From NCBI RefSeq assembly GCF_000006405.1, contig NW_003206658.1:980474-1044473 (forward strand): 64,000 nucleotides of DNA, given 5' to 3'. The translations under genes and the position numbers were made by a program. The notes beneath the pieces were generated by a model, which was given only the letters and a program-made list of their open reading frames with translations, ran no database searches and was not told the DNA's origin. Shown in pieces: positions 1-64,000 of the stretch; the stretch's first letter is position 1, and the number at the start of each line of letters is the position of its first letter. This DNA is from Perkinsus marinus ATCC 50983. Its lineage: Eukaryota; Perkinsozoa; Perkinsida; Perkinsidae.

Positions 1-160
1 TAGCGCATGTGGTACATGCAGCCACACGGTGTGAAGTTCACACTGTGAACTACGCATTCCTTAATTCAATTAATTGTTCATAAAAACAATAAATGCCCTT
101 CGTCGATCCTCTTGAGGGATTGTCCGATAACGACACCCGATCACGCTACCGGTTATCAAA

Positions 161-196
161 GGAAGCTCTAGAAGGAAGCTCTAGCGCTGAGCTTCC
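161..196. repeat. Short tandem plus inverted repeat
   Basis: The 13-mer GGAAGCTCTAGAA at 161-173 is followed directly by a near copy at 174-186, then by the inverted word GAGCTTCC at 189-196, so a small hairpin is possible. Role unknown. Confidence 0.6.
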
Positions 197-454
197 TCTT
201 AGAACTTCTGAGTTAGAAACCCAGAGTTAGTTGATTCCGAGTGAACATATTGAAAAGTTTGAAGTACGGATGTGTACAAGTGCGACAGAAGATCTTCTTC
301 CGAAATTTTATCATTGCTGTAACGCAACGGGAAATGTGCATGCATTCGGGGCGAATCTACCAGGTTCAACCCTCGTACAGTAACGTTTTCTTCCTTTCTT
401 GAAATTGTCACTTTCGGTTGTGGGGCGTAGCGACTATAATCTTCGTCTTGTCAA

Positions 455-735
455 AAATGTCTGATTCAAACTCTGATTCCCTGATTCTCGAAAATACTCA
501 GATTCAATGGAATCACCCGAAAAATCAGCCTCATGAGCAAGGCATATTGAGTAAGAGTATTAATCAGCCAAAAAATCAACTTTAGATTCTCGAATCAGCT
601 CAGAGATCCACATGTCCTCGCGATGATCCTGATTTTTCGCTCCAGAGTAAAAAATCAGTGAATCAGGGGTTATTACTCACCATCTGATTTTTTCATCTGA
701 GTAAATACTCTGACTCACCTGTTGCATCAGGATCC
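455..735. repeat. CTGATT/AATCAG word cluster
   Basis: About a dozen copies of CTGATT or its complement AATCAG, many inside longer words such as TCTGATTC or AAAAATCAG, lie within about 280 bases in both orientations. GAGTA/TACTC words are interspersed. It does not read as protein. It could be a decayed satellite or a multi-site binding region; the sequence alone does not decide. Confidence 0.55.
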
Positions 736-1554
736 GCATACGGCCCCAGGTGTCATAATATCGATCATCAGGGCGCGCGCCATTACTGCACAACCTATAC
801 CTACGACGACCCATATTGAGTATGCATATACGTCCTCTGTTAGCCATTATAATTAATTGATAATAATTGTCTTATTATTCCTATAAGGAGGATGCTGCTG
901 CGATGCTTACTGGTAATAATATGGTATATGATGGGATGATGATATAATGCTCAGTGTTTACTACTATCTACCATTACTCACTCTATTGATGATGATATGT
1001 TATCATTCTTAACATTGGGCTCATTGAGAGGTAAGGAAACAGATAACGAGATAAGGCGAAACCCTCGAAGAAGGTGGTGGTATTACTTAATCAATAGTAC
1101 TAGTAGTCCTTACTATCAGGCATCATCATCATCATGAATCTAACCCGACTCAACATGATAGTAGTCTTTTAGAGGTATGGGATAATAAAGGGTAATAATA
1201 AAGATAATCGTTGTATGTTAATGTGATGATGATCTTTATTAGATATCCTATAATAGTAGATGATACCGACCAACCAGATAGGATACCTTTAATGGTAAGC
1301 ATAATAATAAGAAGAGTTATACTCTATACTATTGTATAGGCGCCTATCACTGACAATAAGAATACTCCCAATATGAGTGGGGTTATTCATCGTAGTATAC
1401 AGCCGACCACGACGAAGACGACTCAAACATCATCGTTAATGAGTAGTAAAGAGGTATTACTAGGATATTGTTGATAGGTATGTATTAGGTCGTACTACAC
1501 TATTACTACGAGGTGATGATAAGGATGAGGGACACGTGGATGATGATGATGATA

Positions 1555-3188
1555 ATATTAGCTTTGATGTTATTACATGTTACTTTCCTAAGGGATCAAC
1601 AGTAATACAATACTCAATAATACACGTAATTATGAAGACCATCATTAGGCATCCTTATCACGGAGGATATGTCCATCCTCTATGATGTTGAACAGTGATG
1701 ATGATGAAAGCTCTTCTTCTTCTAACCCATCCCCCCTTACCGCACCTGATGCTCAATTATCATGTTCAAGGAGGCTTACACCATCTAATGTTATTGACTT
1801 TATATATGGTAATAGTAGGAATAGTAGGAGAGGAAGAGGAGGAGGAAGTCATCATTATTATTATAATACTCAGGTAATCAGCCAATACAGAAAATAGGGA
1901 AGACTTTGGATTTCACCAATGAGGGAACATTAAGGAACACTCTTACCTCAATGGATAAGGATACTACCTTACATATGCTATTTAATGATTGTTTAGGAGA
2001 TACTAAGAGTAGTAGTATTAATTAATAGTAGTAGTATATGGTGTATTAGGTCTACCTGATCTAGATGATCATAATGATTATATGGCATTGGTTATTGTTA
2101 ATAGTAATGCTGAAAGGGATGGTATGGACAGAATAGATCAACATCATGCTACTACCATTATTGGTAAACATCACTATTGTCCACTATTGCTCTTCATAGG
2201 AGCTTGTATATCTAAGGTACATCATCATCATCATCGAGTATTGTATCTTATAAGACTGTAATACTATTCTACCCTATCCAATTCTTCTTTCATGCTGGTG
2301 GATATGATGTTATGAATAGGAGGAGAAGTGATATAGTAAACACTCTCATGTATATAGATCACTGTGGTCATCGGGAGAATCACAACAACAAAAAGAAGAA
2401 TAAGAAGAGCCCATCACAATGTATTAATGATATGGTAATAATAATAGTAATGAGAACATATCTATTACTCTTGTTATTAATGATTAGAGTGATGCTGGTA
2501 GAGATGGTGATGGGGAAGATGGAGCCACTTTAGCTGTTGGTTATATTACACTTATATATGATAATAATAATATAAGTGGACAAGGAAAATGGGATGAGTA
2601 ATACCTTGTATGAAGTTCATAGTCATTAATGCTACTACTTGTAGGTCCTCATCTTCTTCAAGACATGGTAATGGTAGGACTCAAAAGTTGCCATCGAGTA
2701 GTAGTAGTAGCTTCTTATTACAGAGTTGGGATGATATACCGTAAGACAATAGAATAATATCATCATAAGGATTATATTGAGATAGGTCTGATGATGAAGA
2801 TGTGGGAATAGATAAGTTATCAATATCAGCTCTAAGGGGAGGAGGAGTAGGATCGCCAGTAATACTAGTCGTCATCATCATCATAATCCTAATGATAGAT
2901 ATTATCAACACCTAGCTCCACTAGTACTATGAGAGGGCAGTTAAGACATGAAGTATCGGACAAATCAGTAGTAACCACTAGTAAGGTTTATTAGTAGTAT
3001 GAATAATATATAATATTATAATGCAGATGTTATTGATGGTGGTGATAGTAGTAATAGTAAGCACAATAATAGGGCTAATAATGCTGGATACTATACTTTA
3101 TGTTATATACCACGTGGATATGTAATACTTAATTACTTCATCATCATCATGATCACAGTCTTTATAGGCTATGATATCAAGACGGGAG

Positions 3189-3220
<32 letters not shown>

Positions 3221-4190
3221 GAGTGAGAAGGGGATAAGACTATTATCCCATAGAAGAGGATGGGGGCTGGATGTCCCTTCACAGAGCTTTACATGTTCTA
3301 AAGCCTTCAAACCTTCATATATTGCATCGTCTATTACGAGTATGTTATAACGAGTAGCACGTATATGATATGATAATACTTGGTAGGTAATGACACTGGA
3401 AAAGTGTTGGATTTGAGCTCACCATCGTCGGATATTATCCGTAAATCAATTGATAAGCTGGATAAGACCCTCCCTATACGTCTACTATTCGGTTCATGTG
3501 ATGAGGAACGAGGTATTATTCACATAGTAGTACCACTCCTTCTTCTTCTTATTGTCATTAGCACTCCCTGATCTCCGCCCTGATAAGGATTATATCGCTT
3601 TAGTATACATCAACAATCGTGCCGTATCAGGGTCATCATATGGTAGTAAGTCCTGGTATCATTATTCGTATAATTTAGATTATAGTAGATACAGTATCAT
3701 CATCCTTCCCAACAGTATCCTTTAAGACAGTAGCAATCTTCCTTTCACCTGATGAATTGTCATTATCTAATCAAGAGGCTAAAGAGGAGGCATCAAGTTC
3801 CATAATGGATATGTATCAATGTGCAGCAGCAGGAGCAGGAGGAGGAGGAGGAGCAATCGCAGCTGTTAGTTCACAACACCGACGTTTAAGGAGTTGTATC
3901 AACTCCTATGTAGGTTTATTGATATATTCTTTATTCTTATTATCTCATATTATAGATTGCAAAGCATCGTCGTTATGGAACCGGGAGTGAAGATGATGAA
4001 GTTAATACCCCAGTTACTACCATACCGATAGTAGCTGCTGGATACGTAACTTTTGAGAAGAGTTCTCTCACCAATGATAATGTACTGCATGATGATACAT
4101 TCTAATACGGTCGTTGATGGATATGCTGATACACTCCTGTGTTGTATTCCTAGTATATAGAAGAGTAGTATCATAGCGGATGTTGTAGGA
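1555..4190 (+). CDS. Unrecognised multi-exon gene made of two diverged 1.5-kb modules
   Basis: I do not recognise this protein. Open frames on the plus strand joined by GT-AG-like signals appear as two homologous sets about 1.5 kb apart. Set one: GK.LDF...DK..L..LF near 1900-2000, LPDL....DYMALV near 2055-2110, KTVILF near 2255, and a GYITL segment near 2535. Set two has matching segments near 3398-3520, 3566-3620 (LPDL....DYIALV), 3727-3760 (KTVAIF) and 4020-4060 (GYVTF). Between them lie serine, asparagine and glycine low-complexity stretches. The conserved order at constant spacing argues for a real, duplicated coding unit rather than chance frames. Start, end and exact exons are not resolved, and it could be a pseudogene. 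Nothing in the sequence shows its function. Confidence 0.35.
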
Positions 4191-4504
4191 GGTCGACCAT
4201 GGGCTACGGAGTAGTATTACCATCATTGTTTTAACATCGAGAGCTCTAAAGATAACCTGTTCCGTGGTAAACGGTTGTATACCCCTATAAGTTAGTCATT
4301 ACTGAGAACAACATAATTATCATGATGGGTGCAGCAGGATGTTATCAACGGATAACATTGTAACTCCAGAGTTCAACTCTCTGGGTATAATAAACGATAC
4401 TGTTGGTAAATGCTAGGTTTCAAGTTATATGGATGTATAAGGTAGTACTACCACTAGATTGGTGCTGCAACTCAACAGGATGTAAGTATTAACAAGACGG
4501 TATA

Positions 4505-7500
4505 TCATGGACAATCTTCCTCCCGATCATCATAGAGCCATGGATCAGTTACTTTAAGTATTTCCTTCTCGGCATTAGCCAATACTTCCTTCACCTTATC
4601 CTCATCTATATAAACCCCAGCTGTGATAAGAGAGTCTATCAGTTCCTCTGCTTTATTGAAGTGGTCGGCCAGTTGAGCAAGATCCGTACTATCATCGATA
4701 CCACCTTCAGTCGAGGACACTTTACATACTGTATGGATGAGTTCAAACAAAGATAACTTTCTACATGCCTTATCGAAGGTCTCGGGTTCAATCCTCAGTA
4801 CATTCATTCTTTTTCCATCTTCTACAAGTTCCCTCAGCCTAATCATAACATCATCCAACGATAACTGATCGTTTGTAGATGGTAGTAGATATTTCTTCAC
4901 CTCCTCAACACACTGAATTCTCTTCTTCATAAAGTGCCGTATATCACCACGTGTTGGACCCGATTCTTCCGATATGATACCAATAGTATTACTCTTAATG
5001 ATAGTATTGAGTTTAATCGGATGATCAATATTTGTGTTTGTATAACACTGTCTAAGCTCCTCTCTCATCATAACATCCCATATACCCATATCATTATCAA
5101 CATCCCTATGCAGTTCCTTATCCAAAATCACCCTCCTTGATGTATCCAGTGGATCCACTCTATAGGCGTCCTCACACGATGTCACCATGTGCTGTACAGT
5201 ATCATATAGGAATGCCCTTACTCGTCTATCACTATGATGAGGGTCTTCCATACTCATCATCGAGCAGCCTCTTGGTGTTGTTATTTTACTGATATTATTT
5301 ACAATACAGTCATGATATGTTTTCCTAGAAGTAGCAGCTTTCTGTGCTCTATCTGGATTCCCCAGTGCCCATCTATCTCTACATAGTGCCTCAAGATCTT
5401 CCTGCATAGTATCCCTTCCTATCTCTAATACAGTATCATCTTCTACGCCAGTAGCAGCATGACCTACCCAGTGAGCAGCCAAAGTCCAGTACCCTTGGGA
5501 AGGTAGGGAATCACTATAATGTGATAGAGAATCACCATCAAGACAACATTCGATAATATAAACAACACCAGGGGAAAGATTAAGATAAGGTAACCTGATA
5601 GTAGTAGTAGGACGATGATAATGATGATGCCCCTTCTTCTTCTTCTTCTCCTCCTCCTGATCGGCCCAGACCTCAGTAATAATATCAATACATTGTCGCC
5701 AAACATTGAGTGTACCATAAGCTTCAACGTTACTATCATCATGAGGATCAGCAACAGCAGCAGCAGCAGCAGTCGATGAAGGTGGTGGTGGTGGTCTCTG
5801 GACTAATAGTCGGCCTCGAATACGGCGGCACGAGGCTGCTGTTGCTGTTGCTGCTGTTGCAGTATACCATTGTGGTGTATAGTATTGTATGCCTATCGAT
5901 ACCAATAGGTTGTTATTATTAGAAGTAGTAGTAGCATTATGAGGGATGAGTGTAATCCTCTCTCGTAGTATAACATAATGAGGAGGCTTGGGAGTAACAC
6001 CCTCCTCCTTCCATACCATACGATGGGTGATGACGACCTCACTATCATCTCCACTACTACTCGATTCATCATTCAATAACTGCTGTTGTTGCTGGCTATT
6101 GCTGCTACTACTACTCATACCAAGAGCACCATAAACTCTTATACACTTCAGGTGTTGTATACTATCGAATGTATCAATGATGAACATATAAGTACCATGT
6201 GGAGGTATTAGATAGTCATGATGAGGAAGGAGTGGTAGGAGATCAAAGATGCATTCACTAGGTAGTAGAGTAGGCTGACTAGGATGTAGGATCTTGTAAC
6301 AAGTGATGTACATCCCTATTGATGGAGGGATGATGTCTCCATCAATAAAGATCCTCATATATGTTCCCTCACTTGATTGATGAATAACAGTTCTTGATAA
6401 ACAATGATATCCAACCCTAGGAGAAGGAGTAGGAGTATTCATATTAAGGAGTAGGACCAATGGGGTAGTGTCCTCTCGAGGATCATCATCATCATCAGCA
6501 CTATGATGACTATGATGATATGATGCAATAGCAGCAGCAGCAGCCCTTTTAACATCAGTGTGGAATTGTATGGTACCATAAAGCACAGAATCATTATTAT
6601 TATTATGAGTATAACCACCACCACCATCATAAGCCTTCATAAGACATATTCGTAGATGTTGGAGATGGTGGGAGGCATGTAAGTGGAGAGTGCTCCTACA
6701 GTATGATGATGATGACGTTGCATGATCCTTGTTGATCCTATCCATCCAATATACCTACACATCCTATGACATCCATCAGAGAGGGTAGTAGTAGTATCAT
6801 GGTATGTTACTCCATAGGGCTTATCATCATCTAATTGTAGTATAGGATGTAGAGCACTAGTAGGAGTAGTAAGGCTCTTATCAGATGATGAAGGTTGAGA
6901 AAGGAATGACGATATAACCAATGACCTCTCCTTAGACATCTCCTGAGAGCAAGCACAAGAAGGATAAAGGGGATATTGTTGTGAGGATAATAATCACCTC
7001 AGTAGTGTGCCTTGATGATGATGATGATGATACCAACTGTGCTATCAGCCATACTCCATCCTCCTGGCTGTCTATTGATACCTAATACACCTGCTGTTTA
7101 TCGATCCATGTTGTGTTAGGAGCAGCAATAGTAGTAGTAGTAGTAGTAGTAACATACCTCCATATAGTTGTGTTGTTGAGAGAGGATCCCCTCATCCTTT
7201 TGAGTCCCAGTGATAGTATGATTAGCAGTAATAACATAAGGTGAGTAGACAGAGTATGAGGAGCATCCTTCTATAGCAGTGATATCCATCCAACATCCCT
7301 CATCATCCTTCAACTCCCTCCATTTCATAATACTACTCCCTCTATGACGCTCTACAGATTGGACTATGTTTATTCATCTTAATACCCCCCAACCTTAATG
7401 ATGATGATGATCATCTTACCGTCAAGTATGCTTAGTTGTCGAGGATCAATAGGTATACTACTCCCATCTAGTAGGGATGAGGAAGAAGAGGAGGGAGTAC

Positions 7501-9798
7501 AAGTAGGATAGGACTCGTCTAGACAATGATGATGATGATGCAGAGATGTTAACTACGATAGGGAATGTATACTGCTCACCCGAAGAGGAATAATGTGATG
7601 GTGTATGAGAGGAGTTTGATGATGCATTACTAATAACGCTGTCCCCATGACCTAAATGATAATGAGCAGGTAGTCCCTGAACTGTGGGTAGCAGCAGCAG
7701 CAGTGGTGGTGGTAGTAGTAGTAGTAGCAAACTACTGAGTATATCCTCCTCCTCCTCCTCTACCTCCTCCTCTACTTCTGAGTCATCATCACCATCTATC
7801 AATACTCGACGTGCCCGGCTAAATAGCAATAAGTGTTATTAGATAACAATAACAAGTCGTAATGACCTCAATGATCCTGATACACTCCCTATAGGCCTCA
7901 TATTAGAATGTAGTTTGGCTAACTGTATAAGAGTATAGCATTTACTACTACTATTATCATCATCATGTATGTTAATATCCTCGACTCGATGCACACTCCA
8001 TCGGCAGGGTACTACTACCTACTAATACTATCCTATTGCAGCGACAACTAGTGTTCTTATTCTCTACCTCAGTATCGCTTTTTCTTCTTCTTCTTTTTCC
8101 CTGACCAACGTCTAGAGGTATGTGATCGATGGAGAGGAATAGACTATGGCTAGCTATTTCTGTTGAGAGTTCTTGGGATAGAGTTCGATTCGATGATAGA
8201 TGTGTCCTCCTACACCATCCTGTTAGAGCTGATATTACATCAAATTCCATCATTAAGTTATCACCATTGTAACCACCTAATTCAAAAAGATGATGTTCAT
8301 GGTCTAATTGGTTATTATACTCTACTGTTGTTAGTGTATAACATTACTTATAGAGGCTAATTTGAGTAGAGCCTTGCACAATATAGCAGGCCAGAGACCT
8401 CCATCATGAGCTCGGGGTAACATGAGATGAGAAGGAGGGTTTGATGATAATGATGAGGTAGTTGTGAGAGTGGTCGTTGAGGTCATTGGCATGAGGTCAT
8501 CAATCTAACATGATCATCTATAGTATACCTACTCCACTTATTACTACTTCTATCCTCCTCCATCTATCCTCATAATACAGCTTTACTATATACCTCCCAT
8601 TCGGGTTATATATAGGATATCCGAATGATGATGATGATGATGTCTGATGACAACATAGAAAAGAGGAAGAGGGAGTACTACTAATACAACTACTTACATG
8701 AGGTGTTGTTGTTGTTGATGATGATCCCTCTACTTCAGATCTCTTCTCTATATCATTGAGGTTAATCTAAGTATAAATGAATAGTAGTAGTATGAGTAGT
8801 AATAGAACCTGAGGATGTATAAGCTCCCATAAGAAGCATCCCTCTTGTATGTACTCTTCATGACGAGCAACAAGGGATATATTAGATGCCAACCATATAC
8901 CTACTACTATAACATACTCATACTCTTAACCATCCTCCCTACTTATCGATGATGATGATGATGATGACTGCTGATGATGATGATGCATCTGGCAGCCTAT
9001 ATCTTCCAAGTGAGCCTTACGAGTATAATACTGCATACGTGATAGGATGCAGCTTTCGGGGACTGTAACCACCTTCCCATCCTATTATGTTGATAATAGT
9101 CATGATGAGGTACCATGCTTATGATCATGAGTACTCACCTCCTCCTTCTCCTTGGCTGTCATCATCACATCATGGTTTAGTAGTAGTTGATCCTTGACTG
9201 ATAGTATATCCTACATTCGGGTTATATTAACCCACAAGAAGGATGATGTATTATACTTACTGTAGAAGGTTGTTGCAGTAGCAGTTGTTGTTGGTGATGT
9301 ACACCTGTAGTATCATCATATGACATTGGAATATCCATAAGAGTACCATCAACCTGTTATTATCAATAAAGATACTTAATCATTAGTATCAATACATGTA
9401 TCCTCTTCCATCCAGTTAACCTATCCTTCATCTCTTGTGGTAGCAACAACATCGACTCATCCACATAGTATCCAGCATCATCATCATTACCATGACGACC
9501 ACGATAAGGAGGAGGATGGAGCCAACAATCAATTCCCTATACTATATGCTGTAGGTAGTTAAATCCTCCTAGACCCTACCTTAACTTCAACCTCATCAAA
9601 CTCCTCCAATGAAGTATTCTCCTCCTCTTCCTCCGGCCCTACCAGATCATTATCATCTTTGGTATGGTCGATGTCATCATCATCATCTTCATCATATCCA
9701 ACATTATCATCATGATGAAGGGGCTCCCTCCGTGTATAGGTACTAAGACTACCTTTCGTAGGTTGAGGAGATACCACTGGCTTCTTACGAGGACCCAT
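4505..9798 (-). CDS. Androglobin/calpain-7-like protein (calpain-type cysteine protease fold)
   Basis: Minus-strand gene of about eight or more exons; the last is a long exon at 4505-6745. The chosen start at 9798 begins MGPRKKPVVSPQP and leads into an acidic N-terminus. Calpain-core segments can be read in order: WELIHPQ near 8830, NPNGRYIVKLYYEDRWRRIEV near 8560-8610, GGLWPAILCKALLKLA near 8360-8400, then GGYNGDN and ISALTGW near 8220-8270. These match the PC-core and ALTGW signature of calpain-7 and androglobin. The large C-terminal exon has GYWTL and a PDRAQKA-containing helical region resembling androglobin, broken by poly-Ser, poly-Gln, poly-Asn and poly-Pro runs. I could not identify a canonical catalytic Cys motif or a globin domain, so activity is doubtful. 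In animals this family is linked to ciliated/flagellated cells; that role is inference here. Intron at about 6760-6815 joins KPYG to VYWMD. Confidence 0.5.
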
Positions 9799-10104
9799 TA
9801 TGCGTAATAGGTCAACAACACTATAATCGAACACTATCACGATAACAACATTATCACTCTGTCGTCGTAACTATGATTGCTATGGAATTGGATAGTACCA
9901 CCTTGCACGCACACAGACGGTACGCGGACGAGGCACTGCGCCGCGCATATACACGTGTGGGAGTAGCATCGATGCTGTTGTAACATGACGTGAAGTCTTT
10001 GTATATTTAATTCCTATAAGAGGATATGATAGGCCACCCTGCAGTGGAGGGTGTGTTATATATTGGTGAAAAGAGGAAGAAGAGGCCGTCAAAGTGGATA
10101 GGAG

Positions 10105-10140
<36 letters not shown>
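10105..10140. repeat. (TAC)n microsatellite, about 12 units
   Basis: An uninterrupted run of twelve TAC triplets, the longest perfect CTA-type run in the window. It would encode poly-Leu or poly-Tyr in some frames, which explains artefactual open frames here. Confidence 0.9.
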
Positions 10141-10215
10141 GCCCTCTTCAATTAGGATGGGGCTCGATCAGTTATGGACATGATAAAATGAATAATGTCT
10201 CTATTCGAATTAGTC

Positions 10216-10240
10216 GTAGGTTCGATTCCCACGCAGATAG
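10216..10240 (+). other. tRNA T-arm-like fragment
   Basis: GTAGGTTCGATTCCCAC matches the RNA polymerase III B-box consensus GGTTCRANNCC and forms a T-arm-like hairpin with one mismatch, followed by a 7-nt acceptor-like stretch. No matching D-arm or 5' acceptor is seen upstream, so it looks like a tRNA 3'-half rather than a working gene. Confidence 0.5.
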
Positions 10241-10341
10241 TTTCTTAATCGAAAGATATCCTTCATGTATATTCTAAAATGAGCAGCAGCAGCAGCAGCA
10301 GCTGCTCATCATCGAGCCCCCTTGGTAGTCTTATTCCCCAA

Positions 10342-12284
10342 CTAAGACCCACCATTGACCAATAGTGTATCATACCTTGTCATCATAATTGAATAATCCC
10401 ACATATCTGGATAATTATCAAATGAACAGTATTGGTGTAATAATGAGTTGTTCTTCTTGTTGTTGGGGTAGTAGTAGTAGTAGTAGTGATAGAGGAGAGG
10501 AAGGCAGATATCGTGATGAATACTATCATCATACACCCTATCTATATCTATTATCATCAAGTATGGATGAATAGGAGAATCCTCTCTAATGTTATCCTCA
10601 CCTTCAGTACTGGACATATGCTACTACTACTAGCTTTATTAATAATCCTCCTATCCTATAACCAATACCATGTGAACTTTAGTCGAAGCCTTATTTTGCT
10701 GATTACTAGTATTGTAACAGTACATGCCCCATAATATGCATTTGCTCATTAGTAGCACCATGCTCATCATCACAAGGTTGCCTTCTAGAGACTAATACTC
10801 GATAATAGGGATAGTAAGGATATAACTGAACAGTGATATTCTCCCTCGCGAACCCCTTCCCTTTTGATGATAGCACTAACAGCAACAGGAGTATATGATC
10901 AATGATCTACGTTGAGAAGATATGAAACCTCCTACAATTGTGCATGATGGACTTGGTGTTGTTATAACATCTTACTATCATAAATAAATGTTTTATCATT
11001 AATCGACCACCTTCATATTATCATTCACAGTGGAAAGAGTGAATCCTTCTCGCTGAGAGGAGGATAGCACCAAAATATGCACCTAGAAGATGGAGTAGTA
11101 GTAGTGGACTACAAAGATTTATACACCATTACTCTGAGTTAGGACGAATCGTTTGAATTGTGGTAGATTCCACAAATGCCTATAACGTAATAATGGTAAT
11201 ACCATACTACCACAAAGCCACATCATACCCTAATAATAAAGTAGTTAGTTTATCATTTATATTATTCTATACCCTACCAGACTAGATATACTCCTGTTAC
11301 TAGGTATAATAGAAGCTATACCAACTGCTGAGAGGAAACCAAGAATAATACCTAAAGATCATAACAACACACTAACTACTACTATGTGTACTACTTACCT
11401 GCAACTCTAGAGGCTGCAAAGTACTCCGGTTGATGATAGCACGATGGTCGTAGTAAACCCAATTCAAATACCAGATGATGTGGTATGGATAGTTGTTGAT
11501 GTTGAATCTATTCATAGATACTATCACTATTAATATCATAATTACTACCATCATAAGTGCTATCTTCTCAGCGTCAGCAGTAGGTACTCCAATGTTAGTA
11601 GCATAATTGATATACTCCTAATAGGAAGTAGAAGACTGTGTTATTATTATTACTACTATTACCTCCACTTCATGCTCAGGAGCTATATCATGTTCCCATC
11701 GTTCTCGAGAGAATTCATGATTATAATGATGTATAGCTGCACGATCACTTCCTAAATAATCATCGTTACTACTACTAATCATAATCATTCTTATCACCAA
11801 AAGTGTCTATTCCTACATTCAATGCTACCACAACAGCAAGACCAATAGTACTCATGATACTTGATACCGACTTATCTCGTACACGCAAGTCAACTCCTGC
11901 TGCTATCAATGTACCTATAAACAAGTGATATGTTATATACAAGGATATACCTACATGTTGATGTAAAGCCAATATCAAGTGCTCCTCCAAAATAGAATAG
12001 TAAAGGTGACACCATCTGATGCCTGAAGTATAATGATGATAAGGTTATAATGATTGAATTACTAATACTACCCTTGCTCTGCATCTGGGTCTGATGAACC
12101 TCTCATCTCATCAAAATGCCATAGTCGATATCTATTCGAATATCGTATAGTATATCACAGAATGAGCCGTATATCACTTAGTAAGCCTTCTACTAGAAGT
12201 AGTAATAGCTTGTCTAGACTCTATATCATCATCATTTGTAGAAGGAGAAGGATACAACGATTCATCCATACTACTAGTAGCCAT
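10342..12284 (-). CDS. Unrecognised multi-exon protein, probably membrane-associated
   Basis: I do not recognise the family. A plausible start at 12284 gives MATSSMDESLYPSPSTNDDD, and an intron then joins in frame to YRLWHFDEMRGSSDPDAEQ. Further exons carry hydrophobic stretches (SPLLFYFGGALDIGFTS near 12000; TLIAAGVDL and IGLAVVVALNVGIDTFGDKN near 11780-11920), then DRAAIHHYNHEFSRERWEH near 11700, YPYYPYYRVLVSRRQP near 10790-10830, and a last exon ending at 10342 (WDYSIMMTRYDTLLVNGGS, stop). The hydrophobic segments suggest one or more membrane spans in the N-terminal half. Exons between 10850 and 11400 are uncertain. The gene is divergent from the plus-strand gene starting at 12913. Confidence 0.4.
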
Positions 12285-12912
12285 CATATGAGAATACTAT
12301 TGGGCAACTGGTATTGTGTTGGAGTATGAACACAAGGGGTATACCTCGAAAGTACATAGTAAGGGCTAGTAGAGGAGGTGGTGTATAGTGAAGCTAGCGA
12401 GCAATGTTATATCAAGAGTCCACCGACCAGTAGTACATCATATTACTAAGGTAATGACCATTACAACATAGGTACGCATTCAATCTTCCCATACCTTCAT
12501 ACTACAACACAACTACTACAATTACTTTAGTCTAAAATCACATATCACACTTAACAAGAGTTAGACAAACGTCGATAATATAACACTAGATACAAGGGAG
12601 GGGGAAAAGTAGATCAATGATGTCGTTGCTAAGGTTACTACATCCACACATGGACAGTGTAATCCATACACATGATCATTTAACATGGCAGCCGTTCCAA
12701 GGCGTATCTTGTGCTGCTGCTGCGGCGGCGGAGGCGCACGCGATCGAACTCCAAGTCCGCGCACAACGTATGCGAAGGGTATAAAACGTATGATGCATAC
12801 AGTAGAGGGAATAGCCAGGGATATACAGCTAGAGATCGATGAATATAGGTAGGACTATTATTAAGGTTAGAGGCTTAATACTCTATTATCTAGACGACAG
12901 AGATCCCTCATT
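12285..12912. other. Divergent intergenic region
   Basis: It lies between a minus-strand start (12284) and a plus-strand start (12913), so it probably contains both promoters. A GC-rich patch at about 12715-12765 stands out from the AT-rich surroundings and includes a weak antisense B-box-like word at 12741-12757. I see no recognisable promoter motif. Confidence 0.35.
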
Positions 12913-14637
12913 ATGTCAGCGGAATTGGATATATATCGTAATAAGAAAGAGAAGGAAGCCAAGATGATGATAGAGAGAGAACACATGATAGCAGAAGGAC
13001 TTATTACTAGTGGTGATACTCTAACTATATTATTCACTAAGAATATGGTCAGTACTAGAAGAGAACTCTGCTATTATCTACATACCGTTTAGGAGATACT
13101 CAATCATTCTACCACATCATCGATTAATCACCTCCTCACTGTAGACGTACCATCAGTTGCTGCTAGGACTATACAGTAGTATTACATCATTATGGTGTTG
13201 ATAATACCTATGGCAGGGAGGATAATTCTAATGAGACTACTACTACCATATGTATAGATCATAGTAGAATACAATCATTCAAAGATAGTATTAACGATAT
13301 TACAGTAAGCATATCGATCTAGGCCGCCGCCGCCGACCTTAGTAATTGTTAGGCACATATTCGAAGTAACATAAATAGAGAAGACCTAGCATATGAGAGA
13401 GTGAAGGGGCACGACACAGTTAGTAGAAGATTACTAGATGAGGTACCCATGGTGGCTTTCTTTTGGATACTAACCCCAATACAGATCGTGATACAACATC
13501 ACAAGATATGTAGAGAGTCTATTGTTCAAAGTGGACGGAATGTTCTTAGATCTATTGTAAGTCTGTAGTAGTAGTATCATGTTCATACTACTTGTAGTAC
13601 TGTATCATCATCTTTAGCCTGTTACATTTAATACTCTATGGAGGGATGTGATCCCTTCCAAGGTTGACAGCTTTACTCAACGATGCTGCCATGATAACTT
13701 TATTAAAGAAGTTAAGGAGGAATTAGATGCTTGGTATGTATCACAAGAGAATGAGGAGTCTAATGAAGCGGATCCTAAGGTAACTTAACAACACCAGGAA
13801 CACCACAGCAGCCTCTGTCATTATCACTGAGAGAATAACCCATATAGTATCTTGTTAACATTGTAGGCTATTATTGAAGTGATGAAGGATGCTACTTGTG
13901 GGGTTAAACATGATAATATGAGGCTTAGAAGAGAGCTAGTGAAAAAGGCAATAAAAGCAGTTGAGAAGAAAGAACAACAGTCTAATAGGAATGTGAGGAA
14001 TCTATTATCAACATGGTATATTATAGACACTAGATGTCAAGCATCGAATACCAACAACAGGCCAGCACGGAGCACGGCTATCGTATAGTTTTAACTCAGC
14101 AGACTTTACCTATCCAGACTAGGGTGAATAGGGTTCATATAGAAGATCTCATAAAGCAAAGAATAGAAAGGGCTATATGCAATGTTGATGGTCATCGATC
14201 CATTGAGGTAGTAGTAGTATCGATAACTTGAGATTGAGATCGATATGATGATAGATAAGGAGAGTTCTTCAAGAGGTTCGATCTCATCTCGTACCACACC
14301 TTATTGAATCTCTTCTTTATTTGAGGGAATACCTCATGAATGATGGAACAACTTGTAATGCTCAATGCCCTTATCGACCCATAACATAAGATGTGCTTTA
14401 GGGAATATCCCCAACGCTGCGAAAAAGAAGAAGAGTACCATCATATCTACCTCAGAATGCCTTTGTTACTATCTCGCAGTACTCGATATATCAATTTCAT
14501 GGCGCGTGAAGTTAGCCATGAGCATTCTATTAGAGGTTATTAGTCATGGTCATGCACGAGAGAAGGTAGTAGAGGAGATACAAAGGATCGTTATCGAAGA
14601 GGAGAATAGACGGAACCTCCATGCAGCCCTGGATTGA
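12913..14637 (+). CDS. Unrecognised multi-exon helical protein
   Basis: I do not recognise this gene. A start at 12913 gives MSAELDIYRNKKEKEAKMMI, a charged helical beginning. Later plus-strand exons, each flanked by GT/AG, include NINREDLAYERVKGHDTVSR (about 13370-13440), IVIQHHKICRESIVQSGRNV (13486-13560), PVTFNTLWRDVIPSKVDSFT to EADPK (13619-13780), AIIEVMKDATCGVKHDN onward (13867-14013), LPIQTRVNRVHIEDLIKQRI (about 14093-14206) and a last exon with SILLEVISHGHAREKVVEE ending at 14637. Most exons are rich in Lys, Glu and Arg and look alpha-helical or coiled-coil. Codon use and consistent splice signals support a real gene; about 400 residues are visible. No catalytic motif is evident. Exon edges near 13100-13300 and 14230-14460 are the least certain. 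Confidence 0.5.
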
Positions 14638-16315
14638 TTAAGGCTTGGTTATTCATGTACTATCATGATGCACTCATATTACAGTCATCATCATTTCTAT
14701 TTATTGTATTGTGTGCCTCTTATGATGCTCTGTCGTTGTTGATATTAAGTATTATAAGGATGATCCATCAATGAGGATATCTCTATATAAGACTTGGGGT
14801 TTGGCTACTACTTCTAACAGAACAGGTGTGGTGGCCACCAATACTAGCAATATCGCTGCTTTTAAGGTTGAATCATATCCTGCTATTATTGTAATAACAT
14901 AAGCATCATGTGTGCCGCATCATCGTCTACATTACGGTGATCCACTATAGCTGTTGTTCACTCTTTAGTCAAGACTTCGATAGATATCACCACTATCATC
15001 GTCAATATCATTTGTATATGTTGAAGGCCTGCATATTCCTTGCAGTTAGTGATGACTATTCGGATAGCAGGTAGGTGCGTTTTATCCCTTCTACTATATC
15101 TTCTATAATCACGACTCATCTGCATATTATCACAACACCATAGTTCCTCATGCTAAGTTCATATACCCCAATATCATCATCACTACTATTTTCTCGAAAG
15201 AGTGTTATATCTAGGAAAGGTAGGGAGGTTAACTATAAGTGAGCGAGTGAACCGAACTAAGTCTAACTACACATCTATCATCAACATACTGGATTCCTAA
15301 TGAACATATCATTCGATAACGAGATTAAACGAACTACACTAACTTGTGTATCAGTTTATCATATTGGTAACTCCCGCTTCCGTTTGTTGATTTCAAACTG
15401 TCACATAGTACTTTATGGTGTGGAATCCTCCTCATCATCATTCATTCAATCATCTATGCTGTAGTGGTATCATATTTAGTTAGTATTCCTCCTGAGAAGT
15501 ATGATTCACGATGCGATGATATAATGATGTATTGATGACATGTGAATGATGCATCATCATCTCAGTTAATGTCAATCTCAACGAGTTATTCATACACGGT
15601 CTTATCCAGGAGCATGCTACAGTGGTAGGATGAAGACTTCGTCCTAAGTGCAGCAAACTCGACTTATTCCACAAATCATTCGAATGTTGTTGTTGTTGTT
15701 CATGTTGGGGTAGTAGGATGCATATTGGTGAATATCAATACTTGAGAGTCTATAAAGAGTCGAGCTTATAGAGTCCTTATAACAGTATGTAGACGTTCCA
15801 GCTGGAACGGTTTATGTGGAGAATATCATCGCCCTAATCCTTATTTCCCTTACCCGCTCTCTCTTCAACAACAACCGTAGGGCTCTCATTGACCATAACC
15901 TCACCATGTGTTGGCCGCCATAATATAAAACGACCACGAGTTGAATCGAGGTATACCAATCACGATCATGCTTAATCCTGAGTCGATCAGGATGCCCAAT
16001 AGAGCTTTCAACGTCATCGACTATACTTCTTATACTGTACAAGTGGCGAGCGCCGTTGTCATTCGAACTCGAGTAGATTCGTCAAGTTATCGGCACCTGC
16101 CCCCGCCCCCTTCCTAATTATTCTACAGTCCACCTTATATACCTTTCAGAGCCATCTAGCGAGAGGCTTGGTAGCGAGAGAGGGTTTCTACCGGCTACAG
16201 GACCTTCTATTAGGGTAAATGATATTGAATATATCTTGATACCTGTTGATGAGGAGGAGGAAGCTGGGCAGACATGATTGACATGAGTATATCATTAGTA
16301 GTGTTTGTTAACCTA
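14638..16315. other. Long stretch without a confident gene
   Basis: About 1.7 kb with no clearly coding series. Minus-strand frames at 15480-15674 and 15812-16042 are open, and the second has reasonable composition, so one or two exons of an unrecognised minus-strand gene are possible. AT-rich with short GAT/ATC runs. Confidence 0.35.
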
Positions 16316-17852
16316 ATGACATCATCTGGGAAGAAGAATCCACCACCTATGCCTGTGATTGAGGTATTAATAGCATTATCATACAATACATCTTTATATT
16401 ATTATCAGGTCACAATGCTTACAGCAGATCTCATTAAATTTACTATATTCAATGCGAATCAGGCAATAGCCAATGCATTGAGAAGGATTATGATAGCCGA
16501 GGTAGTAATGTATACCAAGCCATCCTCCTCTTCCTTTATCATTATCATCACCAAACCTAGGTACCGACATTAGCTATTGATACGGTTACTATTGAGGAGA
16601 ATAGTAGTCCTCTATTCGATGAGGTAGTATCATTGACAATCACGTCGTTATGGGAGATATTCTCATGTAGTTCGTAGCACATCGTCTGGGGTTACTGCCT
16701 ATCAATTCTAAGGAAGTGGACAGTTATAGTGATCCTAAGGATTGTCAATGCTACTCATCATGTCCTAACTGCACTGTTAAGTGAGTTAAAGTTTAAAGTA
16801 GAGGCATTATAAATGTCAATGTAGATACACTCTAGATGTTATAGCAGAAGATCATGGTGTTACTGATGTAACACATTTAGATATTCAACCAGTTGATCAG
16901 GGTAATACCATTAACATTGTTATACTGCTAATATATGAGTATTGATAATAGGGACATCGATACCAGAATCAAGAAGACCATTACCAGTACCCTTATGGGA
17001 TAGGACTAAGACTGAAGAGGAGAATGTACTATTATTTGTGTTACTCATCTGCTCATCATCATTATGCATGTCTTAGAGGCGTAATGGTATTGTTATTGCT
17101 AAGTTGCGGAGAAATCAACAATTAACGATGCATATGGAAGCACGGAAGGGTGTTGGTAAAATGCATGCTAAATGGAATCCTACTGGCACTGTTGCTATCC
17201 GAGTAATGATGATTATATGAATTCTTATCTTATCGAATAATATTGTTATTCAGTACGAGCCTGTGATAACAATAGATAGAGCAATAGAGTATGAGAAGCT
17301 ATCAGTAGCTGAAAGGAAAGCTATTGTGAGGTCATGTCCTAAGAGGGTTTTGGATTTGGATGCAGCTGATCGTATACAAGTAGTGAGGAAGGATCTATGC
17401 GAGTAGGATAGGGAAGAGGAAGAAGCAGAAGAACAGGAGGAATGATGATGATGATGATAGGGAACTATGGTTGTTGTCAGTTTTTGCGATGAATGTGTGA
17501 CTAAAGCGAACTATGATTTCAAAGCTAAAGGCATGATTACCGTTAAGCAACGGACTGATGTGGTAAGATGAAGGATATATTGACTACTGCTTTACCCACT
17601 CCTTAAGGTACACTTTACTGTTGAGTCTACTGGTGCTAGACCACCAGAGGATATTGTTATGGCTGCTATCAAGGTCTTTAAGGAGAAGTGGATAAGACTT
17701 CATGAGGATCTTGGTAAATGGGAACAAGGTGATAAGGGGGACGACGCAGGTTCAATTCCCAGTAGCGACATTAAATTATCTCAGAGTTTGGTCAACCGAT
17801 AGATCCCGCAGCAGCAGCAGATGAGGATGATGATGATCAGATGGGAGGTTGA
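16316..17852 (+). CDS. RPB3: DNA-directed RNA polymerase II subunit RPB3
   Basis: Subunit that dimerises with RPB11 to form the alpha-like assembly platform of RNA polymerase II in the nucleus. Exons in order give the start MTSSGKKNPPPMPVIE, the alpha-motif LIKFTIFNANQAIANALRR (16416-16500), an AIDTVTIEENSSPLFDE exon, FVAHRLGLLPINSKEV with a zinc-type C.C..C..C cluster (DCQCYSSCPNC), then KLRRNQQLTMHMEARKGVGK with HAKWNPTGTVA. These match the RPB3 family at the expected positions. A later exon has a second Cys cluster, LCDFCDECV, created by an intron that ends just before TTTTTGC near 17489. The protein ends in a short acidic tail at 17852. Introns number about eight or nine and are small. 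The one at 17729-17784 contains a tRNA-like fragment. Start chosen as the Met nearest the usual N-terminal length. Confidence 0.85.
17729..17784 (+). other. RPB3 intron with tRNA T-arm-like sequence
   Basis: 56-nt intron (GTGATAAG...CTCAG) whose removal joins EQ to EFGQPIDP in frame. It contains GCAGGTTCAATTCCCAG, an exact B-box match on the plus strand, followed by TAGCGAC and A, the layout of a tRNA 3' end. No 5' half is present. Confidence 0.7.
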
Positions 17853-18212
17853 CTTATTACCAATACGTATCCGCAGCTAGAGTGTTACGTTATAGAGGAG
17901 AGGTCTATGTATCCGTCGATCTACAGAGTGCTGCTGATGGACAACACTGTGCTAATACATTCTCTACAGTGTCGTGGTTAAATTCTTCCTCAGTGGTTAC
18001 TAGGATCTATATTCTTAGGGACCCTCTCACTTGATATAAGCCCATAATAAATAGCTGTTCTTGGTATCTATAGTAATACGGAGATATGTAGTGTATATCA
18101 TTCCTCATCATCATCATAGCCTCCTCCTCCTCGTCGTCGTCGTCGTCGTCGTCGTTATGATCGTAATCATCATCAGTTTTGTATTATTCACTGCATCATC
18201 ATCATCATTAGC
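17853..18212. other. Intergenic with GTC/CGT microsatellite
   Basis: No gene seen. It contains CTC/CTT and TCG runs (a perfect TCG run near 18130-18155) and a CATCATCAT run just before the next start codon. Confidence 0.5.
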
Positions 18213-20035
18213 ATGGCATCACTCCTTATTGACCCTTTACCATCAATTGAGTCATTGAAAAGGCATCTTTGTGTGAGACTAGAAGACCATGATGATGATA
18301 ATAAAGTGGTATTCTATTCTGATACTATTGATGCACTTGAGAGATGTATAACCGGAGTTATGGGTAAGATACGTCATTTGCCATTGAAAGGTGATGATAA
18401 GGAGGAGGAGTACACTAAGGGTGGCGGTATTATAGGATGTGGTCGAGAGTCGTCGTCTAGGATCATGATTAAGGATCCTCGACGAATGTGGAATGATCTC
18501 ACTGGTGATGATTTCGATGATCCCGATAAAGTAACAGGTATTCGATCGCTCATTCGTTATCCTCTCAAGTCGACAGATGTCGATCCTTTGATCGTGGAGA
18601 TTAACCTTTCCTGGCCACTCTATAATGGTATGCATGAAGTATTCATGCATCAAGGCAAACTCTTCACGAAAATGCCAATACCCAAGTCTTTGGAAATGTA
18701 TACCAATGCCATCACTCATCATAAGGAAACCTTTAAGTGTGTCCCTGTCCATTGTGAACACTATCTACCAGGCCCTTTGCCTACTCTAAGTGGAATATGG
18801 CATCATCAAAACTGGAGCTATTTCTGGCCATTAGTACACTCAGCAAGAGAGATATCAAGATCAGCAAAGCTTGGTATGATAGGATGGTTAATGGGGGCTC
18901 GACATACTGTGATAGCCTTCGATACAGACTACACTGATCGGAAATATCGTGGGGCCTGTCAGAAGGGGTGTCCAGGTGTAGGAGCTCAACTGTTACTAGA
19001 TAAGACGGCTGATGGTGGTGTATGGTTCCGATATCGAGCCTTCTGGGAGAACTTTAATGAAGAGGGACATGAGTACGAGTCCAAGGGGGATAATATTAGC
19101 CTTGCCGATGTTTGGGAATCTACTCGACAAATTGATAATGGTCTTATGGTCGATGGAGGAATGACCATTGATCGATGCTGTCAGCATTTTACAAAGGGAG
19201 TACTTCAAAAGCTAATTGACAATGGTATGGTAGAGAATGCCGATAACAGTGAGTTGAAGCTGCGGAATAAGGAGATATTTGACGCATTGGATCGGATAAG
19301 AGCGTAAGGAATACTCATGTCTCATGTGTAGTAGTGTTCGACCTCAGTAAGCATCCCTGGTGGTATCCCGAGGAGACTTCCCATCAAAGGGCGTCAGAGA
19401 GATGGCAAAAGGATCTTATGAGTATATATAATAGTGGTGGCATTTCTAGTTACATTCATGAGTTGATATCAAGTTGGCGACTCAGAATTAGTTTGTACCA
19501 AATACCAGATTTCTGACGTTGCTTTATGTTCCTTCCCCTCTCCTTCTACTCGTTGCGTTATAGTTATCATAGCCATTAGCAGAGTCGGGTCGAGAGAGAT
19601 AATATATGCTGAACGCGAAGCTGATGTTGGTGAAATAATGTATTCACTCGCCAAGAATGGGCCCTTCTATTGTGGTTATCGACGTTGCTGTTTGTCGTAT
19701 TGTTGTTATCAAGCGGACTCTTACACTACTATCTGATATAATACGCTATGCGTGGTGATCTATCACAGACTAGAGGTGTGACAGTAATTATAGAGCTTTT
19801 AGACGGTAAACTCCTACAATAGAGGAACTGATGAGCACAGGTATGGGATGGGTACCGGATTATTATCAAACTTACACTTGAGGCTGAGGGACTGGTATAA
19901 CGTTGTTAGGGTTTCTCAAGCTCATGGTGTGGTGAGGGTACTAACCTTAAGATCCATCGTTTCCACTCATGGGTGGTGATCGATTCTGTGATAAATGGAT
20001 TCTTTTTGCATCGATCCCTTAAACGCAACCGATGA
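18213..20035 (+). CDS. Unrecognised protein with one long well-supported exon
   Basis: I do not recognise this family. An ATG at 18213 opens a 364-codon frame, the longest open exon between 7 and 37 kb. It is rich in aromatic residues and Cys: PLYNGMHEVFMHQGKLFTKM, WHHQNWSYFWPLVHSAREIS, MIGWLMGARHTVIAFDTDYT and a Cys/Gly segment CQKGCPGVGAQLLLDKTADG. Several downstream frames look like continuing exons: DLSKHPWWYPEETSHQRASE (19337-19500), IIYAEREADVGEIMYSLAKN (about 19590-19680), SNLHLRLRDWYNVVRVSQAH (about 19850-19931) and FHSWVVIDSVINGFFLHRSL ending with TGA at 20033-20035. The last join needs a 20-nt intron at 19932-19951. The stop at 19305 would have to be spliced out, and I could not find an in-frame junction there, so the gene might instead end at 19307. 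The conserved-looking Trp/His pattern suggests an enzyme, but no catalytic signature is recognisable. Confidence 0.6.
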
Positions 20036-20547
20036 CCGGACAACGATTGCCTTCTAGTGTTGTATCATCCGTGGTTGCTTACATGAAATATATAAATTAT
20101 CCGGGGTTAGTGTTGTGACGTGTGTCTCTCGGAGTGTCAGCTGGCGGCTCTACTTGACCGAATGGAGTACATCATGCCCTCCCCTGCTACAGTCGAAACA
20201 TAAGGTAAATTGCTGTAAATGGATCACTCGATTACTTGCCATTACTCTTCAATCCTTAATGGGAGTCGTCCTAAGGTATTATGAAATATGTTGTTAACGA
20301 AAAATTAAAATCCGTTACCGAATCCGTTTACCCTTTAATGTTGAGTCGTCGATTTCCGAGAGGGTGGTAGGTGGAGAATGATGCACTCCATTCTCCTCTC
20401 GAATACGGGATGATGGGAAAGGAAGCCCCACTCGTCGTTTTATCAATCGACTATCCACTCCCATGAGATGTCGACATGTTCGGTGATGATTGGAATCAAC
20501 GCAACCCCAAATATGAATACGTCGATGATCGTTCGATTATCATGTTG
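20036..20547. other. Intergenic between convergent genes
   Basis: Convergent ends of the plus gene (20035) and the minus CCP gene (20548). No gene or clear terminator signal seen. Confidence 0.4.
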
Positions 20548-23500
20548 TCAACTATAGAGGACAGGAGGTGGCCATATTTCTGGTGTATATTCGCCTGTCC
20601 CAGTGAAAGCCTCAGTACCTGCATAAGCATTATCCTAACGAGTTACATCATGCACTTACATCCTATCAATCCATCGTTACTATACTCCTCGGGATTCCCG
20701 TCAATTTCCCATTGGGAATTATCATTGCATCGAACCGGTAACGTATTGGCGATCTTTAGTGTACCGAATCCTTGTTGGCATTTAACCTTGTATGAAGTTC
20801 CCGAGATAAAGTCTCCTGTTTGTTGACGACTTCGTATTGAGATATGAGCCTGAGGGAAGCTGCTGTGTATGGAGTTACTTGTTGCTGCCTCCTTTACCCA
20901 GTCGGTTGGGATATCAGAAGCCTTACATCTCGGGGGTTGGCACATGGGGTAACTGATTGATATCATCATCATCGTAACTTATCTCATCGAATGCCTTACC
21001 GTGTGGTCTGTGGATCGCCTATTTGGAAATTATTGGGCCCAACTGTGTGATAGTGACCATCAGCTCCACACTGGACTGAGACTTTGTCGGGGGTCCATCG
21101 ATCGGGGCACTGGTAAACTCCTATGATATATAAGATATACAGGCTTGGAAGATATAAGTAACTCACTACTTGGAGTTGCATTGTAAGCCTCTCGTGCTGC
21201 AGGACCAAGTAGTGTACCATGGTACATGATAGTAGGCAGAAGGGGGCAAACCAAAGGGACCTATGATGATAATAACATACATGGTAGAGAACGAATATAT
21301 CCCATACACATTCAAAGTCGTCCATTGTAACTTCCAAATCGCCTTCTGTACTGCACGAGATGGTACCAGTCCGGCGGCCCTAAGGACAATAAGAATCGTA
21401 ATCATCTCTTCGCAGACTGTTCATGGAAGTTCAAGTATCCTCTCATGAACCACCACCACCACCATCTCTCCCTGTTGACCTCTTTCTTAGGTGTATAACC
21501 AAGATTGCATTTATAGTCCACACTATCATTCAGGAGTAGCCTATCGCCGGCATTGTAGCCTGTGCTTGGTACCTATGAGTCCTTATATGAGTACACTATC
21601 AACATCACCATCATTCAACTTCACTACCGCATTGACTATATCAGGTAGCTTTTGTGCACACCTTGGAGGAGTGCATGCTAAGGGAGGCTGCAACCTCGAT
21701 AACCAATCACCATGATCACTGTCTCTGATACCCCAACCATGGATCCCACCTGAATAGGATAATATGCAGAAGAGTGATGACTGTAGGAGTAGGTGGAGAA
21801 GACAACGACGACGAGCAGCAGCAGCAGCACCTACATGTGATGAGCAACGTTGCCTTTCCTCCCTTAGCCATGGCCAGGCCATTATGTGTAGTGCCCTCCT
21901 CACAAGTGTACTTCACTTCATCCTTGTAGGTGAATATCTTAGGTCCACTTGCCTGTGATACCTCCCCATGAGGGACCTCAGGAGCTTGACCGCATTTCTG
22001 AGGTCATTACCAGCATGTTATCAGTAGCAACAGTTGTGATAGTTATGATGATAACTTACGACGAGCTCACATGGAGGTGGGTGGGCTTCTGGGGATAGAT
22101 TCCCGTCTGCATGGCATTGCTGTTCGAACTTAACCTCCCCTTCTACTCTTCCACCTGGATTGAAAACACTCTCTAGAATTCGATATGGCATCCCCCAGCT
22201 GCACCTAGAGTGTGCCCTTCACTGCACATGTACACGACTGTGGTCGGGCTCTCGACAATATCGCCTGGACTCACGCCTTGTGGGTATGTTAATCTACCGT
22301 TCTTGATTGGTAATAGAGGCCCACAAGGTTTAATGCCTTGACAGGGATCATTCTACGGTCAGATATAGGAGGGTGGCTCACATCCGGAGGTATATCCATG
22401 AGCCCACTGAAAGTCTCCCGAGCTACTGCATTGGATGGTGTATGTGCTGTGTTCCCTATTGGTGCCCGCAACATAGGCTCCTGATCGACACAAGGCTACC
22501 TTTACATTCCAAGAATGGTAGTAATAATATCACCCTCATCACAGGCAAAGTCCATTCTTTCACCGAGCCGTAGTATCTAAGAGTAAGACAATAAGCTTAT
22601 GCACTGTTCACCAGAAGCAGCTACCCTTGTTGTTATAACTGCTGTGGCGAATTGCTTCATCTCCTTGGGGACATCGTTGATATCACCTAAGCAGTAAGTA
22701 GTATTAAACTATGAGCAGGGCAACGGCGGCAGGGTATCTTCATTACCACATATGACCGGCTCGCATCGATCACTCCCTCTGTCATACTCCCATACACCAG
22801 TTATGGTGCAAGCAGCAGTAAACTGATGCCGAGTCTTGTCCCCACCAAGAGCGTAACCGGGAGCACCTTTCATAGTTCCCTACTGTCGTCGGGATGCTAC
22901 TACTACTTGAGAGTGCTCACATGCAAAAGGGACTTTCGATGGATAACGGTAAGTCATGTTCTTTCCAAAGTGGGTCTGGTGAGCATCATCGAATCGCTCG
23001 AGTTGTCCACATTTCCGTGCAATACCTAATAGTAACGGAATAGGAAGCGAGTAGAGACAAGTGAGGTATTACATGGCGATCGGAGGGGGACATCCCAATG
23101 CACGTGACCATCAATCTGACAATTCATTACAAGTTCATAGTGATCACATCATTCCTTAACGTACATTGATGCATTTAACTTCAAAACCCATGGTCTGCTC
23201 AGTAAAGCCGTCCAAACAGACAAAGTCTATACTCTGGCCCTCAGCAACACGGGTGGGATCTGAGGCGCGCGAATAGAGGAAAGTACTGATAAGAAGAATG
23301 CTTGAAATTACTAACGTGTTTCACAGGCTCTGCATTGGCTATGCTGGGAAACTCGCCACAGTGTATGGGTTGACATCGAGGTAGGGGGTAGGAAGGATGG
23401 AACTTACCGTCAGAACCACATTGGATACTTATCGTTTCTGAATGAGAACAGACATACTCCGGGATAAATATATCATAAGGCCCTGTGGCGCAACGGTAGC

Positions 23501-24240
23501 GCATCTGACTCCAGATCAGAAGGTTGTCCGTTCGAATCGGGCCGGGGTCACTTTCTCTCCCTATCTTACTCGGTCCGTCATCTTCTCCATTTGCCGTAGT
23601 ATGCTCGTTACACGTATAATCAACCTAAGGACTTCCTGATGGTAGTGTAGTTCCAAGCGGATACCTCACCTTTTGCGGGTACACGACCGACTCTCCGATC
23701 TTGTGTGATGTTGGATACGCATTTGGTAGCTCGAAAGGAGCTCCGCATTTCACTGGTTTGCCTGACGAAGAAAGAACACCAAGAACATACATGGCGATTC
23801 AATCTTGCCCCTCTCCGTACATTCTGTTATGTCAACTCTCACAGGACGGAAGTTACCACCAATATGGCATCGATAAAGGACCCTCCGTGGGCCTGTACCG
23901 ACACTGAGACAATCTCTTATAGCTACACAGCCTACCAAGAACGAGACCATCAGCAGTGTGGCCTTCGTCACATGCATATTCGGCCACGGCTTCGTGAGCA
24001 AACACACCACCCGGCGGTTGATCCTAAATGATGATGCCCAGTCACTAGAGAGCGACAAGCCACTCACTCCAACAAATTGAGCTTTGGGCACCTCCGGTAG
24101 CAATGAGCAGGACCGATGCTCACATTTGCCGGATGCTGAAAACATAACACCATAAACCTTTGTTAATGAGACATAGCGACTCACATAGCTCGCAAGCGGG
24201 ATCGTTGCTCATTGCCATCCACATCGGTATGACAATAAAG
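20548..24240 (-). CDS. Multi-CCP (sushi) domain protein, probably secreted or surface
   Basis: Minus-strand gene of many small exons with the four-cysteine CCP/sushi spacing repeated several times. Examples are SIQCGSDGKFHPSYPLPRCQ with HCGEFPSIANAEPV (about 23300-23460), VYQCPDRWTPDKVSVQCGAD (about 21050-21120), KYTCEEGTTHNGLAMAKGG (about 21860-21915), STYTIQCSSSGDFQWAHGYT (about 22395-22450) and YKVKCQQGFGTLKIANTLPV (20700-20800). The last join (IGC to TEAFTGTGEYTPEIW) ends in TGA at 20548. CCP modules normally form extracellular binding surfaces, so export is likely; I could not find the signal peptide, and the 5' end between 24240 and 24560 is unresolved. One intron, 23483-23569, is almost entirely an antisense tRNA-Trp gene. 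It is the upstream neighbour of nothing related: NAA15 lies next on the same strand. Confidence 0.6.
23479..23550 (+). tRNA. tRNA-Trp (CCA)
   Basis: A complete 72-nt cloverleaf. Acceptor GGCCCTG pairs with CGGGGTC; D-arm GCGC-AACGGTA-GCGC; anticodon arm TCTGA-CTCCAGA-TCAGA with anticodon CCA; variable AGGTT; T-arm GTCCG-TTCGAAT-CGGGC; discriminator A. All stems pair, with G-T pairs only in the acceptor and T stems. The A and B internal promoter boxes are present. It lies antisense inside an intron of the CCP-domain gene; the host intron's acceptor AG falls within its 5' acceptor strand. Confidence 0.95.
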
Positions 24241-24597
24241 TAGTATACATTTGGATATAATAATGGAGGCATAAGTACTAGAGGAAGTAATAACGTAATC
24301 GCACTCGAAGTCTCTCAACTTCAATACCCAAAAGGGAGGCCGCATCCCAGACTGGTATATCCAATATCCCGTACCAACGTAAGTTGCATGCCGAACGACG
24401 AGTTCGTTTATATCAGCGTTATCAGCCCGGGCACATTAACAAAGCAACGAGGAATGAGTAGTGATAGAGACAGTGTTACTATTTGAACAAGCTGATAGCT
24501 CGAAACCGTTACCATAATCGGTATGAGCAGCAAGACTCGAGAAACACATCATTGCTAAGAACCCCCCTCCTGCATGATGATGATGATGATGACGAGC
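24241..24597. other. Between CCP gene and NAA15
   Basis: Probably contains the first exon(s) and promoter of the CCP gene on the minus strand. One candidate beginning is MCFSSLAAHTDYG at 24555, but no signal peptide in the right frame could be fixed. Confidence 0.35.
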
Positions 24598-27500
24598 TTA
24601 CAAGAGAGCACTAAGATCCTCCTTGAATACCTCAGCTGTCACACCCTCTAACCCATTATCATCAATTTTAGCTACTGCATCGGATAGTCTCCTTGTCTCC
24701 TCCTCAATCGATGATGCTCCAAGAGCTTTCATCCGTTGGAGGCAAGCTAAGGATTGTAACCACTTCTTACGTCGGATTGATACGTCGAAACAGAGGGACT
24801 GGGTCTCAAGCCAAGTTGCACACTTTTCTGATAAGACCTGCAACAGCAACAGCAGCAGCAGTTAGTACAGTAGTCTACGAGTACCCCGTACTTCACAGAT
24901 GTGCATGCATCTATCAAGAGGATCAGCAACCGCAACAAGCTCGTCACCCTTGGCTCTCTCTTCTTCCATAGTAAGACCCGTTGCCTTCATGCCGAATGCT
25001 CCTGAGAAATGCAAGGCGTGGGAATCGAACCTGGAGCCTCCGCCAATCCCACCCTCAAGCTTTTTGGAGTTATCCTGGGTCGTGGTCGGATGCTGATCAT
25101 GCTGCTTTCTCTTCTTCTGGTGCTTCAGACGCTTCCGCTCTGCTGCCGATAACTGCAGAGTATTAACTCTCATTACTAATACTATCTCAACCCCATCAGA
25201 GATGACCCTGTCCAAATGACATCATCGACACACTTCTATCCTACTACACCACTTCAGAATCCTCATTGGGCGAGAACACATCCGAGATAACTACTATGGA
25301 TGGCTAGCAGTAATAGCATTACCTTAGATCCATTCTCCTTATTCTCTTCACTCTCTGCCTTAGCTGCTGCAGCTGCTGCTGCTGCTGCTGCCTCCTTCTT
25401 ATCCATCAACTTAGTATAACACCTTATCATACCAGCACTCGCTTCACGATAGTAGATATGCTGCTCAAGGCTATCCTCCGTCTTTAGGAACTCCACAAAC
25501 CTGATCACAGCCACAGTACTCTCCTATTACGATGATGATGCCCACGTCCGGAGTGTCATCTTCCGCATGCAGTAGGTGGCAAAGTCGAACTGATCGTCTC
25601 GTATGTCATCGAACTGCTTCAATACGTCATTGAATCGTTTCAAAGCCATACTGTAATCCTCTCGAGATTCGTATAGCTGACCAAAATAAGCAAATATCGC
25701 TTCGCTCCGCTAAACCCATCTACACTACTGACCATAGCAGTTCTTATCTCCCACCACATACACTGCATGTCGTAGAGGTTTGATGTCTTCGCTGTATCAT
25801 TCTCTTTCGCGAACAGCATCATCTGGGCGTGGGCCTACAACATTGAACGACGTAGGTGCAAAGACTACATGCTGGTAATGATTTACGAGAGGAGTGGTAT
25901 GACGACCGAGACGATTACCATATATTACCGTATCTATGTCACCCTTCCTGAGCTGTGCCTTCACACTCAATGTGTTCAATTGTCTATCGGCCAGATCCAT
26001 CTTCCGAGCCTTGTCCATATACTCTGCAGCCTCATCGAAACGCTTTTCATGTTTTAATCTAAGATGAAACATTCTTCACAGTGCGTTTCCAAGATATGAT
26101 ACTACATCTTAGATGCCGATACGTATAGGTCGATGCAAGTTGGGCTAACCTCCATACCCCTTTCGATTAGCTTCATCTGTTGTAAGATACACGAAAGATA
26201 CCTCCCTCTACCAAGTAGGCACTATTATTACTGCAGCCTCGAAGCTCCCAATATGATCGAGATGATTAGCCATCAACAGGAAGGCGAAGCAAGCATAAGT
26301 AGGTGGGTATTTGGATATCTCCGCTCTAACCTTGGGCACTTCGGCAGCTGCCTCACAACGAGCTTGAGCTGATGCCATCAGCTCCTCGCCCTCTGCCACG
26401 CATTGTCGCAATATACGATCAACGCTCAACTGCTTGCTGGAACTCTGCTTATAGAAGACACGGAGTAGCCTGAGGGTAGCCCATAATGCTGTGAAAATAT
26501 TCCCTAGCATTACTTCTGGGTGGAGGGTACCCCCTTGCAGAGGAGCTTAGTAACGTATTCCTTCAGTCTACCCTCGAAACGCTCACCAGTCAGAAACAGC
26601 AGTACGCATTTTGTGATGGTCGCGGAGGCGAAACCTGAAAAGACGAGCAAACGCTCATTGCTTCGCTCCGCTAGAGGATGAGCACCACGCCAGAGCGTAC
26701 CTGTTTCCTTCTTCACTTGAGCATTGAGGCCATCAAGTGCCTTCAACACTTCCTGCTCTTCCTCTATGGTGAGATCCCTCATCGGGCGATAGAGTGCTTT
26801 ACAACCCCCTTTCACGAGTATACCTAAACATATTCAAGGTCCTATCAAGTAGGATACGTGAGCGCTCAAGTCGGCACTACTTTTCTTGCCAGCATTCAGT
26901 TCTGCTGCAAGCTCGACCTCCACGGCCGCAGCCATCTCTCTGTCTTCAGGCTTCGGCAGCCAGCCACGAACCTGCAAATACGCTTGTCGAAAATGCCCCG
27001 ACTAGGGATCGAACCCGGATGACTTACCCTAGCACCACCCTTAGGGAGGAGGCCAGAGTTCACCGGCCAACAACACTCCTTAGATGTAATGTTAGGCCAG
27101 AAAGTAGAAAATCTGAAGAATACAGAATGTTATCCTAGGGACTCGACCCAGCGGCCATCCTCGAGACAGCTACGACTTCCACCATTACACTATTCTCCCA
27201 GTATTACCTCCCTTCGTCAACACAACTGAGCCATGCAAGAACGTAGCTTTCTTGTTCCGGGTTGTAGTCAAGGATGAGTTCCTTCAAAGCCGCCTCAGCC
27301 TTATCCAACTTGCCCAAGCTCATCGATAAGCGAGCGATACTCTCCAATCTCGTCGTACCGTCCACGATCTCTCTGAGTAAGAGAACAATACTACAAGTGA
27401 GTGGGACGAATCACCCCCAACATCAACAAGCTCTGACAGCTTTGGTCAAAGACCAATCGTCAATTGTTCACTGGTAGAGACCTCAACGAGTATTGTCGAG

Positions 27501-28541
27501 GAATTACAACCTCAAGAGAGTTATTACTTCTTATGCTGTTCCAATAGGTCTAGGGCCTCCTGAGGTTCATCACCCTGCTCCAAGAGTGAAGCCTGAAAAA
27601 TGCTAAGAGTCTTATCAAAAGACAAACTAGATAACAAATACCTGGTACAGATAGAGTTCTGACTGCTCGTATTTCGAGTCGGCATCCTCAGACACTTCGG
27701 CGGCGAAATTCTGATAGAAAAGCTGCCGAAAGGGCCCCGGTAGGACCGCTGACCGGCATCGGCAAATTCCAACAAAAGATGATCAAGGCAGAATATAGAA
27801 CGCCCTCACCAGTGAAAAGCAATATAGTCCTATTCCCCGACACGACCATACACTACCTTCTTATAGGAATCCAAAAGGGTCTTAGCTACATCAAAGTTGC
27901 CAAGCATATGCTCTCCTACTGCATACGCCATCCAATTGATCCTCTGTGATGATCTTAAGGACAATAGCTTACGCCTCGACTCAGTATAACCTTCCAAATC
28001 CCTTTGGTATAGCTGATACGATGATCCATGTATTACAACACTCCTCGACGGAAACTCATTACCTGTAGCATTGAAAGGTCCCTCAGGATCTGTTGATTCT
28101 CTGGATCAATTCTGAGAGCATTCTTGTAGCATTTAGCGGCCTCCTGGTAGTTCCTGTCGGCTCTGTGCATCAAACCGTACCTGTTACTCATGAATCATGC
28201 TCCAATGATGTGACGAATTTACGGTATTACACATGCCAACTAACGTGACTCTTAAGGTCGCAGAACAGCCCCTGTTTGACCAGTTCGTAAGCCTCCTTTT
28301 TATCATCAGGATTAACGTAGGAAAGGATCAATGCCTTCATGCAAACAGTCTCCCCATGCTTCGGATTCTTCTTCAGTATTTGGTCGGCACATTTGATGCC
28401 CTTCTTATATTGCTTAGTTTCGTAATACCGCACCATCTACAAATAGACATGATCCCTCCCCCCTCCTCCCCCTCACAGCATTACCTGTCGAAAAAGGCTT
28501 TGGTCCTTGCCGGGTAGTTGAGAAAGGGAGCTAGTAGCCAT
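24598..28541 (-). CDS. NAA15: N-alpha-acetyltransferase 15, NatA auxiliary subunit
   Basis: Ribosome-binding TPR scaffold of the NatA complex, which anchors the catalytic subunit NAA10 for co-translational N-terminal acetylation. The start at 28541 gives [19 protein letters not shown], spliced directly to [20 protein letters not shown] and [18 protein letters not shown], which closely match the conserved NAA15 N-terminus. Later exons carry TPR-like segments and further family landmarks: [20 protein letters not shown] (about 26530-26590), [20 protein letters not shown] (about 25980-26035), [11 protein letters not shown] and, near the C-terminus, a Lys-rich linker ([14 protein letters not shown]) before AFGMKATG. 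The last exon ends at 24598. More than a dozen short introns. Two of them (25002-25052 and about 26972-27221) contain tRNA-like fragments. Length and order fit the family's usual 800-900 residues. Confidence 0.85.
25002..25052 (-). other. NAA15 intron with tRNA T-arm-like sequence
   Basis: 51-nt intron; removal joins KLEG to AFGMKATG in frame. On the minus strand it reads CCAGGTTCGATTCCCAC, an exact B-box match, followed by GCCTTGC and A like a tRNA 3' end, in the same sense as the host gene. The sequence is open in frame, so it could also be read through. Confidence 0.7.
26972..27221 (-). other. NAA15 intron with two tRNA-like segments
   Basis: A longer intron of about 250 nt. Near its 3' end (about 26996-27030) is CCGGGTTCGATCCCTAG followed by TCGGGGC and A. 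Near its 5' end (about 27128-27195) is a sequence with an A-box-like TAGTGTAATGG and a B-box-like GGGTCGAGTCCC at tRNA-like spacing, but acceptor and anticodon stems do not pair well. Both are in host sense. The donor position is inferred from reading frame. Confidence 0.5.
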
Positions 28542-29141
28542 AAGGTAGATGTATGGAGACGAGGAAGAAGGTATACTGACGTGCTAACACTGCTAATGCA
28601 GTCCCTAAGCCATGTGGTCGCAACTGAATAATTGCTGGAAAAGCGCATGGTGCCGGGATCGAACCTGAGATAGTGTTGACCTCGCGCGCATTATGAATTC
28701 CACCAGCCCTGTTGAGGTGCGTCTCCGTCTTCTCTTCGGATGGCTGCCTACATCACTACCGACCGATTGACTCGGGAGGACAGGTAGGTGGGATAGTCTT
28801 GATACTGTTATAGTAGCAGTGGTCTTGGTCCTTTCCGATTATAATTTTATGAGCATTTTTGGCTCAGCTACTCTACCATTTTTCCTCATCTTGTATGTCG
28901 CATTGTCCTGAGTAAGCCTCGTATTGATCCCTGCAGTATCCAACTTGAACAGTCGCTCGAAAATGAATACGTACAATTATCATCCGTGTTAAGTATTGGC
29001 ATGAGTTTCTACGACATCACTCACCTGTAGTAGTATATACCATGCTCATATTCTAGTGGACCCTGCTATCATCGACTACAACAGCTGCTCTCTTGCTATA
29101 GGTTCATTATCGAAGGTGTAGCTAGGAGGAGGAGGTTATCT
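28542..29141. other. Divergent intergenic region with tRNA-like fragment
   Basis: It lies between the NAA15 start and the next plus-strand gene and probably holds both promoters. At about 28645-28668 on the minus strand is CAGGTTCGATCCCGG followed by CACCATGCG, another T-arm/B-box match without a recognisable 5' half. Confidence 0.45.
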
Positions 29142-32100
29142 ATGCGGCAGACAATGATGCCAGAAGGGAGGACATACAGGCATTTAGACTATAGATTGGA
29201 TAGATGGCATAGACGTTGGGAGCCTATAATGCCTTCACATATCATTGAGCATCGTAGACTATACCAGAGTCGATCCAAGTACTATTCCCATAGGAGAGGG
29301 AAGTGTGGTAGAGTCTCTCGTAGAGTTTTGGCCCGCGTCTCATCGGGGATGCAATCGTATCGTGTGAGCAGGATTGCAATTTATCTCCTTCACTAAATCG
29401 CGTGTGAAGGCATGTAGTAGGTTCCTCCGAGTACATGAAGCCCACTAATTTTTGGAACCGTCTTACGGTTACCTTATATACACTTATTTAGCTTCTCAGG
29501 CAATTGTTAGAGATATTGGCACCCTTTCGGCTCTCGGATTCAACCGGCGATTCAGTAGAAGGTAGAAGAGTAAGGTTGGTATTAGTAAGGTGCAGTTGAG
29601 GTCAGATACCTCCTTCTGTCATATATAGTCATCATACCAGGTCGTGTTCATGTCTCTCGAGGCGTCGTCAGAGCCTGCAAATGTTATGCTCTTGGTGTAT
29701 CACTCAGTTACTCCGTCTTATAGCTTCAAGCGTTCAATTCAATCCAACCGGTTATCATGTGTGATCTCATGATTCGATGAGGGTGTGGTATGATCAGTTG
29801 ATGATGTTGTCCTAAAATGCCAGAGGGGTATATTGGCCGCTTCGATTGCCCTAGTTATCTGCAGAGGGTATCCTTACCCCCAATACAGAGTGTTGATGAA
29901 TTGTAATATTCCTTGGGGACGATGTCTAGGATTATGACCATGTTGTTTATCTCTTATTCCAACTGATAAGCTAACTATAATCCTTGTACCATATATGAAG
30001 GAGTGTTATTGATATACTCCTTATTGGTCCATTATCAGATATGTAGAGGTAACAAAATTGGTTAATAACATCGGTAACGTCTGGTCATGGGGTATCGATA
30101 CTACTACCCTTTATCGCGTTCGACTACCATATCGAGTGAGTATCCGCGTGAGGAAGGCTATGGTAGTCACCAAACCAGGGGAATGGGATAATGTAATAGG
30201 GTGTAGGCTTATCATCGTCACGCGCCACAAAAATAGAGTCGACGGGAGAGAGGTCATTGTCATGGCACCTTGAGTATATACTGCTCGTTGTTAAGTCATT
30301 AGAGAGCTTTACTCCTTATGCTGCTCCTCAACCAACGCGCAGCGCGTGCCTTCCGAGCAAGCTTGGCTTATGAGTCACAAGAGACGATCCTCTTGTATGT
30401 ATTAGGATTGGTGGATAATACGAGTGAAGTTTCAATGAGTTACAATCTTTACGTTTTCATCCGGAGTCGTGGTTGACCTCTCATTGTGGTATTACTTTCT
30501 CAGACGATAGGGGACTATGGAGGCTCTCCTACATTCCCACCGGTGGTTCGGGCAGAAGTGGTATCGTACGCAGACACGAACTGTGTCGTATATAACGGGG
30601 TACCACGGTTCATACTTATGCTGTGTCCGAGGTTTGCTCATTGCTGGATGGAAGATGAGATTGAGATCGAGCACACTCGGTATCTACCACATGTAAGTCC
30701 ATCAAGACCGCCGTCTCATGAGCTCTGGGTGTATCGGTGTAGAGCTTATGGTGAAGTGTGTGATAGGTGTTGATGCGATTGAAGCTAGAGTGGTTATTAA
30801 AGCTACATTCGGCCATGTGTGAGGTCGATTATGACATGTGTAGTCTAAGAAGATTCCTAGATGGCCTCTTGACAGTAATGATGAGAGAAACAGTAGATGT
30901 TGGAGGTGATTCGGTTCTAGCGAATAAGGTAGGGAGATTGGAATCGCCCAAGGATGCCACACTCGTCTGCTTGTTGCTCACATTGAGGGTGTATAGGTGT
31001 CTAAGAGGCGGGCCGCGATATCAGCTAACATACTAATCGATGACTTCATTTTACAGTTGCAGACCAGATTGGGTGTAGGCTTCAATGATTTCCTCACCTA
31101 CGTCTCTACAAGTGATCCTAATACAGCTATAATGGCGAGGTAATATCCTCAGGTTGAGCGTGTAAGATATGGAATAGGTTCACTATGTTGTTCGCATTGT
31201 CAGTATTTTTGAGCCTGTTGGAGAGCTCCCAGTAGTATCAACTCATGAAGTGAGGCACATATTGGACGATATTTTCATAGCATATCTGGTAAGTGATGCC
31301 ATGGAAGAACCCAGAGAGTGTCACTAAATCGACGATCCTTTGTTCAGATGACCACACTGGATGTTACCGAACCACTGTATACTGCTCTATTGGAAGTCCA
31401 TCGATTCGGCCTACCTCTACCGGACACTCTCGTTAAGGCTGTCCAGGAATATCAGAGGACCGTGTAAGTCCTGGTGGACGAGTAGTTTCATGGCGCGGTG
31501 ACGGTGGCCTATTGTGGAGTGAGCTTGTCTGTTGGTTGCCGGGTGCATGGTTTGGGATAGCAGATATGGAAATCTTCGAAGTCCTCCACGCGCATATCGT
31601 ATTTTTCACCGAACCACGTTTGCTCCTCTTTAGTCAACCCAGAGAGACCTCGAAGGTATCGACTCCCCTCTGTCCAGATGTGGCATCGTCGAAGCCAGGA
31701 GCGGCCATGAGGTTATTAAAGGGTCTCATGCGATGGGGTAAGGCTACTAGTCATATTACAAGGAAGGATAATGAGAGAGCAGCACAGAGGGCTGCCATCA
31801 TCCTTGTGTAGGAGGAGGTTTATGGCTTCATGCTGAGCTATGAGTTCCTTATCGATTCAGTGCATTGATCGAGTTGAGGTATGTGGACGGTACCCATCCA
31901 ACAATAATGGGATATCTAATGAGGATAGCTACTCATCACTTCACCTTCCCACATGTAATGGGGTCTTATCAGTATTACTACTCACTCTGGGCCCTACCAT
32001 TGGGTATATACATATCGCTACTACTTCTCTCGATCACTCCATGTGTACTCGTAAGTCGATCCTATAATGACTGGTTTATAGTCAGAAATAATGCTATGAC

Positions 32101-32977
32101 TAGTCCTAAATTCTTAAGTCATTTCCCTGGACGATCTTGAAATGAGTGTAATTGGAGGCCCTATTGAATTGCATAGTGAGCTTGGGCAGTGTGGTGATCT
32201 TTAGGGTCTCCGACGCCGGGTGACGGAGGTCCTACCACATTCATGCGGTATGTCTAAGGATATGCGGATGAGGCTTGTCGATGCAGGGCAGATTAATAGG
32301 GACTTGCCTGCTTTGAGTGAAGGCAAACTATTAGATATAAGAGGGGTACTACTACTACTATGTGGTGGTCCGCTCTCGACGCCTATCTCATCTCAGAGGG
32401 AGATGGTCCGTCTTCGGCTCTATCATCATAGTACGGGATCGGACGTAGATCACCTCACTCTACCACCGGCCAGGGGTCCTCCAGTTGAGGACGGTGAGGT
32501 GTGTAGATATTGGCGATACCAACACGCATTGGGTAAGTTGTTGTAAAGTATACATCGTACGTCATTGTGCAGTACACTTATACCATTGAGCCACTGGAAG
32601 AGGGAATTGGTATGTCCCTCGCTTTTTAATGTCTGTTGGAGTGGTGTGTCGAAGTCAGAGGTCCTCTTATGTATTATTGATGGTGTTTGCAGATACTCGA
32701 GAAAAGAGGATACAGAAATGTGCAACTCATGCATCGCTCCGCTGTCGAGACGAAAAGGATGATGGTATGGCCGAAGTGAGAGGGATGGTCAGAAGGGCAC
32801 TCAGGAGGACCACTTCGATGAGAGCAGCCTTCAAGGTGCGCGCGCAGGAGATTTCCAAAGCTTTCTTCATGATATTCATCAGGTACCAACGACGAGTGGA
32901 TCTCTGACTTATGACGATCGAGTCGGTCGACTTCGCTTCCAATCCGTGTTCTCTAGGATGAGTAACTTGGGCTCATG
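29142..32977 (+). CDS. Unrecognised multi-exon gene(s)
   Basis: I do not recognise the product. A series of plus-strand frames with GT-AG edges is present: a basic first segment (HRRLYQSRSKYYSHRRGKCG, 29240-29330), AIVRDIGTLSALGFNRRF (about 29500-29560), LMVKCVIGVDAIEARVVIKA (about 30750-30815), TRLGVGFNDFLTYVSTSD (31060-31125), VGELPVVSTHEVRHILDDIF (about 31215-31285), LDVTEPLYTALLEVHRFGLP (31356-31466), MRLVDAGQINRDLPALSEGK (about 32265-32330) and a last part REKRIQKCATHASLRC to RTTSMRAAFK, spliced to VPTTSGSLTYDDRVG with a stop at 32975. The alternating helical segments recall the repeat-type organellar RNA-binding proteins common in alveolates, but that is only an impression. It may be two adjacent genes; the true start is not fixed and may lie upstream of 29142. 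Confidence 0.4.
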
Positions 32978-33220
32978 AGTCGTGTCCTCTTAATGCTCTT
33001 GTTGATGTGCGTATCATTGCTCACTTGAGTTGTAGTGATAATAGTATGCCTGCCTGGATGAGTATAACTGGTATAAGATAACTCCACAGACAGACCATAG
33101 TTGAAGGCCTTGAGCTGGATACCAAGTCGTGATCCAAAGGGTATAGGGCATTGTGGGTGCATGCTGGCCTTTTGGTTACATTCGAATAGAGATTGTTGGG
33201 AGTGTTGTACTAGTTCATTC

Positions 33221-36200
33221 ATGACCAACCCGTTGGAGTCTCCCGATACACCTGATTGGGCTAAGGATGCCCTCGCTCGCCATGAGGCACCGATTCTGAG
33301 GGAGTACCTCTTACTGGACCGACCTGAGGAGGTGGATGAGGAGTTGCCAGTGGATAGTGGGGAATCGATTGAGGAGGTTGGAGGAGACGAGGAGCATGGA
33401 GGAAAAAGGAAGAGGAGAAAACATGGACAGAACAAGACGTCGGAAAGGAAAGATAATTTGAATGTTATCAATAACAACCGGCAACTATGTGTGGTTGTTG
33501 CACGTGGAGGTCGATGTGCCTTTGGTGATGAATGTAAGTTCAATCATGATGTGAAGGCATACTGGGCTGAGGTAGGCTGAGGGGGGTCTTATACTTTCGG
33601 AGGGGCATTCTTCTTATTCTTTGAGGACTCTTCCCTATAGAGTACATATAAATATTCAGCGGAGGAGCGAACTGTTCGATGATGTTGCCCATAGTTCTAG
33701 AATACTTAGTCGAGCCGTTGAAGGAGGTAGCGAGCAGCAATGAGTACCCATGAACACCGGTTCCAGGCTACTCTGATACTCCTCCTCCTCCTGTAGCTCC
33801 TCCTCCTCCTATGTGTCGATTCCCCCTCTCCAATTCACTGTTGATAATGTCGTTTTAGAAGCCTGATGACCTCCCAGGAGAGTGCCCCTTCCCAAGCCTA
33901 CTGCATGGTAGGTGTCCCTTTGGTCTCAACTGTAGGATGGCTGGCAGTCACACTAAAGGTGAGTAACATCGGACTCGTCTTATGAGGGTTCATCCTTAAA
34001 ATCATACCTATATACTCAACAACCCTAGTCTCCAAGCCTGTTACATCAATACATCAATACAAATGTTACTCCAATACAGTAGCTTATCCTCGAAGTATTC
34101 ACAATTCGCCTATCGACTGATCATATCCTTTCTGGCTGGTATTCCTCAGTATTAGAAGACGGTTCGCCAGTGGACATCATCAGTACACACGGTGAAGCTA
34201 CTGGGCCTACCGACGGCCCAGGGGAGGAACTGGACTCCCTCGTCCTCAATTCCACTACTCACCAGCTCAGACTAGACCTCAGAGGAAAGAAGTAAGTTTT
34301 TAGTGGTATAGTCTCGCAGTGGATGCCCGGATTACCCATGGAGTTTGATAGAGTATATTACTCGTGGTCTAATGACCAGTCTCGATCTTCGGTTACTGAC
34401 TACGATCTTAATTTCGTTTGCAATTTCGTTCATATTGATTCTTTCCTCGACAACCTAGAGTGATGGTAACAATCAGCCGTGAACAACCGTTATACAGAAG
34501 CTTCGCGAATGATTCTCCACTGCGGCCACACTATCCAACTTGGAAGTCTCGATTCTCGTTGCCTCCGTTCGAGGACTCTGAACTAGGACTTCGTGAGGAA
34601 GGGGCAGATCTCGCTTATCCATCGCTGAGCGGTCGTGCGCCACTGTCGCGTCTTTACCGTTCATAGCCCGATCTTTCCGGCAACTATTGTGTCTTTTGTA
34701 TTTTATGCGTATCTCTGGATACAAAGGAATCTATTGATAGTTCGCTCGTCTCATGGAGTTCGCCGTGGTTATTGCAAAATAATTCATCACACACGCATGC
34801 ACTCACTCATGCACTCATTGACGCATGCACGCATAGCGCGGAGTGACTTTTGTTGTAGTACATCCTCCGCTCGCTCCGCAACTACTATTCTCCTATCCGA
34901 CGACCTTGAGAGTCATCGTGCTCATCATCATAAATCACTAGGTATGTTTTCCCTGGCTCGAAAGCTGCGCTCAACAAGAAAGTGGTGGAGAGAATAGGCC
35001 CAGTGGGGCCGGGTGTAAAGGAGAGAGTACCATTCTCCAAACTCATCCACGGTGAGTTTGGCCTTCTATTGTGCATTTTTACATCGTCTGCAGGCTAGGT
35101 CGATTGTAAACCATCATTTCAGGACGGCCTCCGATGCTCGCCCCGTTGACGACAGTAGGGAATCTCCCTTTTAGACGACTGTGTGTCAGTCTTGGTTGTG
35201 AGGTGAGGTCTAGGGTTCGAATCCCGCGAACGACAAATTTACACGGCTAGGTGACCGTATCTGAGATGGCCCTCGCGGAATCGCTGCTGAAGGGCAACCG
35301 AGCCGAACATGCTCTTCTAAAGAAGCATCCCGATGAGAAGATATTCGGCATACAAGTTAGCCGTCACCGCGCCATGAAACTGTTCTATTTATTCATTAGT
35401 ACTCAGGTTGCAGGAGGCTTCCCCGATATGATGAGCCGATGTGCTGAAATGCTGTGCCGGGAGATGGATGACTTCGACTTTCTCGACATCAACATGGGTT
35501 GTCCATTGGAGGGCCTCCATAAGAAGGTAACCGTACCCCATACTCGAAGCTGCTATTACTACTACATTACATGTTGGTGCTCAGGGTGCGGGGTCGGCTT
35601 TAATGACACGTCTGGGTAAGGCTGAAGGAGTGATGAGCTCGATGGCTAAGGTCTGTCATGCATATGATAAGAATCTAACAGTCAAGATCCGCACTGCCCA
35701 TTATGGACAGAACCATGTCTATGACAAGGTCGGTCGCAGCGGGGAGTTGAAGTACCGTCGATGGGGATCGAACCCGGGTTCCCTTAGGTTGCTGCCCGTG
35801 CTGTAAGTTCTGGTGTTGATGGCGTGGTACTTCATGGTAGAACAGCTCAGCAACGCTATAGTCGACCAGCCGACTGGACCTTCCACACTAAGTGTCGCAC
35901 TGCTATGGATTCTGCCGTTCCTGGTAGGGGGAGCCTAGCGCTGGTCATGAACAGTGTTCATGTCAAGACTAATCTAGATCAACTTTGCCTCCATATCTAT
36001 GTCCGATATTGATCCTTTCTAAACGTTAGCGTCCTGTGTATGCAGGTAACGCAGTCCCCTTAGTAGGTTGTGGTGATATCATTGACTGGCGAGAGGCTAT
36101 CGAGAGGATGGAGGTAACAATCGACAGCGTTGTTGACACGTATCCTTCTATGACCGTCGTCAGACTCCCGGTGTTGAGGGCTTAATGATAGGCAGAGGAG

Positions 36201-36628
36201 CTCTGATCAAGCCGTGGATATTCACCGAGATAAAGGAGCACCGGGACTGGGATATCTCCAGTGCTGAGCGTTTGGAGCTCCTCAAGCGTTTTGTATCATA
36301 CGGTCTTACCCATTGGGGAACCGACACGAGAGGGGTCGAGAGCACGAGACGATTCCTCTTGGAGGCCCTCAGCTTCCTGTATCGGTATATACCCCTTGGA
36401 TTGATGCAAGGTATGACACCAATGAAGATCGGTTGGCGACCTCCTCGGTATATGGGTCGTAATGATCTTGAGACGTTGATGGCGAGTAGCAATTCTGAAG
36501 ACTGGATACGACTTTCGGAATTGTTGATTTGTCCGGCCCCACAGGGATTCAAGTTCGTCCCCAAACATAAGAGTAACAGTTACGATGCAGCATTCACTGA
36601 GCCGGTCTATAAGACATTGGGTATATGA
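33221..36628 (+). CDS. DUS3: tRNA-dihydrouridine(47) synthase, DUS3 family
   Basis: FMN enzyme that reduces uridine 47 of tRNA (and some mRNA uridines) to dihydrouridine. The start at 33221 ([20 protein letters not shown]) leads through an acidic linker to two CCCH zinc fingers, [20 protein letters not shown] and [20 protein letters not shown], the pair typical of DUS3. The TIM-barrel follows: [16 protein letters not shown] (35125-35175), [14 protein letters not shown] with the family's conserved Cys (about 35490-35527), [29 protein letters not shown] and [20 protein letters not shown]. The C-terminal helical domain ([39 protein letters not shown]) ends at 36628. About a dozen short introns; the stretch 34294-34900 holds one or more exons I could not place. 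Introns at 35203-35250 and 35729-35787 carry tRNA-like sequence. Confidence 0.9.
35203..35250 (+). other. DUS3 intron with tRNA T-arm-like sequence
   Basis: 48-nt intron joining SLGCE to [10 protein letters not shown]. Plus-strand TAGGGTTCGAATCCCGC is an exact B-box match, then GAACGAC and A. Host sense. Most of this small intron is the tRNA-like segment. Confidence 0.8.
35729..35787 (-). other. DUS3 intron with antisense tRNA T-arm-like sequence
   Basis: 59-nt intron joining HVYDK to [12 protein letters not shown]. On the strand opposite to the host it reads CCCGGGTTCGATCCCCAT, an exact B-box match, then CGACGGT and A. A second independent tRNA-like fragment in the same gene, in the other orientation. 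Confidence 0.8.
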
Positions 36629-37295
36629 AGCATCATCTTGATTAGCCCAGGTGTGATACCGAGGAAATCAAGTTTATTTTATTGGTTTCCGAGACCACCG
36701 TTTCTGGCTTACTTCCCTCCTACGTCGATTCATCATTGTTTTGTTGTCCTCAATCGGAATCGCCAACCAGCATCGTTTGAGATGATGCTGTAGCGAGCTC
36801 GTCAAGTTTCACGATGGATGTGAATCCAGCATGGTATCCAACAGCAGTCCCACGGCACAGTATCAATCCACATACCGTCAGTGTGAAAGCTTCAGTATTA
36901 CGAGGGGGTGGTGGTAACCTCCTTATCTGCTTGTCTCGCATTCCGTACTACCCTGCGGTCCCTCTTGCCGTCATATATCCATCGCAAGCTACTAATCGCA
37001 ATCTTGTGTATGAGTTAAGGCCTGGCAGAATGTTTAGTACGGCCCACGTAATTCAGTTGTTATCACGTCATGTAGTTCGGAGGATGTGTTGTATGTGTCT
37101 CGCTCGCCTCATTCGCCTTACTCGAAACGCTCTTGCAGGACGTAGTAGTAGTCGTTACACACAAGGCAAGCAACTCTTCCCTCTATCAGTAACGGTCTTA
37201 CCTCCCGTTGAGGGCGCCGGTCGTTCTTGCTCCGCTGCGGCCGGGTTTTGAGTCGCTCTTGCTGTGTTATTGTTCGACAGTAATTTGATTTGAAG
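36629..37295. other. Intergenic
   Basis: No gene supported. A 145-codon plus-strand frame (36814-37251) overlaps opposing open frames, lacks family resemblance and splice signals, and is treated as chance. Confidence 0.45.
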
Positions 37296-38282
37296 ATGTC
37301 TGCTATTCCCCAACGTAACCTCTCTATAGCTGGTCACTGTGAGACGGAGAGGAATGGCAATGACTTTTCTCTCACCGTCTTCCAGGGAAACAGGCTCCTA
37401 CCCAGATTACGCGTCCATCCTACGATCCTATTCTATTCGATGGGCCAGCTCATCGTCTACTCCCCAGGCTTTGGTTCCGTCAGCGTCTGTATACTAGTGG
37501 TGACTGTGTTCCTCCACGAAATGGGTCATGCCGCTGCAGCTCGTCTTGTTGGTGGCCATACAGATGAGGTTACTCTATGGCCTCTAGGTGGCCTTGGGGT
37601 ATCTTGGTATGATCGAACTTTTCGTAATAAGCTCTTCGTTACACTCGCCGGTCCTCTTGTCAACGTATTCCTCTTCGGTGGTTGGTTCCTAGCTGGTGGG
37701 GCTACGTTCAAGAAGTGGGAGTTTGATGAGGATGATCCTGATACTGAGATTACCCTCAGCGATTGGGAGGGTCTTTGCTTCTGGGCTGCTGCATTGAACT
37801 TATGGTTGGTTGCTGTGAACCTTTTGGTACCCGTGTATCCCTTGGATGCATCCTGCTGGACGGGGCAACTGTTCTATCGATGCCTTTGTAGGAGTGCTAA
37901 GAATGCTAGTCTCGTGATGATATGGCTCGCCCTTGTTTGTGGTCTCTTCTTCCTACTCTTAGCGTTGGTTACCTTTGATCCTCTTATGATGGTCATCACT
38001 GGTTGGTGTTTCTATCAAATGTGTCTTCTCATCAAAGCATTCTGTGACGGTAGCATCTCCGATCATCCTTTGTTTAACTTCGACGAAACAGCTCTTATAG
38101 GTCGAAGAGTGGTCATCCAAACCCAGCTGAATATGCCCCCTTTAGGAGTACCTGTTGGAGGAGGCAGCAGCAAGATGAATTCCACGCAGAGGGATCTGTC
38201 TACTTTCAACGGAGACTTCACACCTACGAACAGGATTGTCACCCATGGACGTTCCCCGATACCAGGATCGCAGAGGATCTAG
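37296..38282 (+). CDS. M50-family intramembrane metallopeptidase-like protein
   Basis: Single-exon gene of 328 residues starting at MSAIPQRNLS (two codons inside the maximal frame). The zinc site FLHEMGHAAAARL gives HExxH within a hydrophobic segment (about residues 70-82). The family's second ligand region is seen as NLLVPVYPLDASCW, where the usual LDG is LDA. Other features fit M50/site-2 proteases: VTLWPLGGLG after the zinc site, LAGPLVNVFLFGG, and four to six hydrophobic helices. The closest shape is the short bacterial/plastid-like M50B group without a PDZ domain. The C-terminal 70 residues are soluble and Ser/Thr/Gly-rich. Substrate and compartment are unknown; Golgi, ER or plastid-derived membranes are possible. 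No intron was needed, unlike most neighbours. Confidence 0.8.
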   Translation: MSAIPQRNLSIAGHCETERNGNDFSLTVFQGNRLLPRLRVHPTILFYSMGQLIVYSPGFGSVSVCILVVTVFLHEMGHAAAARLVGGHTDEVTLWPLGGLGVSWYDRTFRNKLFVTLAGPLVNVFLFGGWFLAGGATFKKWEFDEDDPDTEITLSDWEGLCFWAAALNLWLVAVNLLVPVYPLDASCWTGQLFYRCLCRSAKNASLVMIWLALVCGLFFLLLALVTFDPLMMVITGWCFYQMCLLIKAFCDGSISDHPLFNFDETALIGRRVVIQTQLNMPPLGVPVGGGSSKMNSTQRDLSTFNGDFTPTNRIVTHGRSPIPGSQRI

Positions 38283-38807
38283 CAGCCATCGTTATTGCAT
38301 ACTTTAGTTTAATTCAAGCTCATTGCCACTAGTGTGAAGTGCTCGAGTGATTACTATACGCATTGCGTTTCCTGGTGTGATGGTTCCTGGAGGTGGCACT
38401 ATGCGGAATAGGGTACAAAGGACATGTTGGGTGCTATCATGACCTAGCCACAATATGTTCACGATGAGTAGTCCTTTCAACCGGCTCCAGTGTATATAGT
38501 ACCGAATTCGAATTTTCGTTCACTCGATTGGAGAGGCGTAATCGATGTTATATCAAAGTATTGCGTAGATCGTGTTGGACATGTTGTGTTGATGCCTATG
38601 TTCTACTCCGAGCCATTGTAGGATGACATTCAAGTGAATAGTAGAGGGCCTATAGTGTTTAGAGTATCTAGTAGATCGAACGTGGCAGTCGCTGAGTAGT
38701 AGCATGCCCATACTCGTGGATCGACAGTGTAATGCGCACGTATGCAGAGTGCAAGGCTACCTCGGCAGCCGCAGTGTTAGTTCTTGCTTCCATCAGTTCA
38801 GTTTATC
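38283..38807. other. Intergenic
   Basis: It lies between two plus-strand genes and presumably carries the promoter of the alpha-galactosidase-like gene. No gene or clear motif seen. Confidence 0.4.
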
Positions 38808-41800
38808 ATGGTAGGTGACCATCGTCATGGTCCCTCGGTACTGGGCCCGAAGGGGTTCCGGAATCGGCTTATTGGTGGTATATTCCTCTGTATCATACTA
38901 TGGTGAGTACTACTATTACTATACTATTCGGTGTACCTCATGATTAAATTTATGTATCAAAAGCCAGGGCGTCATTGGTCACTGAGAGATGGTCAGGTAC
39001 TTCTATCTCGCGATGATAGCCCTTCCCGGACGAGAAGGAATTGGGAGCCGCTCTCCAGTCGTGCCTGATAACTCGGGTCAATCTGGAGATGGAAGACCCC
39101 AAGCATTGAGTTCAATTGGGCAGGATATGCGGATAGATGGCGATAGAGTAGCTCTAGAGGTCTACCAAACAGATAAGGGTATGAGAGCTAGAGCTATCTT
39201 TGATACGGTTGAGGGGAAGAAGGACACTGTGGACATGGGCTCGCTCTTCTACATAGAGGCACCTGATGGATGTGAGTTGGGACTTCCGACTCGATGGGAG
39301 CTTGTTCACTATAGTCGAGGATTTCTTATCAATCGGTAGATCGTAGCTCCGATAAAAAACTACTCCGAAACCTATCACCGCTCTTCCCACACGCCTAAAG
39401 GGATATCTGTGGGGGATGCGACGAGGAACTTACCTCGCGGGAAATGATGTGTCCTCTTATGATTGGCCTCGCAATCTCTCGTTCCTACCAATGTTCTTCC
39501 CATTGGCCTCGTACCTCTTCCTCCATCCTGGTCAGGTGAGGTCTACCCGGAGGTATGCAAAATAAGGCCTTCACTTGATGATGAAGTGCTTACCTTGGAG
39601 GGCCGGGGTTGGGCTCATGACAAACTCCGACTGGACTTCCAATGCACTTGTGGGAAGGGTGGGGAACCCTTTACCGTGCGTTGGGCAGGCATGGTGACTA
39701 TGAAAGATTCACCAAAGAATCTTGTTACCACACCAATTGCAAGTAAGTACATAAAATGGACCTCAAGTACTGTATATGGTACCTGTGGTGGTCCGTAGAG
39801 AATCGATATCAGATGATACGAATCAATGTCAGGAGTAGCTGTTCGAGTGGTATCCAAAACCCCGCTAGAGATGCGTTCGTTGCTTTTGTTGGACATACCG
39901 TTGGATCGGGGTAAGGTCCCAGAGGATGAACCGTATAAGGCAGGAGTGGTCGATGGTAGCCCGGTAGTTTTCATAATCTTGCTATCTTACAATTCCTCAA
40001 CGCTTATGTTCTCAGGTTATCATCCCAGAAAGATCCCTATACTGTGGGCTGGAGCATCCTCGTGCGAAGAACGTCTTCGAGGAGAAGTCGCGGCGTGCTG
40101 CAGGATTCATACGGCATCCAATAACCGACTTTGGGTATTCAGCTGCTGTAGGGAAGTAGGAGATCATCCTTTGTTGAGCAGCTTCTGAAAGCTATGAATA
40201 TTTTCATGCGCAGGTTCGATCCCTTGCAAGGGTCAGTGTCGCTATTTAAAACGTTCTCAAACTATATAGAGATGATAAGAGCTGCTCCGTTTCACTCCTG
40301 GCTCCACTACAACACATGGTACTCAGCAGGGAGGTAGCGTGTCATCAGAGTTGGCCATCAGGTATGACCTCCGATATAAACCATGCATTGATGCTGAGGT
40401 GGGTGGTCACGATCCGTACTGTGAATATTCTAAGAAGTTTACGGAGGATAACGTCAATGAACGGATAAATGCCATTGCCACTGCTCTTGAGGGGGAGGGG
40501 GTGAGTCTAGTAGTAGACCTCCATCGAATGGTAAGCATTTGAGGTTAGGTGCATCTTGATGGAGTATTACTTGATGATGGATGGGATGATTGGGACACTC
40601 TATGGGGCGTTAATAAGAAAGCCTTCCCTAGTGGAGATCTCAGTGCGGTAGCTAAGAAGGCACAAGAAGAACATAATGTCAAACTCGGTGTTTGGATGTC
40701 ACCTTTCGGTGGGTAAGTCTCGACATCTATTTGGGTATGCGTATAGAACATGGAATTGCTGCTGTAGACCTGAATTCTAAGGCTCAATCGTCTGATTGGC
40801 ATACTTCAAAATATAATAACGAAGGGTAGTAGTCCTTCGTGTGAAGGTATCAAGAGGCATCCCGACGTCGCCTGATACATGGTATGAAGATGGGTTATGA
40901 AGTGGATATGGAAAGGAGGACATTCACTTTAGCTGGCAAGAAGTATTCCAAGGTCAGCTCCTGGGAGGCTGCTTCCATCTAGTAGCAGTTCTTTCTTCCC
41001 CTCTTCAAACTGTGCTTAGTTCTGAGAGTATATCTCGAGGTAGTCCACTCGAAGTCCTCTTCTTTTGGGTCCTCGAAATGTACCTTCCGTTGGGTTGTGG
41101 CTCTGAGTCATCCACTCCCGTCCATCCTATTAGTGAGATGAGTTGGTGTATTCCATCCTATCAACCCGTGGATTCTCATCCCGAAGTTTCGGCTCAAACC
41201 CGTCTTAGTTGTTGAGGGATATACGTTCCGTTAAGGGGTATGTAACAATGACATAGAAGATTGCTATATTCACTGCTACGATGTGTCTCCTCGAGGGATA
41301 TACCCCAATAATAGTAGAACTTCTATTAGGTATTCTCCGATCAAGCCTTGATGTTTGTGGAGAACGACAACGTGGGTCTCTCCATTTCGATGGTCTCAGT
41401 GAGAGCCTCCTCTCAGGTAGTCTTCTTTAAATTCGACGGTATAGCAGGAGGACAGTTCAGCAAAGGTGCGGACAAGTACGCTGGCGAGGTGGATTCCCTT
41501 ATCAAACTGGTAAGTACACGCGCTGATCTCCTCAAAGAGAGGTAGCAGATACTCAACATACGGCGCCGGGGTAAGGGTAACATTGTATGGATCAACCTAA
41601 CGATAGGGACATGGCCGAGCCCTTATTGGCTTATCTATGGCGATAGTGAGATGAGACCTTGAGAGTTGTATAAACCGGTGTGGACTCAGGTATCTGGAAG
41701 GATGGCTATGACCTTGGTCTTGCAGGATGGGGTAACAGACGAGACATGCATATCACTGAACGAGATGCATCTGTTAATAATAGTTGACCAACTCGCATAC

Positions 41801-42594
41801 CATCCATCGGACACTTCCCCGCTAGGTATACCAGAATGTTGTCTTGCGGGGGCAGCTGATGCCTATAGCGAACCTCATGCTCCACGGTATTGTTCAAAGT
41901 CGGGCAAATGAGGCGGGCTATGTAGGGTGTAGTGATAGTAGCAGTGTATAACCCGATAGCGCTCCTAGTTACTGCAGGATACCATATCTGACTTAACATC
42001 ATTCAAGACGGAAGTTTACACCTATTTTTTCAGTGGGGTGGGCTTGCAAGAGCTGTAAGACTCTTCTCGCTCTTCTCCAAAATCATATCAGGACTCTTCC
42101 GTTGTTGAAAGGTATATACAGCCAGAAGAGCTCACTAAGAAGCACTGGGGGATTATCGCAGACGGTGTTCGTTTTCATCGGAAGTTCCAATCGATTCTTC
42201 GTCATGTCCAATGGATCGGTGGTGACCCCGAGCGAGGACAGCTGTAGGAGGGGGCATCTGCTGCCCAATGCTTTACTGTGTGATCCGATCAGGTATGGCT
42301 GGGCGACGAGCAATACTACTGATGGGTTATTCGGAATGCGTAATCCAGGGATGGCATCGAGGAAGACTAGAACCACGCTGAGTAGGTCGATATCGCGTGC
42401 CTTATCAATGCGGTGCTTTTGTAGGACACCTGTGGGGCGTGAGTGGCAACTCGACGTGGCGGTTGACGCCTCTGTTCGATACGCCTCAACTGCCTTCTCA
42501 ATACACAACTGTCTCCTTAGATGATGAGATCAGCTTGTCAGCTGCCTCCCTGAGTTTTGTTTCTTTCCATGCTGTTAAGATTGTAGACTATTGA
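38808..42594 (+). CDS. GH36-type alpha-galactosidase-like glycoside hydrolase
   Basis: Glycosidase of the clan that includes GH36/melibiase enzymes, which hydrolyse alpha-galactosides. The start at 38808 (MVGDHRHGPSVLGPKGFRNR) is followed by a signal-anchor-like stretch (LIGGIFLCIILWYFYLAMIA) made by the first splice. N-terminal beta-domain exons run to about 40150. The barrel then shows HSWLHYNTWYSAGR (about 40295-40335), GVLLDDGWDDWDTLW (about 40560-40605), VKLGVWMSPFGG (about 40680-40712), YEVDMERRTFTLAGKKY, FFKFDGIAGG with the probable nucleophile Asp (about 41420-41450), INLTIGTWPSPYWLIYGDS, a GNRRDMHITERDAS segment expected to carry the acid/base Asp, and LMPIANLMLHGIVQ. The C-terminal beta-domain (HVQWIGGDPERGQL, YGWATSNTTDGL) ends at 42594. 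About 12 short introns. Substrate is not predictable from sequence; the N-terminus predicts secretion or type II membrane anchoring. Confidence 0.75.
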
Positions 42595-43111
42595 AAACAG
42601 TTATCGAGTAGATTTCCATTGTCGAGTTTGAGAGTCTTACAGACCATGTAACTTTTATGGGCAACCAACGTTATCGCATGAGAAATGTACAATCGATTCA
42701 TCGTTACAAGTGACTCCGTCTTCAAATACTCCAGGAGTAATGTCGAAAGGAAGCCCTATCAAAAGTAACAGATGGGCAATTTCGACGATAGGCTGATGGC
42801 CACACTAGCGTAGACCTACGAAACCCCTGCACGTTCCCTGTCGTCCCATCCTAAACGGTAGATGGTTAGTGTCTCGGTTAATCTACGGGTGCTGTAGACC
42901 GCCTAAGGACTGTTCGGAATAGTATTAATATGATTGGCGGTGTTGTTGCCAGCAGAGGCGAAGTCGCACCGTCTCCGTTGATCTTCTGGTGAAAAAGTGC
43001 TTCTGGAGAGGCCCTGCCTATGAACCTCTACTACTGTTGATGAACACGACAATAAAATGATTGGTAAACGTTGATGAAAGGAACCATAATTACAGTAAAG
43101 AACAGAGAAGA
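42595..43111. other. Intergenic between convergent genes
   Basis: Between the plus-strand glycosidase stop and the minus-strand NAF1-like stop. No gene seen. Confidence 0.45.
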
Positions 43112-44991
43112 TTACCATCCCCACCAATTCTGCTGAGGAGTATTGTTCCACCAGTCACCCCACTGCTGCCCACTGCCACCTTTACCATTATCGGCACCCT
43201 TACCACCATACCATCCCTTTCCGATATCGCCGTTAGATGACTGCTCAGCGCCCCCCTTGCCACCCCAACTGCCTTTGCCCTTCACGTTGCTCTGTCCTTC
43301 ATACCATCCTTTCCCGAAATCACTGTTAGGTGTCCACTCAGCGTAACCCTTCCCAGCCCAACTGCCCTTGCCCTGCATGGCATTCTGTCCTTCATACCAC
43401 CCCTTCCCGAAATTGCCCTGAGGACTACCCCCTTGGGTACCATAATCACCCCAATAGTACATCGGCGGTGGCGGTCCCCATCCTCTAGGGGCGCCCCACT
43501 CCCAACTAGGAGCTTCCCATCCTTCCCACTGAGAGCCCTTTCCATATCCCGAAACCTCAGAAGTACCCTTGCCGTGATTCGAACCCGCGCCCTTTCCTTT
43601 GCCCTTTCCCTTGCCTTTACCCTTGCCCTTCCCCTTGCTGACTGCAGGAGGGGGTAAGTCACGCATGTGAGCCTCAGCATCAAAGCTAGGTTCATTGGCA
43701 ATTGCTCTAGGCGGAGAACTCTTCATCTCCTCATCGTCAGAGTCCCTTCCAGCATCCATTATAGCATTACCACCTGAGAAACACCAATGAAGCACCACGG
43801 AACTACTCCACCGAAATTTACCCTCATGCCCCCAATCGTCTGCAATAGCCACCATTTTCATCCGACTAACTACCGCGTACACCGAAGGGCCTGTCGTGTC
43901 CGGACCTAGCGAGTATTCGCTCTCATCTACAGGGTTCTTCGGATACACCAAGTACATCGGGGCTGCTGTCTAAGGGGCACAAGAACTACAATATCCATTT
44001 GGCCCACTCACCGCAAAGGAACTGCAACCGAGTTATTGTGGCGGAAAATGAGGATTCCCTTCTAATCAAGGTTTAAGAAGGAATCAAATCTCCCGTCGCT
44101 TTGATAGTGATGGGAATATTTTAGCTGTTGCAACCGTACACAGAGAACTACATCGAGATATAACAGAACCTCTCGAGGATTCTATATCCCTTGTCAGCCA
44201 TTATGACTACCTGTCCAAACGTCTCCACTATCATGCCTAACACTTTCCGGTTCTCGTCACAGAGAACGCTCTCGACATCAAGGGCAAGGTCAGAGCTTGC
44301 TATATCATCACCACGGACGACGATACACTTCTCAACAATCGAATGGACAGTACCTGTGGTCCGACCATACACCGACCCGGGTTCAATCCCCAGCAGCTGC
44401 CACTTCCCACATTTCAGTACCTATCTTCCGAATTTCTTCACTGTCCGGAATAGTATCTTCCAAAGTTGCGAGCGATCCGATGACATTCTCCTCTTCTTCA
44501 TCCATAGTGTCAGATTCATCATCCTCGATAGTCTGAGACGAGTCGCGCATGGAACGGTATGAACAAAACTCATTCACATCAAGATTATTCCCGGCTAGGA
44601 CCGCATCCAACATGGACTTCTCCTTTTGATATTCCACAGGCTTGCCGAGGGGACTATCAGCCTTGGCGGCCCCATCAGTCTAGGGAAAACGACAGGCATA
44701 TCCTCAGCAATACTGCCTAACATCACCTACCTCTTCCTTCTTCTCCTCCATCACAGGAGTCTCAGTTACCGCCGATTGGGTTTGTGGCACTACAGGGGTC
44801 TCCTCACTATCACTGTCATCAGATAGATCATCATAGTCCTGACACTGTGCCTCCTTCCTCAACAGGAGGTTCGGCGCCACAGCCGGCTTTGAACCACTAC
44901 TTGATGGCATAGCTCTGAGCTCCACCTGAGGCCACGGAAATGCTACTCCCTTACGAGAACGATTAGCCAACCCTAATACTAGTCCCTTCAT
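43112..44991 (-). CDS. NAF1: NAF1/GAR1-domain protein (H/ACA snoRNP assembly factor) with Gly-Lys-rich tail
   Basis: Nuclear factor expected to bind the dyskerin/Cbf5 pseudouridine synthase during H/ACA snoRNP assembly. An acidic N-terminus (DDLSDDSDSEETPVV and DDESDTMDEEEENV) precedes the Gar1/Naf1 beta-barrel: GTVHSIVEKCIVVRGDD, ESVLCDENRKVLGMIVETFG and PMYLVYPKNP. The splice from EEIRKIG to TVHSIVEKC removes the 44354-44420 intron. After another intron comes DAGRDSDDEE, a (GK)8-like run, then four imperfect repeats around FGKGWYEGQ, GKGSWAGKG and IGKGWYGGK, ending NWWGW at 43112. The acidic N-terminus favours NAF1 over GAR1, while the Gly-rich tail is GAR1-like (with Lys instead of Arg). 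An upstream exon could exist at 45000-45257. Confidence 0.75.
44354..44420 (+). other. NAF1-like intron with antisense tRNA T-arm-like sequence
   Basis: 67-nt intron of the minus-strand gene; frame is kept when it is removed. On the plus strand (antisense to host) it reads CCCGGGTTCAATCCCCAG, an exact B-box match, followed by CAGCTGC. Both the intron and the following exon start with GTACTG. Confidence 0.75.
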
Positions 44992-44999
44992 CGGTGAGT

Positions 45000-45257
45000 A
45001 CCAATTCCGAACAATGATGCAACATAAGAAAATGCCGGCCTAACTTAACCTCCATTGACTGGAGTCACTCTACCAAAATCGTCCCTCAGTTGACGATAGA
45101 ACATCAAAGGCATTCTCAAACATTCCTCTAACCCTTCCGGATGGAGACTTCACAGTAGTACCTCGGCCATCTTTTGGGCGAATAACAAGTCATCCATTTC
45201 TGTTTGCCCGTCGACGACGATGACGTCATCTTGATGGACGGCGTTTTGGGAGTCCAT
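45000..45257 (-). CDS. Small candidate exon(s), unrecognised
   Basis: An ATG at 45257 gives MDSQNAVHQDDVIVVDGQTE followed by MDDLLFAQKMAE, an acidic sequence of good composition, with a possible donor right after. Further open sequence (RVRGMFENAFDVLSS) lies at about 45085-45145 in another frame. It could be the first exon of the NAF1-like gene or a small separate gene. No family recognised. Confidence 0.25.
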
Positions 45258-46493
45258 TTGTTCAGTTCAAGTCAGAGAGGAAATGTATACGTTGACTGAA
45301 GGTAGATCTAATGGCGACATACGCTGGCCTATGGAATTGCAACATGATTTGTGTCTAGCACAATCTACTACAAGACCATATGATGTGATCCATCCAACAC
45401 GAGTATCATTTACCTTTTGTGAAGCATCACGATTCCAGACATGGTAAAAACGAAAGGTACAGGGATCGAACCCGGACTCTCCCCGATTGAGTTGTTGGAG
45501 GGCACCATGATGAGACTGTGACCAAGTGCCCACACAATTTAGGCAGAATGCTATCCTCCACACAGAGAAGGTATCATCTACATGAGCAAACCATGAGTCT
45601 CCAACTCGTCAATTTCGGATTATGATCTGGCTGTGACTTCCGTGACGATATTGCGTACGCAAACGTGATGTGGTGGGCGAGCGCAACCTCTACAGAGCAT
45701 CTTATGGCAGTTTCTAAGATGATGATGTTACTGTCAACTCCCTGAAGATATCTATCTCGGTAGTGCAGTGATTAGTTCGAGTCCTAGTGCATGAGTATCA
45801 TTCTGTAACCATCTCAGCATTCATTTGCCTTATTTTTAAATGCCGCGTGGTTACGCACCCTCTTCAATCCTCTTCCCTACCTATTGAGTTCGACGGCAGT
45901 GATCTCAGTATAATGACATAGCCCGCCGTCACTCACGATCTCTGCTGTTAGCTGGTATTGGACATTATAGTGTACTCTAGGAGGATGTACACAAGCTAGA
46001 TGCTGCTTCCGTGGGTTCACTGGTAACCTCATCAGGTTAAAGAGAGAGCTTGGAGTTGGCATTAATACAGGCGAATCTGAGCAGCGCTCAGTGAGCACGG
46101 TAAGTATGCGGATGAGTAACCTAACCAGCGGGATCCTCCTATCATGCCCACCACGGGCTCATCAGAGTATCATCATTCGTATCTACCACGGCTGACTAGA
46201 AGGTACATCCATGACCTAATTCGTGTAACAAACACCACCAAGGTTTACGCCCTTTTGATCCATCGGATGTTAAGCTAATCCTGGAACTCAGAACCCATAT
46301 TATCATCCATTTCCAGTTGTATATAGCGCTTCATGGGGGATCTCAAGTTACGAAATTCGGTCATTAAACTCTCCTTCGAAGCCTATATGAGATCCAAGAT
46401 GAAGAAATGGCAGGTGCCGGGATCGAACACCGGACCTCTGTTTAGTCGTAATAATACTCTAATGCACGTGATAAAGGATTAGTCTATCCGTAA
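45258..46493. other. Intergenic with tRNA-like fragments
   Basis: No protein gene supported. At about 45455-45480 (minus) is CCGGGTTCGATCCCTGT and at about 46408-46435 (minus) is CCGGTGTTCGATCCCGG followed by CACCTGCCA, both T-arm-like without a pairing 5' acceptor. A weaker plus-strand one (TTAGTTCGAGTCCTAG) lies near 45770-45790. Confidence 0.45.
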
Positions 46494-49400
46494 ATGTCCA
46501 GTACTAAAGCTGACACCGCAACACCAGCAGCGACCAAGGATCCAGAATGCCCGTTGAACGGTCATCATCATCGTAAGAAGGTAGGCGCTGCCAACCCCAC
46601 CTTCGAGAAGCTCTTCGATGATGGTCGTCCGGCGATCCTGTCGGATGCTGATAGACTCAGTTATGAGACGTTAAAGCTGTATGGCTCAGGTGATAGGGGA
46701 TGTCGCTGGTTGATTTTATGTCGGCATGGTATGCATAGTGTGAGTGGCGATGAAAGTTATGAATATCAAAACTCCTTTAGTCTACCTGTGATAGCATCCC
46801 TTATCAGCCATAAGAGATGCTCTCCAAAATGATATCCAAGCGAGGATGCTCCCGGAGTTGAACAGAGCAGGTGCTTTCGAGGTACCCTCGGATGGGCTGC
46901 TTTACTATCATCATAACTACTCGCGGTTGATCAGTCTACTGAGCATCTGGCTGAGCTCGTTGGGACCATGAAGGCTACTATATATCGATCTGTGGCCCAT
47001 ATGGTGATGGACGAGACGTTTATTGATAGGATAGCTTCCGAGATGGATAAGGGCACCTGTGACGCTGTGTCCAGCGGACATGTAGTGAGCCATATCGCTG
47101 TACTCTTCAACAAGGAGGGTGTAGCAGTGTGAATGCTGAGAGAGTATTGTTGTAGCAGAAAGACGGCGTATAACTGACCTGTGAGCTTCGTATCCAGGCT
47201 TTATATCAGGGATAGTGTGCGGCTGTGATCATTAGACTAAGATGGTTTGGCTGGCTTAGGTAAGAAGCGCATTAGGGGCGGCTGTGGACACCGAACTGGA
47301 GAAGTCTCTTTGCAATGAACTTGAACATCGGCTCGTTCCGGCAATGCTTGATCGTGTGAACTCCTTGAGGTGAGTGGCTTGGTGGGCATATTTCGTATCT
47401 TGCAAGTTTAACCTTGAGATACCTTCTGGTTCCAGGTTGACTCAGCTGATGTGCTTCCCAGCACACAAGAAGCACGGGGGTCCCGGCTGCTCGGTTTCCG
47501 TCTATGGCTCTGTCATCGTAGAAAGGTGCGTTAAATGGCTCGGGCTTCAGCTAGATCGCAAGTTCAGATGGGGCACACACGTGGCAGCGACCCTTGCTAG
47601 GATTGAGGGTGCTTATCACACAGTCAAGAGACACATCCACAGCACGTGGGGGCTTTCTACCGGATGTAGCCTTGCGCCTTTTCGATACAATCGCTCGGGG
47701 CTATCTCTTTCATGGAGTTGGCTGCTGGGGCGTCGCCTTGGCACGGCAACGAGTTGCTGGCCAGCTTAGGTCGATTCAAGCTAAGCTCTATAAGCGCGCT
47801 CGACGCATCAGCGGGCGCACTCCCACTGCCTTCTCGTGCCGTGTCGGTCCCCAGTGCACTCCCTGGGATGACTTGTGCCTATCCTTGTGCGTGAAGCGAA
47901 GGGTTCAGTGGCCCGAATTCTTCGAGCAGCATCCAATCCAACACATTGCCAGGGATGTTGTGGGTTCGTTCCCCGTTGAACGCCCTCTGGATGCGGCGTC
48001 TCACCCTAGGGTGTTCCCTTTGGTTGTGGGAGCGCGGCATTCTACCCTGAACTGTGATACGGCGGAGGTATATTGTGATGGCTCCGTGACTCCTGGACGC
48101 TGTGCAGGCTGTGCCGTTGCATGGCTGAATCAGCGAGGTACTTGGTCAACACTAGGTCTCAGATTGCCACCGCACACTACTCCTGTACAAGCGGAGCTCG
48201 TCGGCATCCTCCAAGCGGCGGAGTCGACTCGATCTCGGATGGAGAATCCCGAGCTTCACATCTGTATTTTCACGGACTGCAAAAGGGCGATTGATCGGCT
48301 AACGACAGGAACAGGAAACCGACACTCTGTCTGTGCATTAACCCTTCTCGTAATGAGGCGTCTGAGCAACCTGAAGGCTACCCTTGAGCTGGCGTATACT
48401 CCTTCCAAAGGTAGCATCGGCAACCTGAAGGCGGATGCGGCCGCGCGGGCTGCCTCGGTTCACGGCATTGGCGCTGACCTGCAAGTACCGTTTACTCGCG
48501 ATGCTCTGGAAGTGGCCATGTCCCGATGGCTGCACGGTCGGTGTGATGCGGCTTTTGACTCGGAGGTTCAGTCGCTAGGTCGGTCCTTCCGGTACTTCGT
48601 TCCCACGGCCTCCTCTCTCCGGGTTCTCTGTGAACTTGATGCGTATAGGGGAGTGTGGAAGGTGGTAAGTGGAAGGAACGTGCTACGATATTCCCGCAAG
48701 AAGGTCGATGGTGGATCGGGTGTATGTCCCTGCTGTGACTCTGGGGAGGAGGAGGACTTCCTCCACTTTCTCTTTGCCTGTCCCCACTGGCAACAGTACC
48801 GCACTGAGCTACAACGTATGATCCAGCTTCGCGGAATTGCATGGCCTCCCCCCTCTGGGGATGTGCTACTGAGGGACAAGCCCCTTGCTGCGGCGCTAGA
48901 GCGGTACATCAACCTTACGAAACGGCTGGGGCCTGCATGGTGACTGTCGCCCCCTCGGATTTCTAGATAAATGGCTGACGTGAAGGCGGCTTAGTGGCCA
49001 TCGGGCCGAGCCGCGTCCAAGTATCGAGAAGAAGAAGAAGAAGAAGAAGGTTCCAGGTTGAAGGTCGCAGCGGATCAGACGTCCCAAGTGGAGGAACTCC
49101 GCAGAGCTTTGGATTCTTCTCGTCAAATAGTAACGATCTCTTCGGCCTTCGGATTTTTCACAATTCGCCGGCTCCTTTCAGATTTATCTATTGTCTAATA
49201 AATGCAAGGTTTTGGAGACCCGCGTTCGGAGCCTTGCACAGTAACTCTACGTGTTAGCTAGGCTGAAGAAAGATTACTTCCACAACTTCAGGAAGCAGCA
49301 GTTCTCGAGTAACGATACCGATGTGAAGCTAGCAGAAGCAGTCAAGCAGTTACGAGGTCTTGATAGGGTTACTGAAACTGGCGCCGGTTCGAACCCGACG

Positions 49401-50722
49401 ACTGGCATTAATTCAGAGCCAGCGTTCTGCAAGGGAGTTTGACACACGCGCGCTCTCGCCGGATCTGCTCACCCCCTCCGAAGCTGAGATTGCTGATCGG
49501 GTAATGGAGGAGACTTCCCTACATACCACACTTCGTTAACTTAATGAAGGTGCTCGAGCAAGTGCGTGGACAAGTCATAAGGCCGATGCTTGCTCAGATG
49601 AGAGAACTTCAGAAAGTGAGTTGGGTGGGGATCTTGGTGAAACTATGATACTGGTAACGTGGTGAAACTCTCCTCTACTACTCGATAGGTTGTTGGATCC
49701 ATCTCACTCGCAACTGTTTTAGATAATTGGAAGTAGGAATGCTGCTAATAGGGCAGGGGATAGCACATCATCGAGCCCTATGTTGTCAAGTGGAGATCCC
49801 GGGTTCTACTCCCGGTGAGAGTATTCCATCTAGGTTCATCCGCTGCAGTGAGACGACAGACGAATAGCCTCGTCGATGAAGGGAAATGGGATGAGGCTTT
49901 TCAGCGGGTCGTTAGTCATACATTACAAGAGGTGGGTACAGTAGTGGTTATACTGCTCTGAATATTTGATTAACACGTATGTGCACGCCGCCATGTGCAT
50001 GCGTGCATGCCAACTCTTGACGGACTTCTCCATGGATTCTGATGTATCTGGTAGGTGGAAGACCTGAACGTTGGGTACCAGCAGCGATGGAATGAAGACC
50101 TGCTGCAAGAACTGTTGGACATGACCTCCTCACAGCCAGAGTTGTGGTTAAGTCATCCTTTACCAGGCACCACAATCGTTCCCCTTTCTACTCGACCCGA
50201 TTTAAAGATCAACTTGAGTGGGTCGAACTAGAAAGCCTACTCGGTATCGATCTTCTATCATCAGTCGAAGCATTAGCGTCGCAACTGAAGACACCAGCGG
50301 CAGATATAATGGTCACTGTGGTTGACTCCAAAATGGATTGGTTACGCGAGGTGACCCTTTCCTTGAGTAGCTCTTACATCCGTGGTGATACCACTCATTC
50401 GCCTCTTCTCGTAGTCCTTCCCCTACCAGGTATGCCTAATATGATAGAACGACTCGCTAAGGTGGTGAAACAGATGAAGGAGTTGGATCAGGATCCTCAT
50501 AGTTTTGTGAATTCTAGGACTATTCGAGATCCCGATACAATAGTAAGAGCTGTCGATTTCACCTTAGATATGAAAGTCATCTGCATAGGCACAAAAGCTG
50601 TTGTTGTCGAAGCTTGCCTTAGTTACGCGGTGTATAGAGGCTCTCATAAGATGGTTGTTGTCTCGTGCACTCGCGTGAATGTACGGGACGATAATTATCT
50701 TCATCATAACCATCCATCATGA
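46494..50722 (+). CDS. EDC4/Ge-1-like mRNA decapping scaffold (C-terminal region) interrupted by a LINE in an intron
   Basis: The start at 46494 gives MSSTKADTATPAATKDPECP. Helical exons follow: LAELVGTMKATIYRSVAHMV, VDTELEKSLCNELEHRLVPA ending VNSLR (47369), then LKVAADQTSQVEELRRALDS (from 49057), KKDYFHNFRKQQFSS with AEAVKQLRGLDR, SAREFDTRALSPDLLTPSEA, VLEQVRGQVIRPMLAQMREL, TNSLVDEGKWDEAFQRVVSH (about 49840-49930), and a C-terminal part with VEALASQLKTPAADIMVTVV and SKMDWLREVTLSLSS to a stop at 50722. The coiled-coil followed by an 'EGKWDEAFQ' helical region resembles the EDC4/varicose C-terminus, which scaffolds the Dcp2 decapping complex in the cytoplasm. The WD40 domain of EDC4 is not seen, so the assignment is tentative. 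The intron 47370-49056 holds a LINE; introns 49368-49416 and 49790-49833 hold tRNA-like sequence. The end may lie earlier, near 50540. Confidence 0.45.
47428..47440 (+). repeat. Upstream target-site duplication of LINE
   Basis: GGTTCCAGGTTGA, identical to 49049-49061 on the other side of the LINE. It includes the original 3' splice site (TTCCAG/GTTGA) of the host intron. Confidence 0.8.
47441..49048 (+). mobile_element. 5'-truncated non-LTR retrotransposon (LINE) with RNase H
   Basis: About 1.6 kb, more GC-rich than its surroundings, same orientation as the host gene. It begins inside the reverse transcriptase C-terminus (KWLGLQLDRKFRWGTHVAAT, 47530-47590), shifts frame near 47650 at a G run, then continues as a 449-codon frame. 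That frame contains a full RNase H core: AEVYCDGSVTPGR (D), QAELVGILQA (E), CIFTDCKRAID (D) and GNLKADAAARA (D), followed by a Cys/His motif (CPCCDSGEEEDFLHFLFACP). The stop is at 48943. The 3' end is a (GAA)7 tail at 49028-49048. Perfect 13-bp target-site duplications flank it. Truncation and the frameshift mean it cannot move on its own. It belongs to the RNase-H-bearing LINE group (I/R1-like); clade not determined. Confidence 0.9.
49049..49061 (+). repeat. Downstream target-site duplication of LINE carrying the splice acceptor
   Basis: GGTTCCAGGTTGA immediately after the (GAA)7 tail. The AG of TTCCAG at 49055-49056 is the acceptor that keeps the host frame (VNSLR to LKVAADQ). Confidence 0.8.
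49368..49416 (+). other. EDC4-like intron with tRNA T-arm-like sequence
   Basis: 49-nt intron (GTTACTG...ATTCAG) joining RGLDR to SQRSAREFD. It contains GCCGGTTCGAACCCGAC, an exact B-box match, followed by GACTGGC and A, in host sense. Confidence 0.75.
49790..49833 (+). other. EDC4-like intron with T-arm hairpin
   Basis: 44-nt intron joining SPMLS to SSAAVRRQ. It contains CCGGG-TTCTACT-CCCGG, a perfect five-pair T-stem with a seven-base loop, then TGAGAGT and A. Host sense. Confidence 0.7.
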
Positions 50723-51304
50723 TTACGGAAGCTTTCTGCTCTTCTTCCCTGCTATAGTGTTAAGTTTCCACTCCAATCCGTGAGGGGAATAACATGCTGC
50801 CTTGTTTCAACAGTAAACGCCTGTGTACACAGCTATCTCTGAAGGTTTATATTGCTGCTGCACGCATGCACATGTCGCTGTTATATGCTGTAATCAGGCG
50901 TTAGTTGAGCATTATGTCTCTTTAGCTGAATCTCTCTGTGTGCACCATTGTCATCTTAGCATTTCTCCTCATCTATTCAGTGTAAGTAACTGAGAATGGT
51001 TATCCTTGCACTCTTGAAGTTATTTGTGCCCTTAAGCCATTAGCTATGCCCTTACACAGTTGCACGCATACACAAAGGCTTTTCTGCGCCTTTGATAAGC
51101 TTTAGTTGGGAGTCAACTTAGGCACTCTACATCGCTCCATTAGGGACAGCACTAGCTGAAGCTGTGTTGTTGCACTCCGTTGCGGAGTCGCTAGCAGTAG
51201 TTGAGAGTTCTGCATTGATAGTCGTGTGTATAGATATGATAAGTTGGCCTGGATTTTCAGCATCTTCCAATTTCAGTTAGATTTTGTCAGCCTCCGGTGG
51301 GATC
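50723..51304. other. Intergenic upstream of the PiT transporter
   Basis: Probably the promoter and 5' UTR of the phosphate transporter. Several short GCATGCACATG/TGCACGCAT-like words occur. No gene seen. Confidence 0.45.
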
Positions 51305-53326
51305 ATGTTGAGGGCTCTTCTTCCCGTTACGACCATTCTCCCACTCTTGGTACATGGCCTTGCAGATCCAACAACAATCGCGAGTAACCTATCAGCCTTT
51401 CAGAGTGAATTTCTGTGGCTGGTGATTATGGGCTTTATTGTTGGTTTTATCATGGCGTACGGTATCGGGGCTAATGATGTAGCCAACTCTTTCTCTGCAG
51501 CGGTGGGTGCAAAGTCGGTTACCCTCAAGCAGGCGGTTGTGCTCGCTGCTATCTGTGAAATGGTTGGTGTTATTGGAATGGGTGCTTCAGTAACTGATAC
51601 TGTACGTAAAGGTATTCTCAATGGCGATTACTTCTTGTATAACCCCGACTTATTGATGTTGGCGATGTTCTCAGCCCTAACTGGTGCTGGAGCATGGCTT
51701 GTCATTGCTACTGTAATGTCCTTCCCTGTATCCACTACTCACTCCATCATAGGAGGGCTGATAGGTGTTGGTATGTCGGTGAGTTATGATGCTGTTGATT
51801 GGTTATCTGTATTGATGATTATCGTATCTTGGATAACTTCACCACTCTTGGCTGCTATTGTTGGTGGCTCGTGGTTCTTATTGGTTCGAACCTTTATTCT
51901 GCGTAAGGGTGACAATGCTGCCAAGTACTCTTACCGCTTTTTCCCAGTACTTCTCCTCATCGTATTCATCAGCGTTTGTCTCTTTATCGTCTTTAAGAAC
52001 TCACAGGAGCAGATCAAAGCATTTGCCAGTAACTACCCAGCATTTGCAGCTCTAACAGCTGTTGGCATCGGCATCGTCCTGGCCTTTGTCACTTACATTG
52101 CAACCTATCGTCTTGTTAAACGTAGGATTGCAGCGGCTCCCGAGGTTGCTGAGCTTCCATTACCAGCAACAGCTCCTGTGAGGAGCGTTTCATCTGCTAA
52201 ACCGTCGAGTAGTGACGATGAGGAAGTTGGTTCGGGAGTAACGAAGGTTGAGGAAAGTCCGGTGCAGCCTAAGAGAGGCAAAGTTGCTTTTAATCGTGAC
52301 CTCCATTCAGAGGCGCGTGATGGTGACGTCAAGATTGCTGCCATTCAAGATAATGCTGAGGTGTTCCCTCCGAAGGCTGAAGAGACTTTCAAGATCTTAC
52401 AGGTTGTTAGTGCTTCGTTCGCATCGGTGAGCCATGGTGCTAATGATGTTGCTAATGCTATTGGTCCTATTGCATCAATATGGGGTATATGGCAAACTGC
52501 TGATGTCGTATCGAGTGTTGCCGTTCCCTTGTGGATTCTCTTCTTCGGTGGAGCTGGTATTGTTATTGGCCTGTTAACCTATGGTTACAATGTTATCAGA
52601 ACTGTCGGTTGCAGTCTTATCAAAATCAGTCCCGCGAGAGGTTCATCCATTGAGTTGGGGTCAGCTTGGGTTGTTCTTGTTGGTTCTAACCTTGGTATCC
52701 CACTCTCGACGACTCATTGTATGGTTGGTTCTACTATTGGTGTTGGACTATGTGAGAAGAATGGGAGGAAGAGTGTTAACTGGAGCCTATTTGTGAAGAT
52801 TGCTGCGGCTTGGGTGTTCACTCTATTCTTCGCTGCTGTCACCTCAAGTGCTATATTCGGGTTTATGTCAACGATTTATCATCCGAGATTGACCGATGTC
52901 ATCTGTTCATCAGGCCAGAGTTTCGTCGATGTTTATACTGGTATTCCAAACGTGTCTGCAGCTTATACTAGTGCCGGCCTCTCTGGTGTGTTCCAGTCGA
53001 TCGATGTGAATGGTGATGGGCATCTATCAATGGATGAGCTCAGTTCGGCTGGAATGGGTGTTACTGCTTCAGGGGATAATCCCATCGAAGTATATGGTGG
53101 TGATGATGTTGACTATCTTACCAAAGATGATTGGTTATCATGGAGATGTGTGGGAAAGACTGAGTTGACTACATTGTCTGATCGATTTTGTGAGCCGCTG
53201 TGTGCCAGTGGTTTTTCGTTGTCTGGGCCCCTCCAATGCTCTTTGGTAAGTGGAGAGACGCTCACTGGTGGTTATTCACAGTCGGCCTCTCTGTCGATCC
53301 CCTCTTGCCAATCTATCAGTGGTTAA
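51305..53326 (+). CDS. PiT-family (SLC20/PHO4) inorganic phosphate transporter with C-terminal EF-hand
   Basis: Cation-coupled phosphate symporter of the plasma or a vacuolar membrane. Single exon, 673 residues from the Met at 51305, which begins a hydrophobic leader (MLRALLPVTTILPLLVHGLA). The family's duplicated signature is present twice: GIGANDVANSFSAAVGAKSV (about residue 55) and SHGANDVANAIGPIASIWG (about 377). Each is followed by the PVSTTHSI / PLSTTHCM motif characteristic of PiT. Roughly ten to twelve membrane segments flank a charged central loop (residues about 270-370). After the last helix there is a canonical EF-hand loop DVNGDGHLSMDE (about 566), preceded by FQSI and followed by a second acidic helix, then a Cys-containing tail (FCEPLCASGFSLSGPLQCSL) with sushi-like spacing. 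The EF-hand suggests calcium regulation; this is inference. No intron, unlike its neighbours. Confidence 0.93.
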   Translation: MLRALLPVTTILPLLVHGLADPTTIASNLSAFQSEFLWLVIMGFIVGFIMAYGIGANDVANSFSAAVGAKSVTLKQAVVLAAICEMVGVIGMGASVTDTVRKGILNGDYFLYNPDLLMLAMFSALTGAGAWLVIATVMSFPVSTTHSIIGGLIGVGMSVSYDAVDWLSVLMIIVSWITSPLLAAIVGGSWFLLVRTFILRKGDNAAKYSYRFFPVLLLIVFISVCLFIVFKNSQEQIKAFASNYPAFAALTAVGIGIVLAFVTYIATYRLVKRRIAAAPEVAELPLPATAPVRSVSSAKPSSSDDEEVGSGVTKVEESPVQPKRGKVAFNRDLHSEARDGDVKIAAIQDNAEVFPPKAEETFKILQVVSASFASVSHGANDVANAIGPIASIWGIWQTADVVSSVAVPLWILFFGGAGIVIGLLTYGYNVIRTVGCSLIKISPARGSSIELGSAWVVLVGSNLGIPLSTTHCMVGSTIGVGLCEKNGRKSVNWSLFVKIAAAWVFTLFFAAVTSSAIFGFMSTIYHPRLTDVICSSGQSFVDVYTGIPNVSAAYTSAGLSGVFQSIDVNGDGHLSMDELSSAGMGVTASGDNPIEVYGGDDVDYLTKDDWLSWRCVGKTELTTLSDRFCEPLCASGFSLSGPLQCSLVSGETLTGGYSQSASLSIPSCQSISG

Positions 53327-54288
53327 GTTGTGCTTGTCTTATTATGTTCTTGGGGATGGATATTGACGCTTCTATTTTCCTCTAATCATATGGATTAGAT
53401 CTTATTCACTATTGGCGTGCCGCGTCGCCGTCATAAAGCTTATCAATCTTGTTTCATCATTGTGATAGGGGTTACTGTGCTCATCACCGTGTTAGATCTC
53501 TATCACCGTAATCTCAGTAGAAAATGTTATTTCAAGCACATCGGATGGTATTTACACACGTTGTAATGCATCCGTGCTTGCAGAGTTGATTGAGTGTTGT
53601 GTTTGCCATTCAAGTGCCGGTTTGTAAGGGTATATAAGCGTTTGTTGTCATGAGGTTCATTATTCGTTGGTGTTGGTTGGGGGTTTTGCCAGATCCCAGT
53701 GGCCATACAGCTTGCACTGTAGGTGTAAGATATGAGCAAATCGTCGGTTACTTCGTGATAGTCGACAATTATCTAGTGGGGTATTCTGGAGTCACGCTGT
53801 GGTGGTTGAGGAGGTATTTTCTTCGTGTCTCCGAGAGACTAAGAGGGTCTGTCAATACACAAGCGATCCGGGTTCAGTTCCCGCTAATCCAATCTAGCAA
53901 AGTTGACAAAATGGCTCGTTTCTGACGGAGCGCAGGGTATTCGATCGAGAAAGGTTACTATTAAACTTTCCTGGAGTTCAAGCCTAGGAAATTTCTCACG
54001 ACGTGTTTATTTAGCGGGACTAAGAACGGGCTCAAGAGAGTGTTCTTGGGAACGCTATCAACCTAGCCTACTGAACGGGCCACAGGTCCTGAACCTGTTC
54101 CGTAGCACCCAGACGCCGTGCTTATCGGTATATTGGTCTACGTTGTAATTGAGCAGGTAAGGAGCATTCCACACGACGGTTAGTATCAGGATTAAAGGCA
54201 ATGTAGGGTGTGATGCATATGAAGATGAATGGTAGAGTGGGGAGTATAACCTGACCTACTTCGTATCTCATGTGGGGAACCTCGAGAT
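53327..54288. other. Intergenic with tRNA-like fragment
   Basis: At about 53864-53894 is CCGGGTTCAGTTCCCGC followed by TAATCCA, a T-arm-like hairpin ending just before an AG (TCTAG); a second, CTGGAGTTCAAGCCTAGG, is at about 53970-53987. An 81-codon frame at 53903-54148 has no family resemblance. The MATE gene promoter should lie here. Confidence 0.4.
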
Positions 54289-56362
54289 ATGTTTGGCCTT
54301 AGTTTGACGATTGAAGTTGTTCCAATGACCGCGTCTGGTGAAAGTCGCCTTGAGAAGGCGAATAAGAAGTCGCCATTTGTACAGATAATGCAGCTGGCCA
54401 TTCCTAACATGATCAGCTTCCTCGTCATGTAGGATTAAGGGCCTTCATTTGTGATTCGTGGAAGGAATGGTATGGAGTTATTCATCACAGGTACTCTATA
54501 TTCGTTATTACTATCTTCTTTGTATCGGCCACCAATGATTCCCATATGCTTGGCGCGATTGGTCTCGGATCAGTTATCCAGAACGTGTTCGGATTTAGTA
54601 TTGGAGTTGGACTCATGTCTGTAAGTGACCGGATGGTGGACTGTGTGTTTCTCCACGAGCCGACCCTGGTTCAATACTCAGTGGAGCGTCTTATATTCCT
54701 CACAACGGACACTGTGCCCATAGGTTCTGGACACTCTGGTCAGTCAGGCAGTTGGTGCTGGGAACCCTCATCTCGGCCTCATCTACTTCAATCGTGCACG
54801 TATTGTCGGCACTATCGCTTTCGTTCCTTGCTTCATAGTCATGTAATACACTTCACATCCGTCACGCGCCACGAAACTACCTCTCAGGTTCTACACTGAA
54901 CCTATCCTCCTTTGGATGAACCAGGACCCGCTCACGTCTAAGCTTGCGGCGGAGTGAGGCACTATTCAACCCTGTCATCTCCGACGGCTCAATTGTCAGT
55001 TACGTCCGTGGCATGAACTGGGGTCTCTGGCCCTTTTTTATGTACAACGCCATGTGCAGCTTCTTGAGGTTATCACCGCGCTGACGGACATAATATCACA
55101 ACTCTTGTTGACAGGTCGCACAGACTGCCGGAAGCCCCTCTCTACGTCAATGCCATCACAGGCTGTGGACATGCCCTCTTCTGTTGGCTCTTCCTATTCA
55201 AGTATCTCCTTCAACAGCTCCTCTTGAGACATCCTCGATTAAGCGTCTCAGGTTCCATTTCGGTGCATATGGTGTTGGTATTGCCATGACCTGCACTCAA
55301 TGGGGCCGGTTCATCCTTCTTGAGCTCTATGCAGCTATCTGGCACCCCGAGACCCACGCTCACGGTTGGACTCCTGAGAGTCTCCACAACCTGTGGGAGT
55401 TCGTGGCTTTGGCTATCCCCTCTGCCCTCCTCATGTGGAGTGAATGGTGGGCCTACGAGGTCCAGGTAAGAGAACTCGTCCCCCTCTGTGCAGTATGAGC
55501 TCAATCAGTCGGTGTTCGCTGGCTGGGTCGGCCCGATGGCCTTGGCAGCTCACGTTGCCGCCTCCAACATCGTCTCCATCATCTACATGGGCCCTTGTGG
55601 AATCAGTCAGAGTGCCAGCGCCCTCGTTGGTGCGTTACTCACACTGTAAAGTGTTCCGTAATGATGACGCTTTCAGGCAACTCGTTGGGTGCCGGTGATG
55701 TTCGCACGGCCCATCTGTTCAATCATAAAATCATTCGAGGAACTCTCGTCTGCTTCGTCATTGTCGCCATCCTCATGTGCAACTTCCGTTACTACGTTGC
55801 CTATCTCTATAGCCGCGACTCTGCGGTAAAACCATAACCTTATTCGTCCTCCATCATATCCTATCACAGGTCCTCTCCATTCTTTGTCCCGCCCTTCTAG
55901 CCGTCTCTGTCTTCTGTATCTTCGACGCCATGCAGGCCTGCCAAGAAGGAGTTCTCAGGGGTTGCGCCCTCCAGGTTAGTCCTTCTACCATCTTCTGCCG
56001 ACCATGTGTCTCTATCAGGGCCGGGCTTCTACCTACAAACTCCTTGCCATGCTCCTCATCCGATTACCTCTAGGGTACTTGCCTCATCCCTCCCTGTCTA
56101 GCATTATCTTCTTTCAGTTACCTCTTCGCCTTCGGATGGGGACCTCTACCTGCTATGGGAGTCCCTGGTATCTGGTGGGCCTCTGTTGTTGGTATGGCCA
56201 TCACTTGTTCAGCGTAAGCTACTCCTATTCGCTTCATTGTTGATGTTTCCCATCAGTTACGGTGGCATCATCTACCGTTGTGATTTCAACAAGTGCGCCC
56301 AGGAGGCCCTCACCAGACGTGAGAAGGAAGAACAGTACTGCTTCAATATTGTTGGAACGTAG
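54289..56362 (+). CDS. MATE-family multidrug/toxin extrusion transporter
   Basis: Cation/drug antiporter of the MATE fold. The start at 54289 (MFGLSLTIEVVPMTASGESR) gives a short cytosolic head, then PNMISFLVM, spliced to FVITIFFVSATNDSHMLGAI. Family motifs: GFSIGVGLMS joined to VLDTLVSQAVGAGNPHLGL, FYTEPILLWMNQDP, LPEAPLYVNAITGCGHALF, MALAAHVAASNIVS and SASALVGNSLGAGD, the internal duplicate of the QAVGAGN motif. Twelve helices are plausible across about ten exons. The C-terminus YRCDFNKCAQEALTRREKEE is cytosolic. As written the frame ends VGT-stop at 56362. A 20-nt intron (56359-56378) would instead extend it to LKAARSPLLDEEAAGAGAAV with a stop at 56442, adding an acidic dileucine-like tail. 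Substrate unknown. Confidence 0.85.
54621..54723 (+). other. MATE intron with tRNA-like hairpin
   Basis: 103-nt intron joining GVGLMS to VLDTLVSQ. In it, CCCTGGTTCAATACTCAG at about 54664-54681 is a B-box-like word, enclosed by CTCCAC and GTGGAG arms that can pair. Less exact than the other cases. Confidence 0.5.
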
Positions 56363-56442
56363 TATCGTGATGGTTCAGATTGAAGGCAGCCCGCAGTCCA
56401 CTATTGGATGAGGAAGCAGCCGGTGCTGGTGCTGCTGTATAA

Positions 56443-56827
56443 GTTGTACCCTTTACAGCTTCATATGTTCTCCTACGTACTTCCACTGTCTCTTCCACCT
56501 AATGCGAATTGTGTTGAACATTCAGTGAACTAGTGGGTACGATGAGTGAGTTAACAAGCGAATCCATCCTCAATGATGGCCTTCCAAGGTTTAAACTGAT
56601 AGACGCAAGAGAATGAGTGTTATTATATGTCAAAATTAATGAGAATAACATAGTCGTTTCTACCATCATAATCATCATTAGTTCCTCACAACTGCCGGAT
56701 GTCCGGTTGAGGAAGTCTGTCAATACATGAGAACTTAATCAATGGTCAACACTGCTGCCATCCTTAAGACAACTGCAGTGTGCCTATAATGCAGATGATA
56801 ATAATAATGCAGGTTGTTGTTGATACA
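56443..56827. other. Intergenic between convergent genes
   Basis: No gene seen between the MATE end and the minus-strand stop at 56828. Confidence 0.45.
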
Positions 56828-58945
56828 TCACTGTATGCTCCAGTCTGGAGAGAGCTCTGTATCAGCAATACTAACAGCCGCGTCCCCAACAGCATCCACC
56901 ACAGAACTCTCACCACCACCATCACTGGCAGCACTTGAGATGATATTCTCGAGAACAGCAGAAGTAGTCGTTGATGGTGGCGGTGGTGGAGTATTCTTCA
57001 CCCAAGTCCACTTTCCACCACAAAGATATTCATCAGCCAACCAGACGGTCCAGGCTAGTAGAACGCCTGACATCGTCCAGTAGCTCCAATTGTCATCGAA
57101 CCACTTCTTGGTCACCTTCTGGTCAGCAGCAGCAGCAGCAGCAGCTCCACCACCATCATCATTGGGAGGATCCCTAACGGTCTGATCGAGAGCTTCAACA
57201 GCCTCAGCTTGATGGGCGAGAGCAACAGCCTGTCGCCCAAGGCTGGAGGCAACGTATTGGAGGGAGGCATCGACATCTTGGGAACACTCCATGAGCTGGT
57301 GAATCAAATTAGTATTATGGCAGAGTAGCAGCACCCCAACCACAGCCGCTGAGCTGAGGATGTAGATGTACGTCTTCAAGACGTTAATGCTCCGCTGGAG
57401 GTCGAATAACCTGTCTTGTCCGTTCTTGTCACCAAATCCATCACCATCACCCTTCACCTCTCCCAAGAGCTCAGTCTGCTCAGCCTTGATTTCTTGGACG
57501 GAAATGTCCAACCGTTGTAAATCCTCCTCATGACGGGCCTCCACGGCAGTGATGTTCTGTAGCATCGCATTGAGCGATTCAAGATTGTCATTGAGCCTCT
57601 CGAGTTGAGCAAAGGTGATACTTCCTTGCTCGCCGATCTCCGCTGAGACCTCCTTAACCACCGTTTGAATGTTATCGTCGATGTCGGCCAGCTTGCATGC
57701 CAACATACTCTCGCTTAGTGGTTGGCCCTTCAAGTCGTCGAGCATGACCTCAACGTCCTTCGCCAGAAGCTTCAACTGCTGCCTCTCTTCATCGGCCACA
57801 GCTTGAATGATCTCCTTCAACCTAGCCTCCGTAACTCCATCAGATGTAGTAGTAACCGCCGCCGGCCCATCATGCAGAGCAGCGATGATCTCAGGTCGTT
57901 CGAGGAGAGATTGGACCACCTTATCAGCGATGTCACCATTGGCTCGGGCCATCTGGGCACTCAGTTGTTTCACAACTTGTTCACTTGCATCAAAGTTGGC
58001 GCGCACCACAGCAGCTGTCTTATCGTCCAACTTTTGGCCAATAGAGGTGCTGCTTTCCAGCACCTTTGGGACGATGGTCGCAGCAACTTTCTGCCCGACA
58101 CGCTCGATCTCTGTGATGATGTTGGTGGTGGCTCTGTCAATGAGTGGTGCCACCCAGGGAGGGAGATGATTACTCCACATTGAAATGAGGAGAAGAAGGA
58201 GGATGAACTGATAATGACTTCTACGATAACCGCATGAACACAGGAACAACTTGAGGATAAAAATTGGTATGCAAGAGCTCTTCGGAGCAAGTATTACACT
58301 CAATAATGGACTACCTTCACTATTCCGGCTACTTCTCGCTCAACCCACATCATCCCAACCATCCGTGCTGCCAGTTGCATTCAGACTGCCATCTTCCACC
58401 ACAGACACAGGGCTATCTTCCGCCTCAGCACACAGCGAAGATTTCCTTAATACCCTTTTGAAGCTAGCCATAACCTCCTCTTTACTAGCGCCTATCCAAT
58501 ATAAGGCCACTGCTGCTCCCAAGCCGGCAGCCGAGGCTGTGAGGGCAGCTACTAAGAGGAGCCCACACCACGACCGAGATGATGAGGAGTAGCATTGAGT
58601 GCAGACCCTAGTCGACCCAGTAGTTCGAGAGGTATCCCCAACACCCAAGACGTGGTTACCAGCTGTGCTGGCTAGCGATCGACACAGAGACTTCGCAATT
58701 TGAGTGACCACCGCCTCGGCCTCTATGGTGATGCCAGCAGGGCAGCTAGCAGGGACTCGGATAGTTGAGGAGACGACAGCTGTGAGATCCCTCACTTGAG
58801 GGGCTGAATGACCGGCAATAGGGAGGTTGTCAGTGAGGTCACATCGCCATGAACATTCCGGTGATGAGTACTCTCGAGCAAAACTTCTGAAGATACTTTC
58901 TTGGGACGGACCAGATGATGGTTGCTGAGGGAAGGTGTTACCCAT
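56828..58945 (-). CDS. Unrecognised coiled-coil membrane protein
   Basis: I do not recognise the family. Two exons: 58945 to about 58352 starts MGNTFPQQPSSGPSQESIFR and includes CGLLLVAALTASAAGLGAAV, a clear membrane helix. An intron of about 130 nt (GTGGGTT...TATCAG) then joins STDGWDD to FILLLLLISMWSNHLPPWVA. The long second exon is mostly amphipathic helix with heptad character (IDRATTNIITEIERVGQKVA, FAQLERLNDNLESLNAMLQN). Two further membrane helices follow, IYILSSAAVVGVLLLCH and TMSGVLLAWTVWLADEYL, then a Pro and Ser-rich C-terminus with a poly-Ala run, ending at 56828. About 650 residues. The alternation of helices and coiled coil suggests a membrane-anchored scaffold or tether; no catalytic motif is seen. 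It lies between two transporter genes without evident functional link. Confidence 0.7.
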
Positions 58946-59185
58946 AGGCGATTAACATGCAAAGCCAATCGAATCGATGTTAAACCAAAAACCAGAGTTC
59001 AGTTTGGAAACGTTGTTGACGTACAGTGCGGCACAAACCTGTCACTACTACAAACCGGAAAGTGGTAAATCTTCCGCGTGCGCGCCGGAGATATCATATC
59101 TTTAATACAGAAGCAGTCAGGAAGCGAACGCCTCTGCATTGTGTTGGCCGAGAGGCAGTGATCAAGGAATCAAACCGGACAGCAT

Positions 59186-59944
59186 CTAATAAGAATCTTC
59201 ACTGTGCGCTGGTCGCTTGATACCAGAAAGATACTCCTCAGGTCCTCTACTGACCTCCGCCAACCCAAAGCTTCTTATCATCCTTTTCCTCCTATCTACC
59301 AGCCGTCTCCGGTCCACCACCTTCCGGAGGCCACTTCTTCGCTGTGTGCGAGGAGTATCTTGGCAAACCGGAGGCAATAGCAACTCTGACACGTCCGATA
59401 GATCATCGTTGAGGCAACATAGTTGGGGGCTATCCGGCATTAACACCTCAGGCGAATCTTCCACCAAGGGGAGGTATTCAGCTGGGAGGTTGTCATAGTT
59501 CTCGAGCTGAGCACAATACGATCCTGCTAAACGCGGATACTTGCTTGGTCGCTGATCGAACGTGTCGATGGGTAGCAAAGAGTGATGCAGTAGGGATGGG
59601 CTTTGGGGAGTATCATAGTGTAGTGGTAGGAAGAGGTAGGGTTGCTGGTGTTGACGATATCGATCATGATGATGCTCTTGACGGCCAAGGACAAGGGTTC
59701 GGAATATCTTAGACTCTTGCAGGATGTCATGAAAGGTGTCATAAGTATCTTCCACAAGACCCATGACTGATGATGAAGGCTGGCTGTGGTCGAGGCTAGT
59801 AGACGATGGTTGGAGTGGAGGCATGTCGCAACACGTTGATAAAACAGGCTGATGGCAAAACTTGTGTTCAGAAGGTTTTAGCGACATAAGCTTTGTCCGA
59901 ACAGTCTCCTTCAATCGTGATAGAACGCCCTCCAGCTTTCCCAA
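59186..59944 (-). CDS. Unrecognised 230-250-residue protein
   Basis: I do not recognise it. Single open exon, no family motif. The frame starts without ATG; the first in-frame Met is near 59887 (MSLKPSEHKFCHQPVLSTCC), so either translation starts there or an upstream exon supplies the start. The middle is His, Pro and Leu-rich (QEHHHDRYRQHQQPYLFLPL), then acidic (CCLNDDLSDVSELLLPPV), and the C-terminus is basic (RKVVDRRRLVDRRKRMIRSF). Composition suggests an unstructured regulatory or nucleic-acid-associated protein. The absence of stops over 750 bases and the even codon use argue for a real gene. Confidence 0.5.
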   Translation of the reverse strand: MGKLEGVLSRLKETVRTKLMSLKPSEHKFCHQPVLSTCCDMPPLQPSSTSLDHSQPSSSVMGLVEDTYDTFHDILQESKIFRTLVLGRQEHHHDRYRQHQQPYLFLPLHYDTPQSPSLLHHSLLPIDTFDQRPSKYPRLAGSYCAQLENYDNLPAEYLPLVEDSPEVLMPDSPQLCCLNDDLSDVSELLLPPVCQDTPRTQRRSGLRKVVDRRRLVDRRKRMIRSFGLAEVSRGPEEYLSGIKRPAHSEDSY

Positions 59945-60555
59945 ACTTCACATATTTAGACTGTTCCCCATCCTGACATGTTTCGTATCTTACCAACTCA
60001 ACCTCAAGATACCCCATTTAGCCGCACATCTGCAATATTGCGCTGAAGTTGATGACATCCACCCTCGAGCATCCAACCTAACATCTCCCGGATCCACCTC
60101 ATTCCATCCCGTCTACCCTCTAACACATCCCTCTTCACCACTCTCAATAAAGCTCATTACCCCCTTGCACAATATTACGACCGTTACCATCACTTTGTGG
60201 AATACAACCCATCGTGTAACGTCAGCTGCGCGCGCCCATGTAATCGATTCGCGCGAGTTTAGTCGCAGAGACTCAAGGTTAACTCGTGTTCCAGTTTAGC
60301 CCAGAAGCCTCGCTGGGCAGTTGAGCATCTGCAAATGACGAGGTTGAAAGGAATATCTTGAGGCTGGACACGGAAGATACAGAGTAGGTCAACGGCTTGC
60401 CAACTCGGGAGGCAGCAGCACCAGATCACTATCCATACAGTATATCTACATATTCTATTGTTTAATGGAGTAACTGGAAAAATATTTATACGATGAAATG
60501 GGGTAGTCGATCACTAATTTTTGTAAGTTTGTCGTTCTCCCTCCTCCTTCTCCTA
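59945..60555. other. Divergent intergenic region
   Basis: It lies upstream of both the minus-strand gene and the SPX-SLC13 gene. The maximal frame of the latter reaches 60493, but those 21 codons are likely 5' UTR. A GC-rich run of GCGCGC words lies near 60228-60256. No gene seen. Confidence 0.4.
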
Positions 60556-63393
60556 ATGAAGTTCGGTCAGTATCTCCACGATCACCGAGTCATAGCCTGG
60601 CGACCGTACTATATGAATTATCATAGACTGAAGGCTATATTGAAGGATATAGTTAATAACAACAGTGGTAATGAAAGATTCCTGGAAGAGCTCAAGTTGG
60701 ATATGGTGCGTGTCGAGGAGTTCTACACCATTCAGGAGCAGGAGGCCGCTAGAGAGGCTAAGTCCGTAGACCCCAACAACAAGGATGACTATTCGGCATT
60801 TGTTGAGAGGGTTCGCGATCTTGAGAACTTTGCTAAGTTGAATGCGGAAGGCCTTCGAAAAATTGCTAAAAAATATGATAAGTTGGTGGTACGACCAGGA
60901 CTGCTTGGAACGATCGAGGAGGGCCGTGGGGATGCTAGCCTCATGAAGGATATATTACGAGAAATCCAACACTGTACATTTAGCCAGGCCGCCGACCGTT
61001 TGGCTGCTATATTGGATTACTCTACCTCTCAAGACAAGGCCATAGGGATACCCCTTGACATCAACAGGCTTGCATCATCTCATGTTCGGTCAGCCAGTGG
61101 TGTTAAAGTTGGTGACTTCGTTGAACGATTTACTGCAGAGGAAGAAGAGGAGAAGCCTCATGAAAAGGAGAATAGAGTAAAGTTCCTCCTGCGGTACTTC
61201 AAAGCTATTGTATTCTTTGCTATGGTCTACGTTGGTTGTATTGTCTGTTGGGTGCTCAAAGTCGGCTCCCCTCTCTTGGACGGTAACTCCTTCATCTCAG
61301 TAGCAGTCACTTGCTCGGCCTTAGCTCTTCTTATTATGCAGTATCCAGCTGATGGGGTCATGATGGGGTCTACCTTGGTCCTCACATTGGCGGGAGTATT
61401 GGACAACAAAGAGGCTTGGGACGGCTTTTCTAATGATGTAGTCCTGTCTGTTGGGGTCCTACTTATCGTGTCGGCCGCTGTGAAGAACACTGGTGTGGTC
61501 CAGTACATCTTCATAGACGGTGGCTTGTTGGGCCATCCCAAGTCTCTACCAATTGCCATGCTGCGACTATTCGTACCCGCAGTACTACTCAATGTTTGTG
61601 TATCAAATACAGCAGTTATGGGAGTACTCCTTCCTGTTGTACAGAAGTGGTCTAAAGACATTGGCTTGGACCAAGGATTGCTGCTCATGCCGATGTCGTA
61701 TATTCTGCTCATCTCGGGCGTGTTCGCCATCTTCTCGACTTCTAGTAATCTCATCACCCAAGGTTTGCTGGTTGATGCCAACTATGAAAGATTCGATAAT
61801 TTTGCATTGGCCCCACTGATCCTCCCTGCGACTATAGGGGCCTTCCTCTACATCGTCATAGCCGTGCCTCTGGTCTTTAAGGATAGGATGCCTAAGGCGA
61901 GGGCTGCTCTAGCCAATGGTCTTGCTGGATCGGATCGCCGTCTTCTGCCTAAGCAAGAGTCGTTGCTGAGTTCCAAGAAGTTTGTGGTGTCAGCCCAAGT
62001 CACGGGTTTGTCTTTGGATGGCAAGACCCTTGCGGACTCGGGCTTGTATGATCTCCTTGACTGCAATGAAGGCATAGTAGAGATAGAGCGTCTAGGGGAG
62101 AAGGGTCGGGCTAGTCCTGACTTTGTCCTGCAGCCCTACGATGTGTTGCACATCTACTGCTCGGCAGATACAGTGTTGAAGCTCCAACATGATGGCCGGG
62201 TGGGGCTGCTCACGAGGGACTCTGGGGAGCTCTCGACTGGTGGTAACTTCGGTGGGAAGGCTCAGAACACAGAGCTATTTGAAGTAGTCTTGGACGGTCT
62301 TTGCCCTCTCATTGGGCAACCTATTGTGAATGCTAAGACACGTAAACTTTACGGTGGGCAAATAGTCGCTATTCGCCCGCATGACCTTCAGCTTCTTCAA
62401 AAGGATAACAACCGACAGGTTGTTGTTTCAAAGAGACGCATGAAGAACTTAACCCCGAGGGCCCGATCAGTGTCCCACATTCGGTCCCGGCCTAGCGCGC
62501 GGACCTTTTCCGAATCTGAACTTGCCCCCAACGTGCCCTACCTTAGTATAGGAGCGTCCATCCCTGGACGTGCCGTGACCTATACGCCCTTACCTGGGTC
62601 CGAGATGGAACCAGAAGAAGAGTCAGTGGTGAGGCTACTACAGTCAGAGATGGACGAGAGGAGCTGGCGGTTGGCAGTTGGCGATGGGCTCATTGTCGAG
62701 GCTCCCTCTGGCTTTGCTGAACAGTTCTCGGGGACGGGGCATTTTGCTGTCATCACACGTTTGTCGTCTTCTGGTGAGACTAAAGAGGGAGAGGTAACAG
62801 CAGATGGAAGGAGGCTCATGTGGATATCAGGGGTGATAGTACTGGGCATGGTCCTCCTAGTGGCTACTAATACCCTCCCATTGCTGCAAGCTAGTATGAC
62901 CGCCTCGTTATTGCTGGTACTATTCGACTGTTTGTCACTGACTAAGGCAGTTGGTGCTGTTAATATTAGAACAGTGATGACCATTGTTGGTGCGTTTGGT
63001 GTAGGTAAGGCTATGGCTAAGACCCACGTTGCTACGATATTGGCCCAAGCCCTGGTAGGGTTGATGTCCCCTTTGGGAGCTTTAGGGGTCCTTGGAGCTA
63101 TCTTTGTGGCTACTTGTTTGCTTGGTGTTGTCTTCCATGCTACAGCTGTAGTAGTCCTACTCTTCCCAGTATGTGTGTCAGTAGCTCACCAAATGGGTCT
63201 CCCTGTACACCAGTGTTTAGGTCCTCTTATGGTTGGAGCTGGATGCCAGTTCTTGAGCCCTATATCCTATCAGACTAACCTTATGGTCTATGCTGTTGCC
63301 GGCTATGCCTTTGGGGACTTTGCCAAACTGGGCCTTGGTTTAACTCTCGTAGTCGGCATTATTACTGTGCCACTATGTCGGGTATGTCTGTGA
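60556..63393 (+). CDS. SPX-SLC13 transporter with internal RCK_C (TrkA-C) domains, probable phosphate transporter
   Basis: Predicted phosphate transporter whose SPX domain would sense inositol pyrophosphates. Single exon, 945 residues from the Met of MKFGQYLHDHRVIAWRPYYM, the canonical SPX beginning (residues 1 to about 170, with a helical KIAKKYDKL segment containing the lysine-rich ligand surface). From about residue 210, SLC13/DASS membrane helices follow, including NTAVMGVLLPVVQKWSKD and FSTSSNLITQGLLVDANYE, the SNT motif region. Between the two transport halves lie two RCK_C-like domains (VTGLSLDGKTLADSGLYDLL, VLQPYDVLHIYCSADTVLKL, and VLDGLCPLIGQPIVNAKTRK). The second half (about 753-945) contains VFHATAVVVLLFPVCVSVAH and the repeat motif PISYQTNLMVYAVAGYAFGD. 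Yeast Pho87/90/91 have SPX-SLC13 without RCK_C; the form with RCK_C resembles algal PTC1/SAC1-like proteins. An upstream Met would add a hydrophobic stretch and is less likely. Confidence 0.92.
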   Translation: MKFGQYLHDHRVIAWRPYYMNYHRLKAILKDIVNNNSGNERFLEELKLDMVRVEEFYTIQEQEAAREAKSVDPNNKDDYSAFVERVRDLENFAKLNAEGLRKIAKKYDKLVVRPGLLGTIEEGRGDASLMKDILREIQHCTFSQAADRLAAILDYSTSQDKAIGIPLDINRLASSHVRSASGVKVGDFVERFTAEEEEEKPHEKENRVKFLLRYFKAIVFFAMVYVGCIVCWVLKVGSPLLDGNSFISVAVTCSALALLIMQYPADGVMMGSTLVLTLAGVLDNKEAWDGFSNDVVLSVGVLLIVSAAVKNTGVVQYIFIDGGLLGHPKSLPIAMLRLFVPAVLLNVCVSNTAVMGVLLPVVQKWSKDIGLDQGLLLMPMSYILLISGVFAIFSTSSNLITQGLLVDANYERFDNFALAPLILPATIGAFLYIVIAVPLVFKDRMPKARAALANGLAGSDRRLLPKQESLLSSKKFVVSAQVTGLSLDGKTLADSGLYDLLDCNEGIVEIERLGEKGRASPDFVLQPYDVLHIYCSADTVLKLQHDGRVGLLTRDSGELSTGGNFGGKAQNTELFEVVLDGLCPLIGQPIVNAKTRKLYGGQIVAIRPHDLQLLQKDNNRQVVVSKRRMKNLTPRARSVSHIRSRPSARTFSESELAPNVPYLSIGASIPGRAVTYTPLPGSEMEPEEESVVRLLQSEMDERSWRLAVGDGLIVEAPSGFAEQFSGTGHFAVITRLSSSGETKEGEVTADGRRLMWISGVIVLGMVLLVATNTLPLLQASMTASLLLVLFDCLSLTKAVGAVNIRTVMTIVGAFGVGKAMAKTHVATILAQALVGLMSPLGALGVLGAIFVATCLLGVVFHATAVVVLLFPVCVSVAHQMGLPVHQCLGPLMVGAGCQFLSPISYQTNLMVYAVAGYAFGDFAKLGLGLTLVVGIITVPLCRVCL

Positions 63394-63837
63394 TACTGAT
63401 CTTGCCAGTGTATATCAAAGGGTATCACGTAATCGATCTGGTAATATAACGAAAATGTATATTTTACTGAATTCTCTGGAGACTTATCATCGTCATCATC
63501 ATCATATCATTCGAGGTTCCATCGTTTCATCGTCTTAGTTGGATTTAGTTGTAGTGCGTTCGTGGGTTGGAATTTTGCAGCTCTTTCTCGGCATCTTGAT
63601 GCTGTGAGCTTTTGATTGCCTTTTTGAAACCTTATCTGGATTAGGCTGGATACTTTAGTGCATTCGCATGGAAAAAACATGGTGGTGAACGGGCTTGAAC
63701 TGGAGACCCACACTCCCGAATGGATCAGCATACCCAACTGGCGGTCCTCTCCTCTTCCGACAGAGTGAGGCACATCGAGCCTATTCGTGTTACGACTACC
63801 GCTCTTTAATTCTTATGCGTAGTGTTCCCTTTGTCTT
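63394..63837. other. Intergenic with tRNA-like segment
   Basis: An 88-codon minus-strand frame (63507-63773) is chance. At about 63680-63745 (minus) there is an A-box-like CAGTTGGGTATGCTGA and a B-box-like CAGTTCAAGCCCG at tRNA spacing, but the stems pair poorly. A CATCATCATCAT run is near 63490. Confidence 0.4.
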
Positions 63838-64000
63838 ATGGAAGACGTCTTTTTATTCGAGTTGGGCTATGGTATACAGTTGCTAGCTGGGTTCCTCCTA
63901 CTATACAGGATATCCACTACAAAGAACATCTATGGCTTGTCTATCGATACTCAGGTCTGTTTCCTTATGGGTACTATTCTATCACGGAGCGGTAGTAGTA
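63838..64000 (+). CDS. KDEL-receptor (ERD2)-like membrane protein, partial at window end
   Basis: An ATG at 63838 opens MEDVFLFELGYGIQLLAGFL, a first membrane helix, followed by LLYRISTTKNIYGLSIDTQV. This matches the K/R-x-TK-x-x-x-GLS-x-x-TQ signature after helix one of ER-lumen-protein retention receptors and their PQ-loop relatives, which retrieve HDEL/KDEL proteins from the Golgi to the ER. A possible donor follows DTQ at about 63955, or the frame continues CFLMGTILSR to the window edge. Only about 50 residues are visible, so a related PQ-loop protein is possible. Confidence 0.55.
   Translation, partial: MEDVFLFELGYGIQLLAGFLLLYRISTTKNIYGLSIDTQVCFLMGTILSRSGSS

Follow-up and report, generated by a model that had tools for sequence, protein, structure and literature searches.

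Why do fragments resembling the T-arm of a tRNA, with its B-box, lie inside short introns of Perkinsus marinus? In this study, we analysed a stretch of 64,000 nt of P. marinus DNA (the window) together with loci from the rest of the genome. The B-box pattern GGTTCRANNCC occurs 12 times in the window, compared with a mean of 0.69 and a maximum of 4 in 100 dinucleotide shuffles, in line with the excess of about eleven over about one estimated in the preliminary description, and a genome-wide scan returned 3482 matches in 54.5 Mb against 651 for the reversed pattern. The extended pattern AGGTCNCNGGTTCGATNCCNGG gave 142 genomic matches, a count that takes in SINE copies, and none for its reversed control. 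A weight matrix trained on 27 matches from outside the window found 14 window sites of at least 18 bits, and none in 20 simulated windows. Two of the 12 exact matches score below 18 bits (40213, 16.7 bits; 44885, less than 10 bits). About a quarter of the exact 11-mers (21 of 82) lack the flanking profile, as would be expected if chance or base composition yielded the motif; given the shuffle, reversed-pattern, extended-pattern and simulated-window counts, a chance origin was rejected, and its probability is close to nil.

What the sites have in common is larger than the B-box. Flanks are conserved over about 36 nt around a sharp B-box, in both orientations, and the profile corresponds to tRNA positions 44-73 plus a T-run; the layout of a tRNA acceptor end described earlier (the 3′ strand of the T-stem, 7 nt and then A) is seen in this profile, with the T-run following. 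A site is either near perfect or missing, and intermediates are few. The 36-nt unit is a defined, copied sequence; it ends sharply at the T-run, which would fit a Pol III-terminated RNA as its template. Covariation in the T-stem was looked for in 59 units and none was found, pairing being 72.5% compared with 72.0% in shuffled units, and conservation of the T-arm at the RNA level was rejected for this reason.

The window holds one tRNA gene, a complete tRNA-Trp (CCA) gene at 23479-23551 (plus strand; ARAGORN; Rfam, 63.4 bits), antisense to a host gene with a putative intron at 23483-23569. The presence of this gene within a putative intron, and longer tRNA-like relics at 27139 and at two other loci (L047 and L075), would fit an origin of the units as tRNA genes or pseudogenes that decayed and whose place in introns is accidental, whereas T-stem pairing at the level of shuffles, the scarcity of intermediates, and best matches that span only 13-23 nt of 30 tRNA loci of few isotypes (the true tRNAs L005 and L045 set aside) speak against it and leave it very improbable. 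Full or decayed tRNA genes were rejected as the identity of the units on the tRNA scans, the short tRNA matches and the unpaired T-stem.

Homologues align across the splice junction of eight unit-bearing introns in seven genes (two in DUS3, two in phospholipid-transporting ATPases [flippases], and one each in GTP cyclohydrolase I, DIM1, an AAA gene and an AK7/8-like gene). These introns are 48-62 nt long, with the unit making up 58-75% of each, and both orientations relative to the host occur among them, as had been claimed. In the DIM1 intron (48 nt) the read-through frame is also open. MMS19 (L096, 69 nt) was rejected as a ninth supported intron for its poor splice score and open unspliced frame, although a Pfam match spans the junction. 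Short intron-like frames surround 28 of the 59 units and about 11 of the displaced controls; for introns of at most 62 nt and a score of at least 15, the counts are 18 of 59 versus 3.3-4.3 at displaced positions. Weak B-box matches lie in such frames slightly above control (9 of 21 vs 5.2), and codon scores of the flanks were not enough by themselves to separate unit sites from randomly chosen positions. Intron calls came from a home-made gene finder, which is crude and placed some supported introns in exons or intergenic DNA; 35203-35250, 25002-25052 and 49368-49416 were left uncalled. The protein alignments support the view that the units sit within short spliceosomal introns, in either orientation.

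Ten introns with a T-arm had been proposed in the window, and our recount again gives seven with an exact match. Both DUS3 introns are upheld by homology. The first (35203-35250, plus strand, 48 nt, phase 0) carries the unit in sense (35206-35241, plus strand; 26.5 bits with the matrix trained elsewhere), has AG/GTGA at both junctions and a stop in the unspliced frame, and is crossed without a gap by homologues; the second (35729-35787, plus strand, 59 nt), also crossed without a gap and called by the gene finder, carries it in antisense (35747-35782, minus strand; 30.2 bits). The gene finder also called the last intron of RPB3, a gene whose identity was confirmed (17729-17784, plus strand, 56 nt; unit in sense at 17741-17776, plus strand, 26.3 bits), and an intron of 67 nt in a Gar1/Naf1-domain gene (44354-44420, minus strand; unit antisense at 44372-44407, plus strand, 20.2 bits), where the 8-bp repeat AGGTACTG stands at both junctions, although the Gar1 match extends only about 4 residues past the 44354 junction. 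In NAA15, whose identity was likewise confirmed, the proposed unit-bearing intron 26972-27221 may be shorter, the gene finder preferring 26972-27027 (minus strand, 56 nt; unit at 26988-27023, minus strand, 29.3 bits). A second interval in this gene, 25002-25052 (minus strand; unit at 25004-25039, minus strand, 30.2 bits), has splice signals and is a possible intron, and may instead be a read-through insert, since it is 51 nt long and open in frame. The site in 54621-54723 is weak, at 12.6 bits, 1.2 sites being expected per window at the weaker cut-off of at least 12 bits. In the putative EDC4-like gene, of which an 88-aa piece had no match in a Pfam search, 49368-49416 (plus strand, 49 nt; unit at 49378-49413, plus strand, 26.1 bits) is an in-frame splice candidate; 49790-49833 (plus strand, 44 nt) is an intron candidate with a weak splice score, and its unit (49794-49829, plus strand, 22.3 bits) has one B-box mismatch.

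Units lacking intron support lie at 10211-10246 (plus strand, 21.4 bits), 28638-28673 (minus strand, 27.4 bits) and 45445-45480 (minus strand, 27.1 bits). Another with one B-box mismatch is at 46402-46437 (minus strand, 27.3 bits), and one lies antisense within a 749-aa open frame (4777-4812, plus strand, 21.3 bits). The unit-like site at 43558-43593 (minus strand), in a Gly/Lys-rich open frame, scores 28.9 bits with the matrix and 16.5 bits in another scan and may be due to chance.

Copying is seen directly. Two units that were followed up have copies of 91-97% identity at unlinked loci: three copies of the L072 unit, each at an independent site, carry 1, 2 and 3 mismatches to it, and the L066 unit is identical at 36 of 37 positions to the unit in the flippase intron L149, the L066 intron being a predicted one. 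The unit also lies inside the head of a tRNA-like SINE, with 40 scored copies (the query counted) among 141 candidates; this family has a B-box in its head, a possible A box seen by eye and a multi-copy body. Of the earlier proposals, a tRNA-derived element is supported, as one that is repeatedly copied and tied to a SINE head. The intronic units have no 5′ half, as had been stated for all but one, and so no A box, and no SINE body or tail. Among the strong sites, 45 of 59 have nothing beyond the unit in common with the other loci compared, and no extended match was found for the window units among these loci; L140 and L141 have a downstream repeat in common besides the unit. Genome-wide searches with two window stretches, one of them 45250-45650 around the unit at 45445, found no second copy. 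A piece resembling the SINE body lies upstream of DUS3 (34821-34889, plus strand) and matches C251:124442 and C319:74092, both on the SINE list. The 3′ end of the SINE is common to another repeat. On the duplicated contigs C6 and C243 the unit is present on both at all four sites compared (L066, L072, L075 and L076), which is uninformative on gain or loss, and homologous places guessed for L145 and L146 gave no alignment.

Whether the unit or the intron is older could be asked at one position. Two flippase paralogues on C267 have introns of 54 and 52 nt, each with a unit, while in a diverged paralogue on C237 a unit-free intron of 67 nt agrees with them in position and phase; in this intron, similarity to a decayed unit was not above shuffles. 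Eight more distant matches run across this position without a stop. The same-position, unit-free intron implies that the unit probably entered an already existing intron, in what is the only datable case; alternatively, introns may have been gained in parallel at one site, or the unit may have been lost on C237. The earlier proposal that introns arise from tRNA 3′ halves is not supported so far, C237 having the intron without the unit.

The reading nearest to that proposal, that the unit is an introner whose insertion into exons makes new introns in either orientation from target proto-splice sites, is possible but on balance doubtful. The eight supported introns minus their units leave 12-26 nt, below the shortest intron reported for P. 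marinus, 39 bp (PMC3101222). A near-identical unit in the introns of unrelated genes (the predicted L066 intron and the flippase) also fits, as do the repeats at the junctions of 44354-44420 (8 bp) and, by eye, of 35203-35250 (6 bp); coding sequence lies on both flanks of 8 of the 59 units, about equal to the 8.1% of random positions. Against this, the C237 flippase carries a unit-free intron at the same position, repeats at the junctions are not a general feature, and other predicted introns lack decayed units: 6 of 195 score at least 4 versus 0.8 expected, all six within the window, the introns over the central match of each fetched locus being excluded. No general target-site duplication was found around the units, although tight-geometry repeats of at least 5 nt occur at 12 of 59 versus 5.8, other geometries being at or near control. 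Judged by eye, introns with a sense unit have about 3-18 nt ahead of it and about 0-12 nt beyond its T-run. A specific version, in which a fragment of about 36 nt from a Pol III/tRNA-derived retroposon acts as the introner, can be spliced in either orientation, has made hundreds of introns in this Perkinsus and provides the pyrimidine tract by its T-run in one orientation, is in our judgement rather unlikely; under it, the flippase intron would have been replaced or gained in parallel. In searches that covered subscription journals little, we found no literature tying introners to tRNA and the B-box or Perkinsus short interspersed elements to introns, and, on tRNA, retroposons and new spliceosomal introns together, only work that appears to concern Alu elements. 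Improbable, too, is a B-box retained as a splicing element or as a TFIIIC (ETC-like) site and intronic since exons are constrained. The sharp B-box with about 36 nt of conserved flanks in both orientations would agree with a kept function, but copies are near-identical at variable positions too, which points to copying; one copy (L142) has a broken B-box; and unit and flank differ alike, at 5 of 180 versus 57 of 1817 positions in a small sample of five duplicate pairs (3 of 144 vs 40 of 1402 with the L075/L147 pair left out). The unit thus appears to drift at about the flanking rate, and the function suggested earlier finds no support in these five duplicated loci.

We favour, with modest confidence, the interpretation that a tRNA/SINE-derived dispersed fragment colonises short introns. 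On this view, a short repeat derived from the 3′ portion of a tRNA-like Pol III transcript (positions 44-73 and the terminator T-run, 36 nt) has been copied to many sites in the Perkinsus genome, presumably landing widely, with exon copies mostly lost and those in existing short introns surviving. Old intron sequence would be lost as the unit arrives, leaving the intron at its usual 45-60 nt; in sense copies the T-run could act as a pyrimidine tract, and the unit would then drift without visible constraint. Plain insertion into an intron of at least 39 nt gives at least 75 nt, and the loss of old sequence is an assumption. Also counting against colonisation are the single datable intron, the lack of a general target-site duplication, the 45 of 59 strong sites with nothing beyond the unit in common, the downstream repeat of L140 and L141, the weak B-box matches and the open DIM1 frame.

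Isolated B-boxes spread through genomes are known as ETC (extra-TFIIIC) sites and as SINE-borne B-boxes; those described here are likewise isolated and genome-wide by sequence, and constraint is not seen. As in other tRNA-derived SINEs, the Perkinsus SINE has a tRNA-like head, with the unit, and a body, whereas the intronic copies are the bare 36-nt unit. In red algae, tRNA genes that are permuted or disrupted also have 3′ halves apart from 5′ halves, but the units here are far too numerous and their T-stem is unpaired. Introners, like the unit, are short, nearly identical sequences found in introns of genes unrelated to one another, and target-site duplications and inverted repeats are missing from some known families (PMC9860276, PMC7789003). 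The unit differs in being tRNA-derived, in both orientations, with one host intron seemingly older than the unit; PMC9860276 portrays the introner families to which features can be assigned as DNA-transposon-like, and the terms 'tRNA' and 'SINE' are absent from its main text.

The source of spliceosomal introns is an open question, and the invading elements covered in one survey look mostly DNA-transposon-like (PMC9860276). If introns are filled, in both orientations, by a fragment derived from tRNA, this would be either an RNA-based way of making introns that is new or a clear instance of introns already present being overwritten with position and length kept.

The B-box excess claimed in the preliminary description was borne out both locally and genome-wide. 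The window (C137:980474–1044473) contains 12 matches to GGTTCRANNCC where shuffles give 0.69, and the genome (54.46 Mb, 347 contigs) contains 3482, compared with 651 matches to the reversed pattern. The phosphate transporter encoded in the window is 79% identical to P. marinus and 83% to P. chesapeaki, which marks the genome as a Perkinsus and, judged by this one protein, as neither species. Our sample comprised 83 matches, the 12 of the window and 71 from the first 100 genome places listed, the latter lying outside the window on contigs C1, C5, C6, C8, and C9. The 29 places left out were on C2 (8), C3 (3), C10 (1), C11 (1), C5 (2), C6 (1, a tRNA), and C9 (13: three at the contig start, two of them tRNAs, six palindromic repeats, and four others). 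One locus, L063 (C6), was removed because its central 51 nt are the same as those of L001 (C1); the two, identical over this stretch around the B-box, are probably copies of a SINE. Leave-one-out scoring of the flanks divided the remaining 82 matches into 59 strong units, two tRNA genes (L005 and L045, excluded from later counts), and 21 chance-like sites. A weight matrix built from sites outside the window detected 14 window sites of at least 18 bits, compared with none in 20 simulations.

An ungapped alignment of the 59 strong sites spans 43 nt and shows, in order, AGGTC, a T-arm whose core is mostly GGTTCGATCCC, an acceptor strand that is partly free, G/A-C-A, and a run of T, a layout that matches tRNA positions 44–73 followed by a terminator. 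The 5′ start, at position 44, is sharp. A longer pattern of the unit gave 142 genome matches and the control none. The T-stem shows no covariation among the 59 strong units and so is not kept as an RNA structure.

The units are copied sequences. That of L072 recurs over 35–36 nt, with one to three mismatches, at three independent places, one on C144, one on C312, and one on C241 that is duplicated on C147; the flanks of L072 are absent from these places. The C241 and C144 loci (L140 and L141) also have a downstream repeat in common, which L068 carries as well. The unit of L066 is present in two tandem phospholipid-transporting ATPase (flippase) genes on C267, L149 (36/37 identical) and its neighbour (40/44). 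Convergence was rejected, since the agreement extends to the free positions and thus indicates common descent. At 45 of the 59 strong sites nothing beyond the unit is in common with the other loci compared. A genome search found no second copy of window 26972–27221 or 45250–45650; the former, a putative intron, harbours besides its unit a longer tRNA-like remnant near 27139 (15 bits). The unit is also linked to a SINE: two loci, L067 and L040, carry a repeat in which the unit is accompanied by a tRNA-like head and a body; 40 copies of this repeat, query included, were scored and matched among 141 candidates. A piece resembling the SINE body by sequence similarity lies at window 34821–34889. 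An open frame at 47555–48943 looks by eye like a non-LTR retrotransposon RNase H; if it is such an element, it could mobilise SINEs.

Introns of 39 to 1622 bp, mostly below 100 bp, are described for P. marinus in one report (PMC3101222). We regarded an intron as supported when the spliced product was contiguous with homologues across the junction. Such homology supports the location of units in introns, in both orientations (five sense, three antisense), for eight introns of 48 to 62 nt in seven genes, and to this extent upholds what had been proposed for T-arms in short introns. The genes encode DUS3 (two introns), GTP cyclohydrolase I (L086), DIM1 (L006, 48 nt), an AAA protein (L079, with a two-residue gap beside the junction), an adenylate kinase 7/8-like protein (L002, a short match; Pfam gave no match for this protein), and the tandem flippase paralogues L149 and L150 (one intron each, the L149 product being the query). 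An MMS19 intron was struck from this list. Without splicing, seven of the eight would run into a stop or a frameshift, but DIM1 stays open. Intron frames of up to 62 nt around the unit were found at 28 of the 59 strong sites at a score of at least 10, against 10.6–10.7 at displaced positions drawn from the same loci, and at 18 of 59 at a score of at least 15, against 3.3–4.3; the 21 weak sites gave 9 against 5.2 and 4 against 2.4, respectively.

A complete tRNA-Trp gene (window 23479–23551) lies antisense to its host in a putative 87-nt intron, and the host reading frame is open through it. The host resembles a complement-control (sushi) repeat gene by eye; Pfam gave no match for a 79-aa piece. 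Window 1–20000 differs from the remainder in its lower GC (0.37–0.41) and in its predicted Asp/Ser/His-rich proteins with simple repeats.

The fit of unit to intron suggests that the unit makes introns, and the 12 to 26 nt left in the supported introns without the 36-nt unit are not long enough to have served as an intron on their own. However, a flippase paralogue on C237 has an intron of 67 nt at the same position and in the same phase as the unit-bearing introns on C267 (54 and 52 nt), and this intron lacks the unit, its similarity to it being not above shuffles. Its protein flanks are 82% and 60% identical to those of C267, the 60% including residues read into the intron. Given that the L149 unit is nearly identical to that of L066 while these flanks have diverged, the simplest order for this family is that the intron is older and the unit arrived later, so that the proposed origin of introns from a tRNA fragment was not borne out here. 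Eight more distant matches span the intron position without a stop. Parallel intron gain, or loss, may instead account for the pattern. Copying would have used as its template an RNA whose 3′ end lies at a Pol III terminator, and old intron sequence would have been lost at or after arrival of the unit. In general, no target-site duplication was found at units. L149 and L150 (C267:300430–306500) are near-identical rightwards from the unit and diverged leftwards of it, and a conversion tract between them seems to end there.

Once in place, the units drift in a neutral-looking manner. In five duplicate pairs (L072/L144, L140/L142, L066/L151, L076/L148, and L075/L147) they differ at 5/180 positions and their flanks at 57/1817, with no visible constraint on the unit, and the B-box is broken in the L142 copy; the idea that the B-box is kept for a function thus found no support. 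L066/L151 shows zero differences in unit and flanks alike. The differences of L075 (C6) and L147 (C243) fall mainly within the tRNA-like stretch, between near-identical flanks, as if this stretch mutated faster or had been converted; without this pair the values are 3/144 and 40/1402. Four compared stretches of C6 and C243 are 95–98% identical, and the two contigs may be haplotigs or a segmental duplication. If the sample holds, 59/82 of the 3482 matches would correspond to roughly 2,000 to 2,500 strong units in the genome, of which, judging from the excess over displaced positions, perhaps a quarter to a third would reside in short introns.
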